From Coemansia sp. RSA 487 (lineage: Eukaryota; Kickxellomycota; Kickxellomycetes; Kickxellales; Kickxellaceae), in NCBI GenBank assembly GCA_027577595.1, contig JANBRJ010000077.1, forward strand, positions 21,011-85,010: a DNA stretch of 64,000 nucleotides, given 5' to 3'. The translations under genes were made by a program, and so were the position numbers. The notes under the pieces were generated by a model. The model was not told the origin of the DNA. It ran no database searches and saw nothing but the letters and a program-made list of their open reading frames with translations. Below are positions 1 through 64,000 of the stretch, piece by piece. Each line of letters opens with the position of its first letter. The stretch's first letter is position 1.

Positions 1-1
1 C

Positions 2-1507
2 AAGAGCAACATAAGCAGCAACAGCAATGGGCATGCGGCAGCTGATACAAACCGTCAGTGGTCTGCCGATTATGACAGTGAAAGCGATAATGACGACGAT
101 AATGAAGTGGACGAGTCTGCAATGCTCGAGGAGGGTGGCATGGCAGCAATGTCGCGAGCTCAGCGCCAGAAGGAATGGGGTGGCGATCTACCGTGGGACT
201 TTGGCGAGCTGGATCCAGAAGAGGACGGCACGTTCACTGGCGAGCTCTTTTCGTTCGATGCAGACGAAACGGCAGCTGATGGCGGTGGCATAGAGGCGGC
301 TATTTCGCACAGCGGGTTCAATTTTATCGACAAGATTGCGGACAAGCGCAAGGACGAGGCGGGAGCGCTCGACTGGGTGTACACCGAGCGCATGATCTAT
401 ATGCCGCACACATACTTTGTCAATGACCACAAGCAGGGGTTCCGCGAGGACGAGGAGCTGCGCGGGATCCAGTCGGTCAACAATTTGTGGGTGGCGGAGC
501 AGGATGTGCGGTACAAGATGCGGCGCGAGCTGTTCCCACAACTGAGCGACGACGTCTTTATCTTTGCCAACTTCAACCAACTGTACAAGATCGACCCGAC
601 GCTGTTCCGCATGTGGCTGCGCATTCTGGAGCGCGTGCCCAACGCGATCATCTGGCTCCTACGGTTCCCAGCGGCCGGCGAAGAGCACCTGCACCGCGCA
701 GCAGTCGAGTGGGCCGGCGAGGAGGTTGCGCAGCGCGTGGTGTTTACCGACGTTGCGCCCAAGCATGTACATATCAAGCGCGGCCGCATCGCCGATGCGT
801 TTCTGGATACGCCTGAATGCAACGCGCACACGACGGCGGTCGACATCCTGTGGAGCGGCACGCCGGTGCTGACGTGGCCGCGCCATGAGCATAAGCTGTG
901 TTCGCGCGTGGCGGCGTCTGTCGTGTGCGCGACAGGCCTTGGGCGCCAGATGGTTGTCAGTGGCGCCGACGAGTACATTGAGCGCGCCGTGGAGTGGGCC
1001 ACGCAGTCGTCCTACGAGTACGAGTATGCTGTGCCGATCCCTGGCCAGCCGCTGATTCTTAGCGACGACCCACAGAGCGGCTACTTCCAGCGTCGCCTGT
1101 GCCACGGCCCGGTCATGGACATGCGCATGCAGCTGTTCCTGATGCGTGACAAGTCGCGACTGTTTGACACGCTGCGCTGGACGCGCAACCTGGAGCGCGG
1201 GCTGGCGGAGGCGTGGCGTCGCTGGGTTACTGGTGAGGACGAGGTTGAGGTCGATGGCAGCAGCAATGGCGGGGCCAGTGGCGGTAGTCACCATTTCCAC
1301 AAGCCAGACACGCAGCACCTGCAGTCCAAGTCCGATCGCCGCAAGGCGCGGTGGTGCAAGCGCATCGAGCACCAGATGGACGAGACGCTCAGCGCCGCCA
1401 AGCAGCGGCAGCCAGTCTATGCCCCGCCTGGGCGCTGCATCTGGGTGATTGACGAGGACGATGCGAATCCGTCACACACGTGGGTGCGCGAGATGATTGG
1501 CTGGTGA
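2..1507 (+). CDS. OGT: O-GlcNAc transferase-like glycosyltransferase (GT41), 3' part
   Basis: The reading frame is open from the window edge, so the N-terminal part (normally TPR repeats) lies outside. The visible part matches the C-terminal catalytic lobe of GT41 enzymes, which transfer GlcNAc from UDP-GlcNAc to Ser/Thr of nuclear and cytosolic proteins. Seen: FNQLYKIDP near 573-600, WLLRFPA near 652-672, and the donor-binding stretch HTTAVDILWSGTP followed by SRVAAS near 829-920, all family signatures in the usual order. Before the catalytic lobe there is an acidic, Asp/Glu/Ser-rich stretch (about 60-260). The last 100 residues hold a Gly/Ser linker and a basic segment not typical of animal OGT. 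Yeasts lack this enzyme, so its presence points away from Saccharomycotina. Family assignment is firm; the substrate set is inferred. Confidence 0.9.
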   Translation, partial: KSNISSNSNGHAAADTNRQWSADYDSESDNDDDNEVDESAMLEEGGMAAMSRAQRQKEWGGDLPWDFGELDPEEDGTFTGELFSFDADETAADGGGIEAAISHSGFNFIDKIADKRKDEAGALDWVYTERMIYMPHTYFVNDHKQGFREDEELRGIQSVNNLWVAEQDVRYKMRRELFPQLSDDVFIFANFNQLYKIDPTLFRMWLRILERVPNAIIWLLRFPAAGEEHLHRAAVEWAGEEVAQRVVFTDVAPKHVHIKRGRIADAFLDTPECNAHTTAVDILWSGTPVLTWPRHEHKLCSRVAASVVCATGLGRQMVVSGADEYIERAVEWATQSSYEYEYAVPIPGQPLILSDDPQSGYFQRRLCHGPVMDMRMQLFLMRDKSRLFDTLRWTRNLERGLAEAWRRWVTGEDEVEVDGSSNGGASGGSHHFHKPDTQHLQSKSDRRKARWCKRIEHQMDETLSAAKQRQPVYAPPGRCIWVIDEDDANPSHTWVREMIGW

Positions 1508-3690
1508 AACCAAGTTGCTCTGCCTTTTTTTCCCAACTGCAATCACAAATGTTTTCTAATGCCTTGAATCAATAACAACAAACAACAGCAGCAATGCTGG
1601 CAATAACAGAAGTGTGCTTGTGCTTGTGATTGTGAGGTGATGCAGCGGAAAAATGCACCAGTCGAAAGACAATGTGCTGTGCTATTGGCATGTTTGTTTT
1701 TACGACTGATAAAAATATCAGGAACCGTTTTCAGAGTGGGCCGATTGTGGAGCAGAACAATCGAAACAACAAACCCAAGGGGCTATTGCCTGAAACCCTA
1801 TGAGCTAATGCAGCTCTCTGAACTATACTCTATTGCAATGAGCCGAGTTTTGGAATTTAGAAGTGCAGGCATGCGGAAGGGGAGAGGATCCTGTGATAAA
1901 GGGCACATTATTCCGCTCTCCACAAGCAAATAAAAAAGGCCTTCGTCATCGCTTAAATTGCTCCCCCTTTTTGGAAGCAAATATTGCAAAGGTGACTGAA
2001 TGCTACTTCTTTTTTGTTTCTTGTTTTTTCAAACTTTTCTAACACTCACTTGGTCTTCATTTTCCCTTCCTGTCTCCCTTTCTCCATTCTCAGCTTTATA
2101 CTTTTTTGAAGCTTTTTTTATATATAGCCGAGAGTCGGAGGAGGTTCTACTTTTCCATTTCACAATTTCCCTTGTATTGATATCATACGGCAGCTATTCA
2201 GCGACCAAAACGAAGCGTCGCCTACTTAATCCCTGTTCTGCTTCCAAAGGTACGTTTTCTTTTTCTCGTTTGAGCCGCAGTGCCCGGTACAACAGATCTT
2301 TGATCGCTGTGACTGTCAGTGTTTTTCCCTTCCAAAATACCAGAAAAATGCGACTGTTTTCTCTCTTCCCCTTTTCCGTGGCTATTCTCCTGAACAAAAC
2401 CTGTGAACAAAACAAAGAGAAGCAATCATCCACCCTACAAAGAGATTTCTTTGCAAGGAAAGGCACATGGGTTGCTCAGCTGAATAGCTTACAGACACAA
2501 CATGTCTTCTGCTATTGCGGAAGGAGATACTCTTGGCAAAATGAAATAACTGGCACCGATAACTGGAAGTCCCATTAACTCGCATACAACCAAAATGTCG
2601 AGTCTGTTCCATTGCCCTGTTCCCTTATTCTTTGGGACGCTGTCTCTTGGCTGTCTTGGTTGCTGCTTCAGCTGGCTGGCGTTTTCTGCGCACTCCCTAT
2701 CTTCTTACTGCTTCTTCCCTTGGTTCTTTGTTGTCCCTTTTTATCTGGGTTTCCCAAACATGGCTCCGTTGCACCGATCTTATTATCCGCTCTTTTACCC
2801 AGTCCCCGCTCTCCCTCCCTTTTTATCCATTCATGTTTGTTCCCAGCGCATGGCTTTTTGCCATGGTCCACCTTTCCCAGGAATCATTAACCTTGCTCCA
2901 TTAACGCACGGCTTCTTTATATATAATCATCCCCCGCACTTGCCTCGCAAGCGAACAAACAAACAAACAAGTGTAAAGCTGGAGTGGCAATCGCGTGTCT
3001 TTCCAGCCTTCAAGCTGAGTGGTCTCAATCTGATCTACAGTGCATAGTTTCTGTTTTTTATTTGCCTTTGACGGTCTGCACGCAGTTTGCTCCCTTTTTC
3101 TTCTCTCTCTTTCTCCTTGTCCCGATTTCCTTTATGATTGCACGTCTTGTCCTTTTCATATTTCTTCTTTTTTTTATCGACACGTTCTTTCTCGTTTTGC
3201 TCAACTTTTCGCATGCTCCTTCATTGACACACAGTTCGCGTTCTACAAGCGGTACGAATAAAGAGTGGTGGAAAAAAGGTGGTGGATTCTCTCACCCTCT
3301 CTCCCTTCTTTTAAACCTTTTTCAACACCTCCCTTCTTTTCTCCCCCCCCCATTATTGCAGTTCATATATCTTGCTGAACTCTACTTGCAGCCACCACCT
3401 GCCAAATAGGAAAAGCGTCATTCGTGCAAAAAAAAACTAAGCCTTCTTTGTGCTCGTCTTTCTCTTGTTTATTATTTTTTTGCCATCCTGTAGGTCCCTT
3501 TTTTATTGCATTCCGTAAGCTTTCTTTTTGTATTCCCCTCTACTTCCTTTTTTATTAGCTAGTCCGTCCATAAACGAAACGCCGCCCTTTTGTATTTGTA
3601 AACAAATACCTCCCTTCGCAACCTTTTCTTCTACGCACACACACAGATATACGCACACGCAGCTTCCGTTGGCAGCACAGCACAGCGGAT
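1508..3690. other. intergenic, C/T-rich leader of the kinase gene
   Basis: No gene is supported here. From about 2000 to 3690 the plus strand is dominated by C and T runs, the composition seen upstream of other genes in this window. It is therefore probably promoter and 5' UTR of the kinase starting at 3691. Open frames of 90-190 codons in this stretch are hydrophobic low-complexity translations of pyrimidine runs and show no domain pattern. Confidence 0.6.
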
Positions 3691-5253
3691 ATGGAAAGCA
3701 AATACAAGTCCATAAAGCATATTGGCGAGGGCGCCTTCAGCTCCGTCATTCTTGCGCTCAACGTCGAGTCGGGCGAAAAGGTGGCAATCAAAAAGATGAA
3801 GAAGCGGCGGTGGAAGGACACAGCAGCCCAAGCAGAGATTGGCGCTCTGAAGAAGCTGCACCATGATAACATCATTCGGCTGCTTGATGTTTTCCGCGAG
3901 GACTATCGCTCCTTCCTGGTGTTCGAGTGCATGGACTGCGACCTCAACGAGCTTGTGGTTTCTCGCCAGGGCCGCCGCCTCCCCGAAACCGTCATTCTTG
4001 ACATCACGTACCAGGTTCTGAACGGTCTTGACTTTATCCACACGAACGACTATTTCCACCGCGACATCAAGCCCGAAAACGTGCTAATTCGCCGCCATAT
4101 CATGCCCGGCGGGCCCGGAGGCAGCTCGACGATTGTCGTCGAGGCGAAGATTGCGGACTTTGGCCTTGTGCACGACATGGACTTTTCGCGTCCGCTGACC
4201 GACTATATCAGCACGCGCTGGTATCGCGCTCCAGAGGTCCTGCTCAACTGCTCTAACTACTCGGCACCCATTGATGTGTGGGCCGTTGGAACCATCATTT
4301 CGGAGCTTGCCACACTACGGCCCCTGTTCCCAGGAACCAACCAAATCGACCAGCTGCGCCGCATATTCGAGGTCCTCGGCACGCCGCGGATATCTGCACC
4401 GACACTGGGTGCAGGGGTTGGCGCTATTGTTGACGACGACGACGACTTTGAAAAACTCGATGCAAAAGCCGATGGCTCGTGGTACGAGGGCGCCGTGCAT
4501 GCGCGTAAGCTCGGCATAGCGTTTGTGCCCAGCGTCAGGAAGCCCCTCTCTTCTGTGATTCACGGCGTGTCGGATGAGCTGACGCGTCTTGTGGACTACA
4601 TCCTGGTACTCAACCCTAATGCTCGCCCAACGGCAAAGGAGGCGCTAAACTATGTCTCGGGCTTGCTGGACAGTGCCCTGGGAGAGCCAAACGCGCATAT
4701 TGAGGAGGCCGCTGGCGATGACATGCGCGTGCCCCAGTCCAAGTGTGTTTCTGATGATGCTGCTGACGACGACGATGCCGCTGGCTCGACCGATGCAACA
4801 GAGGTCAGTCCTAAGCCTATGATTGGCGTCTGCAGCATGGAGATTGATCCGCCACAGACAGTCCCAATTGCAGAAGCCCTCAAGGCGCCTTTAAACAAGT
4901 CGGACGATGGAAAAGCCAAAGCGGCGCCTATAGACAGCAGTAATAATGATGTCACTAGTAACAGCAGCGGAGATGTCAATGACAGGAGCTCTGCAGCTGA
5001 ACCACAAAAACAACCCCCCGCTCAGAATGGCCAGGTGTCGTACAAGCGAGTCCAGCGTATTCCACCGATTGTCAGTAAACGGCAAGAAAAGCTTGTATCT
5101 CCTCCACCAGCGGCTACTGACGGTGTATCCGCTAACAAGAATTCTCGTGATAGAGATGAGCCTGAGCGTCCAAAGTCCAAGCGAGCCAACGTTCAAGATG
5201 GGCGCATCAGCTTTTCTACACGTGACTTGACCTTTCTCAATAAGACGACGCAG

Positions 5254-5290
<37 letters not shown>

Positions 5291-8200
5291 GCTCGAGAGC
5301 GATAGAGAAAGACAACTCGCTGACAAAGGTCAAGGAAGCGGTGGTGGCGATTGTGTCACCAAAAGATAGCGTGGTGGCATCGGCAGATTTGGCGGAGTCA
5401 GGGACTCCGCTGCCCTCTCCGCCCGAAGCCACTTCCCGTACATCAACGGAAATCAAAATTATCCATGGTCTGCACAAAGAGCCGATGCGTGACCCACGCG
5501 GCGACCTATCTGACATTGCCGTCAGGCAGCCTGTGCGCACCGCAGTTGCAAAGCGCATCGTTCTGCCACACATGCGCGCCACCACGCCTGTATCTGCCAG
5601 CGTTCCTGCTCCGCAAATTGCACCGCGCCTCTCCAACAACCGCATGTACGACCGGGCAAGCAACGCAAGCAACGGCAGCCGCGCGGAGTACACAGCTGAC
5701 GAGAGTAGCGTGCCTGGCTCAAGGGCTGACGGTGCCCCTGCTGGCAGCGATAGGAGGAAGCCTCTGCGTCTGGGTTTTGGCCAGACAAATGGTGCGCGTG
5801 TTAACAACCTGCGTGCACGTTCGCAGACAGTTTCCTCAATTGGCTCTGTTGCTACTACTGCCACCCACTCGATTATCTTGTCGCCTACAAGCAGCAACAT
5901 GATGTCAGAGAGCCAGTACTCGTCCATATATTCCGAATACAGCGACCATATCGCTTTCTCCACCAACGATAGCAGCGTTGCGACTGCGCAGCCGCCACTG
6001 CCCAAGGACGATGCTAAGCGCGGGCTGCGTATCTACGCTGAAGCAAACCAACCTGCTATTGGAAAGGCATCATTAATGTCTATGCTCGCTCGGCAACAGC
6101 AGCAGCAACAGCAGCAACAGCAGCAACAGCAGCAACAGAAAACCTCTTCTGGTAGCGAAGGCGATGGGGCTGGTGTCGTTCCTTCAATTTCGAACACGCT
6201 GGCTAATGCGGGCGCAGACGTCGTTGTTCCTTTGGCTGACAGCAAGCAGTCGCCAAGCATGTTGTCATCGAACAGCACTGGGCATATTCGCAGGGCTCCG
6301 GGTGTTGTCAAGAATACTGGTGCTGATAACAAGCGCATATCCGACTCTGCGGGAATGCGACCATCAAACGAATTGGATATATTCATTCCGTTACGTAGCC
6401 CTAACGTGCAGCCAGCGACGATAAGCGCTGGAAACGCAGTGCATAGACGGCCCGTTGTTCCAATTGCGGCCGCTGTTGTTTCTGCAGGCGCAGTTTCATC
6501 GACAGGCTCGGCTCCAACTCTGCAGAACACCGCACCGAATGGGGCTGCGCCCAAGCAACAAGGTCTCATGCGTGGGCTTCGCAGCAGAAACGGGCTAGGG
6601 ACTCCGCTTATCCGCCGTGCGTTGAGCATGAGGAAGAAGGGGTCAAAGGACTCGCAGCAACACCGTGGCGACGGTGCTGGTGGTTTCTCCGAAAGAGGCG
6701 AGTTCAACCAGTTTTCGTTTGCGGTAAACAACTCACCGACTCCGCCGTTGCCGAACCTGACCACTGCAAAGCACTCAAAGCTGCAAAAGGGTGAAAATCA
6801 GAAGCAACAGAACTCGCCGCTGTCAGACAACTATGCCATGGTATCGATGGATGAAGACAGCCCCTCTCAGTCGCCGCACGTCATAAAGCGGAGCAAGAGT
6901 GCACTGGCAATCAAGCAGTCAGCAGGTGTCGATGGCGAAAGCAGGTTTACTGCTGAAAGCAAAGACATTGGCTCGCCATCGCTGTTTTCCCTTCAGTCGT
7001 CCATTGCACAGCTGGATCTTAACGCAGAGATGCAAGCAGCGCTTGCCGAGGGTGTCAGCCTCTACGGAATAGACGGCCTGTCTATCAAAGACTCGGCGAC
7101 CGATGGCGGCAAGAAGGACGAGTGGATATCAAACATCCAGTACCTTCGGCAAAGGCTTGCAGACCACAATATCAGCGTCAGCGACGTGACAACGGGAGGA
7201 GGCGCTGTTGGCGGAAAGAGAAGCAGCACACGCAAGCGCAGGAGCTCGAGCAGCGACGTGCGTCTTGCTAACGCAATTCTACACGGAGACACGCTGACGT
7301 ACAAGTCGCCATCGGCCATAGCAGCATCGAATGCGCAGGCCAACAATGGCGGCAAGGATGTGGGCGACTATCTTGGCATGCGTGTGGCGACGGAGCATAT
7401 GGCGCATCGCGAAGGTAGCACTGCCAAACACGAGGAGGATGACATGATTGCAGGGCTGGATGCGTTTGCGCCTGTTACATTTGACGCGGGAAAGCTGTTC
7501 AGACAGTCGCTTCTTGTGGGCTCAGAGAAATCGCCCAATAGCCCATTTTCGCCCGAAGGCGTGCGGTCGCCGCTCGAGTATATGGCGACGTTCAGTGACG
7601 TGCGGCGCAAGTACAGCAGCCCCAAGGCGCTGGAGACGGCGGCAGTGGCGGGAAAGGCTGGGTCGGATCAGGCGGGCGGCCACTGGTTCCTGTCCAAGGT
7701 GAAGAGCGCGCTTACTGGCGGCGGGCGCCATGGCAGCAGCTACGGCAGCAACAGCAGCATCAAGCAGCAAGCAGCCGGTGGTGGCAGACAAAGAACCGCA
7801 AGCAACCAGAACAGCAACAGCGACAGCAGCGATACGGCAAAGTCCAACAGCGAGGGGCTTTTGCCCCGGCTGGACGTTGATCTGGGCACGACGAGCCTGC
7901 TCACACCCGACTCGATGCATCGTGTGCCGCAGGAGGAGTACACGCTTGTGTCGCATGACACGTCGCCGTTCCCAAAGTTGCAAGGCGCCGACACAACGAC
8001 GGCACCAGCAAGCAGCGACTCGACGTACTACTTGATTGACTACATCAATGGACAGAATGAGGAGGGCAGCAACAATAATCAGCAGCTACCGTCGCAGCAC
8101 AAGCAGCATTCGGAGAAACGCGCAGCACGGCGCGTGGTAAACAAGAGCACGCGTGTGCGGCAGACACAGTATGAATACAACTTTGGCAGCCAGATCTTTG

Positions 8201-8607
8201 AATGTCTGGACAAGGACCTGCTTCTGCTCAAGACAGATGCGTTCAAGGACTTTGAGATGGAGGTCGGACGTCGGGTGGATTTATATGGCAGCGGTGGCGC
8301 AGCGCCAGCAGCTGGCACAGGCGGCTTTGCTCGGAAGCGCCAGCAACACCAGCACCAGCAGCAGCACCAGCACCAGCAGCAGCGAAGCAAGGGAGATCCA
8401 GAGGCGGCGCATAGCGTAGCCAAGCGCGGGCGGAAAAAGCCAATGGACGTCACTGGAGCAACAGCATACACGGCGGCCGCGATTAACAGCATTGTTGCGC
8501 ACAATGCGAAGGCGCGGAGTACTAAAATGTCGACTTCGGCGTCTTCTGCAGCTCCAAGTGTGACAGATACTAACACAAACCAGCTGAGCTGGCAGCTCAT
8601 GACATAA
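3691..8607 (+). CDS. MAK/ICK/RCK-type CMGC protein kinase with giant disordered tail
   Basis: A single-exon gene for 1638 residues. The kinase domain fills roughly residues 5-330: glycine loop GEGAFSSV (12-19), VAIK lysine K34, catalytic HRDIKPEN (123-130), DFG (D156) and activation loop TDY (170-172) followed by STRWYRAPEVLL. The TDY motif and RWYRAPE are typical of the RCK group (MAK, ICK, yeast Ime2), kinases tied to meiosis, cilia or growth control. The remaining ~1300 residues are Ser/Gly/Ala-rich, probably disordered, with two pure polyglutamine tracts and a His/Gln tract. Relatives are usually 400-800 residues, so the tail is exceptionally long. The start is the first ATG of the frame and places the glycine loop at the normal distance. 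Kinase identity is certain; subfamily is likely; biological role is inferred. Confidence 0.9.
5257..5289 (+). repeat. (CAG)11 polyglutamine tract
   Basis: Eleven uninterrupted CAG codons inside the kinase tail. A pure codon repeat is prone to length change between strains. Confidence 0.95.
6094..6138 (+). repeat. CAA/CAG polyglutamine tract (15 Q)
   Basis: Fifteen glutamine codons mixing CAA and CAG in the kinase tail. The mixed codons suggest selection on the protein tract rather than simple slippage. Confidence 0.95.
8341..8384 (+). repeat. Gln/His repeat in the kinase tail
   Basis: Alternating CAG and CAC codons encode a Gln/His-rich stretch near the C-terminus of the kinase. Confidence 0.9.
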
Positions 8608-9526
8608 TAGACAATAGCTAATTTTTCATTTTCTCTCATTTTCTCGTTCTTTATTTGGCACCCATCAAGTTTTTTTTTACTTTTCCTCGTGTCAATTTGC
8701 CAAAGATAAGAGCTTGTTGCATGTCAGAATAGAATTGGGAGCATCTCTGTTGACGCTCTAGAGCGTGTTTTATGCATGCGAGCGTGTATGTATGCACGCA
8801 CATATGCATGTGAGAGATGTACGGAATAATTGCGTATAAGACGTGCGGTGTCGATTCTTTGAAAGTTGACAAGTTGTTGCTTGGGCGCAAAGGTAACAAT
8901 GGCATGATTTATTTATTCCTTCCTGGTTATCATCAACTGACCACAAATAAAAAAGTGAGTGTACAGTGCATTTGGCGAGAATAAATTGATCGTTATTTTT
9001 TTGATGGGTCAATAGTGGGGTTATATTTATGAATATGATAACAGTAATATTTTACACGTGGAAAAAGGACATGGTAGAAAAAAAGAGGAAAGCCTATTTT
9101 CCAAGGTATTACAAACGGAGTTGGCTATTCCTTTTGCAAGTGGCTTTGGGTAGAAAAAGAAAGAGGAATAGTAGAAGGGGGGATCGGCTCGGTTAAGCGC
9201 GAGCGTGCTTTAAGGTTTGGATTTGTTGCTCAGCAAACAACAACAATGGCAGCGATAACGAGGGGGGTTAGTTTTTTTTAAAAAAAAAGCCTCATTTTCA
9301 TTCCAATTTGTCTTTTATTTGCTCAGGTTTCCTTGACTGCGTCGGTTTGTTGTCCTTGTTTGAACAAGCTAGTTGTGTAGATATCAAGGAGGTTATTATC
9401 TTGACTACTTTGTTGTCAACGAAGTCTCTCCTCCTCCCAGCGATATTTGTTTCCGATCCGCCCCTCCCCTCCCATAGAGTTTTATCCAAAATGCCGAAGA
9501 AAAAAAAAGCACAAGTTTTGCTTTTT
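8608..9526. other. intergenic between convergent genes
   Basis: AT-rich DNA between the stop of the kinase (plus) and the stop of zinc-finger gene A (minus). It holds poly-A/T runs and several AATAAA-like signals on both strands, consistent with two 3' ends meeting. No coding frame is supported. Confidence 0.6.
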
Positions 9527-9739
9527 TTAAAGTTCAATGCACTTTGACAAGTGCTCGAGATAATCGGCCTCATCCTTTACTTCGTGCGAGCATTTGGGGC
9601 AAATCCATAACGAGCGGCAGAGCACAAAAGATGGTAGGCTGCTTACATCGGCCGATGTCGTACAAAGGGATGCTGAGCTGTGATGGTGGTGGTGGTTGCG
9701 GCGACCTGCTTTAGTGTAATTCCGAAGCCCGATAATCAT
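9527..9739 (-). CDS. micro-protein with one NOA-type C2HC zinc finger (gene A)
   Basis: A 70-residue protein. The C-terminal third holds CPKC, twelve residues, H, three residues, C, and ends CIEL. CX2CX12HX3C is the spacing of the ubiquitin-binding fingers of NEMO and optineurin, and the CPKC start and Cys-Ile-Glu end fit that type. The N-terminus has a basic patch and a run of five His. A TATAAATA box lies about 195 bp upstream (9933-9941, minus strand) inside a C/T-rich leader, the same layout as genes B and C in this window. Family membership rests on spacing and residue pattern only; ubiquitin binding is inference. A C-terminal exon of a larger spliced gene is possible but no acceptor site stands out. 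Confidence 0.6.
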   Translation of the reverse strand: MIIGLRNYTKAGRRNHHHHHSSASLCTTSADVSSLPSFVLCRSLWICPKCSHEVKDEADYLEHLSKCIEL

Positions 9740-9932
9740 TTTTAGCAGATGATGTAAGAAAAAAAAGAACGGACGTTTGCTAACGGTAAATTTTTCTTGT
9801 CGCGTGGAACGAATAGGAAGAAAAGCAATTAAAGCGAATCAAAGTAAGTGTGGATATAATGATGGTTGTTATGTGAAGAGCGAAAAAAAAAATAAAGATA
9901 GGACGAAAGCTACAAAAGTGGGAGAGCCGAGG

Positions 9933-9941
9933 ATATTTATA
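9933..9941 (-). promoter_or_regulatory. TATA box of zinc-finger gene A
   Basis: TATAAATA on the minus strand about 195 bp before the ATG at 9739, within a C/T-rich leader. Confidence 0.45.
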
Positions 9942-11012
9942 CACGAGATGGAAAAAGGAAAGGAAAGGGTCCAAGCTATAGGCGTTAATAAGAACTTCAG
10001 GGTGATGACAGCAAAAGAAAGGGGGGTGTTGCTGGAGAGAAAGTATGAATGTGAAGATAAAAAGACTATGAGCAAACACCCGACAGAGCAAAATGCGGTT
10101 GGCACATCATTCTATCAAAATAGAGCAATCCTTTTTTTGTAACGTTATTATAATGATGTGCCGAAAAAAACAAGCACCGGACGGGGGGGAGGAACTGCAA
10201 GAAACAATCTGCAAAAGAGCGAATTACGACGCAAGAGAAAAATGCGGGAGCGAAAGCATAAAAGTAAGAATAAAAAACCGCAAACGAGGTAAAGAAAATC
10301 TTTTTTCCCCCTCTCGATTTGGAAGCTAATCCAAAAAAAATGCAACTCCCCAATTTTTTGGATGATGCTTTTTTAAACCAATTCCATGCGGCAATGCAAA
10401 TGAGTGTATTTTTGGTCGTTTGTTGCAAGCAAACCCAAAAGGAGAAAGACATTCAAGGAAAGCCTAATTTTTGACATGCGTACCAGATATGTGGAGAGTG
10501 GGGATTTTCTTTATTCTCAAGAGCCTTTTGTTTTTTTTTTTCTTGACACCATCGCTTGATGATTTTTATTTTCTGGAGCGGCAGTTGTGCAACTTTAACT
10601 GATCCGCTCAACATTCGCCCATGCATAAGCAATTATTACCGAGTCCCATCTGTGCTTGCAGCTACATAAATAAAAATGCACTGATAAAAAACAACCTTGT
10701 GTTTGGACCAAAGTGTCTTTCAAAGTGGGCTTCTCTATAAAGGCAAACATAGTATCAGCCAAACAGAGCTCGCCCACGCGTAGAAAAAAGGAGCAACAGG
10801 TGGGAATCCTTGGAACTTGAAACGATGATTGACATGTTTCCACTTTGAGAACCGTTTTTTCTCACTCCAAACCTTTCTTCTTGCGGCTGTCAATGATGGC
10901 GACAGCTTGCGCAATAATGTATTTCTTATTTTTCTCACTGGGGTATTGTGCAACAGCAGGTTTTGTCTTCTTGTACTTATGCATGCACGTATAATAGTAT
11001 TATTGCATTTGT

Positions 11013-11044
11013 TGTCGTCAATGTCGTCAATGTCGTCAATGTCG
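11013..11044 (+). repeat. 9-bp tandem repeat, 3.5 copies
   Basis: TGTCGTCAA is repeated head to tail three and a half times without mismatch. Confidence 0.9.
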
Positions 11045-13377
11045 CAATCCACCAGTACCAGTAAAAATTAATGTAAATATTCATTTCACATTCCCACATG
11101 TTGGCTAAAAGTTGTTTGGTTCGGTGGGCCTTCTTTTTTTATCACTTCCTCGGTGTTGGAGATCATGGCATTTCATCAAAGTTGGACAACAATGCAAGGA
11201 TACATTTTGACGCACAAATGTCTATCTCTTAATTTCATTTCCCGCTGCCGTCCCTACTTTTTTTAATTTGTCGGTCGGCAGAGCTTTTTCCAGTGGAAAA
11301 AAATAGAGTATCTGGAAATAGATTTTTATTAATGCGTGAGCTGAATGTAATTATCATTTTATAATATAATTATGCAGGATATCCTTTAGTGCCACAAAGG
11401 CTGATTTGATTACACGTAATCTCATGGTTGTTTTTTCTTTTGGCGATCAATACGGATTCCCTGACAGAGAAATCAACAAGGAGACTCCAAGATGCTTATG
11501 CACCCTACCATCATTGATAATTGTTGTTGGGGAGACATAAACGGAAGCAGAAAAGGAAAACGTGAAACCACCAGCAGCAACAATGCGTGAAGGATTGTCA
11601 GTGCGTTTTTTTTCAAACGCCGACTTTTTTGTTTCATGTTTCCAACTTGTCCATGTAGTAGAAATGTATATCAATGTATGGTATTCTCCTCCTCCCCAAC
11701 AAATATAAAGTGCATGCGCGTTAGAAACAAATGATATGCTCTAGCATATGCCGCTCTTTTTTGATTATGCCATTGGCTTGTTTTCTTTTCCAATAGAAAT
11801 CATCAAAGCTCCAGATGTAGCCTTGAATATCTAACGAGTAAAGTCTAAAATTAAATCAAAACAAGTTCTAGTTCAAATTCAAAAAATCGAGCGCAATGAT
11901 GGGTCTCGGTGCGTGCTACCCGTGGCATAAGGTTGGTTCCCAATGAGAATAAAGAGCAGCAGATTAGAGTGATTGCCAAGCTGTTTCGCCCCCGCCTCCG
12001 CTTGGCTTGGCTTGCATTTGAACCAGGTGTAAACAGAGAAAGCATATATTTATCTTGGTCTGAAATTTTCGTATGCACAATTTATTTAATTAGATATCGG
12101 ATTTTTGCCGCAAAGGAAGAAACAAAATGGATGTTCTTTCGGTCGGAGTTTGAACTTTCCCCCTTTTTCTATGGATCAAAAGTTCGCAGGCAATCAGGTT
12201 TTTTTTTATTTTTGAACAATCTCCCCTCTTTTCCGAGTCATTTCTAATCACAGAAAAGATAGATGGGGAACATCCAATGAGATTGGAAATCGGATTGCAC
12301 TTTTTCTGTTCCCCAATTCGTTTCTTTATAAAAAAAACGACGGAAACTCTCGCCGCTCCTGCTGCACATTTCAGTGAACAAGGTAATTATGCTGTTGCGT
12401 CTGTGCCTGTCCGATTTCGAACAACCTAGCTGTTTTATAAAGGAAGTGATGTGCATAGCAGGGGCGTAGTGTTTTTCAATCCTGTTTTTAGCGTCAGAGC
12501 CACACTGAAGAGAGGAAGAAAGAAAAATGTCCAATGGCTTTGTACCTGGTTTATAAAAAAATTTTCCTTTTGAACAGCTGATTGCCATTGCAGGTTTTTT
12601 GTTTCGGAGATACAAAAAAAAACAAAAACATAAAAGTCAACACCGCTTTTGTTTTCAGATTATAAAAACCAAACAATAACGGCACCTTTTCCTTTTTTCT
12701 GATACTTTGCGCTTTCCTCTTTTTTTGTTCCTTTGATAATATAAACAGTATAGAATAGACAATTACACACAAAAAGCCCTTTTCTCTTTTCTCTCCCCCA
12801 AAGGCAAGTAATCGCTCCCTTCTCCTCATGTTACTGAAGGGTATGGTCGAACCTATTGTTAGTTTAATGGTCCCTTCATTCTTGTTGATGTTTTTCTTTT
12901 CTGCTACGATCAATTTCCCGCCACCAAGTACCAAATTACCTTTATTCTTTCTCAAGCAGACAATATCCCCTATATTATATGCATCCGCTTCCGAAAATAT
13001 GATATCCTTTCCTCTCCTCTGCTGCTTGCGTTTATTTTATGTGCGTTTGCATTGTTCTCCTTTGTGCACCAGGAAATAAGAGCAGAAATCCTATGCACAA
13101 TATGCAAAAAAAAGAAGCTACATGGAGGCATCTAGGACATTATACCTGTTCAAATTGAACAATTTGGGAAGGAGGTTGCGGGAGTTTTTTTTTGTGGCAA
13201 ACATAATCAAAACAAGAAAAAGCAGGAAACATCCAGACAAAAGGGGAACGTCTTTTTAATATAATACTCCTCCTTTTCCTTGGGAGGGGGTGCTTCATTA
13301 CTTTACTATCATGTACCATTCCAATTGTTTTAAGCACGGACAAAAAACGGTACGATTCCAAGTCACTAACCTCTTAA

Positions 13378-13386
13378 TATATAAAC
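13378..13386 (+). promoter_or_regulatory. TATA box of zinc-finger gene B
   Basis: TATATAAAC about 195 bp before the ATG at 13580, inside a C/T-rich leader. The distance matches that in gene A. Confidence 0.45.
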
Positions 13387-13579
13387 TCTTTTCCTTTCCC
13401 CTTCTTTTTCTTTTGTTTAATCGCTATAGATTCCTTCCTTTACGCTATTCCCCCCTTTTAAATAACTGTACATAGCCGACATTTTGTTTTCCACAACCTA
13501 CACTATACAAGGACCTTCCCTCTCCCCTCCCCCCAAGAAAAATACTTTCCTTTTGTTGTAAAGATTTGCTTATTTGCAC

Positions 13580-13768
13580 ATGGGAACCAAAATACTAGTC
13601 GACCAGATCGCTCACACACATGCGGCACAAGCAACAAGTGGGAAATGGTTTTGTCCAAGACTGAACAAGCAAACATCGGACGGGGGATACCATTGCGACG
13701 TATGCGGTCAAAATTGGTCGGAATTGTCAGAGTTTCTTGCTCACCGCGCAGAATGCATGTTCACCTAA
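13580..13768 (+). CDS. micro-protein with one NOA-type C2HC zinc finger (gene B)
   Basis: A 62-residue protein. The C-terminus holds CDVC, twelve residues, H, three residues, C, then MFT and the stop. The finger has exactly the same CX2CX12HX3C spacing as gene A and sits at the same place, ending three residues before the stop. Between the metal ligands the hydrophobic Leu/Phe positions just before the His also agree with gene A. The N-terminal half is unrelated to gene A. I chose the ATG at 13580 because the slightly longer frame starts at a TTG. It is probably a paralogue of genes A and C; ubiquitin binding is a hypothesis from finger spacing. Confidence 0.6.
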   Translation: MGTKILVDQIAHTHAAQATSGKWFCPRLNKQTSDGGYHCDVCGQNWSELSEFLAHRAECMFT

Positions 13769-13985
13769 GCCGAAGGTAACTCTTGCTAGTAAAAGAGTTT
13801 ACGAAAATGTGGTTTTCTTATTTTAAAAATGTAAAACTCTAGAGTCTCTTTTCTCTTTTCTGATATATTAATTATGAAACACGAACGATATAACGTTTAA
13901 TGTAATTTTTTCCTCTCCTCCTCCCCCTTATTGTATTGTTTAGTGAGAGAGAGAAAAAAACTCCAAAAGAGAGATGTTTTATTAT

Positions 13986-15173
13986 TCAGCCTAAGAGTTG
14001 GGTGTAAAATACATTCCACACATCCACAATAGCTTCGAATACTGGACGTTTTATTGCATCCACCGAGATCTTTCCTACAATGCCATTAAATCGGCGTTGA
14101 TCTTCCGACAGATGCGTTTTGACAATGCGTGAGTGCTCTTCAGGCTGAGCAAGCAGATTTTGCCATTTGGTGGCCAACCGCGAAAGATGCGTATCGGAAG
14201 TAGCTAACGCACAAGGCATATGTATATATTCCTTGGGCAGACAGTCATTGAGCATTGCGTCCTGGCATCTTTTGTTGATACGCACCAGGGCGTTTAAATA
14301 CGAGTGACTGAACGTACGTATATCCGACTCGGCAGCTATCCTTGCCAGCACGGTACCGTGTATCGGTGAAAGGAACGATATCACCGGATCTATATCACTG
14401 TGTTCTAGGACACGCTTAATGAATTCATTTTTGACCAGCTGTCTAAACTCCGAAAGAGCGCTGTTGTTCCCATCATCTATGCACGCATACAGCATGGCGT
14501 TACTGAGAATCGAAGCAGATGTTTTGGTGGGTTGCGTTAATGAGAAAACCTGGTGCACAAGTGGAACAACCCAACTCAAAGCTGCATGTTTTGGATTTTG
14601 AAGTTTGTCAAGTAGCGCGGCTGTGACCGACGCTACGTATATTCCCTCTTCCTCAGAAGTGGCATCGTCTAGCAATGCGTATGCGTAGGAGGAATCTTTG
14701 TTGGAATTATGACTGGGCACCACTTGGGCCATCCGCTTTAGCTCACTAGCTTTTCGCCACGGATCGAGAGCCTGCTGTATTAAGCAAGCAGCGTTCTCCT
14801 CGGAACATCCCTGTGTTTTGACAGTATCTGCGTAATGGCGCAACCCAGCTATGCGAACTTCGTGTGGTGTATGGATATTGCAAATAACGTTTTGAAGCAG
14901 CCGTATTTGACACAAGTAACCATTATTATCTTCTAAAAGACAGTGCGCATCCTGGACAGGGCGATGCAGCTTTTCCTCGAATATCTGTTTGGCCTGGTCG
15001 AGAACCGTGCGCTGGTCGTTTTGATCCAGGGTGGGCCAAATGAGGTCGACGTGCTGGGTCCACGGAAGCGCTTCGGCGCTAAGGTAAGACGGAGACCAAG
15101 TGGATACTCTGGGCGATGCAGCTTCAGTGCTCAAATAAAAGACATGGGCGATCTGTGCGCTAAGCGTACCCAT
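13986..15173 (-). CDS. unrecognised, mainly helical protein of 395 residues
   Basis: A clean single-exon frame with coding-like composition. I start it at the second ATG (15173), which follows a purine run; an upstream in-frame ATG at 15206 would add 11 hydrophobic residues. The product looks almost wholly alpha-helical, with repeated Leu/Ala amphipathic segments such as those of HEAT/ARM-like solenoids. No transmembrane segment, signal peptide or catalytic motif is visible. It lies convergent to gene B. I do not recognise the family. Confidence 0.75.
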   Translation of the reverse strand: MGTLSAQIAHVFYLSTEAASPRVSTWSPSYLSAEALPWTQHVDLIWPTLDQNDQRTVLDQAKQIFEEKLHRPVQDAHCLLEDNNGYLCQIRLLQNVICNIHTPHEVRIAGLRHYADTVKTQGCSEENAACLIQQALDPWRKASELKRMAQVVPSHNSNKDSSYAYALLDDATSEEEGIYVASVTAALLDKLQNPKHAALSWVVPLVHQVFSLTQPTKTSASILSNAMLYACIDDGNNSALSEFRQLVKNEFIKRVLEHSDIDPVISFLSPIHGTVLARIAAESDIRTFSHSYLNALVRINKRCQDAMLNDCLPKEYIHMPCALATSDTHLSRLATKWQNLLAQPEEHSRIVKTHLSEDQRRFNGIVGKISVDAIKRPVFEAIVDVWNVFYTQLLG

Positions 15174-15427
15174 TTTTAACAAAAAAAAATTATAGAATGA
15201 GATCAAGAGTACTTTGTTTTATCTGGTGTATTTTTCTTTGCAATGCTAAAAATATACAGTGGTGAGTCGATGTTTTTTTTGCCTTTTTTTCAACAATGTG
15301 GAGCAAATGCTTTTACTGTGTAACCTTGATTAGTGTTTTTTGTGGGATTTTTCTAAAAACGACTTTTGCAGCTTTCTTTCCTTATCGTTTGTCTAGATTA
15401 CTATAAACTATACAAATTGTGACTTAG
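15174..15427. other. promoter region of the 395-residue gene
   Basis: AT-rich DNA upstream of the minus-strand gene; no other feature is seen. Confidence 0.4.
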
Positions 15428-15661
15428 CCATTATCTATTAGAAAACAAGTTATCGAGAAGAGAGGCCAATGTATTCATCTTCAAACAATAGCTGACAATT
15501 TAGGCTTGTCTAAGCAAGCTGTGTGAGCCTTGATCATGCATTTCGATGAATGTGAGACAATAGCGCCTAAGCCCAAGAGCGGCAGGAAACCAAATGCTGA
15601 TGAATACACAAGACAGCGCATTGTGAATACAGCAAAGAAGAATCTGAAGATAACGAACTAG
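15428..15661 (+). pseudogene. Tc1/mariner transposase N-terminus, decayed
   Basis: One frame reads as the DNA-binding half of a Tc1/mariner transposase: IADNLGLSKQAV (recognition helix region), then APKPKSGRKPN, which is the family's GRP(R)-type linker, then RQRIVNTAKKN. The frame carries a TGA right after the first helix-turn-helix and a TAG at 15659. No DDE catalytic domain follows, so this is a dead fragment. The pattern match is strong; the original element type within Tc1/mariner is not resolved. Confidence 0.75.
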
Positions 15662-15699
15662 ATCATTGTGATAGCGAGCTGGCTCTGCAGCTTGCAGAG

Positions 15700-15880
15700 C
15701 CAAATGGCAATATGACTGACTCACGTTGGGTCAATCATATTGTTGGGAAGCATATATCGTACGATTCCCAATTATCATAGCCCTTTCTTCATTTTTGTAT
15801 GGCTATATAATGGCTGTATTTTGTTATAAATAATAAATGTGAAGGGACTTCAGTTCCGTTTAGAAAATCCATTCTTGTAA
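15700..15880 (+). repeat. dispersed repeat R, copy 1
   Basis: This segment is related to 63175-63352: both contain an imperfect or perfect hairpin around GGTAAGCATA or GGGAAGCATA, then AATAAATG, then a GTTCCGT core. Both can also be read on the plus strand as the end of a frame with the pattern HI[VI]GKH followed by a stop at the same place. It directly follows the Tc1/mariner fragment, so it may be part of the same dead element or a second insertion. Confidence 0.5.
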
Positions 15881-16045
15881 CAAGTTCCCCCCAAGGAAAA
15901 ATGACAGAGTAGAGAAAAGTCCTTTTCTGCGTTTCTCCTCTTCCTTGCATTGTGGTTACTTTTTCTTATTATTTATAAAAACTACAAAAACTCATCTTAA
16001 CCGCAGCTTTTCCTTTTATTTCAACGCACGCACTTCCGATGGCGC

Positions 16046-17850
16046 ACAGCAAGGTGTATTGTCAAAGTTCCTTTGCAGGCCGTCAGTTGGGGCCGCAAGT
16101 ACAGGCCGCCACTTCGAAAGCTAGTCAAACTAACAAATTATAATACTCGCCATCCTTACAATTTTTCTTGGTGGATATTCATATATGAGCTTCGCGAGGA
16201 CGTTGACTCCAAGCTCGATCGGTATGTCTGCATTTCCTTTTTCAAAGAAGTCATCCTAAAAGGCAATAGCGGAAAGCCCCGGGCTGTCGGTAGTGCGTGG
16301 AAGAAAACAAAGAAACCCAAAGCCAAAGCTGAAGTGGAAAATGACCAGCCAGACACTACGGTGTTTCGAGCCCTTATAGCAAAACATTAAGATACATACA
16401 CACAGGCGGTACATATTAAGCAGCACAAACAACCATACATGGGGCATGTTGCAGGGTATGAAGCCCAAAAGATACATACTGCATCCCTTGTATCGATTAA
16501 AAACAGCCTCGGAAATCGACTACGCGGAGCCATTAATATGCTATATAGGTCGAAGGTGGAAGCACTTGCCAAGAAGAGCAAGCTCAGCTGTCGGCGCATC
16601 AGCTGATACTATCTGAGATACCCTAAGAGCCGAGATGTGGGGGCCAGCAGACAAGGCCAAGCAATGCATTGAGCGTGGCAAGAAGCTCGAAGCTGAGCTA
16701 GATGCACGCATTTATGAACAGGTCAAGGAACTTCAATCAGTACTATACATCTACGAAAATGATGCACCTAGTGAAAAGGATCTCTACTATGACATTAAGC
16801 ATGACCCTATCAAGCACATCAAAATCTTTTTTCTTCTGGCTCGGTTCTTCCAGAAAAACAAGTCCCACAGCTTCCAGTGCATGTCGCTTCGCACATAGTG
16901 GATTCCATGCCATATCCATATTGATAAGGCTAGCCTTTGTCAGTGGTTCCTTGGTGGCATCAAAGAGGAACAGAAGCTTGCGGATGTCCTTTGGGGTGAG
17001 GTCCTTGGCATAAGCTGCTGGGCGATCAAGAGCAAACAGGGTGGCAAGATGTTTTAAGGCTCAATTCAGACAGATTGTGTGTCAATCTCTATTTTCAAGA
17101 AGTGCAAGGCCAAGAAGAAAACCAACAACAGCACAGACCAGATTAGCGACATCAAGACACCTGACACTGCCAGTATTGCCAAGACCAAGACACCAAAGAC
17201 CAAGATTGGCAAGGGCAAAGGTGAATTTGAATTCGAGTATATTGGATTGATTGGCCAAGACAAGCCATGCGCAATGGGAGGTAACTGTGTGCTGATCGAC
17301 CCAGGTAGGAGAGACCTCCTATTCTGCATGCATGAGTACAGCTCCGTTGGAAATCCATGACTATTCCGGTTTACGCGCAATCACAAGGCCAAGCTGGCTT
17401 GCTCTACCAAGTTCTTGGAAATTGGCTTGCTGGCATGTGCAAGTACAGTCAGCCCATCCAGGGTGTAGGTATGCATAGGATGTTGCAAAAGCATGGGTCC
17501 AAAGTGTACCTGTTGGACGAATTCTGTACCTTGACTTTCTGCCCTGGTTGTTGCGAAGACAGGCTTGTGCATCCTGAAGAGCTGGTTCCAAACCCAAGGC
17601 CCTGCTCAAAAGAGAATAGGCATGAGTATGTTACTTGCCATGGACTCCTAATGTGCCAAAGCAAAAAATGTGTGAAATACATGGTAGATAACATGAAGCC
17701 TGCTAGCCATCTCGGGAAAGAGCCTGTTGCTCACTTTTGGAACAGAGATCTTGCTACTGTGTTGAATTTTAGGCATATCTTCCATAGTCTGCGCCAAACA
17801 CACAAGAGGCCTGAGCGTTTTAGGCGTGGTACCACTCTCTTCTACCAGCA
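16046..17850 (+). pseudogene. decayed Fanzor (eukaryotic TnpB-like RNA-guided nuclease family)
   Basis: The segment shows the Fanzor order in two frames. N-terminal IVKVPLQ is near 16060. Next come FQCMSLRT and IPCHIHID near 16865-16925, SIQTDCVSISI near 17060-17090 and the RuvC-I motif LIDPGRRDLL with Asp at 17298-17300. The RuvC-II LLDEF follows, with Glu at 17519-17521. Then come a zinc-ribbon CPGC and a second Cys pair near 17660-17670, and RuvC-III WNRD with Asp at 17747-17749. Two in-frame stops (16896, 17056) and a frameshift near 17357 break it. The catalytic triad is therefore present but the gene is not expressible as one protein. Fanzors are known cargo of several eukaryotic transposons, including Tc1/mariner, and a Tc1/mariner remnant lies 400 bp upstream. 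The outer limits of the element are not resolved. Confidence 0.8.
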
Positions 17851-18052
17851 AATAAGACCAAGAAGTCCGCGAGAGGCGCCAAGAGGTCTGCCAGTGGCTC
17901 TACACAGCCTAGAAAAAGCCCCGCTCAGCGGAATCGCAGCCCAGAATAAAGCTCCATTCAGCAACATCGCAGCAGCAGTCTTAACATCAGCCATATTTTT
18001 CCTGGGTGCTATAGCACTTTGGCTGCCCAGAACGGTTCTGGGCGGAAATTAA

Positions 18053-18344
18053 TGCCAGATACAAGACTTCGGTTGCCACACGTTGGTGGTAATCGGAGGT
18101 CATTGGTAGGTAAATTTCTCATGTTTTGCGATGCGTGTGTGCAATGTTTTATTTGGCTGTAAAAAAGGCTATGGATACACATAAATATTGTGATGGGAGG
18201 AAGGAAAAGTAATATCTTCTCGCCTGCGTTTGCGTTGTTTGTTACTTATTGAGCTTTTTTTACTAATCGCTTGTGTTTTCTCTCGTTCTGTTCTTTTGTA
18301 TCATATCCCTATCGTCTCGGTTCTCATCGTGGTTGTTTCTCTCT
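18053..18344. other. 3' flank of xanthine dehydrogenase
   Basis: Pyrimidine- and AT-rich spacer between the Fanzor remnant and the stop of the minus-strand gene. Nothing else is seen. Confidence 0.4.
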
Positions 18345-21300
18345 TCAGATACGGATAGTGAAAGGAACACGCCCTTCCTTCAAAGCACTTGGGATCCTAG
18401 CCATTTCGACCAGCTCGTCCTCGCAAGCCAAGCGCAGGATCTCTGGGGTGGCGGGGGCCTCCAAATGTAACGTGGGCAGTTCTTGGCCAGCAGCCAGCCC
18501 GGGCGCATGTTTGCGAGCAGCCAGCACCGCATCGCGCAGGGCAAAGAAAACTGAGGAGCCCAGGAACAGAGGGGGCTCTCCAATGCCCTTTGACGAGAAA
18601 ATGGTCTTCAGCATACTGGTGTCGACGCCCTCCAGAAGAGTGACACGGAAATCGCGCGGGATATCCATGGCAGAGGGGATCTTGTAGTTGCCAGGGCCCT
18701 GGGTAAACAGGCGCCCGTTCTTGGGGAAGTACAGGAACTCCTCGGTTGTTGCCCACCCTTGGCCTTGTGCAAACGCTCCTTCGATTTGGCCCACGTCTAT
18801 CGCCTTGTTCAGCGACTTGCCCACATCCATAATGATGTCGACACGCCGCGTGGTATGCGCCCCCGTCAGCGTATCGAGCTCGACTTCCGCCAGCGCTACG
18901 CCCTGCGTGAAGTAGAAGTAGAGAAGGCCCTCGTTCTTCTGCCAGTTGAATCCAATGTCAGGCACCTTGTAGTGGCCGGCGCACGTCAGGTTGCAGCGGT
19001 CGAGGTATGCGACCTTTGCAATCTTCTTGAACGGCTCGCCTGCCATACTCTCGCGGTAAGGGCGGAGTCGGTCGGCCAGCTCCTTACACGCATTGTACAC
19101 TGCATAGCCATTAAGATCCGAGGATGCAGACGCAGCGGTGGGCGACGTGTTGGCAGCGGTGTTGGTAGCGGTTTCGCTGATGAAGATAGAGTCTAGTGGC
19201 AAGTCAAGCGTCTCTGCAGCAACCATGGCCATCTTCGTGTGCAGCCCCTGCCCCATCTCGGTGCCTCCGTGCGCTACCAGCACAGACCCGTCCATGTACA
19301 CGTGTACAAGCGCCATGCCCTGGTTCAGGTGCTTGACGCCAAACGAGATCCCGAACTTGGTGGGCAGCAGAGAGAGTCCGCGCTTGCGGTACCGCGACTG
19401 CGCATTGAAAGCATCGACTTGTGCGCGGCGCTCGGCAAACGAGCCCTTTTCTTTCATTTGCGCCCACATCAGCGGCACGTTCCAGTCGCTGTCCAGTGGC
19501 TGCGAGAACGGCGTCACGTCGCCTACCTTGTACATGTTGGTTTCGCGGAGCTGCTCGACTGGCACGTGCAGCTTGTCAGCAACCTCACACAGCATCGACT
19601 CGAGGAGAATCATGCCCTGGCAGCCGCCGAAGCTGCGGAACGCCGTGTTGGACTGTGTGTTGGTGCGGCACACGCGCCCCACGATATCTGTGTTCGGGAT
19701 GCGGTAGCAGTTGTCGATATGCGAGACCGCGCGCTCAAGCACGCCAATCGAAAGGTCGTGCGAGAACCCGCCGTTCGAGAAGATGCGCGCGCGCAGCGCC
19801 AGCAGCTGGCCCGTGCGGGAGACCCCCACCTTCCATTGGCCGTAGAAGGGGTGGCGCTGGCCGCTGATCTGCATGTCTTCGTCGCGGTCCAGAATGAGGC
19901 GGACCGACTTGTTTGTGTGGTATGCACCCAATGTGGTGAACGCCGAGATCAGCACGGACCGCGACTCTTTTCCGCCGAATCCGCCGCCCATGCGCTTGAC
20001 GTGGCACACGATGCGGCTGGCAGACACGCCCAGTACCTCTGCGCACACCATCTGCGCCTCCGTCGGGTTCTGCGTGCTTGCGTATACGTCGAACTCGCCG
20101 CCCTCGCCTTTGGGCACCGTGATCGAGCCCATGGTCTCCAGGTAGAAGTGCTCTTGTGGTCCGCAGTACGACTCGCCCTCGAACACGTGGTCGGCCTCCT
20201 GGAATGCTGTGTCAACGTCGCCGTTCTGCAGCTGCCGCACCTCGTCAAACCACGCGCCCTTGTGCGCAGCCTCGCGCACACCCAGGATCGATGGCAGATC
20301 ATCGTACTCGACTTTGACGAGGCGTGCCGCATCCTGCGCCAGCTTCTGCGACTCGGCAAGCACAAGCGCTATGGGCTGCCCCACATAGTGCACCTCGTCG
20401 ACGGGCAGAATCTCCTCGTCGTGGAAAATGTTCCACTTGTTTTCGCCCGGCACATCGTGCGACGTAAGCACCCTGTGGACCCCGTCTGTGGCAAGCGCCT
20501 CGGTGCAGTCGATGCCCAGCAGCTTGGCGTGCGCGCGTTCCGACATCACCAGCGCCATGAACAATTCGCCGTGCACTGCAGGCATATCGTCGATGTACCG
20601 CGCCTCGCCGGTCACTTGCTTTAGTGCTGACAAATGCTGCACACCCTTACCAACAATGGCACGGTCCGCCACCGACGCATACTCTTGCTGGCCCTTGGAC
20701 AAAACACGGTCTTCGTCGTCTTTGAGCATTTCTGCGGCAAATTCCGATTCGCCACAGGCTATCTGAAGCTCGCTACACGTGATGGCCCAGAACTTGAACA
20801 AAAAGCTGGTGGTCAATGCGGTACGGTATTCGGCCATTCCGCCCGGAACCGTGAAGTCAAGCCGCATTTCCTCCTGACATGCGCCGAGGATGCGGTCCAG
20901 CAGAAGGCGGTCGCCCCACGTGCCGCCCAGCGCTGCCGCTATTGCGCCCTTGGCAAGCACCGTGGTGGGCGCCATGCCGCCATACGCAAACGCTGCATCC
21001 TCCACCTTGCGTGTCTCGATGTTGACCCGCACACGCAGGCCGCACGTGACGATGGCAATATCGTCGTCCTTGCGCTTGGCCTGCTTGAACGCACGCACAC
21101 ATTCGCCAGGAGGGTTGAAAGGCACGCTGATGTCGAGGAGAACTTCGCCCGGCTGCATCGCTGTGCGGCGGTAGCCCAGGAAAAAGTCGCACATCGGCAC
21201 AACCCTCTTGCTCCCGTCCTGGGACACCAAAGTGACCGAGGCGCCGGCAGCCATAAACACAGGGTTGAGGTCGGAGATCGGCGATGCGGTGGCAATGTTG

Positions 21301-22649
21301 CCTGCAATCGTGGCGACGTTGCGGATCTGGTTGCCTGCAAAGTACCTGAGGTTGTCGCGCATTGCCGCCAAGCTCTGCGTACGTTGGCGCCCGTGTTTGG
21401 AAATCAGTTGGTGCAGCGTGTGCTCAAAGTGGGCCAGCGTTATGTTGGCGCCAAACGAGACGCGGTCGGGGTGCTCGGCTATTTGGCGCAGTTCAGGGAT
21501 ATCGTTGACGTATACCTGGGTGGCAAACTTGGACCGCTTCAGCTTGATTTCCACTCCCACTTCGCTGTTCCCGGCAACCAGCTTGGCATCAGGGTGCTTC
21601 TTGAGGATTGCCAGAAGTCCAGGGAGCGTCAAGGGCCGGTAGAACCGCTGGCACCATGATGTCTTGGGGTTCTTTGCAACGATCTCCAAAGGCTGCATTT
21701 GCGGCTCATCCTCGGTGGTCTTGCCCTTGGTGTAGCGGATCAGGAACGGTGGGAAAATCAGCTCTTGCGTTGGATCGTACACTTGGAACTGCGAGATCAC
21801 TTCCGCCTTTTCGATCTCCGCTAGGTTGTCCGTGCTACTCGATTTGCAGCATGCTCCGTTGGCTTTACTGCATGGGGCCTCTTCAACCACAGTCAGACTG
21901 TCCTCGCTACTCGATCTGCAGCACGTCCCATTGGCTTTGCCACCACCACAGCAACCGTTTGCGCCATTGGTGGCGGTAAACGGGACCACCGGATCGTGCA
22001 CTGCAAATTGTCCCTCATCAGACTTCTTCTTTTGCAAGCGGCAGCAGCCATCGATTCCGCATCCCTCCTTCTCGCTAGCATCACCAGCCGCCTTGACGCT
22101 GCCATCGTCAGGGTTAACCACGGTGCCGCGCTTCCACGCCTGGTCCGCAAACGTTTTGGCCGCATCCAGGATAGGCCTATACCCAGTGCACCTGCACAGA
22201 TTTCCGTCAAAGCACTCCTCTATCTCGCGCTCAGTCGGGTTCGGTTTGTTGCGCAACAACGTGTACAGCGACATGACGAACCCAGGAGTACAGAACCCGC
22301 ACTGTGACCCGTGCAGCAGGGCAATACGTTCTTGCACGGGATGTGGGTTACTTGTGGTTCCTAGTCCTTCCACGGTTATTACGTGCTTTCCGTCAACTGT
22401 ATACAGAGGACATAGGCATGCGTTGACCGATGTATGGATAATCGACGCTTCGATCGCGTCGTACCGGGACACCATCACTGTGCATGCGCCGCATCCGCCT
22501 TCACCGCAGCCTAGCTTGGTTCCCGTTAGTCCGATGCTGCGCAAGTATTGAAGGAGCGTCAGATCCAGGTCAGGCGACTCCACGGTCACTCGCTTGCCGT
22601 TCAGGTAGAACAGGATACTGGTTCCGAAAGAACTATTAAAAGTAGCCAT
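18345..22649 (-). CDS. XDH: xanthine dehydrogenase (molybdenum hydroxylase)
   Basis: A single-exon gene for 1434 residues that oxidises hypoxanthine and xanthine to uric acid in purine catabolism. Domains in order: [2Fe-2S] plant-type ferredoxin (C48, C53, C56, C78); second [2Fe-2S] domain (C117, C120, C152, C154); an unusual Cys-rich linker (about 195-300); FAD domain; two molybdopterin domains. Seen in the latter: FGGKESRS, the substrate-binding arginine stretch NTAFRSFGG, GTEMGQGLHTKM, and the catalytic glutamate context KGIGEPPLFLG near the C-terminus. All cofactor regions are present, so it should be functional. It is about 80-100 residues longer than animal XDH, explained by the linker. 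The linker holds ten Cys (197-268), with a duplicated ANGxCC[RK]SSSxDxL unit. It stands alone, with no visible purine-pathway neighbours. Confidence 0.95.
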   Translation of the reverse strand: MATFNSSFGTSILFYLNGKRVTVESPDLDLTLLQYLRSIGLTGTKLGCGEGGCGACTVMVSRYDAIEASIIHTSVNACLCPLYTVDGKHVITVEGLGTTSNPHPVQERIALLHGSQCGFCTPGFVMSLYTLLRNKPNPTEREIEECFDGNLCRCTGYRPILDAAKTFADQAWKRGTVVNPDDGSVKAAGDASEKEGCGIDGCCRLQKKKSDEGQFAVHDPVVPFTATNGANGCCGGGKANGTCCRSSSEDSLTVVEEAPCSKANGACCKSSSTDNLAEIEKAEVISQFQVYDPTQELIFPPFLIRYTKGKTTEDEPQMQPLEIVAKNPKTSWCQRFYRPLTLPGLLAILKKHPDAKLVAGNSEVGVEIKLKRSKFATQVYVNDIPELRQIAEHPDRVSFGANITLAHFEHTLHQLISKHGRQRTQSLAAMRDNLRYFAGNQIRNVATIAGNIATASPISDLNPVFMAAGASVTLVSQDGSKRVVPMCDFFLGYRRTAMQPGEVLLDISVPFNPPGECVRAFKQAKRKDDDIAIVTCGLRVRVNIETRKVEDAAFAYGGMAPTTVLAKGAIAAALGGTWGDRLLLDRILGACQEEMRLDFTVPGGMAEYRTALTTSFLFKFWAITCSELQIACGESEFAAEMLKDDEDRVLSKGQQEYASVADRAIVGKGVQHLSALKQVTGEARYIDDMPAVHGELFMALVMSERAHAKLLGIDCTEALATDGVHRVLTSHDVPGENKWNIFHDEEILPVDEVHYVGQPIALVLAESQKLAQDAARLVKVEYDDLPSILGVREAAHKGAWFDEVRQLQNGDVDTAFQEADHVFEGESYCGPQEHFYLETMGSITVPKGEGGEFDVYASTQNPTEAQMVCAEVLGVSASRIVCHVKRMGGGFGGKESRSVLISAFTTLGAYHTNKSVRLILDRDEDMQISGQRHPFYGQWKVGVSRTGQLLALRARIFSNGGFSHDLSIGVLERAVSHIDNCYRIPNTDIVGRVCRTNTQSNTAFRSFGGCQGMILLESMLCEVADKLHVPVEQLRETNMYKVGDVTPFSQPLDSDWNVPLMWAQMKEKGSFAERRAQVDAFNAQSRYRKRGLSLLPTKFGISFGVKHLNQGMALVHVYMDGSVLVAHGGTEMGQGLHTKMAMVAAETLDLPLDSIFISETATNTAANTSPTAASASSDLNGYAVYNACKELADRLRPYRESMAGEPFKKIAKVAYLDRCNLTCAGHYKVPDIGFNWQKNEGLLYFYFTQGVALAEVELDTLTGAHTTRRVDIIMDVGKSLNKAIDVGQIEGAFAQGQGWATTEEFLYFPKNGRLFTQGPGNYKIPSAMDIPRDFRVTLLEGVDTSMLKTIFSSKGIGEPPLFLGSSVFFALRDAVLAARKHAPGLAAGQELPTLHLEAPATPEILRLACEDELVEMARIPSALKEGRVPFTIRI

Positions 22650-22962
22650 ACTAAGTATAAAAAAGGTAAAGTTGAATAAATATGTGGTTGAGGTGTTTCA
22701 AACTATGAGAATAAAAGTAGCTTTTCTCTTGAAGCGAAACTATTCTGGGGAGGACGATGTTTATATATGAAAGACAGATTGTACTCTTTTTTTTACAAGT
22801 AAGATTAGATGAGAGATGAAAGAGAAGGAAAGCGCGGGAAATAAAGGCAAGGTGAAAGAGAGAAAGCCTTGCAGCAACAAAACGGGAGCTTCGCATTGTT
22901 CCGTACAACAAGAGCTGCATTGTCTGCAGATTGGGCAGTGTATGATTTGCTTCTTTGAACGG
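22650..22962. other. promoter region of xanthine dehydrogenase
   Basis: AT-rich with C/T runs on the minus strand, upstream of the XDH start at 22649. No gene is seen. Confidence 0.4.
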
Positions 22963-23358
22963 TCACATGCAACCAGCGAGAAGATGAAAGCTTCTTTTTG
23001 AAGCTGTTTTAACCAATAACCTAATAGCTAACTGTTGTCTACATAAATAACTAAATTCCCCGAAAACGGAACAATATGACGGGTTGTTCGCCAATTTGGT
23101 CCTACAATTCGGCTGAGCTGCATACAACCTTTTGCGGTTCACAAAATAAGCCGAGTCGCTTTGATTGTCCAAAAACTGAACAAATTCACTTTCTTCCAGC
23201 ACTGAAAAATACACTTGCCTTTTTGATGGCATTATTTGTGCATTTGCTAAAGTATTCTTTATCGCCTTTATTAGAATATTCAGCTTGGAAATATCTGCTA
23301 TGCAATTTTCCCACTCCAAAGCTACTTTAACGTCACATTGTATATTACACTTTAACAT
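22963..23358 (-). CDS. small protein of a local four-member family (member 4)
   Basis: I start at the ATG at 23358, about 50 bp after a TATAAAAA box (23408-23416 on the minus strand), giving 131 residues. The first ~65 residues follow the family pattern seen in the three neighbours: short beta-like strand, DVKVALEW, KLNILIKA and a late VYFSV strand. The C-terminal half is Cys-containing and has no counterpart in the others. There is no signal peptide or membrane segment, and it is not a family I know. Gene status rests on the shared pattern, open frame and promoter signal. Confidence 0.5.
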   Translation of the reverse strand: MLKCNIQCDVKVALEWENCIADISKLNILIKAIKNTLANAQIMPSKRQVYFSVLEESEFVQFLDNQSDSAYFVNRKRLYAAQPNCRTKLANNPSYCSVFGEFSYLCRQQLAIRLLVKTASKRSFHLLAGCM

Positions 23359-23470
23359 ATTTCTTGCATGAAAACGGCAGGAAAAAGCCCAGTGCACCAA
23401 ATGGTTTTTTTTATATCAATATGATCGAGCTTGAATACAAATCCCACTACAGTCCACAAGTTGACTAGTT

Positions 23471-23802
23471 TCATTTACCAGAAGGTTTGTTATGCTTCTT
23501 TTTACTAATCTTAAAATACCCAGTGTCGCTGATATAAACCCACGTTGCCTTCTGGATATCCTTATCTATGCACTTGCTGAACACCTTTATTGCGTTCCTG
23601 TCTTCACTCTAATTTGCGATTTAGAAATGAACTTATATATAGTAGCGTCTTCCCATTCGATGGCTGCTTTGACTCCATTAACATCACAGTCATGGTTTAG
23701 TGTAAGCACTCCCAAGTACCTGCCCCCAGGATCAGGCATTTTCACCTTCTTGCGAGGGCTTTTGGTGGCAGAATCCAATAAAAGAGGAGGAACATAGCTC
23801 AT
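23471..23802 (-). pseudogene. small family protein (member 3), one frameshift
   Basis: The frame opens at the ATG at 23802, about 90 bp after a TATAAAAG box (23893-23900). It runs 71 codons to a stop near 23587. One base off, the reading continues as AIKVFSKCIDKD and then VYISDTGYFKISKK, which matches member 2 position for position, to a stop at 23471. A single-base indel near 23590-23596 therefore splits it. The restored family pattern is VKAAIEW, IRVKTG, KC and VYIS..G.FKI. It may be a recent pseudogene, or the indel may be a sequencing error. Confidence 0.55.
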
Positions 23803-25125
23803 GAGGAAAATTGTTAAACTCTTAATTGATAAACTATGAAAAGAAACTATTGCAAATCTTGGGAAATGGCAAGGGCACGTTGTTTCTTGTTGCTTTTATA
23901 CCATTTTCTAAATAAGCTTCAAGTGAACATTTGGCAATTGTTTTTTCTTGGTCCTCCATTTGTTGTTTCATAAGTCTTGGTTTTGCATATTTCTTGCGAT
24001 ATGAAAATACAAAACAGCAGCAAAAAAGGAAAAACGCCCAATATTTACACAAAGAAATGTATGCCGCATTATGAAAAAGGAATGGCAAACGACTGGGAAC
24101 TTCTTTCAACAAGAAATAAATTTACTACAAAGGAAAAATTATACACTGTGGGCAGCAAGCAATGGATATAGGCCAGTGGTAAATGGAATTGCATTTTCTC
24201 CAATTTATCCACATTGTTTCTAGCGTATATGTGAGCCTTCTATACACTGGAGCAATGCTTTAGCGGAAGAGACTGGTAGGTACAAGTACTATATCTGTGA
24301 CACTTTTGCCATGGACCCGGGATAAAATAACACAGAGTAATTATTCGATATCTTGTTTCTCAAACTAGATATAAGAAGAAAAAATACTTGTCTTCCTCAG
24401 AAGGCAATGACCCTCGGGAAACGCTGTCCTTATATGTAACAGGGGGCCGTTACATATAGTGGACTATTGCATTGTTAGCGCTTAGTGGCTGTGCAAACCC
24501 ATTGTCATGGGTTTGCCTCGCATACGACACTCACACTAGCGTGACAATATCAGTGCAAACTTTTTAACTTTTCTTTTTTCTTGTCTTAATATACATAAGG
24601 AAATATAAGGGGGAGACAATGTTTTTTACTTTCAGAAAAAACACAAGCCAGCCATCGTCACCATATTCAGATGTGTGCTTTTTTTAATAAAGAGGTCTTT
24701 ATTTATTCAACCTCTCCATACTGTATTTGGTTGCAGATAGACTTTGGATCTAGCTTGTTTTTTCCGTTTTGTCTAAGGCTCACTTAATTTCAGCTGTAAA
24801 GGCACATAGTTAAATTCCTGGGCCAGCTGTGCTTTTTTTCGGTTGTTGTTTCCCATCGTTTCGGTTCTCGCAACATATCGCACACATTGTTTGCAACTAT
24901 GCTGTTTGTTGTCTTTTCTCTGAACCGGAACCACGATCAAAAACAATATTTGCAATGCTTACACACCAATTGGCTGCTTTGATCATTGTGTTGCAAGTTC
25001 AAACGCGATTAGCATTTAAGTAAAAAAATAATCTCCCCACTATAGTGGACTTTGCACATGGACTTTGTGTGATTTAGAAATCTTGACTAGTTATTGTTGG
25101 TTTTCTAATAAAATAACTCTATTGA
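23803..25125. other. intergenic, contains a solo LTR
   Basis: AT-rich. Apart from the LTR at 24296-24546 and the TATA box of member 3, no feature is supported. A 92-codon minus-strand frame at 23834-24112 overlaps that promoter and lacks support. Confidence 0.5.
24296..24546 (+). mobile_element. solo LTR with perfect 5-bp target duplication
   Basis: A 251 bp unit beginning TGTGACAC and ending GCGTGACA (TG...CA). It is flanked by ATATC on both sides (24291-24295 and 24547-24551). Internal landmarks (CATGGACCC, GATAAAATAACACAGAGTAAT, GGCAATGACCC and a CAAACCCAT..ATGGGTTTG-type dyad) recur in the copies near 59 and 62 kb. TG/CA ends plus a 5-bp duplication are the hallmark of an LTR retrotransposon that has recombined out. 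No internal region is left. Confidence 0.9.
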
Positions 25126-25377
25126 CTAATCTAGCCTGACAATTTTAAGATATCTTTTTTTGCCAATGTAGACATGCGTAGCCTGTCCGATATATTCTCT
25201 ACTACAGTCCTTGAGATTCTTTTTCCCCTTGTTTGTACGAATCGTAATATCCAGTTTCCAAACTGGTTCTTCTATTTTTGCCACCCATCCCAGGGCAACC
25301 TTGACGTCGTCTTTAGCACAGTTGCATTTTAGCTTTAGCTCCCCTAAACATGTATATGCTGCTTTTGTTTTTGGCAT
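25126..25377 (-). CDS. small basic protein of a local four-member family (member 1)
   Basis: An intact 83-residue frame with its ATG about 110 bp after a TTTATAAA box (25487-25494). Family pattern: alternating strand LKLKC, DVKVALGW, KLDITIRT, a Lys-rich turn, one Cys, then THVYIGKKRYLKIV at the end. The charge is strongly basic. It looks like a compact mostly-beta domain of about 75 residues. No signal peptide, so probably intracellular. Unrecognised function. It shares orientation and pattern with members 2-4. Confidence 0.6.
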   Translation of the reverse strand: MPKTKAAYTCLGELKLKCNCAKDDVKVALGWVAKIEEPVWKLDITIRTNKGKKNLKDCSREYIGQATHVYIGKKRYLKIVRLD

Positions 25378-26008
25378 TTTCTAACAAACTACTAATGTCA
25401 AGTAGAAGGCGAAAAAGGTGTAAAATTGGTTTCAATGAAAAATAAAAAATTCCGACAATCGAGGTGCTCGTTGTTGTTTATAAACCTTTCATTTTCTTGA
25501 TAACCTCAGCAATTCCCAGTCAACAACACTCCTCTTTCTACTGTGTTTCATTTGAAATTATAAAGCCTGACTTATCGCTGCCATTTACTTTTTGCATAGA
25601 TCAAGGCAATCGAATATACTGATTTACGACTTTCCTTTTTTGTTTAAAGGTTTGACAAAAAGGGAAAAATGTGAGGAAGAGATATTAATAAAGACTTTAA
25701 AGCAGATGAAAGATTTCATACAATCTAAAGAGCTCTGAACGGTGGAATTTGCTGAAACCTAAAGAAAATCGCAAAACCACTGGTATTGCAATGGTCTGTT
25801 CTATTTCCATACTATATAATAGGTATTGGAAAAATGTAGATGAAAAGCTAGACAGCCATTTAGCATTACATATTTCACGACCAGCACTATTCTTCTTGAT
25901 CAGGCAAATAATGCAAAACGTAACTGCTGGCTTCGTTTGCATCCACACTCTAGATAGTTGTTTTTTTAAAACATCTGCGTTTGTTAATGAACATAATATC
26001 CATATTTT

Positions 26009-26305
26009 TCATAATCTAGAGGTTGGCGCGTTTCTTTTAATCTTAAAAAGCCCAATTCCACTGATGTAGACATTCATCACCTTATCTGCTTCCTCGTCTG
26101 TACACTTTTTCAGCTCCTTTATTGCTTCTCCTGTGCGTATCCGAATTCTGAGCTTGGTAGTAGACCGCCTTATCTTATTATTCAGTGCCAAAGCGAGTTT
26201 GACACCAGCTATCCTACTGTGATTTTTTAATTCAAGTATCTCCAAGTTCCCATTTTTACGCTTGTTTATTTTCACTTTTCGAGGTATGTTGACAGCGATA
26301 GACAT
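26009..26305 (-). CDS. small basic protein of a local four-member family (member 2)
   Basis: I start at the ATG at 26305, about 110 bp after TATAAAC (26413-26419), giving 98 residues; the longer frame would begin upstream of the TATA box. Family pattern: LEILELK, GVKLALAL, TTKLRIRIRTG, AIKELKKC, then VMNVYISGIGLFKIK. The N-terminal 20 residues are Lys-rich. It is the most complete and typical member of the cluster. No known domain recognised. Confidence 0.6.
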   Translation of the reverse strand: MSIAVNIPRKVKINKRKNGNLEILELKNHSRIAGVKLALALNNKIRRSTTKLRIRIRTGEAIKELKKCTDEEADKVMNVYISGIGLFKIKRNAPTSRL

Positions 26306-27088
26306 TATAGCACTTGATTGGTGATAGAAATGTGGAATGTAAAAGGTACTTTGAATCTTGTTTATTGAGAATGATAAGAGCCTTTCCAACTTTGGAGACA
26401 CTCTATTGCTAGGTTTATACATCTTGTAAAGGGTTACAGTGCACACTTGGGGACATTTGCTTTATACATTAGTAAAGTCACATCGCATCACTATCGTCGA
26501 TGACACAGACGTTTTCAAGCATTGGTTGGAACAGCTGACCACAATTTCCAATGCTTTCTCCAACCCTTAGAGAAAGTAAATGTGCGAACGGGTAGTGGAC
26601 AAGGACAGATATTACCAGGACTTTTCTTTGACGGGAGGGGGTGCTAAAAGGGTAGAACGTTCATGAGACGGTTGTTTTTATAGATTGTGTTGGCTGTGAT
26701 AATTGATGATTTAGTAATCAGGCATAGCTTTAAGAAATAACAGGTTTGGGCTTTATTTTTCAAAGAAGGGAGGTTTGTGAAAATATATACCACACTTAAT
26801 GATCGACATTTGTTTGTTTTCCAAACTGGAACAAACTTGTCCACCAAAGTAATTGCTTCCCCAGTTTATTCTTTGTAACTTACAAAGGAACTATGTGAAG
26901 CTTTGCATTTCCGCAGCATACCATCAATTCTTGCGTTCTTGTGTTGGTTTTAAGAGGACATGGAAATCAGGCAAGTTTTTTTTTCGTTTCCTTTTCTCTT
27001 GCATTAGAAGCTTTCTTTCTTCCACCCCTTTCCATCAACGCTCTTGTTTTCTTCTTTCATCGTTTAACTTGCTCGCTGGAAAAACAAG
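26306..27088. other. intergenic
   Basis: The promoter of member 2 on the minus strand and a C/T-rich leader for the plus-strand membrane protein starting at 27089. No coding frame is supported. Confidence 0.5.
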
Positions 27089-29047
27089 ATGGCCACCAGT
27101 GCTAACTGTGGCACAATTTTCAAGCGCATCGTTAAAGCGGTGTACTTGTTGTACTCGCTGCTAACTGTTGCAAGCTTCCTTGTTGGTTACATTTTGATCT
27201 ACAGATATTTGGAGGCGCCGCCAGCAACGCTCAACCGCCAAAGCCCGCCACCGGAAAGCAAAGACCCTACGCTCTACCGTCTGTCGTGGCAAGAGACCAA
27301 AGCCGAATACGAAGCAAAAGTGTATGCCTCGCAGATTGAACTTGTTAACAAGAACAATGCTGAACAGTTCTTTAAGACAGCGCAAGAGCTGTGGCACATA
27401 GAACCGCATACTCTGGATGACAGATACCCGACATACAAGACCCGCGTCAAAGTCGATGTACCTCAAGATGCGCTGGAGAAGCAGACGAATGCTCTGTATG
27501 CGCATATTTTCATCCAAAAGAAAGGAGGGTTTGCTCCGTATCCTAATGTAACGGACCCGTTCATGGTGCACGCGTACACGAAGCTAGTGAAGTGGAAGCC
27601 CATTCATCCGACACCCATTGACTCTGCTATCTCGTTTATCAAGTTTGAGAGCAACATCGCAGTGGACTACGAACTCGTTGCGACAAAGGGCGTTTCTTGG
27701 GCCATGGTGCTGGAAAACCATGCGTTCACAAAGAAAGAGCTGCCGTTTGGAATCATCATCCCCAACAGTCCAAGCAAAAACAAGGAGGGAAAGACAGCGT
27801 ATACATACAACCCGCCGTTGCTGTCAAACATGTTTACCAAGAACAGATGGCCCGAAAATAAGCTTTCCTTGCAGACCGCACGGACCATTGATGTGGCGCT
27901 GGAGCTGCAAGGGATAAAGCTCCGGTGGATCAAGCCCAAGATGCTGGCGCTGCTGATGATGCCGGCGGCAAACAACCTGACGATGACTCCGATCACTGTG
28001 CCTGTTGCCGACCCCAAGCATCCGGACAGGGAAAAGAAGATGACGGTTTTCAAGCCGGTGCTCTACATTGGCAACGAGTCGCTTGTGGACTTTGTTGGCT
28101 CGCGTGGGATCCACGTGTATCTCCGCGCGGCGCTGATCCTGACCATGATGTACTTGGTGCAACTGAGTATTCTATACATTGGCATATGTTTCCTTATGGC
28201 GCCAAAGCGCAGGTGGGTTGGGTTTTCGCGCACGGCCTTTGTCATTTGCATCACCATTTACGGCCTGTCAATCCCTACTGTAGCGGCTAGCGTCGGTATT
28301 ATATCTGCTGTGCTCAACCCCCTCAACGCACTCATCGCCTGCCTTGTGCTTGTGATGCTTGATATCCCGAGGGACCCGAGGAAATGGAGCGAGTACTGGA
28401 AGAACCGCCATGTTTTGCAAAACCAGCAGCCGCCGGCGGGGTACCAGCTTCTGGAGGACACTGAGCTGGACGAGGCACCACTATCCGCCTCTAGCACCAG
28501 TACCGAAAGGAATCGCCGCATGTCAGCAAGCAATGACGACGAATTCGAGCTGGGCGACGAAGGTGCAGCCACCTCCACAACAGCATCATTGCAGGTGCCA
28601 GTCAAGGTGGATCCGCACGAACATATCACAAACATCCGCAAGAGCATCGACCAAGTGGCCATGCGGTGGTTTGTGCTTTCAGTGGGGCCGATACTGGTTC
28701 TGTCGTCGCTTTTGACGCTGTTCAGCAGTAAGCCAATGTCGCTGGGAAGCGTGCTGGCATTCGTGGTGCAGTTGTGTGTCGTTGTTAGCAACGTCTATGG
28801 AGCTGTTTGGCTTGTACCGCAGATCCTCGTCAACAGGCGTGCACAGTCAGGGTCGCTGCTTCCGCCTGCATTCCATATTTGCAGTGTTATCAATGGTGTG
28901 CTGATCGTGGCGCTGATGTGTACTTTGCATCTTTCCAGTGTTTTGGTGAGCCCGCTGAAGCTGTTTTACTGGGTGGCATGGGTGTGCAATCTCATCGCTG
29001 TAGGGCAGTGGATAAAGTACCGCCGCCTCTCACAGCAGCTCGAGTGA
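27089..29047 (+). CDS. CLPTM1-like multipass membrane protein
   Basis: A single-exon gene for 652 residues. An N-terminal membrane segment (about 18-41) is followed by a large, probably lumenal domain with the CLPTM1-type stretch LYAHIFIQKKGG and proline-rich turns. Next come about six or seven hydrophobic segments (near 345-368, 383-428, 524-545, 554-580, 594-620 and 625-642). Between the third and fourth lies a polar, acidic loop (about 450-510). The late PQILVNRRAQSGSLLPPAF resembles the conserved PQLxxNxKxxSxxxLP region of CLPTM1. Known relatives are ER/Golgi membrane proteins involved in receptor trafficking or lipid scrambling. The similarity is moderate; a divergent branch of the family is the best guess. 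Confidence 0.6.
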   Translation: MATSANCGTIFKRIVKAVYLLYSLLTVASFLVGYILIYRYLEAPPATLNRQSPPPESKDPTLYRLSWQETKAEYEAKVYASQIELVNKNNAEQFFKTAQELWHIEPHTLDDRYPTYKTRVKVDVPQDALEKQTNALYAHIFIQKKGGFAPYPNVTDPFMVHAYTKLVKWKPIHPTPIDSAISFIKFESNIAVDYELVATKGVSWAMVLENHAFTKKELPFGIIIPNSPSKNKEGKTAYTYNPPLLSNMFTKNRWPENKLSLQTARTIDVALELQGIKLRWIKPKMLALLMMPAANNLTMTPITVPVADPKHPDREKKMTVFKPVLYIGNESLVDFVGSRGIHVYLRAALILTMMYLVQLSILYIGICFLMAPKRRWVGFSRTAFVICITIYGLSIPTVAASVGIISAVLNPLNALIACLVLVMLDIPRDPRKWSEYWKNRHVLQNQQPPAGYQLLEDTELDEAPLSASSTSTERNRRMSASNDDEFELGDEGAATSTTASLQVPVKVDPHEHITNIRKSIDQVAMRWFVLSVGPILVLSSLLTLFSSKPMSLGSVLAFVVQLCVVVSNVYGAVWLVPQILVNRRAQSGSLLPPAFHICSVINGVLIVALMCTLHLSSVLVSPLKLFYWVAWVCNLIAVGQWIKYRRLSQQLE

Positions 29048-29946
29048 ACGTTTTTTTCTTTTCTTTCTTTCCTGACAGTTGGCAAATATATTTGTTTGTT
29101 TACTTTTTTCATTTGGCACCACGCTTCATGTTGCGTTCAGAGAGGGTTTTCTCATGCAAGCGATATTGCTTGCTCATTTTTGACAGATATTACTGCATTT
29201 TTGAAACTGGGCAAGCGGGGTGACGATGCCCTGGCGCAATGACCAATTTTTTTTACTGCACTCATGTATCAGGGAAACAATGGCGATATATGCCGCGTGA
29301 CGTCTTCTTATCCTTGTTGTGAATGGTGGAAAAAAGCAAATGCCTCGCCACCTTTTTTTTTATCACGCAACAATCTTGTCTTGTTTTGACTGACAAATGC
29401 ATTCGCCTTTTATTCTCCTTTTGGTTTGTCTTCCAAAACGCACCGACCAATGGATTTCGGGGAGATATTGGCTGCAGTGCAAAAATATATCGCAGCAGGT
29501 GGGAAAATGCGAAAAGCTGATTTGTCAGAAAGGCCGCGCTTATCGTCTTAATGTGGTGGGAAAAAGCGAACCAACTAAAACATCCGAAAGGCCCAGCTTT
29601 TGGATTTTATCCTATCTCTTTGGCTGGTGCAACCATTATGCACATGCAGTGCGTGTGCCAGCTTGTGTGCTCCATTCCATTTACTTCGTTTTTTGTCCTG
29701 TGCACTCTCATGCGTATTATTGCAAATGAGTTTTTTTTTACAAGCTGCGGGCACCGGAAAATTGAAAAATCCCGACTTTCGTCCATCTCCCAATTTCTCG
29801 TATAAAAGTCACCAAAGCTCAATCCTTCTTTTTTCCCCCTTGTTTCGTGCATTTTATTCGATTGGATCCTTTTCTTCTTCCTTTTTCTTCGTTATCAAAG
29901 CAAAACAAACGATTATTATTATTATCATTACTGAATTATTGAAGCC
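29048..29946. other. intergenic with leader of zinc-finger gene C
   Basis: Low-complexity AT/CT-rich DNA. A TATAAAAG at 29801-29808 lies about 140 bp before the ATG of gene C. An (ATT)n run lies just before that ATG. No other gene is supported. Confidence 0.5.
29801..29808 (+). promoter_or_regulatory. TATA box of zinc-finger gene C
   Basis: TATAAAAG about 140 bp upstream of the ATG at 29947, in a CTCGTATAAAAG context. Gene A has CTCGTGTATAAATA. Confidence 0.5.
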
Positions 29947-30267
29947 ATGACCTTCTCTTCATCTAGCTCACTCTCATACCAACCACATATTAGCCGTCGC
30001 CGGTCGTCCGTGGTTTCAAGCAATGGTGGTCTTTCGCCCATCGACACAACAACACCCGCACTTGCGCTTGGAGGCATGACCTCGCCTTCGCCAAGAAACC
30101 CTTCTCCGTCCCTCGAGTCGCCTACAGCATATGGCGCTTCGGCTATTGACTACACGTATGTTTGCCAGAAGTGCGGGTTCGGTACAGAATTACTGAGCGT
30201 CTACATGCCACACACTGCTTATCCTTGCGGTGAGCAGCCAATGGAATACGCTTGGGGCAAACTGTGA
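29947..30267 (+). CDS. micro-protein with NOA-like C2HC zinc finger (gene C)
   Basis: A 106-residue protein. The first 65 residues are Ser/Pro/Thr-rich and probably disordered. Then come VCQKCGFG and twelve residues after the second Cys, His, four residues, Cys. The spacing is CX2CX12HX4C, one residue longer at the last loop than genes A and B. The C-terminal tail continues 14 residues beyond the last Cys. The ATG has a good context (GCCATGA) and follows a TATA box. Probably a paralogue of genes A and B with the finger displaced inward. Metal binding is likely from the ligand set; target is unknown. Confidence 0.6.
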   Translation: MTFSSSSSLSYQPHISRRRSSVVSSNGGLSPIDTTTPALALGGMTSPSPRNPSPSLESPTAYGASAIDYTYVCQKCGFGTELLSVYMPHTAYPCGEQPMEYAWGKL

Positions 30268-30825
30268 ATAATAATAAGTTCAACAGCAGTAGTAAATAAG
30301 GAGGGGGCCCTTTCTTTCATCTTCAGAATTTTATTCCAACTTCTCCTCTCTCTCCCCTTTTGTAACTGCTTTTGTTTATTTCTGTGGCTTTTCACGATCC
30401 CCTTCCCGTTTCCTTTCCCTTCTGGAATCTATTAGGTTTTCTCCTATCTTTTCACGTGTACTGTATTATTCAAATAAACAATGTAAATCCAATATCCCGA
30501 TATCCAGAATGTTTTGAATCCAGAAAAAAAACAAAGAAATTTCCTATCTTGATTTTAGTGCAAATCAAGGCTAGGTAATCAGATTTGTTGATCTGGTAAC
30601 TTTTATTTTATTTTATTTTTTCTAGCAGATCGGCAAGAAAAAAATTCTTTTTTTTTTTTTCGTTTTGTTTGTTCAGCCGCATTTATTCTTGCGCGTATTT
30701 CGATAAAAGAAAAGAACCAACGACAAAATCTTTTCTCTTCTCTCCTTTCAACATCTCTCTACCTTATTTCTTCTTCATATAAAAGAATATTTTTTTCATT
30801 TTGTCTGTACATAGCAAAAAGAAAA
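30268..30825. other. intergenic with TATA box of the RNA-binding gene
   Basis: C/T-rich and AT-rich. TATAAAAG at 30777-30784 lies 48 bp before the ATG at 30826. Confidence 0.5.
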
Positions 30826-32049
30826 ATGACCAAGGCAACATCATCGTCAAAGAGCACCAAGAAGGTAAATACATCAAACGAAGAAACTCGATTTTTTAAT
30901 ATATATATATATATGGATCATAATTCAAGAATCATTTAAACTAAAACTATTTGATGCTTTTGTTGTTGCTATTTTGAACCTTGTGATTAGGTCTCCAAGA
31001 AGGAGCAGCGCAAGCAAAAGGAAGTGAGCGAGGATTCTGACTCCTCTGCTGTTTCTGACTCTTCAGACAACGAGTCTTCTGATTCTTCTGACGAAGAGGA
31101 GGAGCAAGCTGCATCTTCTAGCGAGAAGAACGAAGCTGACTCTGCTTCTTCTTCTGACGATGATTCTGATGAGGAGAAGAAGTCTGAGGGTGGATCCGAT
31201 AGTGACGATTCTTCTTCTTCTGATGATGATGATAATGAGGAGGAGGCTGAGTCCGAGTCCGAGTCTGAGGACGCTGGAAAGCGCAAGGCTTCGTCGGACG
31301 TCGAGATGGAGGACTCTGAGGGAGGCGATTCGGACGAAAAGGCTGCCAAGAAGCAAAAGACCGACGATGCATCTGAGGAGACCAAGCTGTACTCCGTATT
31401 TGTCGGCAACCTGGCGTTCTCCGTGACCGACGATTCGCTTGCAGAGGCGTTTGGAGAGTTCGGCGAAGTCGTGGCCGCGCGTGTGGCGATGCAGCCCAAC
31501 TCGGGGCGGTCCCGCGGATTCGGATACGTCGATTTCGCCACCGAGGATGGCCAGCAGAAGGCCACCGAGGCTGCTGAGTTTGAAATAGACGGCCGCATGG
31601 TCCGTATGGAGAAGACTGATGGACATGCACGTGACGGCAAGCAGACGCGTGGCGGAGCCGCTCAGGGCGGCTCGACCAACGAGCCTTCCAAGGTCCTGTT
31701 TATCGGCAACATGTCGTTCCGGTCGACGGAGGACAGCGTGCGCGCGGCGTTTGAGGAGTGCGGGACTGTTGTATCGGTCCGCATCATCACGGACCGCGAG
31801 ACCGGCCGCCCCAAGGGCTATGGCTATGTGGAGTTTGAGACCGTCGAGGAGGCGGCCAGCGCCATGCAGTGGAACAACACTGATCTGGACGGCCGCAACA
31901 TCCGCCTGGACTACTCGACTCCTCGTCCCAGCGGCGGCAATGGTGGCGGCGGCCGCGGCGGCGGTCGTGGTGGTTTCCGCGGAGGACGTGGTGGAGGCTT
32001 CCGTGGTGGACGCGGAGGCGGATTTGGCGGCGGCCGTGGCAGATACTAA
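30826..32049 (+). CDS. nucleolin/Nsr1/Gar2-type RNA-binding protein, one intron
   Basis: Exon 1 is 30826-30864 (13 codons), the intron is 30865-30990 (126 bp, GTAAAT...TTAG, phase 0), and exon 2 is 30991-32049. The product has 365 residues. Order: Lys-rich start; long Ser/Asp/Glu blocks (about 25-130); a basic nuclear-localisation-like KKQK; RRM1 with VFVGNL (149-154) and RGFGYVDF; RRM2 with LFIGNM (249-254) and KGYGYVEF (288-295); and a C-terminal Gly/Arg/Phe RGG tail (329-365). This architecture is that of nucleolar proteins acting in pre-rRNA processing and small-subunit assembly. The acidic serines are typical casein-kinase-2 sites. The split after 13 codons is supported by exact frame continuity and splice signals. 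The intron contains a short (TA)n run. Confidence 0.92.
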
Positions 32050-32202
32050 AAATTTACACTTCAAAAGCTAGTCCCCCTTTTTTTTATTGCTGATTTTCTT
32101 CTACATCTCTCTTCTCTCTTTTCTTCCCCCCTTTCCTCAAATCCCCTGGTTTTCTGTGGAACTTTTTCCTTCCATTGCTCGTGTTAAATAACAAACATTT
32201 AA

Positions 32203-33567
32203 CTACACAATGTAAAACAAAAGAATGAATGCAATGTACGATGGAACCGCAACAAGCGCCACGCTACTGGCTCCGCGCAGCACATCGAGTGCTAGGCGTC
32301 GCTTGATGCCACGTGGGTAGATGTATTGCCCTGAACTTGCTGTTGGAAGCAGCGACTGCTGCTGTTGCACACGCCATCCCTGCTCAATCGCATCGCTTCT
32401 ACCGGAAGCAACACGCTCGTCGTCACTGCCGTTCCAGTGATGTTTTCTCTGGCACCAGCACGCGTACGCCAGCAGCAGCAGCGAGAAAGCAAAGCTGCTG
32501 GCATAACATTTGTATATCCCCAGCTGGTATGGCAAGTAGCAGTGCTGTAGTATAAACGACTGGTTGCCTTGGCTGGAATGGTACAGCGTTAGAAGGCCAT
32601 AGCTTGCAATGGGAACGCCGCTGGCCCAGCCAAACGCCCCAATTGTGTACTCGGGAACCGACCTCTCAGTAGCGTGGATCTGGTGCTCAACAGTGCACGT
32701 GTCGTGGTCGTCGCCACTAAATATTGCCGCTGGCTGGATGGCGTCCAAGAGATGCTCGGTGGTGTTTTGGAATAGCTGGTCGCGGAACTGGTACCCGCGT
32801 CTGTTCAGCAAATAAGGATGCTTGCTTTGGCGCAAGGAGCCACAGGGCGTTTTGTCTGGTCGCCACATGGGTACATGGGTGAACAGCAGTCGTGGCAAAA
32901 CACTGCCATCCTCGATTCTTTCGTCCTGGAGCCATTGCACCAGGTGTCGCGAGCTGCTGCTTACCACAGGATCGTCGCTTTCAAGCGTCAATGTGTCCAG
33001 AAGCACTATCGAGTGGCCGCCAACATCTATGACTTGGTTCGTAGGCCCCACATATCGGTGGAATCGTTGCAGTGCTTCAGGAATAATGGTGTTGCCAATG
33101 CCAATGTCGTGATTGCCCGCCATATCGTATACGCGTCTATTGGCAGGATCTCTGTTGCTGAATATTGACTGGTACCGTCCGTGGTACTCGGATAGCCAAG
33201 CGGAGTCGTCCCACTCACGCCCTCCGTCCATAAGGTCGCCCAAGAATATAACCGTGGCTGGGCTCCGGATGTCCTGCAGAAGCAGATACGATTTGCGGAT
33301 GTATATGTCTGTGAAAAACTGCGTGATGCGCAAAAGAAGCCCTGACTGCCCGTACGAGTAGTGGTCGACTATTTGCGGATCTGCAATGATGGCTACTTGC
33401 GAAATATTCGTACCTTTGGTTCCGTTCGTAGGCCACTGGCAGCGACTGATGTGCCAGTAGTATAGCCCGACTTCGCCGATGAATAGAAGCAGAACCCATG
33501 AGAGCCGGAGCATCCGGATCGCTGCTCGTGGTCTTCTTGTATATGCAAGTCCTCTTTTCAGTATCAT
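32203..33567 (-). CDS. Cdc1/Ted1/PGAP5-type metallophosphoesterase
   Basis: A single-exon gene for 454 residues. An N-terminal signal-anchor (about 22-40) is followed by a calcineurin-like phosphoesterase domain with all metal motifs: ADPQ (D63), FLGDLMDGGRE (D111), GNHD (151-154), FTHVP and FSGDDHD. Two hydrophobic segments follow (about 348-368 and the last ~25 residues). This is the layout of ER/Golgi enzymes that remove ethanolamine-phosphate from GPI anchors (PGAP5, Ted1) and of Mn-dependent Cdc1. Catalytic class and membrane topology are well supported. Which of these fungal paralogues it represents is not decided by sequence alone. Confidence 0.85.
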   Translation of the reverse strand: MILKRGLAYTRRPRAAIRMLRLSWVLLLFIGEVGLYYWHISRCQWPTNGTKGTNISQVAIIADPQIVDHYSYGQSGLLLRITQFFTDIYIRKSYLLLQDIRSPATVIFLGDLMDGGREWDDSAWLSEYHGRYQSIFSNRDPANRRVYDMAGNHDIGIGNTIIPEALQRFHRYVGPTNQVIDVGGHSIVLLDTLTLESDDPVVSSSSRHLVQWLQDERIEDGSVLPRLLFTHVPMWRPDKTPCGSLRQSKHPYLLNRRGYQFRDQLFQNTTEHLLDAIQPAAIFSGDDHDTCTVEHQIHATERSVPEYTIGAFGWASGVPIASYGLLTLYHSSQGNQSFILQHCYLPYQLGIYKCYASSFAFSLLLLAYACWCQRKHHWNGSDDERVASGRSDAIEQGWRVQQQQSLLPTASSGQYIYPRGIKRRLALDVLRGASSVALVAVPSYIAFILLFYIV

Positions 33568-34073
33568 TTTGTGGGTGTTATTTTATGTTATAGAATTGAA
33601 ATATGGTTAAAGTGCATAGCTACAGTTTCTTTCAATAATAATTTATAAACTGCTATTCTCACTTTTTTTTTTTTTTTGCCGTCATTGCGATAAAAAAAAT
33701 GCCATTACTGCTTCTTATTTTCTTTCAAAAAATCCCCTCTGTTGTTGAGAATGAATGCATCAAACGAAATGAGAGGAGGGGAAGAGAGGGAGGGAGGGGG
33801 ACTCCCACAGGCTTTTCGTAACAGCGGAAAGAAGCATTTCTGGTATAATGGTATATACCAAACAATGTATCGTATTTCGACTTGGCACCTGATAAAGGTG
33901 CTTGTCTCATAGAAGTCTACCAATGCAGCTGTATTCTGCAATGCTATGCAGAGTCAAAATTTACATGGCATATATATATGTATTTTTTTCGGAACCAACA
34001 AAGAGGAGGAAGATCACATTTTCATGTCTTGGCATTTTTGCGTTTCTCCAGGGCATGGGTGAAATGATTCGAT
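33568..34073. other. intergenic
   Basis: Upstream DNA of the phosphoesterase and downstream DNA of the acyl-CoA ligase (both minus strand). It contains a poly-T run and a (TA)n stretch near 33970. Nothing else is seen. Confidence 0.4.
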
Positions 34074-35789
34074 TTAAACAGCTCCACTGTGCCTGGCCTT
34101 CAACACGCGTCGTAGAATCTTTCCCGCCGCACTCTTTGGAATGCTTTCTAGAATGACATAGCCTCCGCGCAAGTGCTTGTAGTATGCAACTTGTCCGTTT
34201 GTCCACTCGACCACCTGGTTGGCTATCTCCGTTTCTGCCATATCGATCTTCTCATCCGCCGCTTTTTCATGAGAAAGCACAAGGAATGCTCGCGGCACCT
34301 CGGTTTGCCTGGCTTCGTCGTATATGCCAACCACCGCACAGTCGTGCACGCTGGGATGCTGCAAAATAATGCCTTCAAGCTCGGCTGGCGCCACCTGGAA
34401 TCCGTTATACTTGATAAGCTCTTTCTTGCGGTCGGTGAGGTACACGTGTTGTTGCGCGTCAACGTATCCGATATCACCGGTGTGGAAGAACCCGTCCTGG
34501 TCAATCGCCCTCTCGGTGTCCTCCTTTCTGTTCAAGTAGCCGATCATTATGTTTGGTCCGCGGAAGCACAGTTCGCCTCGGGCGCCCACGTCAAGCGTAT
34601 TGCCGTCGTCGTCAACCACTTTGGCTTCAATGTTAGGCAGCAGTCTTCCAGAGGACTCAATAACGCGGTCCTCGTATCTGTTAAGAGAGACCGCTGGGCT
34701 TGTCTCGGTCAGCCCGTACCCTTGGAAAACCTTGAGCCCCGGCATTTGCTCTTCAAGCGTAGCAATTGTGTCTTTGCTTAGTGGTGCGGCACCAACGAGC
34801 ACAGAGCGCATACTACTTAGATCGTATTTCTGCGTGGTTGTGCGCATCTTGGCCAGTCCGTTAACAATGGGCGGCGCAAGGAGTGCTTCAGTGGCTTTGT
34901 ATTGCTCTATAAGCGCTAGAAATTTGAGCATATCAAACTTGGCCATCACTACTGTAGTCACTCCCCTGCAAGCCCCTTGGAAACAATGGAACAGGAGCCC
35001 GTAGATGTGGTACATTGGGAGAACAGCCACGGTGGTGCCATTTATGCAGCTTGGAGCAGAGCTATCTCCAGACGTGCCTGGATCAACATACGTTTGCAGC
35101 CCTAGTACTTGCAAAATATTGGCTATTATGTTGCGGTGTGTAAGCAGCACGCCCTTTGGATGGCCCGTGGTTCCACTCGAGTACGGAATAAATGCCACGC
35201 TATCCGCCGTTGGCTGCTGCTCAGTATCTTCTGGGCAATGGGTGGAGACGTCAGTGCACATGATGTCGAACACTGACGATTCATTCTCAGGCACGCCTTC
35301 CTTTTCAATAAACATTATCTTGCGGATCAATGAGGCAAGCTCGGTTGCAGCATCGCCAACAACGTCCTTGATCGCAAGCGTGGTGACAATCCACGCGGCG
35401 CCAGAGTCCTTCAGCTGGTACACAAGCTCGCGCGCAGTGTTTGCCGGATTGGCAAGGGTACACGATGCGCCAAGCATCAGGATACCCAGCACCACTGGCG
35501 CATAGTATATCGAGTTTGGCAAAATGACAGCCACTACGTCGCCGCCACGCACGCCTACGCTGTGGTACAGGCCAGTGGCGAATTTCTTGCTCATCGCCTC
35601 CATTTGCTCTACCGTCAGAAATTCATCGGCAGATGTGCCGCTTATAAGCACAGGGCGTGGATTGCTCTCATCTACGAACTCGACGTGCTGGCGAATATGT
35701 TTGAAGAAGAAATCCGGTATGTTGGTATTGGGGATTTCTACATCAGGTAGAGTAGATTTAATTATCTCGGCGGTCGTGGAAATAGCCAT
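34074..35789 (-). CDS. 4-coumarate-CoA ligase-like acyl-CoA synthetase
   Basis: I start at the ATG at 35789 (571 residues). The frame extends 41 hydrophobic codons further upstream, but those read like leader sequence. ANL-superfamily motifs occur in order: P-loop SSGTTGHPKG (near 203), GYGLTETSP (near 355), the hinge DRKKELIKYNGFQV, and the C-terminal catalytic lysine in GKILRR (near 556). These enzymes activate carboxylic acids to AMP esters, then thioesters with CoA. The motif set and spacing fit 4CL/peroxisomal ligase types. The C-terminus (GAV) is not a canonical peroxisomal PTS1, so a cytosolic site is as likely. Substrate cannot be read from sequence. Confidence 0.88.
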   Translation of the reverse strand: MAISTTAEIIKSTLPDVEIPNTNIPDFFFKHIRQHVEFVDESNPRPVLISGTSADEFLTVEQMEAMSKKFATGLYHSVGVRGGDVVAVILPNSIYYAPVVLGILMLGASCTLANPANTARELVYQLKDSGAAWIVTTLAIKDVVGDAATELASLIRKIMFIEKEGVPENESSVFDIMCTDVSTHCPEDTEQQPTADSVAFIPYSSGTTGHPKGVLLTHRNIIANILQVLGLQTYVDPGTSGDSSAPSCINGTTVAVLPMYHIYGLLFHCFQGACRGVTTVVMAKFDMLKFLALIEQYKATEALLAPPIVNGLAKMRTTTQKYDLSSMRSVLVGAAPLSKDTIATLEEQMPGLKVFQGYGLTETSPAVSLNRYEDRVIESSGRLLPNIEAKVVDDDGNTLDVGARGELCFRGPNIMIGYLNRKEDTERAIDQDGFFHTGDIGYVDAQQHVYLTDRKKELIKYNGFQVAPAELEGIILQHPSVHDCAVVGIYDEARQTEVPRAFLVLSHEKAADEKIDMAETEIANQVVEWTNGQVAYYKHLRGGYVILESIPKSAAGKILRRVLKARHSGAV

Positions 35790-36382
35790 GTTTGGAGCTA
35801 ATAAAAAGAGGGTGAGCACTTTAAAAAGTAGTTCGGCGTTAAAGAAGTAGTAAGAAAGTTGGGGAAAAAGGAGAGGGGGAGCAGGAAAAAAAAAAGTAGA
35901 GCTGTTATCCATTCATTTTCTTTTAACAGAGTGTAATTTCTACGCTTTTTTTCCTTCTCAAACAATGCTTGTAATGAATAAATAAAAGCCCTGAGCATAC
36001 ATGCTGTTCTATTCAATTTCTTTTTGTGGCGTGCGTACAGAATGTCATTTGCGGAATTATAAATGCAAGCGCCACACTTTGACCAACGGTTTAAAGGTGG
36101 CTTTTGGCATTGGATTTGCCTCTACCAGCTCGACAACGGTTTTTTGTTGCTAACATTTAGCGTCTGTTAATTTCCTCACCCTGTCTGGATATAATGTACT
36201 TTATTAAAGCCATGAAAACAAGTGTCAACCGAATTACTGGGTAGATCAGTAAACCTAGAGCAGTGCTATATTGCGAAACATATCTGAACGACATGGATTG
36301 TTGACGCATTTATTTATTTTTGCTTTATCACTTTAGTTAAAGCAATTGTTTTTACTCATTCCTCTGCTTTTCCCTGGTAATC
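35790..36382. other. intergenic
   Basis: C/T-rich leader of the ligase on the minus strand, then AT-rich DNA. No gene is seen. Confidence 0.4.
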
Positions 36383-36740
36383 ATGTCTGTTATTCCCGCC
36401 TTTCAGCGCCTACCGCTCCACATTGTTGAAGCGCTTACTCGCTACCACTGTGTTTCCAAAAGAATAAAATACGGATACCACTACAAGGAAATTGCGGAAG
36501 GAAAGCTTGGGTGGGCTATGCTATACAACGTCAGCTACGCTTGGCAAGTTCTTACTCTTCAGTATTTTTTTTAAAAGACTTGCTATGGGCATTTCAACGA
36601 AAAAGGGAATGATGCAATCCAAGTATCGCTGCTTAGCCCAGAAGATTGATATTGATAACACACCTTACAACAGTGTCAAACAAATCGATACAAGGTTTTC
36701 AGACAGGGAAAAAAACAGTGCTTACAGCAAGCTGTTTTGA
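36383..36740 (+). pseudogene. F-box/LRR-like family, copy 1, fragment
   Basis: It starts with the family N-terminus (FQRLPLHIVEAL) and runs 63 codons to a stop just after LTLQYFF. A shifted frame continues for a short distance and then similarity is lost. Only about the first fifth of the family length remains. The FQxLPxHIxExI opening resembles an F-box. Dead fragment. Confidence 0.6.
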
Positions 36741-37130
36741 CGCAAGACAAGTAGAGCAGGGTATTAGGCGGGAACGAGTGCGCTATCTCTTCATTGAAGA
36801 TGGGTTTGCTCGATCCAGTCAAAACTAAACGAATCACATAGATTTATGAAAAGGAGAGATCCTTTTTTTTAGAAACACATCCATATAACCTGTGCCGGCC
36901 ATTACGACTGGTATATCCGTTTAGCAACATGTCCATGCACACCTTGCCCATACTATTGGCGTCCTCATCAAGAAGTTTGATATATGCCGCTTCAAAATCC
37001 GAAAATCCAAAGGCCTAAACATGTCAACCAGACATACTTTGTTTTACTAAACTCATTTCATTTGATAGTCTATACTTCACAGTCCCATACCAAGCTTAAA
37101 CTTGATGATTTCTTCCACATTATAATGGTC

Positions 37131-38818
37131 ATGTCTGCTTTGTCTGTTTTCCAAGAACTACCAGCGCATATTGCCGAAACGATTACTCACTATTGTTTTT
37201 TCAATGTAGGTCGCTTCCATATATTCAAATATCGACAAATGTACTCAGGCAAAAGATACATGGGCTAAGCTATATAACGTCAGCTATTCTTGGCGGGTGC
37301 TTGCTCTCAAGCACTTTTGAAAAGATATTGCACTAAACATATCGATAAAAAATGGAACAGGACGATTCGAGTTTCCACAGATAGTGGAGCAGCTAAATAT
37401 AAATATCCAAAACTACAACTATGTTAAACATGTCCATATTATATTCTCTGGCATCCCAAAGTGTTTGGATTATTTAACGCCCCACAGTTTTTCATTCGCT
37501 TGGCCCAATGACATCGTGTTTTCTTCGGCGCATTCTTTGAGTATCTGTTTGAGTGTTTTCCTCTACCAGGAGTTTGACAAGCACTGTGCGACAAAAAACG
37601 AACGGCTCTACTGGATAGCGCAGCGCATGCGAACGTAGATACCCAAACTTCAAAATGTATGCATTGGTGACCTTAGAACCAAGCGTCCGCGAAGCAGAGA
37701 TTCGACTGTTCATCCAGTGCAAGGCAGATGGGCTTTTATCGATGGTCTTTGTCAAGGCGATATCACTAGATATTAGCCTAGGCTGTGTAGATATAATCAG
37801 CGACTATTCGTGCATACAAAAAGGCACAGGACTTGTCAATCTCAAATGCCATTTTAAACGCAAAAACGACAAATTCAACTACATTATTGGAAAGACTGCG
37901 CCAACCTTGGGATTGCTAAAGCTTCAAGACACTTTCTTAAGCAATGTCAAATCGCTTATTTTTGATGATATGGACATGCCGATAGTGTATCCGAGACTAC
38001 GCAAACTCGACATTTCCAATAATAGGGACTATGTATACAACACAAATCTTCGTGTAGATAAGTTTATAGCTCCATTTCCCGCGTTGCGGTATCTCAAATG
38101 GCAGTTGGATTACATATTCGATGATGATACGCTATCCGAGGCAATTGTGACACCTTGGAATATATAGGTTTCGAGATTGAAACTCGTCTATCCGACGTTT
38201 TGCAAAGACACAATGTGTTTTCCGATGGCAAGTACTCGCAGCTCTGCCATATTTCGGCTGGCAACATTGGCCTCAATTCACTCATACCACTAAGTGCCGA
38301 GGCATACATTCGGTTTGTTATCAGACTTATTGCTCCAGCAACCAGGTATCTAGCGCTAAGTCATTATCGTTTCTACGATATCGATGTCATTGCTGCGAAT
38401 CCGTATTTGGAAAACATTCAGGTTCTCCGCTTAACCAAAACTACTGTGACATTGTCTGAACTGTTCGAGCTTGTAAACCTCTTACCGAATATGTCAAAGC
38501 TTGCAGGAACTCTAGTCACAGTCGGTTTAGAGCCCGATAGCATGAAGCTCTGCGGGCTTATCGACGAGTTGTGCACGCAGTACTACCTTCTGAGTCACTG
38601 CCTTAGACACTGGGAGTCTATGATTGACTATTACGAGGATAATGTTTCTGCGGCACAGACAGAATTGGGATTTGTAATTCTATGTCTCAACTTTTTCTGT
38701 TTTTGTTCCATCGAAATTCGGAGAAGGCTATTGGCGCAAGCTTCAAAGTGTTATTGAAAGTGGGTTGTACGATCGACATGCTCACAAGATACAACGCCGC
38801 ATTCGTAGCGTGGGCTAA
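37131..38818 (+). pseudogene. F-box/LRR-like family, copy 2, several lesions
   Basis: The ATG at 37131 opens with FQELPAHIAETI. The full family length can be followed to a stop at 38816, but only by changing frame several times (near 37260, 37640, 38165 and 38700). Landmarks shared with copies 3 and 4: WPNDIVFSSA, ADGLLSMVF, NGTG or KGTG, SLIFDD, PIVYPRL, APFPALRYLKW, FDDDTL and a GLYD near the end. The C-terminal two thirds alternate hydrophobic strands and helices like a degenerate leucine-rich repeat. Clearly non-functional. Confidence 0.7.
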
Positions 38819-39125
38819 TTTTGTAAATGATAAAATCACTTCGATTGCACTGCAATTGCAAACATGGTTTGATTTTCCTGTCAATACCACGGAAATGTGA
38901 TAGCTTTATTACAATTGCGTTTATTATTCTACTTGAAGTTTTACGCTTAAAGATTCATAATAAACCCATATAGCGAATGTTTATAAACTCTTTATCATCG
39001 TCCTCTCACTTACAGATTAATATGCAATCTTTAACGAGTAGCACATTGAGCATTTAAAGTCTGTAAAAACCAGTTTGTTATTTAAAAAATAAAATGAGAA
39101 AATTCAGTTCCATTTAGGAAGACTA

Positions 39126-39356
39126 TCAATAATACTTCTTCTTCGTATTCTTGTAGAAAGCTTCCCTTTGCTTGAATAATTTATGATCATCCACACTCAT
39201 TGATTTCCATTGTGTATTCCCATTTCCGTCTTTAACTGTATAAGTACTATTTCTGTTCTTGGTGGAACTGTAGCTCCCTCCATTACTTGCTGAAGCTTGT
39301 GCATGGTTTTTGATTATATTTTCATGGTCTTGTTTAGCTTTAGAAGATAAATACAT
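39126..39356 (-). CDS. small hydrophilic protein, unrecognised
   Basis: I start at the ATG at 39356 (76 residues). A TATATAAAAC box lies about 145 bp upstream (39497-39507, minus strand). The product is Ser/Asn/Lys-rich with a central low-complexity segment and a basic end (KKKYY). No signal peptide. A sequence resembling dispersed repeat R (GTTCC core) follows the stop. The gene call rests on open frame plus promoter signal, so it is tentative. Confidence 0.4.
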   Translation of the reverse strand: MYLSSKAKQDHENIIKNHAQASASNGGSYSSTKNRNSTYTVKDGNGNTQWKSMSVDDHKLFKQREAFYKNTKKKYY

Positions 39357-41785
39357 ACTGTAGCTGCTAAGATAATTTATCAAGATTTCCTGTTATCTGA
39401 ATAAAATACTGATATATGGCGGAGAGGTGCTTGTGCTGTAGTTAATTGCCGTGTATTTGATGGTTGAATGTGCTGGGAATAGGAGAGATATTTGGAGGTT
39501 TTATATATCGCCTTGAAAATATGCATCTCATGTGAAGGGAGCTAGAACAGTTCTCTTACACATTAGGAAAGCAGAGTAAAATTTGTTTTTCATTCCTTTC
39601 TACAGTATTATGCAACAAATCCCATCAATTTTGGTTTACTTGTAGCCTTTGGGCAATGGGAAAAAAATGAACATGGCCATCTTTCCAAGGCTCCAAAATG
39701 TATCATCGCAAGGCATTGTACAAAGATATTGAAAATGGCAAATCCAATATGTGTTGGGGGAAAACATTGGAAAAGGCAAAAAGCAAAATATGACCTTTGT
39801 AGTATAGGACAATAGGGGCGTATCATCTTTGCTTTGCAGTGATGCATTCCTCCCCAAAAAAACCCAGTTTTTATTTTGACAATTACCGCCTTTCCTTGTT
39901 GGTGGCCTATTTTTTTATTGGTTATATTTCTTTATTTTGTATTGTGTTTCATATGGCTAAAGAATTCTATTGAAAAAGAAGTATTGAGTACCTGGAGATA
40001 CATATTCCGTGGGACTCATGTAGATGATGCACTCGAGACCAATTTTGGCAGATATTCCTGGCATATTCTGCAGTTTGCTCTAAGCTAGGTTACAATTAGC
40101 TCTACATTTAAATATTTCACAGGCTCTGGCGTAACTAAGTGCACTATTTTAACACGATACACAAGTGATAAGCAAAATACCACAGTGAATTATATTCCAG
40201 TGTGTGATTTGCATATTGTATGCATCGTATTGCTATTTATTGCGTTGAATAACTAACGAAATTCGAGCAAATCGATTTGCGAGTTGCTATAAAGTTGAAA
40301 ATGGTTTAAAAACTAATATAATAGAGAATAGATAAACCAACTGTGTAAAGCAGTTAGTAAAAGTAAAGAGTAAAATATTAAGCGGGTAAACTGTTAAAGA
40401 GAAAAGAAAAAGAAAAAAGAACTTTAATATGAATAAAAGTATATTATAAAAACTGAAGACCGAACCCAGAGGAGAAAAGTCTATCTATCCTGTGATGACA
40501 TGGCATGCTGTTAAATAGTGGTAAACATACATCCGGTAATTAGATTTCGTATCACAAGAATGGTGCTTTGTAAATTTGTTTCTTTTGTTGACATTTGTGC
40601 TGGCATATTGGTCCGTGTCAATCAAAAAACATAAGAAAACATCAACACTTTAGAGCGTAATCTGATAATATTATGATCAGACTTTGACAACTTTATGTAG
40701 TAATCTTTCATAAATTTCCGTGATATCCTTTCTTTTAATATCAAATTAGCTACTTTGCAAATCTGCTTTGCGCGGATTTATACAATTTTTAATTAAGCCA
40801 GGACACCCTTTGCTGCGATTTGAACCGTTTCATTTTATATGTAGATTGATGGAGGGAATCGGCGCATTTCTTTTGGTGGCTACTATAACAATGGACGGAT
40901 GCTTTTTATCTGCAATTACTTTTGATTTTTAGATGTTAAGCCTCTCAATATTTTCAATTTGTAACAATGCTTACTTCAGGAAAAAGCATTGTGCGGCTTT
41001 CCAGGTTCGAGGAGTAATTAACAAAACAGGATAGTGGAATTAACCATTGTTAAAATAGATAAAACGAGGCCGTAATAAAATAAAAGCCACTTGATTCGAT
41101 ACCATGACCTAAATAGCATATTATGTATATGCATTCAATGTACTTGGATAGAACGAAAGAGGCTTCCATATATTAGAGCTGGAAAAAGCCAGAAAATTGT
41201 TATTGAATCCATTGCATGGGGTAATCTTAATTGCCAGAGGTTTAGAGCGTTGTATTGTCGGAGCTGAAGCCAAATGATAGACAGTATTCTGAATAAGCAG
41301 ATTCTTCTCATAAGGCAATTTGTTCAAGCAAGTAGTACGAGTGTTTGGATAACTATATTCACTAGATTCGCTGCTCGCATAGAATCCATTGTTTTAGATT
41401 GCTTAGATGAGTTTGCTGGTATTTTTTGCCAACAACCAAATACACTATGGATGGCGTTACAGAATAGCTGCTACATTCAGATAGACAAATATTTCTACAC
41501 CTTTTCTTGGGCGAGGCTAAAAGCGCTCCAATTTATAGTTGTGACACTACAATGCGCGGGAATATTGTAAAGTATGAATTTCTTTCATAGTTGAAGCATT
41601 GGAAGCTGGCACGTATAAAGGAGCACAACCCACCACTCGAGTATTATAGTTTCCACATCACTTTTTTCCGTTTTCCTCAAAAACAAGCAGATACATTTCT
41701 ACATACTTTACAGTACCACTTTTCAAAACTGCCCCCGAAAAACGTACTTCTTTGTTCTGTCCCGAACAAACGTTATCCATCAAAG
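39357..41785. other. 2.4 kb AT-rich intergenic region
   Basis: No convincing gene. A 98-codon plus-strand frame (41274-41570) starts with ATG but has no domain pattern or promoter I can defend. A fragment of the AATAAAAGCCACT motif of repeat R lies near 41077. A TATAAAG at about 41614 probably belongs to the secreted peptide gene at 41786. Confidence 0.5.
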
Positions 41786-41995
41786 ATGAGAGTAGCATCT
41801 GCTGGTATCCTTGCCTTTGCCTTTGTGGCAGTTACTATTTCCGCTGCACCTGCTGGCATACCTAGCCGCTCTATAGATCACAAGAACCCGTCAGGCGGTG
41901 TGTCTCACTCGCAAAATCCTCACCATACTAAGCCTGAAGAAAAGAAGCACCACAACAAGAATAAGGAGGGCGGCAAGTCCGGTTCTCATCACTAG
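41786..41995 (+). CDS. small secreted His/Lys-rich protein
   Basis: A 69-residue product with a clear signal peptide: MRVASAGILAF and an Ala-rich core, cleavage near SAAPA. The mature part is only about 50 residues, with clustered His and Lys (HHTKPEEKKHHNKNKE, ending GSHH). This could bind metals or anionic surfaces. The longer frame upstream starts at a non-ATG and is ignored. A TATAAAG lies about 170 bp upstream. Function unknown. Confidence 0.65.
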   Translation: MRVASAGILAFAFVAVTISAAPAGIPSRSIDHKNPSGGVSHSQNPHHTKPEEKKHHNKNKEGGKSGSHH

Positions 41996-42396
41996 AAACG
42001 ACTGAGGCGATTTTAACTCTGGCAAAAAGGTGAAAGTTTTAAGTTTATTTCTATATTTTCTGCTCAGAACTCGAACGCTTCCACCACTTGTGTAGGGGCG
42101 TGTAGGGATAATAAACACCTTGAATAGTTTGTAAAGAAGCATAAATGCCCGTATATAGTGATTAATATGAATTGATTCGAGATTCAACGACTGATCAAAC
42201 AAACAGATCAATCACCAGCCCTAAGGAAATGACATTTCATTTTTAAGAACACTTAATGAGGGAGGCAGGGTTTCGAAATATATAAGTGTAACTAGTTTTC
42301 CTCACTGAACCTCGTTTTCTTTTCTACATTATACATACAACTATAAACCGTAGATATCCAATTCAACCGAACAGATAGTAACACTGTTTTAGAAAA
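41996..42396. other. intergenic with TATA box of next gene
   Basis: TATATAAG at 42279-42286, about 113 bp before the ATG at 42397. No other feature. Confidence 0.5.
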
Positions 42397-42741
42397 ATGG
42401 CTCGCATTATCTCTGTCGCTTCTATTGCCGCTCTCCTCGCTTTCGGAGCTTTCTCATCGCCAGTTGTCGAATCTAGGGCATGTGCTCATTCTAACCACGT
42501 TCATGTAGCCAGACGTGGCTACGGCGCTGGCTTTGTACCTGGCTACGGCATTGGCTATGGAGCTGGTTACGGTGGCGGATTTGGCTTTGGCTTCCCATTT
42601 GCATCGAGCTTTACCAACGCACTCAACACCAACTTTAACGCAGCCAGCTTCAACGATGACACTCTTTATGTCAACAACAAGGATGCAAATACTGTCAACA
42701 GCAACCTCAACACCTTTACCAACGCCAACACTATTGTATAA
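42397..42741 (+). CDS. small secreted Gly/Tyr-rich then Asn-rich protein
   Basis: 114 residues. Signal peptide 1-20 or so (ALLAFGAFSS, cleavage near SSPVVES). Then a short His-containing segment ending ARR, a likely Kex2 cut at 39-40. A Gly/Tyr/Phe-rich block of GYG repeats (about 41-68) is followed by an Asn/Thr/Ser-rich tail. Such composition suits a structural or surface peptide. The Asn-rich tail (NTNFNAAS, NNKDANTVNSN) recalls the tail of the secreted protein at 54069. Start chosen at the ATG after a TATA box and an A-rich leader. Confidence 0.7.
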   Translation: MARIISVASIAALLAFGAFSSPVVESRACAHSNHVHVARRGYGAGFVPGYGIGYGAGYGGGFGFGFPFASSFTNALNTNFNAASFNDDTLYVNNKDANTVNSNLNTFTNANTIV

Positions 42742-43428
42742 GTTTTTATAGAATTATATTCCTAGACTGACATAGAAATTGTAGACAATTTGTTCTGATA
42801 TAAACTGCACTGAACTTAGAAATACCATCAAATCAACTGGACCATGCGTTAACGACATATCTGCTCTAATTACTAGCAATAGATAACCACAGTAACTGAC
42901 TGGCTGATTATTATCTTTGCACAAAGAACAAGCTTAGAAATCCTATTGAAAATAGAATATCGGTGAGTTTAGTAGTTCTATTCTATTTTTTACTTCTATC
43001 CATTGAATCGAAGGCATGGTTTGCAACAATTGCCAACTACAAGCAATTTGCATGGGTTTTAACGAGACTCTTACAAACCAAGCCGTTTGTACATAGACAT
43101 GATTGTAATGGTGCTTTAGCACTACCTTCTCCAATTTTCCATCCTGCTTTTCAAAGGTGCTGCAGTAATGAAAATGCATATCATTTGCAGTCCAGATTAT
43201 TTACAGAAAAAGCTTGTGGCTTTTAACAGACTTTCTAGTTATTAAAATTTTATTCATTGCTAGTATGAATTCTTGCTTTACAAAAAAGCGCGCTGTAATG
43301 CATACTTTTGTGCTATGAATAAAGACCGTGCTAATAGCTGCAAACTACATTCTACTTTCCCTATAAAACAAGTGATCAGTTAGTTCCAGCGTGGCTACCA
43401 GGGCTGTTGGAATGAATCGAAATGCACT
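42742..43428. other. intergenic
   Basis: AT-rich. Frames of 78-87 codons on both strands overlap each other and have no support. Confidence 0.4.
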
Positions 43429-44448
43429 TCATTTTTTGGTTCCGTATTTCCATGGCACGGTCGAGCGACTGGAGGGTCCAGCATGAGTTCCCACGTCATA
43501 CTCATTGATAAGGCTGCTGTAATATTCTCTGGCCTTTATCGATTCTGAGATCCTAACTTCGTTTTTCCAGCGAAGCACTGCCTCTGGAATGCTAGGTCTA
43601 CTTTGATGTTCGAATGACGGTGCTGTATAGCATGGAGTGGGAGTTTTAAGAACCACCCAGCCCTCTCTGGTTAGTATGCAGCTAGCAACAACACAGCATT
43701 CAGCGTTCACCAACACTTCAAAAGTCATTGGCGTGACATTTGCTATGTTGTGGATTCGAATGTCTTTAGGAATTGCTTTTCTTATCATGTCTAGTGAAGT
43801 TGTGCGATTGCCTTTAAAGCTCTTATTTTGCGATGTGATGACAATGACGCACAACCCGTTCTTCTGAGCCCATTTTGGAAGTTCGCAAAAGCCTTTTCTG
43901 GTTTCTATACCTTTATCGAACGTAATAGATGATTGGTTATAGTTTGCTTCCATTGCGCTGTCGGGATTAGGCTTTTGTTCTTTGTGTTTCCCTGATACCT
44001 CGCCAAGAGGGAGTTCTTCGATAGCGGTGGCTGTATAAGCAGAGCATCCCACAACTGGTGCAAGCTGTGCTGCCTTAATGTGGTCTGTCAGGTCGGGAAG
44101 ATGTTTGTCAACAAGGGCAACCAATTTATCCTGCTCGGTTTTCAATTCGGCCTTCAGGTCAGCCGTTTTGGCAGCGCGAGCTTCTATGCGATTAGAAATC
44201 AATTCTTTCTTGGCGGCCAGTTCTTTGCGGACCTTTTTGATCTCTTCCTGGGCTGCCACTTCCGCTTCGTGTATCTCTTGGATGTCCATACGATCTGCTT
44301 CGATCTGTGCTTGTTGGAGGAGCTCGAACTCTTTCTTTTGTTCTTTGATAATATCCAACTTGGCATTAACTGTCGTCACAAAGTCCGCGTTGGTATTTTC
44401 GTGGTAGCTGTTGACCGGCTCCTCATATGGTGGCTGCTGGTTGCTCAT
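43429..44448 (-). CDS. coiled-coil protein, possibly derived from a transposon ORF1
   Basis: 339 residues, single exon, clean frame. Residues about 30-115 form a strongly charged heptad-like coiled coil (many Glu, Lys and Ala). After a linker, residues about 195-310 form a mixed alpha/beta domain with LDMIRKAIPKDIRIHNIANVT followed by a FEVLVN strand. That segment reminds me of the RNA-binding or gag-like ORF1 of fungal retrotransposons, but I cannot show it. No stop or frameshift. It lies 300 bp from the inverted-repeat/Fanzor remnant. Alternatives: an ordinary lineage-specific protein. Confidence 0.55.
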   Translation of the reverse strand: MSNQQPPYEEPVNSYHENTNADFVTTVNAKLDIIKEQKKEFELLQQAQIEADRMDIQEIHEAEVAAQEEIKKVRKELAAKKELISNRIEARAAKTADLKAELKTEQDKLVALVDKHLPDLTDHIKAAQLAPVVGCSAYTATAIEELPLGEVSGKHKEQKPNPDSAMEANYNQSSITFDKGIETRKGFCELPKWAQKNGLCVIVITSQNKSFKGNRTTSLDMIRKAIPKDIRIHNIANVTPMTFEVLVNAECCVVASCILTREGWVVLKTPTPCYTAPSFEHQSRPSIPEAVLRWKNEVRISESIKAREYYSSLINEYDVGTHAGPSSRSTVPWKYGTKK

Positions 44449-44772
44449 GGTGGCTGTTCACTGGGTTCTGGTTTTGCTGTAGGTTTGAAAAGAATATAGT
44501 TTGGTGGAAAATTATTGTTAAAGTGAAAAGTGTTAAAGGATGCCAACCTTTTTTTGGAAGAAAAAGCAAGCAAAAGCAAAAATTGTGATTGACAACAGAT
44601 GGTGACAACAGCACTTTTTTAAATTACGAGACAGTACTTAGAGCTTCCTCCAAAGCACACATTAATTATATGGATGTTGCGACCAGGTCAGTGACAATTT
44701 ACAAGCTGTCTTGGATGCTTCATAATTAATGAAAATATGCGTTTTTAATGCTCGCTGGACATTACAGTGCCG
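44449..44772. other. intergenic
   Basis: Leader of the coiled-coil gene (minus strand) up to the left inverted repeat. No other feature is seen. Confidence 0.35.
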
Positions 44773-44874
44773 TGTAAAACTAATTGCGTCGAATAAAGAT
44801 GATGTATACGCGTCGAATGGCGAAAGGGCTGCAGTGGCGATAGCGCATTTTGCGATCCAAGAAAAAGTCGCTTG
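44773..44874 (+). repeat. left arm of a 102-bp inverted repeat
   Basis: This arm matches the reverse complement of 45619-45720 at 98 of 102 positions. Both arms can be read in one frame (SNKDDVYASNGERAA, AHFAIQEKVAC). Three of the four differences are synonymous in that frame. Together the arms bracket a Fanzor fragment. Either terminal repeats of a dead element or an inverted duplication of coding DNA. Confidence 0.85.
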
Positions 44875-45089
44875 CCCAGGCGTGGCATACGCAAGAGAAA
44901 ATACAAATGATTAGTACCATTGTCAAAAAGCAGTCACAGATGTTTATCTCTTCGGCCCTCATTTGAGCACCTACCTGCAAAATGGACAGCATCAGCATTC
45001 TATCCTAGGACTAGGATTCCTAGGACTAGATTTGCCGCTGTCGTCTTCCTTTTCTTCTTGGGCTGCTGTTCATTAGTGGTAGCAATAGC

Positions 45090-45430
45090 TGCAAGCCGAC
45101 TGTAACCGAGGCGCTCTGGAGGCTCACCGTGATCGCGAAGACCATGGAAAGTATACCTAAAGTTGAGAACGGCTGCGAGATCTCGGCTGTACATGCGTGA
45201 ACGAGAAGTCAAAACACCATCCACTTCCACAGGCTCCATACGTAGTTCGTTGGTGCGCTCAAGGAGCCCGGGGCAGAGCACTTCTTTATCTTCCCTTGTT
45301 GGCAGGTAGCATTTTCCAACCAAATCCCTGTGTAGTACTGACACTGATATGGCCAGGCCGTTGAATGCTTCACATAGACCTTTCTTGATGTATGCCAGAA
45401 CTGCAGCTGGGTTCTTGTTCAGGGCAGTAG
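45090..45430 (-). pseudogene. Fanzor C-terminal fragment
   Basis: The minus strand reads SRDLAAVLNFRYTFHGLR followed by PPERLGYS. This is the counterpart of NRDLATVLNFRHIF and RPERFRR of the decayed Fanzor at 16-17.9 kb. It keeps the RuvC-III region but not the RuvC-I or -II motifs. The zinc-ribbon cysteines are largely absent. The frame can be followed upstream to about 45430. A dead remnant. Confidence 0.7.
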
Positions 45431-45618
45431 TGGTATTTCTTCAGATTGCTGGGGTTTATTAGGAGCAATGTTAACTAACCACATTGAAAGCACAGACAGA
45501 GACCGAGATGCCAGTCCATTTTAGTGCGGGATAGTAGGCGTATAGCGAACAATTTTCTCCACAAAGCAGCTCAGTTTGTACTTCTTGCTTCAAAGCGCAA
45601 ATATAACACCAGCTGACA

Positions 45619-45720
45619 CAAGCGACTTTTTCTTGGATCGCAAAATGCGCTATCGCCGCCGCAGCCCTTTCACCATTCGACGCGTATACATCATCTTTAT
45701 TCGACGCAATCAGTTTTACA
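45619..45720 (-). repeat. right arm of a 102-bp inverted repeat
   Basis: Reverse-complement partner of 44773-44874 with four mismatches. The distance between the inner edges is 744 bp. Confidence 0.85.
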
Positions 45721-45942
45721 AAATACAGCACCTGATTTCACGACACTAGAAAATGCTGCCCTCCATAAGCGGCATATCTGCACATCGTATCATTACATGT
45801 CCTACAGGAAATTATTATACATTTTAAAGCTTGCTTGTTTGTAAACACTTTTCTCGTTCCCTGGATTCCATCTTGCTATTATTTGCAATTTGCAATTTGT
45901 ATCTGGTTACCAAGAGTTTAGCAACAGATCTATGCCCTAATC

Positions 45943-47628
45943 ATGCCTGCCATTTCTGTTTTCCAGCGTCTACCGCTACATATTGCCGAAGCGATTGCCA
46001 GCTATTATATTACAATATACTCCTCGGACGATTATCGCTATCGTGACAAGGATGACAAGTCGATAGCAGCTTGGCTGTTGCTGTATGATGTCAGCTATTC
46101 GTGGCGGCTGCTGTCTCGTCGGTTCTTCTTCAAAGAGATCAACATAAGAGTATTGATAGATAGCGGAAAAAGGCTGGATTTTACATATTGTCCGTTATAT
46201 GTGGATTTCAATACTTCATGCTACAGCTTTGTCAAACACGTCAATATTGATTTCCCGGCCTTCAGAAAGAAGCCATACAACACCCACCCCAAAGATCTAT
46301 CGGAAGCATGGCCAGAAGACATCGTGTTTCCATCAGCACTTTCCTTAAACATTGACCTGTCTGTTATGTACTATCAAAAGTTTGACGAGCGCAGCGCTAT
46401 AGAGAACGAACGGTTCTATTGGATAACGCAGCGCATTCGAAATTCGATGCCGAAGCTTCGGGAAGTTATTGTTACCGATAAGAGACTCGAGAAAATGCAC
46501 GGTACAGTTTCTACTATTCGTCAATGGAAGGCAGATGAGTTTTTGTCAGTAGTTTTCGGCAAAGTAACAGCTTTTGATATCAGGACAAATACGGTATGTC
46601 TGGTTGGTGACTTTTTATCCCGACAAAACGGCACAGGAATAACCAGCTTAAAATGCTCACTCACCAACAGAAACGATCTTTTCGGTTAAATTATTGAAAA
46701 GTCTGCGCATACCTTAGTATCGCTTGACATTAACGACAAGCGCCTACGGAATGCAAGGTCATTTATATTTGATAAAGATGACAAGCCGATCGTATATCCA
46801 TGTCTGGAGACACTTAAATTCAGAAGCATGTTTGATCCTCAGCCAGACGAGAAGTACCGGGTGGACAAATCTATAGCCCCGTTTCCAGTGTTGCGGTATC
46901 TACTGTGGCCTTTGAAGTACGCATTTAATGACGACACGCTATTTCGAGGGAATAGCGGCACCATGGAGTACCTGCATATTGAAGTTGATGGTGCTTTTGA
47001 GCAAATTCTTAAAAGACACAATACGTTTTCCAATGGCAACTATTCACAGCTGTGCTGCGTGTCCGTTTGTAATTTAGCAGATTCGAATGGTCCGGCATTG
47101 CCTATCGACGTGTTCGTGGGAGTTGCTGGCAGTTTTATTTCCCTAGCAACTCAGTACGTAACACTGCGTCACCCAGACCTGTGCAATATTGTTGACGCTT
47201 TTTCTTTGTGGCCATATTTGGGATGCATACGTATCCTCCGTCTGTCAAGCTTTAAGGGGTCGTTGTGTGAGCTAGTTGAAATAGTACGGCTCTTGCCAAG
47301 CATGAAAGCGCTTTTTTGCGATCCTGGTAGAGTCAGCTGCGGATTCCACAGCTTGGAGTTTAGTGCCCTCATCAATGACCTTTACGCGAGATACAGCAAT
47401 CTGAGCCGCTGTTTAAAATGCTGGAATTTTTTGTTAGAAGCGCATGGAAATATCGTCTCTGTGGCACAGAATGCATTAGCATTTGCCATTTTGTGCACCG
47501 ACTTTGCTGTGGCGCTTTTTTACCCGCCAAACAGGGTTGTCTTTAGGGACTTGATCAACTGGGCTATCGGAAGTGGATTGTACGATCAGCATATTGAAAA
47601 GCTGTGGCGCCTTGTTCGAAATTATTGA
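45943..47628 (+). pseudogene. F-box/LRR-like family, copy 3, single in-frame stop
   Basis: One continuous frame of 562 codons is broken only by TAA at 46687-46689; the same frame resumes at once and matches the paralogues across the stop (paralogues keep IIGKT or VLEQS here). N-terminus FQRLPLHIAEAI is F-box-like; then SYSWRLL, WPEDIVF, ERFYWITQRI, WKADEFLS, NGTGIT, PIVYP, APFPVLRYL, then LRR-like repeats and GLYDQHIEKL at the end. A single nonsense codon suggests recent loss or, less likely, readthrough. In known families F-box proteins recruit substrates to SCF ubiquitin ligases. Confidence 0.7.
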
Positions 47629-47955
47629 AAAAGTTCATTTCCTTAATCCAAACCATGTTGCAAATGCCATGCCAAATGAGCTTCTGAGACCGATTATTCA
47701 TAGTAGAGGTAATGGAGCTTATTGTGACCAAACGGCTTATAAACACATGAGGGGAGGAAGCACGCATGTTGCAACATATTTACAGTTGATTACATCCCAT
47801 TTTCCGAGATGCAGAATGAGCACATAGATTTTTGTAATCAAAAAACTGCTAGCAAATTTTCCATTTAACTTTGGCCCTTTGGCCCTTTGTTACATTTATT
47901 TTATTTTGACTTTTCGTATTTACCTACTCATATACTATTCTTTTTTTTAGTGACA
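47629..47955. other. intergenic between F-box-like copies
   Basis: AT-rich spacer with a poly-T run just before the next ATG. Nothing else is seen. Confidence 0.4.
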
Positions 47956-49713
47956 ATGCCTGCTATATCTCCCTTCCAGAGCCTGCCACTTCATATTGCT
48001 AAAGCAATTGCTGACTACTGTGTTTCCACTCTACTAACACACAAGCAATTTGCTGACAAGAACATGCTAGGAACAGCTGTATGGTCCAAGCCGTACCGTA
48101 TTAGTTATTCTTAGCGATTGCTTGCCTTTCAATATTTTCTCAAGGAAGTCAATTTGAATATATCGATTTCCAGTCGAGTGGGTGAGTTGAAGTTTGTCCT
48201 GTGCAATAGGCTTTTTGAGATAAACGCATCGCACTACAGCTACGTCAGACGCGTCCTAGTTAAATTCTCAGACTTTAAAGTGAATACAATTAACAGCCTT
48301 GTTCAAGATTTCTCCGTTCATTGGCCCAAAGATCTTGTGTTTTGTTCTGCGCGTTTTTTGTATATCGATATCGGAGGCTTGCATTATCAGAAATTCGACG
48401 AGCACAGCGCCACTGAGAGCGAACGATTCTACTGGATAACGCAGCAGATCCAAGCCTCGCTGCCGAAGCTTCAAGAGGTTGCCGTCACTGATTCCCGACC
48501 TGGGCCGTCTGATGCCATGGACTTTAGTGGTATCACATGGAAGGCAGACGAGTTCCTATCGGCAATATTTGCCAAGGCCACCGCGTTTACTATTATGACA
48601 AAGGCGCTTCAATTCGCCAGCAACTATTCGTTTATTCAAAACGGCACTGGACTCACCCGTATAGAATGTCATTGTTCCGTCAAAAATGATTGTCTTGCTC
48701 GTGTTCTTGAGCAGTCTGTGTCTACCCTGGAGTCGTTGAAATTCGAGGGCCTGTTCTTAGAGAATGTCAAGTCGTTTGTTTTTGATGGAAATAGCAGACC
48801 GATTGTCTACCCAAGACTAAAAAGGCTTGAATTCTGTAACTACAGAAATTATGTGCTTGGAGAAAAATTTCAAGTGGACAGCTCAGTCATTCCATTTCCA
48901 GTATTACGCTATCTCCGATGGAATTCGGAATATATATTCGAGGACGACACGCTATTCAGAAGAAATTGCCATACGTTGGAATATCTGGATATCAAACTTG
49001 ATGTTGCTTTTACTCGCTTTCTGCGAAGGAACAAAGTGTTTGCTGGTGGCAAGTTCTCGCAACTGTGCTACGTTTCCGCTCATATTACTGGAATCAGCAG
49101 TGCCATCGAAGCGAATATTCACCAATTTGAAGAACTTTTGGTGGACCTTATCTCCCCAGCGACTATATTTCTTTCGCTGGACCACTTCTACTTAGGCAAG
49201 TGTATTGTTGATCCCGCTGTTGCCAGCCCGAACTTGGAAACCATCCAGGTCCTTAGATTGTCCGGCGTTGAGATATCATTACCTGATCTGCTTGACGTTA
49301 TAAAAGCGTTGCCGAATCTGATCAAACTTTCATTATGGTTAACGGTAGAGAGAGATGGGACTACCAGTATACCGTTCAGCGATATTATCGATGATCTTTA
49401 CACACAGTACTATCCTCTGAGCCAACGCTTTAAGCAGCTGGAGGTCAGGATGGTTTCAGTTTACGATATGCAAGCCATGACAATGGTATCGTTGGTGCTT
49501 CTGGCTCTATGCCCTAGCTTTTTGCTTACCATTGTTCCTTTCATAAATAGATGTGAATTTGGGAGCAGCATCAAAAAAGCGATTGGTGATGGACAGTGCA
49601 GTGAATATGTTGACAAGATACAGCGCCTTTTACAAAGGGTGGATTACGGACCATTTGAAGTGCGACAGTCCCCTGCTCCAGGACGAGTCCAAGCTAGCCA
49701 ATCTTCTTTGTGA
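47956..49713 (+). pseudogene. F-box/LRR-like family, copy 4, single in-frame stop
   Basis: A 585-codon frame interrupted once, by TAG at 48112-48114. Copies 1 and 3 have Trp at the same place (SYAW, SYSW), so TGG changed to TAG. The rest is intact: WPKDLVF, ERFYWITQQI, WKADEFLSAIF, NGTGLT, PIVYPRL, IPFPVLRYLRW, then LRR-like segments and a slightly longer tail. If translation began after the stop, the F-box-like part would be lost. The stop position differs from copy 3, so the losses are independent. Confidence 0.7.
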
Positions 49714-49995
49714 TAGAATAAAGGATCGTGTTGCTTTCACTTGCAAACATAATGAAATAAATGTAAACATAAATAGTCTAGGGCGATCAAGGAGATGTGA
49801 TCAAATCAAAACGCAGTTTAAAAAAATAGTTACTGCATATTCGCACAACTTTAGTAGTGGACAGTGTACAATTGCAAACACGTGTCACATTATTTTCTCC
49901 TTTTCTCTTTCCAATATTTTATTTTTACAAGCTAAATACGATTCACTCCCTCCCCTCTTAATTCGAAAAGCAGAAACAAAAAACAAAAAGAAAAA

Positions 49996-52900
49996 ATGTA
50001 CAACAGCACGAGGTCTTCGAGACAGAGCCTAGGAAGTAATAATACACCCAGTGGGTCGCGCCGCCACAGCCTGCTTTCAGCAGATGGGAATTTGCAACTA
50101 GACAACACATACAATTACACGAGTTCATGGAATCTCTTGGGCGGGGACAATTTGAGTCAATGGCGACGCACGTATGTAGCCAGTGAAGTGGGCGACACGG
50201 ACGGAGTACAATCGACTTCACTTGCATTACCAGATGAAACGAGATTCACTACATGTATGGCGGTCAGCGAAGACCAGCCGCTTTTGGCTATTGGGTCTGG
50301 GAGTTACGAAACTAATATGTTTTTCGTGCAAAGTTTGGATGACCAGCTGGATGTCAAGGCATCGTTTGCCTCAAAATTCCCGATCTACTCGCTTGGGTTC
50401 AAATCAAACTTGTTAATGGCTGGAACGGATCGAAATACAAGCGTTCTTTACAAGGTCGACAGGGCGCGATTACTTGGGTTTCCGCCAGAGAACGCAATAG
50501 ACGATGACGGAGGCAGCGGCGACGATGGACCCTTGGTCCGTTGCGTGGGAACCTTCAAGAACAAGGCAGCAAAAAGTATCGATATTGCGGCGCCTGGAAA
50601 CCACGTACCTACCAGGCGAGTGTCTTGTGTAGAATTTGCACCACCTTTCAGTTCCGCTTCATCTCCAGGAGAAGGCAATAAGCAAGCTAACGGTGGGTGG
50701 CCGCCTCCATCGGCTGGAGCAAACTCGGAAATGTTTCTGGCATGTGTGGGTGGAGTTGTGAATATCTGGGATGCAGCGCACAGCCAGCACGCGTTGCGTA
50801 TGGAAAAGGTGTCGAATCAGCCCCTGACACGTGCATCGTGGAACCCAGAGGCGCCAGCAAACTTGATAGCCGCCAGCGGAGTGGACGGCGTGATCAACAT
50901 CCTTGATCTTCGGCGACGCGGCAGGGCGGTTGCATGGCGCACAGCACTGCCTGCACTTGGCGGCAATGACGCAGCAGACGAAGGATGGGCGATTAACGAC
51001 ATTGCGTGGTCTCCTTTTGTACCGTACTGGCTGGCAACAGCCAGTGAAAGTGGGCTTGTGCGCGTATGGGACATGCGGTATGCGGCGTCTGACGGCGCAG
51101 CGGTTGCCACCTTGCGCCATCCGACCAACCACGGGTCCATTACAAGCGTTGCATGGAGCCCAGCTCACGTGGACATGCTGGCTACAGGAGCCAGCGATAG
51201 GTCATGGCGGCTCCATGCGCTGCGCACTGGCGCTTCGACAGACGAGAGCAGCAGCGACACTCCTATTGTTGCGGAACAGCGTGCGGCGGAGGACATTGGG
51301 TCGGTTGTGTCGGTGCATGGCAAGGGCAACACTTTCTACACATTGAGCTCGTGCGGCGACCTTTACGCACACCGCGTGGCGCCTAGTGCGCTCAAGCACA
51401 CAGCGACCTTTCGGATGGACAATGAGACAGCAAAGCGCGCAGAGGCAGCGGTCCATGCGCGCGACTTTAAAGCAGCGTCGGAGAACGTACTGGAGCTGGT
51501 GGAGCGCTTGAAGGAGCAGCAGCAGCCCGTTTCGGAAAACGCCGACACAATCAAGACGCTGTGCGATCTGTTTAAAGCTAAGCCACGGCTTACGCACTCT
51601 TCGTGGGCACTGCCTCCGCCGTCGGTTGCGCTGATGTCGTCAGGCAGCGCGATAGCCGATACCATGGATACCTCTGCTGGCGGGACTGCTGGTGGTGCGG
51701 GGGGCAGTAAAAGCGAGATGTCAGATGCGGCGCACCAGGACTTTGCAAACGATCTCAAGTACCTTGGATACGGGCTTCCGCCAGGGTTCCCTCTAGAAAC
51801 AACGGCATCACGACAACCAGCGCTGTGGCAGGCGCTCGAGCGGCTCAACATGATGAATCTGCGGATCAAGCTTGCGGCAATGGTGGATCTGGCTGACGAG
51901 GAGTCAAGCAAGAAGAAGGGCGGGTCTCCCGTAGGCGCAGACGGACGTCCGCTGTGGAAGAATATTGCGGACCGCGAGAAGCAAATAGTTCAGTACGTGC
52001 AAGCAGAGCCGACGCTCTTTGATGCAAAGCTGTTGCGATCGATAGTAAAGCTAGTCCTGCCGCATGATTGCATTGCGGGACTGTCGCTGGGGCTTGGCGT
52101 GTGCCAAGCGTACCTTCGCCATGAGCGGCGACAGAAACAACAACAGGTAAATAACCAAAGCATAGTGTGCACTTCGCTTGACGGTCTAGTTCATGTCCTT
52201 TTGTTTCCGACTGTGTTTGACACCGACACAAGCACGTCTGCGCCAGAGGCAGTAACGGCAGCAGGAGCGGCGGCACGCGAAATAGCGACACCAGATGTAC
52301 CAGAAGTGCGGCAGCGTATCGCCGAGTGTCTGGCAACATGTCCTGAGGCTGTGTTTGAGATGGTTCGCCTTGAGATCAGTATCCAGCAGATCGTGATGCG
52401 CAGCGGCGAACAAGCCAAGGTGGCCGAAGACATTGTGCAAGCTATGAAAGACCATGCACGAACTGTCGAAACGCTGGTGCGCAGCAGTAGCTCGGGGATG
52501 GCGATGTTCCAGATCCATTCGGCATACCCAGCAACCACAACGCTGTCCGCAAGCGCAGTGCGTCTGTATCTGAACTCGCTAGTACCGATGCGAGCGTATG
52601 ACGAATACTTGGTCAACACGCAGTGGTGGCGTGTAGCGCCGCCTCGTGTGGCTACAGACGGGAGCCATGTGGTAGGAACTGATTACGGGTGGCTGTCGTC
52701 GTTCTCGCTTGCGCGCATAGTTAACCGCCAGGCGGCAACACTTGTGGTGCCCAGGTTCCGCAGACAAATCGATGTGGTGCTGTCGACGATCCGCAAGGAA
52801 CCGCTTAGTCTGGAGCCGCGACTGTACCGCGACACGCTGCTTAAAGTAGCGCGCGTCAATCTGATGATGCGATGCGATAAGCCTTTGGAATTCAGCGTGC

Positions 52901-53424
52901 CTGGAAGCAGTAAAGGAACTTCTGCTAATGAAACTGCGGTGGTGTCGTCGGTGGTGACAACAAGCATCAGCGCAAAGACGTTGGTTGATGCGTTTGACGA
53001 GATCGGAAATGCGTTCCTTATGCTTCTGGAAGCGTTGACGCGGCACAGCAGCCACCGCGATGCATTCAAGCGTGCAGCTTCGGAGGCGCAGCCTCTGTAC
53101 GAGTCGCTAGCAACACTGGTGCGCAGCGAGCGCGACCGTGCTGACCCCAGACGCGCGGGGCGGGCACTGAAAGAGTTTGAGCAGATGACTGATGCACACA
53201 AAGCAAATGTTCTCACAGTATCAAAGTACTTGCGCAAACTCGAGCATTACGCAAAGAGCAGTAGCGGTGCAACAGCAGCACAGGAGCAGCCCAGTAGTCA
53301 GGCTCAACAACAACAACAACAACAACAACAACAGCAGCAGCAGCAGCAGCAACAACAACAAAATATGCAGCATATGCAGCAGGGCCAAGCGCAGCAGCCT
53401 CACGAACAATACCAGCAGCAGTAA
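49996..53424 (+). CDS. large WD40-repeat scaffold protein with C-terminal polyQ
   Basis: A single-exon gene for 1142 residues. The N-terminal 40 residues are Ser-rich. A beta-propeller follows (about 80-470) with WD-like blades such as ASWNPEAPANLIAASGVDG, INDIAWSPF, VRVWDMR, SVAWSPAHVDMLATGASD. The middle and C-terminal parts are alpha-helical with a disordered Gly/Ser segment near 560, then a polyglutamine end (about 1104-1122). The propeller-plus-solenoid layout resembles coat or SEA-complex scaffolds, but no RING or other diagnostic C-terminal motif is present, so I give no name. The ATG follows an A-rich leader, the common context here. Confidence 0.8.
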   Translation: MYNSTRSSRQSLGSNNTPSGSRRHSLLSADGNLQLDNTYNYTSSWNLLGGDNLSQWRRTYVASEVGDTDGVQSTSLALPDETRFTTCMAVSEDQPLLAIGSGSYETNMFFVQSLDDQLDVKASFASKFPIYSLGFKSNLLMAGTDRNTSVLYKVDRARLLGFPPENAIDDDGGSGDDGPLVRCVGTFKNKAAKSIDIAAPGNHVPTRRVSCVEFAPPFSSASSPGEGNKQANGGWPPPSAGANSEMFLACVGGVVNIWDAAHSQHALRMEKVSNQPLTRASWNPEAPANLIAASGVDGVINILDLRRRGRAVAWRTALPALGGNDAADEGWAINDIAWSPFVPYWLATASESGLVRVWDMRYAASDGAAVATLRHPTNHGSITSVAWSPAHVDMLATGASDRSWRLHALRTGASTDESSSDTPIVAEQRAAEDIGSVVSVHGKGNTFYTLSSCGDLYAHRVAPSALKHTATFRMDNETAKRAEAAVHARDFKAASENVLELVERLKEQQQPVSENADTIKTLCDLFKAKPRLTHSSWALPPPSVALMSSGSAIADTMDTSAGGTAGGAGGSKSEMSDAAHQDFANDLKYLGYGLPPGFPLETTASRQPALWQALERLNMMNLRIKLAAMVDLADEESSKKKGGSPVGADGRPLWKNIADREKQIVQYVQAEPTLFDAKLLRSIVKLVLPHDCIAGLSLGLGVCQAYLRHERRQKQQQVNNQSIVCTSLDGLVHVLLFPTVFDTDTSTSAPEAVTAAGAAAREIATPDVPEVRQRIAECLATCPEAVFEMVRLEISIQQIVMRSGEQAKVAEDIVQAMKDHARTVETLVRSSSSGMAMFQIHSAYPATTTLSASAVRLYLNSLVPMRAYDEYLVNTQWWRVAPPRVATDGSHVVGTDYGWLSSFSLARIVNRQAATLVVPRFRRQIDVVLSTIRKEPLSLEPRLYRDTLLKVARVNLMMRCDKPLEFSVPGSSKGTSANETAVVSSVVTTSISAKTLVDAFDEIGNAFLMLLEALTRHSSHRDAFKRAASEAQPLYESLATLVRSERDRADPRRAGRALKEFEQMTDAHKANVLTVSKYLRKLEHYAKSSSGATAAQEQPSSQAQQQQQQQQQQQQQQQQQQQNMQHMQQGQAQQPHEQYQQQ
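53305..53361 (+). repeat. CAA/CAG polyglutamine tract
   Basis: About nineteen glutamine codons, CAA-rich first and CAG-rich later, near the C-terminus of the WD40 protein. Confidence 0.95.
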
Positions 53425-54068
53425 GGTCCCGCGTATTGTTTTATTCTGTTTCATATTATTTTAGCAAGACAATTTAGATATTAGACAATATTCGATGATT
53501 GTTTTGGATACTGACCGCTTTCCTTGAACAATCATGACAGCATGACGCAGCTATTTTGTTGGATTTGGAATTAACAAAGGGATCTATTAGCAGTAGCAAG
53601 CGCCACAATTATTGGTTTTAGCATCCCAAAGTGTGATATATGAAAAGTCAATATAATCGAAAGTGGCTTTACGTATTTTTTTATCAGGCTGTCCGTTTTT
53701 GAACCCAAAGAAATAAAAAAGGAGGGATTTTTTTTGTATATTTCTATTCTGGCCACATGAGAATCATTGTTACAAGTAGTGTTTCTATTTAGGTTGCCAG
53801 TGGCGTTATCTCGTATACTGCTAGAACAACAAAAGGAAATATTGTTTATTTGTTTTTGGTTTTTTGACAAGAGAAAAACACAGACCAAAAAGACATTTTC
53901 CGTTAGGTTTTTAAGAACAGCAAAATGTCCTTATTTCTTTCCAACTGGTGGATTTCTCATTCCACCAAAGTAACCTTCCGCTTCCTTCTACCTTTCTGCT
54001 ATCCTTTTTTTTTTACATTTATCGACATTTACCTACACTTCCGCAGAAACCCCTTACTTTCTTTAACC
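53425..54068. other. intergenic, C/T-rich leader of the secreted protein
   Basis: AT-rich left part and C/T-rich right part. The frame of the next gene extends upstream but without a signal-peptide-compatible start. No other feature. Confidence 0.5.
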
Positions 54069-54800
54069 ATGCGTGTTCTTGCAATTGTCAGCCTTCTTGC
54101 AGCCAGCGCTGTTGCCATGCCAACGGCTCATATGATGCGCCGCAGCCCGCAGCAGTTCCCCGCCGGTGATATGGTCAATGGACCCGTGGCGCTAAGCAAC
54201 CCTGACATTAACAACGGGGCCAAGGAAGAAGGCGTTCTCAGCGACAAGACATCGTTTGATGGAGCGTTCATCGACCATCCATCGGACAACACGATCACCG
54301 ACCTCAACACCAATGTCAACTTCCATGACAACGCCATTCTCAACCCCACCATCAACGCAGCACAGAACACTGTGGGCGGTGCTGTTGTTGGAAGCGACAA
54401 CGAGATCATTCCGCTTGGCGGCCATGGCCCCGCAAGCATTGCGTTTAGACGCCGTCAATCGAATGTCAATGCGCCCACAGCTATCGATAACCCCGACATC
54501 AACAACGGTGCCAAGGAGGAGGGCTCGCTTGATGCTGATCTGTCGGCCGATGGCGCCAATGTCGTCAACCCCGTCGGTAATAGCCTGGCCCAGGCCAATG
54601 CGAACACGGAAGTCAGCGGCAACAACTTTGATCACCCCACGCTGAACGCTATTGACCACAACAATGGGCCGGCCATGGCTGGTGACAATGACATTTTCAT
54701 GCCTGTCACTAACGAGGCAGGCGCGATCCAGATCGATAACGGTGCGCTGATGGATGCGGCACTGATGGCTGGTGGATATGTGCCGTTTGAGGGCATTTAA
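54069..54800 (+). CDS. secreted protein with two tandem modules separated by basic cleavage sites
   Basis: I start at the ATG at 54069, which gives a classic signal peptide (MRVLAIVSLLAASAVA, cleavage after AVA or AMP). The 243-residue product has RR near residue 24 and RRR near residue 132, typical Kex2 sites. Each is followed by a related ~75-residue module beginning NPDINNGAKEEG and ending with GDNDIFMP or GSDNEIIP. Each module is Asn/Asp-rich with short repeating hydrophobic positions (NPTIN, HPTLN), like a small beta-solenoid. The architecture is that of fungal Kex2-processed repeat proteins, which release several related peptides. Role unknown. Confidence 0.8.
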   Translation: MRVLAIVSLLAASAVAMPTAHMMRRSPQQFPAGDMVNGPVALSNPDINNGAKEEGVLSDKTSFDGAFIDHPSDNTITDLNTNVNFHDNAILNPTINAAQNTVGGAVVGSDNEIIPLGGHGPASIAFRRRQSNVNAPTAIDNPDINNGAKEEGSLDADLSADGANVVNPVGNSLAQANANTEVSGNNFDHPTLNAIDHNNGPAMAGDNDIFMPVTNEAGAIQIDNGALMDAALMAGGYVPFEGI

Positions 54801-55428
54801 ATTATGACACTAGTTTCCACAAGATGCATGGATCAAATCAAGGTATCGATTAGTTAATAAAGATGATCAATCACAAAAGCATATGTTTACGTTTTTTTTT
54901 TGCTCAAAAGACAAGAAAGAAAGAAAGCACTAATGATTAAAAGGGGGTGGTGGGGTGAGTGGGATCTGCAGGCTATTCTACAAACTTGTAACAAAAAGGA
55001 ACGCAATAAATGAGCTGCAGTGCAGAACTTGCTTCATGGACAAAAACAACAAAATGGCTGTTTTGTGTGTATTTTGGATGTATTCTTTGGGTGTATTTTG
55101 GGTGTATTTTGGGTGTATTTTTTGGATGTGTTTTTTGGGTGTATTTTTTTGCGAGGGGCGCAGGTTTAAACAATACTTTTTCTTTTCTTACTCTTTTTTT
55201 TTTGTAACAATACAAAGTAGCTTTTTTCCTTCTCTTTTGTTTTATTTATCTTTTTTAATACTTTTTTATCGTTTGCCTGGTGGGCTTGTAACCAATCTTA
55301 ATTTCTTACATCTTTTTTCTACTTTCTAGACGCTAGCAGGAAAATAAACAAGCAAACAAACACAGGCGACTTTTTTTTATCGCTAATAAGGAACGCGTAT
55401 TCTATCAACACCAAAGAGCAGACAGAAA
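54801..55428. other. intergenic with minisatellite, upstream of Ras
   Basis: It contains a G-rich stretch near 54941-54962, a 12-bp-type minisatellite and a long C/T-rich leader before the Ras ATG. Confidence 0.5.
55064..55151 (+). repeat. minisatellite of TTTTGGGTGTAT-type units
   Basis: About seven imperfect copies of an 11-14 bp T/G-rich unit (GGGTGTATTTT or GGATGTATTTT) in a row. Confidence 0.9.
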
Positions 55429-56170
55429 ATGGCAATGTCTGGTAATCAGCTTATCCGCGAATACAAGCTGGTTGTGGTTGGCGGCGGTGGCGTCGGAAAG
55501 TCGGCGCTTACAATCCAGTTCATCCAGTCGCACTTTGTCGACGAGTACGACCCAACCATCGAGGACTCGTACCGCAAGCAGTGCGCAATTGACGGCGAGA
55601 CGGCTATGCTGGATGTTCTGGACACGGCGGGGCAAGAGGAGTACAGGTAGGCAGAGGAGAGAGGGCCAGGAGAGTTCTGATTGTGTTCTGTTCGTGTTCT
55701 GCTTGTGAAAGATGCCATTACTAACCAATCGCTGTCTCGTTTCTCTTTGTAGCGCAATGCGCGAGCAGTACATGCGCACTGGCGAGGGCTTCCTTCTTGT
55801 GTACAGCATCACGTCGCGCAACTCGTTCGAGGAGATGCCGACATTCCAGCAGCAGATTCTGCGCGTCAAGGACCGCGACTACTTCCCAATGATAGTGTGC
55901 GGGAACAAGTCTGACCTCTCGCACGAGCGCCAGGTGTCGGCACAGGAAGGCGAGGACATTTCGCGCGCCTTTGGCTGCCCCTTCCTCGAGACATCGGCCA
56001 AAACCAGAACCAACGTCGAAGACGCCTTCTACACGCTGGTGCGCGAGATCCGCCGCTATAACAAGGAGTTTGCCTCAATCCCCAACGCAAAGTCCGGGCC
56101 CCTGTCTGCCATCGGCGGTGCTCACGGCGGCACCGAGGACAACGCTGGTGGCTGTTGCCTCATTCTCTAA
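55429..56170 (+). CDS. RAS: Ras GTPase, one intron
   Basis: Exon 1 is 55429-55646, the intron is 55647-55752 (106 bp, GTAGGC...TGTAG, branch site TACTAAC at 55719-55725, phase 2), and exon 2 is 55753-56170. The product has 211 residues. Seen: P-loop GGGGVGKS, switch [28 protein letters not shown] (restored by the splice), GNKSDL and ETSAK. The C-terminal hypervariable tail ends GGCCLIL. The end CLIL is a CaaX box, and a terminal Leu favours geranylgeranylation. The preceding Cys is a probable palmitoylation site. Ras switches control growth and morphogenesis at the plasma membrane. Gly replaces the usual Ala in the position before GGVGKS. Highly secure. Confidence 0.97.
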
Positions 56171-56283
56171 TCCTTTCTTTTTTTTTTTACTCTAGCTTGA
56201 TTTCTTTTCTCTAATATTCTGCATTACTAATGTAAGTTTCCCTCTTTCTCTAATTTATAGTCTCTTTCTACTCTCTTTTCAAA

Positions 56284-58146
56284 ATGCCCTCAGATGTTGT
56301 TCATTCAGGCGGGTCGCTAGCCCGTCGTGCGTCGCTAGCTGTGCGTCTCCCTTTAGACGGGCCCACAGCACGCGATGCCCTCGCTACTGTCGCTGCCAGC
56401 TACGCCGAATCGCCGCGCCCGCTCTCTGACCTTGCGCGTCACCGCGACCTCCGAGCTGACATGCACATGGCAGGCGCCCAAATGGACCGCGAATTCGCCC
56501 AGTCGCTAGCCGACGTCGACTCTGTCTTTGATGATCTGGAACGCGCTGTTGAATCGCTGGACCTTGGGTGTGCTGCACTGAGGACCCGGATCAACGAAGC
56601 ACTGCAATGTACGGCTGCTGCTGCTGAGCATGCTGCACTGTTGGTCGACGAACGGCGCGAATTGGCTGCGCGTCGTGAGCTAGCTGCCAGCTTTGTCGAC
56701 CGCTTTGCGTCGCCATCCAGAGCCGCAACAGATGCTGATGGCGATCTTATGGCTGAGCTCGATGCCGTTGCTGCGCAGCGCCTTGAGTGCCAGCCACTGA
56801 TGGCTGTTGCTATGCAACCGGCCGTACGCGATTTGCTCAGCGACGTGTCTGATCGCGAGGACGCTGCATACTCTGCTCTGCTACGCTGGGTGCTTCGCGA
56901 AATCCACACACTTGCACGCGATTCACCAGAACCTAGTGCGCGGTTACGTTTGGCGCTAGACCGGCTGGCGCCTCGAGCTGCGCTGTTCCAATCAGCGATC
57001 GACGAAATCGTTTCGGTCCGCCGCGACTCTGTGGCCCGCGCCTTTGTCAGTGCTCTAGTGCAAGGCGGGCCCAGCGGCATCCCACGTCCCATCGAAGCAC
57101 ATGCTGGCGACCCGCAGCGCTACGTTGGCGATATGCTTGCTTGGATTCACCAGGCTTGTGCGTCTGAGCGCGACCTTCTCGACTCGCTCCTTCCTTCAGC
57201 CAATCCAGCAACTGCTACTACACTGGCCCTTGCGCTCGATGGTGTTTCACGGCCGTTGGAGATCCGTGTTGACCAGACTATCGCAGAGATCCGGTCTCCC
57301 GCTGTTCTCCACCGCATCGCACGCTTACTAGACTTTTACCGCGGCCTGTTTGCCACCGTTGTTGTTTCGCAGGATGAATTTGAGTCGGCTCTTTCTTCTA
57401 CTGTTTCTGGTATGTGTGAGACGACTGATTCTCGGCTGCGAAGCGCGCTGGACATGCTTACCGATACAGTTGTCAATGATCTCGAGTCTACATTGTCGCC
57501 TACGCTTGAACCGCCGCCATCGCTTGCTGCTCTTCTTTCAGTCATTTCTGATATCTTGCGCTTGCAAACTGATGACCCAACGACCTCGGCCGCTGCTATC
57601 ATCAACGACGTTGTTATTCTCTTACTTGAACGCATCCTGGCTGCTGCTCATGATGTTGCCACTATCGCCACAGCTTCTGCTGGAACAGAATCGTCTCCCC
57701 TACGAGACTACGAACAGTCCATCCTGGAGCTCAACATCCTGTCTGCCATCGTCGAAGCCACTGTATCCTTTGATTACTTGGATGAATGGCGTGTCCGTTG
57801 CATAAACCACGAAACACAGCTGGTTGAAACACTCGCTGGCCAGCTCGTTGGTATACTCAAGGAAAAGTCGCACCTTCCATTTAATCAAATATTTCAGGAT
57901 GAGCTGCCCAAAGTTCTAGAATCATTCAACGAGCTGCTTAAAACTGCATCTGACCTAGATGTTGCTCGCCTTGTTGTGCGCCTCCAAAGCCAACCACTTG
58001 CTCGAACTGCCTCTTTACAAGCCATTGAGATGTTCGTCAACCAATATGAGGATCTTTATCATACTATTCTACAGTCGCTCAGTGAAGATGATAGCATGGT
58101 ACACAATCTCCTACTTGCTCCTGAAACTGTTTCAACGCTACTTTAG
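56284..58146 (+). CDS. COG6: conserved oligomeric Golgi complex subunit 6
   Basis: A 620-residue single-exon gene starting only 113 bp after the Ras stop. The N-terminal ~130 residues are helical and coiled-coil-like. The signature block PRPIEAHAGDPQRYVGDMLAWIHQ lies at about 268-290. It is the most conserved stretch of COG6, with DEIVSVRRDSVARAFVSAL just before it. The C-terminal half is a helical solenoid. COG6 is part of lobe B of the Golgi tether that captures intra-Golgi retrograde vesicles. The length is close to animal COG6. No lesion seen. Confidence 0.9.
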   Translation: MPSDVVHSGGSLARRASLAVRLPLDGPTARDALATVAASYAESPRPLSDLARHRDLRADMHMAGAQMDREFAQSLADVDSVFDDLERAVESLDLGCAALRTRINEALQCTAAAAEHAALLVDERRELAARRELAASFVDRFASPSRAATDADGDLMAELDAVAAQRLECQPLMAVAMQPAVRDLLSDVSDREDAAYSALLRWVLREIHTLARDSPEPSARLRLALDRLAPRAALFQSAIDEIVSVRRDSVARAFVSALVQGGPSGIPRPIEAHAGDPQRYVGDMLAWIHQACASERDLLDSLLPSANPATATTLALALDGVSRPLEIRVDQTIAEIRSPAVLHRIARLLDFYRGLFATVVVSQDEFESALSSTVSGMCETTDSRLRSALDMLTDTVVNDLESTLSPTLEPPPSLAALLSVISDILRLQTDDPTTSAAAIINDVVILLLERILAAAHDVATIATASAGTESSPLRDYEQSILELNILSAIVEATVSFDYLDEWRVRCINHETQLVETLAGQLVGILKEKSHLPFNQIFQDELPKVLESFNELLKTASDLDVARLVVRLQSQPLARTASLQAIEMFVNQYEDLYHTILQSLSEDDSMVHNLLLAPETVSTLL

Positions 58147-58936
58147 ATTTGTATTTAATATCCCCATATGGAATTGCTAAACTAATACGGACAAAGAGAC
58201 TAGAAAAAAAGACTACTTAGGAGGATATCTTAACCTATAACAATATAACACAAGTGAGGAGGATTTGGCCTACCAAATCTGCTCCACTACATTAAATCAA
58301 CTTCTGGTGATTGAAAAGCACTGGAGGTTGTAATACATTTGCACAATCAAACCATAGAACATGGCATCTGTACCAATATTAAGCGACCAGAGGGAGATGA
58401 AGATGTGCCTTCAGTGAGTATCACTGAAAGTTGGGGCGGAGCCCGAATGAGGTTTTGGTGAATTGGCAAACCTCCCTCTGTTTTAATATATTATGTAAAA
58501 ATTCTGGGTTAGAATCAATCTCTTTAATGCATCACTTTATTGACTATTTGGCTTCCACTCTAATTGTAGCGTACTGTCGGATATTGAGTAATGTAGTTCT
58601 ATCTTTTGTCTTTACTCTCTCCTCCATAGCAACAATAATAATAATAATAACAATAACAATAATAATACACGTGGACAGAGTTTTTTTTCTTCTTTTCCTT
58701 TTTAGTTCTACACAAGATATTTTTATTCATACTATATCATATATGCTTCCCAGAAATATGTTAAATGCTCTAATGAAAGCCTATCGTATTGCAGGCTTAG
58801 CTCAATGTCTTACAAGCCAAGCCAAAACCACAAACTGAATTGTTATCACATTAAGCATTCTTGCTTTGTTTATTCTTAGTGATGGAAAACGCTGCCTATT
58901 TAATTTTAACATTTACCAAATTAGCAAGCTATAGGT
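58147..58936. other. repeat-rich intergenic, possible LTR-element remnant
   Basis: 58197-58320 is related to the reverse complement of 62131-62260, which abuts an LTR. Near 58431 one frame reads GRSPNEVL, similar to the C-terminal turn of Ty3/gypsy integrases (TGxSPxEVLxG), but it is short. An (AAT)n/(AAC)n run lies at about 58630-58664. No intact gene. Confidence 0.4.
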
Positions 58937-59448
58937 TGTGACAGATTTATCATGGACCCAGGATAGAATAGCACGGAGTAATTTATAGATGTTTCTTCCT
59001 TTTCAAAACTAGATAAAAGAAAAAATAATAATTCATGCCTTCTTCTCAAAGGCAATGACCACGGGAAATGCTGCCCTTATGTGACGGATTTACCATTGAC
59101 CCAGGATAAAATAACACAGAGTAATTTTATAGATCTCTACTTTTCTACTAAAAACTAGATAACAAACAAACCTCATGCCTTCTGGAGGAAGGCAATGACC
59201 CACGGACAATGCTGCCCTTTATATGTAACAGAGAGCTGTTACGTAGCGCACTGTTGCAATTCCACAATCAGTGGTTTCCCCAACCATCTGAAAGGATCAG
59301 CTTTTCATATGACAGCACACTAGCGTGACACCTTATATATAACAGAGAGCCGTTATGTGTAGTGCAATATTGCAGTGCTAGTATTTAGTGGTTGTGCAAA
59401 CCCATGACAATGGGTCAGCCTTGCATATGACAACACACTAGCATGACA
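58937..59448 (+). mobile_element. solo LTR split by a second LTR
   Basis: An LTR of the same family as 24296-24546, beginning TGTGACAG at 58937 and ending GCATGACA at 59448, but interrupted by a complete copy at 59081-59330. Without the insert it is 257 bp. Flanks are TAGGT (58932-58936) and CAGGT (59449-59453), an old 5-bp duplication with one change. Confidence 0.85.
59081..59330 (+). mobile_element. solo LTR nested in an older LTR
   Basis: A 250 bp copy beginning TGTGACGG and ending GCGTGACA, flanked by CCTTA on both sides (59076-59080 and 59331-59335). The host LTR sequence resumes exactly after the duplication. Confidence 0.9.
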
Positions 59449-59487
59449 CAGGTATACAGAAACAGTCACTTTATTGTTAAGTTTATA

Positions 59488-59745
59488 TCACATTTGTACC
59501 TGTGTATGCTCCTTTTTATCTTTGCCAACGTATCTGATACTCTTTACTATGTTTCGAACCATGGCAGTAACTTGTGCATGAGTATTTGATCTTCGTAAAT
59601 CTTTGGCTAGATTTGACTTCAGATAATGTTTTACTTCATAATCTACTTGAACTGTTCCACTGGCATTTGTCTCATAATCTAAATAAGTTTTCCCATCAAG
59701 TGGATGAGTATAAACTAAGGATATGGTACGCTTTTCGTTAGTCAT
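59488..59745 (-). CDS. small protein, unrecognised
   Basis: An 85-residue frame with its ATG 56-65 bp after a TATAAAAAG box (about 59803-59810, minus strand). Hydrophilic, no signal peptide. The end (IVKSIRYVGKDKKEHTQV) distantly recalls the last strands of the small-protein family at 22.9-26.3 kb, but too weakly to assign. It ends 40 bp from the nested LTR pair. Gene status is tentative but the open frame and promoter agree. Confidence 0.45.
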   Translation of the reverse strand: MTNEKRTISLVYTHPLDGKTYLDYETNASGTVQVDYEVKHYLKSNLAKDLRRSNTHAQVTAMVRNIVKSIRYVGKDKKEHTQVQM

Positions 59746-60350
59746 TGGAATAATAAAATTGAAATAAAGTTTTGGCGTTTGGAAAAGTGGCTTTCTCTCA
59801 GCTTTTTATAACCCTGGTTTAGTGCTTATAAAGTCTACATCACACAGTATGTGGATGAACTAAAAATATAGCAATCTATACTAGAAAAATAGACAATACT
59901 GGAACTTATATTTAAGATACAAGTTGGGAAGGCATGTTAATGCCCAAAAATATATAATTAGATAGCCAGAATTGTCATTCTGACAGGGTACTAGGGTTAG
60001 GGATATGGATCACCAAAAACAAATTTCAAAGCCAATAATAGATCAGAAGAAAACTAACAAAAGTACATTGCTTCTTTAGGTGGAATGTGTTTGGTATGGG
60101 GATTAGCTTTAATCCAAAAACTAATCACCTATGAAATATAAAGTAAAACCTTTTTGAATGATTCTATACAAATACTTTTAATTTTAATCACACTATTATT
60201 TTGATACTTTAATTAACCAACAGACTGAATATTTCCTTTACAATTATCTAGATGTTTATACTTCTCTGGTCAGAGGGGGATGAATTTCTAAAAGAACACA
60301 TTTTGAATTGATATATACTAATGGTTTCAGTAATATATATCAAAGAAATA
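59746..60350. other. intergenic
   Basis: AT-rich DNA between the small gene and the 3' end of the monooxygenase gene. Nothing else is seen. Confidence 0.4.
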
Positions 60351-61259
60351 TCAATTGCTCCTAGGTATGCTTATGATTGGAGCAAATACTTCCATTTGTC
60401 CATCCTGGGAACTAGAAAATTCAGAGCTAACATCCAATCCAGTGCCAATACTAGCAGTAAACATACTTTCAGAGTTTCCACTGGTGGGAGCTATACTGGC
60501 AGAGTAAGCAGCAGTATCTGAGCCTGATGTGTATAGAGGTGGCCCAGGGATTGGATAGCTATTGTATGCCACATAAATGTTAAAATGAATTCCAGGGTCG
60601 CTGGACTTGTAAATTCCAGGAATTGCATATCCATGGGGAACAACATTCCCACCACCACTGACTGAAACCTGTGCACAGTTCGGGTAGTACTGGGCACCAT
60701 TAGCTGGGGTAATTGCATAATCAGCAAAGGCTTCCTGGAGTGCAATGACCTCTGTGCGCAAAAGATAGTCACCATCCTTAATATCTGATGGCAGCTTTAC
60801 ATCAATCTTGCCATGGTTTGCACGAATCTTGTCAACACACCATAGTTTTGCGGTAGGGTCATAGCCATCTTCAAATATCTTGAACCACACATCACCTTGG
60901 CCATTGCTCTCGAGTGGGGCCATATATACCAAGCATGGTCCCAAATGGCTAGCATCAATGATACCATCGCTTGCAGTGTCATTACCACCATGCCATTCAA
61001 CTGTAATTGTTGAACCAGCCTTGACTGGACATGTCTTTGCTGCTGTTGATGTAACTCCACCAACATTGCAGGTAAGGTCAGATGACAATGGGTCCTTGAC
61101 AGGATAATTGTAATTGACTGGGTATGGACGAATGCAAATACCCTCACCATATCTAATGCCATCTAAGGTCAAATGGCTAAGATAAGTATGTGCATTGGAA
61201 ACTGATGTAATACCTGTAACTAGTGCAATAACAGATTTAAAAATACTAGCTGTCTTCAT
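60351..61259 (-). CDS. AA9-type lytic polysaccharide monooxygenase, secreted
   Basis: I start at the ATG at 61259 (302 residues), which gives a signal peptide ending SNA so that the mature chain begins with His24 (HTYLSH), the first histidine-brace ligand. The second ligand is H105 in SHLGPCLVYMAP, the axial tyrosine Y192 in AQYYPNC, and the likely disulfide is C64-C195. These match copper enzymes that oxidatively cut cellulose or related glycans. Unlike most AA9, the RHEIIALH motif reads RTEVIALQ: the second-sphere His is Gln (Q175) and the earlier His is Thr169. The C-terminal ~65 residues are Ser/Thr-rich with no cellulose-binding module. A TATAAATT lies about 170 bp upstream. Its base composition is more AT-rich than the housekeeping genes. 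Confidence 0.88.
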   Translation of the reverse strand: MKTASIFKSVIALVTGITSVSNAHTYLSHLTLDGIRYGEGICIRPYPVNYNYPVKDPLSSDLTCNVGGVTSTAAKTCPVKAGSTITVEWHGGNDTASDGIIDASHLGPCLVYMAPLESNGQGDVWFKIFEDGYDPTAKLWCVDKIRANHGKIDVKLPSDIKDGDYLLRTEVIALQEAFADYAITPANGAQYYPNCAQVSVSGGGNVVPHGYAIPGIYKSSDPGIHFNIYVAYNSYPIPGPPLYTSGSDTAAYSASIAPTSGNSESMFTASIGTGLDVSSEFSSSQDGQMEVFAPIISIPRSN

Positions 61260-61875
61260 AGTATGGTTTGTGAAAATGTGGTAATTAGCAAATATCAAAG
61301 GGCCACTTTTTTTTTAAACTTATGAAAGGTGTAATAGAAATATAATGTTGAATAATTCCAAATAACTGTGTGAAGAAGAGAAATCCAATATTTTAAGAGT
61401 TGGCAAATTTCAGTAAAATTTATATCCTACTGGCTGGTGGGCAGACAGTCAATATCTATTTCTAAAAAGGGAATATCCAGATATATGACAAGTGGGGTTA
61501 ATCTTTTATTAAATAAAGCGCACTATTAGTTATAATTAGCACATTGTAAAAGTAGCACTGTCATAAGCTATAACTAAATACATAATATCTTATAATTAGG
61601 CAAATCGGAATAAGGATGTGGAGCATAAAATGGTTTGGTGTTTTTTTACGTGTATGAGCACAAAGGATGGGGGTATATTCTGCTCAGTTTGTGGAAACTT
61701 CAGCTTAAATCTAGCTGACTGTATCATTTTTGACTAAATATACACTTGTTTTGTTCCATGTCCTTACAACAACTACCCAAGCTTAATACGCGTTTCTTGT
61801 GACCCTTTGCCCTCACACTTTTATACTCTTTACCATCTTTTAGCTTCTTTTGGAATATGCTTTTATGCTGATTTA
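61260..61875. other. promoter of the monooxygenase gene and spacer
   Basis: AT-rich, with TATAAATT at about 61428-61435 on the minus strand. No other gene is seen. Confidence 0.4.
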
Positions 61876-62124
61876 TGTCACGCTAGTGTGCTGTCATATG
61901 AAAAGCTGATCCTTTCAGATAGGCTGGGGCAACTGCTGATTGTGGAGTTGCAACAGTGCGCTACGTAACAGCTTTCTGTTACATATAAAGGGCAGCACTG
62001 CCCGCGGGTCATTGCCTTTTGGAAGAAGGCATGGGTTTTCCCTTTATCTGGGGTTTGGAACAAAAGGAGAGATCTATAAGATTACTGTGTTATTATATCC
62101 TGGGTCCATGGTAAACCCGTCACA
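61876..62124 (-). mobile_element. LTR on the minus strand with adjoining element sequence
   Basis: A 249 bp copy of the LTR family in reverse orientation (TGTCACGC...CCCGTCACA). The flanks (ATTTA and AGCGC) do not match. The right flank (62125-62270) is shared with 58197-58320, so it is probably the internal end next to a 3' LTR, i.e. a truncated element rather than a solo LTR. Confidence 0.8.
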
Positions 62125-62270
62125 AGCGCTCTTCAATTGCCAGAAGTTGATTTAATGTAGTGAGGCAGATTTGGTAGGCCAAATCCTTCTCACTTGCGTT
62201 ATATTTTTATAGTTGAGAATATCCTTCTTTATAAAGATTCTGGGTTAGGACTAAGCTTGTGACATGAGAT
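62125..62270 (-). repeat. dispersed sequence next to the LTR
   Basis: The reverse complement closely resembles 58197-58320 (AAGTGAG, GGATTTGGCCTACC, ACATTAAATCAACTTCTGG). Probably the 3' internal part of the LTR element. Confidence 0.65.
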
Positions 62271-62380
62271 TTAATTATCAGACGTATGTTTACCATTGTT
62301 TAGCAGTATGCCACATCAGCACATGTGGACATCTTTTCTTTTTTTCCTTTCTTGAAGCTAGCTTCCTTAGTAATACTTCG

Positions 62381-62460
62381 ATGGTAATAAAAGCCACTGA
62401 TTTTATTGAATAAATGAAGAGGAGGGACCTCAGTTCCATCAAGTCTTTTATTTATAACAG
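62381..62460. repeat. dispersed repeat R, copy 2
   Basis: It contains TAATAAAAGCCACTG, AATAAATGA, AGTTCC and TTTTATTT in the same order and spacing as 63270-63352. On the minus strand it reads LDGTEVPPLHLFN inside a 65-codon frame. Confidence 0.6.
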
Positions 62461-62596
62461 AATCACCAAAATGTTTTAATTTTATAGTAATTGGCATCTT
62501 TTGTGATAATAATCAGCTTTCAAGTTTCAAGCTGAGTTACAATCGCAAGTTTAATTATTGTAGCGTTTGTATGGCTACAAAAGTCAGGTTATTCAT

Positions 62597-62650
62597 AAAA
62601 ATAAAGACAGTGAACTTTAGCTCCGTCGAGACTTTTATTTGTAACGCACT
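62597..62650. repeat. dispersed repeat R, copy 3, short
   Basis: AAATAAAGA, AGCTCCGTCGAG and TTTTATTTGTAAC. Only the right half of the repeat is present. Confidence 0.5.
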
Positions 62651-63174
62651 GAAAAGCGGACAGCAGTTTGGTGAAGAAGCGTACTATTAGGGATAAATAA
62701 GATATCGCTGAAATCGCGTTGATAAGCTGAGGATAATAATGTTTGTATTGTGAGAGCATGGAGTGTGTGGCCAGAGGTAGTAGGTTAAAGATCGAATTTG
62801 CAACCAAAGCTAGAAAGACTGTAACTTCTGTAGTAGTGGTTAAAATGAAATGAGACTTGCATGGAGCAATGTTTAATGGTGGTGGATACTGTGTTGAAAT
62901 TATTTTTGTATGTATCATATTTGGCCCAGACAGGCTCGTATCTATTTGTTTGACAGTCAGTATTATATTTTAGGTCTGGTAATTTGATCAAGACAATTAC
63001 CAATTTAAGTTTATAGTATTTAGTTATACTCATTCACGTTTTATTTGAAATCTTTTAATAAATAAAACTATATTTCAAAACTCGATGATGAAACATCAAC
63101 TAAACGAAGGACTAAATATTTCTATTTATAGGAACTGTAATAATGATTTAGCTTAAAAGTTGTTAAGCTGAGTC
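62651..63174. other. AT-rich DNA between repeats
   Basis: Minus-strand frames of 82-109 codons overlap repeat R and lack support. Nothing else is seen. Confidence 0.35.
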
Positions 63175-63352
63175 GCAAAATGATCAGCTCATGCTAGGCC
63201 GATCATATTATTGGTAAGCATAAATTGTATGCTTACCAATTACCATAAGCCTCTTCAGTAAAATTTTAATGTTAATAAAAGCCACTGTTTTATCAAATAA
63301 ATGAATGAGGGGGCAGATTTTTAGTTCCGTCAAGGTTTTATTTTGCAACAGG
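63175..63352. repeat. dispersed repeat R, copy 4, with hairpin
   Basis: The longest copy, related to 15700-15880. It holds a perfect inverted repeat (63210-63240, 13-bp stem, 5-nt loop), AATAAAAGCCACTG, AATAAATGAATGA and AGTTCCGTCAAG. A further partial copy lies near 63675-63730. Confidence 0.65.
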
Positions 63353-63927
63353 AGCCAAGCTGTGCCTTGATTCCTATGAATATTACTTTGTTCATTTCTT
63401 GTTAATAGGGAATATTGTCGTATTCTGATAATACTTCAACACGGACTATGGAATCCGTTTCTTGGCTTAACATAATATGTTATGGTAAGCTTAATCTCAT
63501 GTTTATCTTCCATGAGCGGAACCTGTTCTATGGGGTATAGAGGTCAGATCTCAGGGGTGCAGATTTACGATCATAAATTTCTGTTGATGATATTGGCCGG
63601 TAAATCCACATGACTTTACCAATCAATTGGCAGTCAACGTTTGCTTAATATTCTCCGGCTAACAGCCGTTTTTCATTGAATAAATAAGCAAGAGGAACTA
63701 GAGTTCCAGCAAGCAAAATTCTAAGATTGTTGTAGCAACTATAAAGAAAATATGAGATTTTTCAAGAGAAAAGGTTCCTTGTTTTTATTTTTCATAAGCA
63801 AGACTTTTATAATCACAAATACTACAATAGTTAAACTAGACAGTTGGGAAGTATATAGTTTTATATGAATAAAACTATATTACTTAAAACTTTAGCCAGA
63901 AAAAAGAAAAGAAAAGACATGTGCACT
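63353..63927. other. AT-rich repeat-flanking DNA
   Basis: A partial repeat R core lies near 63675-63730. No gene is seen. Confidence 0.35.
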
Positions 63928-64000
63928 GTGACGAATCGAGCATGGACCTGGGATGGATAACAAGGAGTATTCAGATGATGTTTTATCTTTTATTTCCTTT
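63928..64000 (+). mobile_element. start of another LTR, cut by the window edge
   Basis: TGTGACGAATCGAGCATGGACC then GGATAAC and GGAGTATT follow the first 45 bp of the LTR family (TGTGAC..., CATGGACC, GGATAAAATAAC, GAGTAAT). The remainder lies outside the window. Confidence 0.6.

Follow-up and report, generated by a model that had tools for sequence, protein, structure and literature searches.

Analysis of the window, that is, the whole 64-kb stretch of DNA that was analysed (C77:21011-85010), leads us to lean towards the view that two of its short open reading frames, A and B, are intronless, TATA-driven micro-protein genes, that B forms a two-copy family with a diverged copy on another contig, D, and that the zinc finger of these proteins docks on a partner protein. 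A has the architecture of B and D and would, as judged from its sequence, be a look-alike to which no kinship was shown; a third frame of the window, C, is probably a gene and encodes a separate small protein. The features are as follows.

9527..9739, minus strand: gene A, 70 aa, with the terminal C2HC finger CPKCSHEVKDEADYLEHLSKC-IEL-stop
9539..9601, minus strand: finger of A, CX2CX12HX3C
9934..9941, minus strand: putative TATA box of A, TATAAATA, followed by an ATG-free stretch up to the start codon
13378..13385, plus strand: putative TATA box of B, TATATAAA
13580..13768, plus strand: gene B, 62 aa, with the terminal C2HC finger CDVCGQNWSELSEFLAHRAEC-MFT-stop; its diverged copy is D on contig C79
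13694..13756, plus strand: finger of B, CX2CX12HX3C, also seen in the structure model
29801..29806, plus strand: putative TATA box of C, TATAAA
29947..30267, plus strand: gene C, 106 aa, Ser/Pro-rich, with CX2CX12HX4C close to the C-terminus
30163..30228, plus strand: finger of C, CX2CX12HX4C, with one of two core hydrophobic positions occupied
C79:62876-63043, minus strand: D, 56 aa, with a C2HC finger whose stop lies three residues past the last Cys, as in B

Pfam searches identified genes for an AA9 enzyme, a CLPTM1-like protein and a WD40 protein in the window, and a Ras protein gene with an intron was read by eye; this gene content fits a fungus. With B and D, one fungal genome offers a tangible example of a finger gene of fewer than 70 residues present in two diverged copies. 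That small ORFs are often missed by annotation is a problem described in PMC7394265.

Translation of A, B and C reproduced the coordinates and finger spacings that the sequence-only reading had given, as well as the three residues between the last Cys and the stop in A and B; C continues for 12 residues beyond its last Cys. All four ligands of a generic C2HC (CCHC) finger, CX2CX12HX3-5C, are present in A, B, C and D. The hydrophobic core positions 8 and 14 are both filled in A, B and D, while C carries T at position 8, and its finger is to be regarded as weaker than those of A and B since only one core position is filled. A six-frame search of the window revealed two CX2CX12HX3C motifs, those of A and B. 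Dinucleotide shuffles in blocks of 2 kb, 60 in all, averaged 0.18 such motifs; a single motif turned up in 11 of them and a pair in none. The corresponding counts were one (C) against 0.15 for CX2CX12HX4C, and five against 1.95 for the broad class CX2-4CX12HX3-5[HC]. A wider sample of 264 kb comprised the window and 20 stretches, each 10 kb long, of which one had been chosen because it contains D; here CX2CX12HX3C occurred five times, in A, B, D and two other frames, the latter having neither an ATG ahead of the finger nor core hydrophobic residues. CX2CX12HX4-5C occurred twice in the same sample, in C and in one stretch already counted among these two others, and no CX2CX12HX3-5H was found in the 264 kb.

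Querying the genome (17,787,467 bases in 184 contigs) with B retrieved one other place, D, with E-values of 0.13 for the whole protein and 0.042 for the finger alone, and the query with D retrieved B (0.098 and 0.039); these genome-wide E-values (0.04-0.13) are not significant alone. Alignment of the fingers and tails of B and D revealed that 6 of 20 non-ligand residues were identical, with a score reached by none of 20,000 shuffles, so that B and D look like kin. What the two have in common is their finger, C-x2-C-G-x6-S-E-[FY]-L-x-H-[RK]-A-x-C-[MF]-F-x-stop. The A-B and A-D scores were reached by 5.7% and 9.5% of 20,000 shuffles, respectively; the test covered A, B and D, and the finger boundaries were set after the data had been seen. 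Both A and C, whether whole or as finger alone, matched solely themselves in the genome search. On sequence grounds A is possibly kin of B and D, a kinship that is not demonstrable. The proposal that A, B and C belong to one family is not borne out, as A-B and A-D fall within the shuffle range and C finds itself alone in the genome; what stands of a small finger-gene family is the relation of B and D within the genome, and C is not a member.

A RING-finger gene convergent to D ends about 100 bp away from it. No larger parent protein of A, B or D was found in the genome up to E 10 by single-sequence search, which is weak for a 21-residue finger; in the strict sense, a microProtein consists of one domain that has a larger multi-domain protein as its relative (PMC6003976). 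When viral contigs were searched with the B/D/A alignment, 53 pattern-matching stretches were obtained, none of which was confirmed. NCBIfam gave no match for A, C and D and two weak matches far under cut-off for B, and the excerpts of the literature on such fingers and on fungal microproteins that were consulted held no description of the A-D genes.

Inspection of the upstream regions indicated that TATA-like sites precede all three candidates of the window, as had been claimed, while the distances ran from 146 to 202 bp and not from 140 to 195 bp. From the start of TATAWA to the ATG they were 202 bp in A, 200/202 bp in B, 146 bp in C and 132 bp in D, with no ATG in between. The leaders are indeed C/T-rich, the pyrimidine fraction from TATAWA to ATG being 0.68 in A, 0.69 in B and 0.64 in C. 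TATAWA at 100-220 bp, a range picked after the candidates had been seen, combined with an ATG-free stretch, was found in 9 of 95 short ORFs, namely in 3/3 candidates and 6/92 others. Two of these six (41786 and 42397) have secreted-protein-like starts and may be real genes. Among the 14 other gene starts looked at, four had TATAWA 50-300 bp upstream.

A, B, C and D were each scanned, with 600 bp of upstream and 300 bp of downstream flank, for a CTRAY/TTRAY branch site with a pyrimidine-rich acceptor, and none was found. The scan detected the Ras intron of the window as a control, and at its rate over the window, 0.60 per kb of strand, the 4.5 kb covered should have yielded about 2.7. That the fingers might be last exons of larger genes is accordingly disfavoured by the lack of a splice signal in the stretch scanned, less firmly so for A, whose frame stays open for 33 codons upstream of the ATG. 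In the leader of B, CACTAAC (13364-13370) and a TAG whose last base is 13429 flank the TATA-like site, and a pyrimidine tract is also present; the TATA region of B could alternatively be the terminal part of a leader intron, one that exceeds the branch-to-acceptor distance covered by the scan. Such an intron would add no protein, since the frame is open for six codons above the ATG (68 versus 62). The TATA-like site with no intervening ATG, together with the absence of a splice acceptor signal, makes it probable that A and B are real genes of one exon.

The evidence on the gene status of A, B, C and D is mixed and on balance favours their being genes. Synonymous codon choice scored as high in 3.4% (A), 21% (B), 3.4% (C) and 2.2% (D) of null ORFs, and the full codon scores in 15%, 17%, 4.5% and 18%, respectively, the null consisting of 89 short ORFs that lie outside a set of 16 regions presumed to be coding; D, which lies on the other contig, was scored with the codon table of the window. 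The 16 regions, which served for codon training and as mask, were selected by eye, and the codon test is weak because several of them are themselves within the null range. The null-like codon use of B, the full codon score of A and the two chance motif matches that, apart from D, turned up in the sampled 200 kb would suit the explanation that some or all of the frames are not genes, being ORFs that arose by chance or decaying ends of genes. We regard this as unlikely in view of the matching non-ligand residues of B and D, the terminal layout in common and the ATG-free stretch after the TATA-like site.

AlphaFold2 models of A and B, made with an alignment of three sequences, reached high confidence solely in the finger region, where they showed a beta-beta-alpha fold. 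The block means of A were 76, 90 and 86 from residue 41 onward, and residues 1-41 of A and 1-29 of B had pLDDT below 50. Foldseek placed a MYST finger first for the A model (rmsd 0.4, 42% identity) and the NEMO finger second (rmsd 0.8, 35% identity, E 0.62), 0.62 being also the best E-value, while the best 50 of 215 matches of the B model were mixed, with many C2H2 fingers and NEMO at rank 14; neither model had a match at E 0.001. C2H2 fingers, often DNA-binding, also make up most of the 39 phmmer PDB matches of B, and together with the fold matches they would suit DNA- or RNA-binding mini-fingers, degenerate C2H2 relatives that act as small regulators. Such a role seems distinctly unlikely to us, given that multi-finger phmmer matches add up weak repeats with low single-stretch scores and that one finger is, as a matter of general knowledge, rarely DNA-specific.

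The sequence-only reading had assigned the fingers to the NEMO/optineurin type from their spacing and the CPKC start, an assignment that the analysis does not support: the MOZ finger of the MYST group (1m36) has the identical CX2CX12HX3C spacing, and the Pfam NEMO model PF18414, zf_C2H2_10 (cut-off 25.6 bits; NEMO control 64.1 bits), returned none of A, B and D up to E 10 in a search where most weak matches are dropped by the HMMER filters. Against the whole genome this model had no match over cut-off and a single one, of 16.7 bits, at another place. In a phmmer search with finger A, NEMO ranked fourth (E 0.09). Shuffle fractions over 18 positions and over the inner 15, uncorrected for 18 comparisons and with finger boundaries set after the data had been seen, were 0.0033 and 0.156 for A-NEMO, 0.013 and 0.34 for A-OPTN, 0.002 and 0.0013 for D-OPTN, and a weak 0.035 and 0.017 for B-OPTN. 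B-NEMO (0.19) and D-NEMO (0.12) indicated no resemblance, and against MOZ none of A, B and D fell below 0.05 over 18 positions (A inner, 0.051). CPKC and the residue that follows the last Cys account for most of the A-NEMO resemblance. The zf_UBZ model PF18439 (cut-off 25.6 bits) scored finger A at 17.6 bits and did not list B and D; its 8 matches in the genome were all under cut-off and none of them was A, B or D. The UBZ2 motif of FAAP20 is DxHxAxCL (PMC4267625), and the corresponding region reads LEHLSKCI in A, LAHRAECM in B and LLHKAHCF in D, the alanine being kept in B and D and the acidic residue replaced by Leu in all three. The term NOA-type finger is a misnomer, as NOA names a domain other than the zinc finger: the paper on CEP55 names NOA and the ubiquitin-binding zinc finger (UBZ) as two different domains (PMC9737832). 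A and B, whose models consist of a low-confidence tail and the finger alone, show no NOA/UBAN domain; NOA, the NEMO-optineurin-ABIN domain, is a coiled coil.

These comparisons bear on the explanation that the proteins are NEMO/optineurin- or UBZ-type ubiquitin readers, free competitors or adaptors on ubiquitin chains. It gains from the positions of NEMO among the fold and phmmer matches of A, from the low fractions of A-NEMO, A-OPTN, D-OPTN and B-OPTN, the OPTN ones of D and B holding over the inner 15, from the zf_UBZ score of A and from the alanine of B and D (PMC4267625). The same score is under cut-off, the NEMO model lists none of A, B and D, the B-NEMO and D-NEMO fractions are high, MYST is the top fold match of A with NEMO far down for B and nothing at E 0.001, and the UBZ2 acid is Leu throughout, so that we hold this explanation to be quite improbable. 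A long shot is a UBZ2-like version in which B, D and perhaps A would be free-standing minimal ubiquitin readers, retaining the central alanine and, behind the last Cys, a large hydrophobic residue, with the acid replaced and a C-terminal aromatic residue that could fold onto ubiquitin like the terminal Trp of FAAP20. Should the ubiquitin reading hold, the proteins would be free-standing ubiquitin readers of very small size; we know of no comparable ones. The CX2CX12HX3C spacing is not diagnostic, spacing and CPKC would not carry ubiquitin binding, and the spacing alone is no ground for reading it into such proteins.

Docking on a partner protein, the reading towards which we lean, is favoured since a lone finger seldom suffices for specific DNA binding. 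A and B would be expressed as micro-proteins in which a disordered N-terminal tail precedes a single C-terminal beta-beta-alpha C2HC finger; the finger would fold round one zinc and its helix would dock onto the partner, the tail remaining flexible. Ubiquitin is a possible partner, one candidate among several.

Comparison with known systems places the proteins beside several zinc finger groups. Sgf11, a part of the SAGA deubiquitinase module, resembles A in carrying a zinc finger within a short open frame (PF08209), and finger A scored 15 bits with this model against a cut-off of 26.4; A is unlikely to be Sgf11, since the genome has a clear match elsewhere, at C5:313038 (52.3 bits). The MYST acetyltransferase C2HC finger (PF17772) has the spacing of A, B and D and is the best fold match of A, which scored 16.5 bits against a cut-off of 28.8, while the MYST finger belongs to a large enzyme, unlike that of A. 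The UBZ2/UBZ4 fingers of FAAP20, Rad18 and WRNIP (PF18439) have the CCHC ligands and the fold found here and the alanine of DxHxAxCL seen in B and D, and differ in their motif acid, which is Leu in A, B and D, and in the PF18439 score under cut-off. The C-terminal finger of NEMO and optineurin is, as in A and B, a CX2CX12HX3C finger of beta-beta-alpha fold at the extreme C-terminus, and shares the CPKC start with A; in A, B and D the finger sits on a protein of 56-70 aa, while NEMO has 419 aa with further domains ahead of it (PMC11854354).

Five features were recorded, the first two outside the window and the others within it:

Contig C5 of the same genome, 313038-313133: Sgf11 match
L003 (the stretch holding D), 604-1395, plus strand: RING-finger protein gene
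41786-41995 and 42397-42741, plus strand: two small ORFs
45943-49713, plus strand: run of ORFs similar in look
About 15500-17360, and 17336-18052 (plus strand for the latter): open-frame pieces

The Sgf11 match was clear (profile score 52.3 bits) and lies in an open frame of 69 residues. The RING-finger protein gene (Pfam zf-C3HC4, 36.3 bits) and the putative micro-gene D are convergent, tail to tail, with a gap of about 100 bp.

Both small ORFs have an upstream TATAWA site, are ATG-free from there up to the start codon, and appear to have N-terminal ends like those of secreted proteins. The ORF run is possibly a tandem F-box/LRR-like family, judging from sequence; ORF 48517-49710, the sole member searched, had no Pfam match.

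Pfam also gave no match for the last open-frame piece (17336-18052). The pieces are seemingly decayed, and their end reads CPGC ... WNRDLATVLNFRHIF, which may resemble the tail found in transposon proteins of the TnpB/Fanzor type or a related one.
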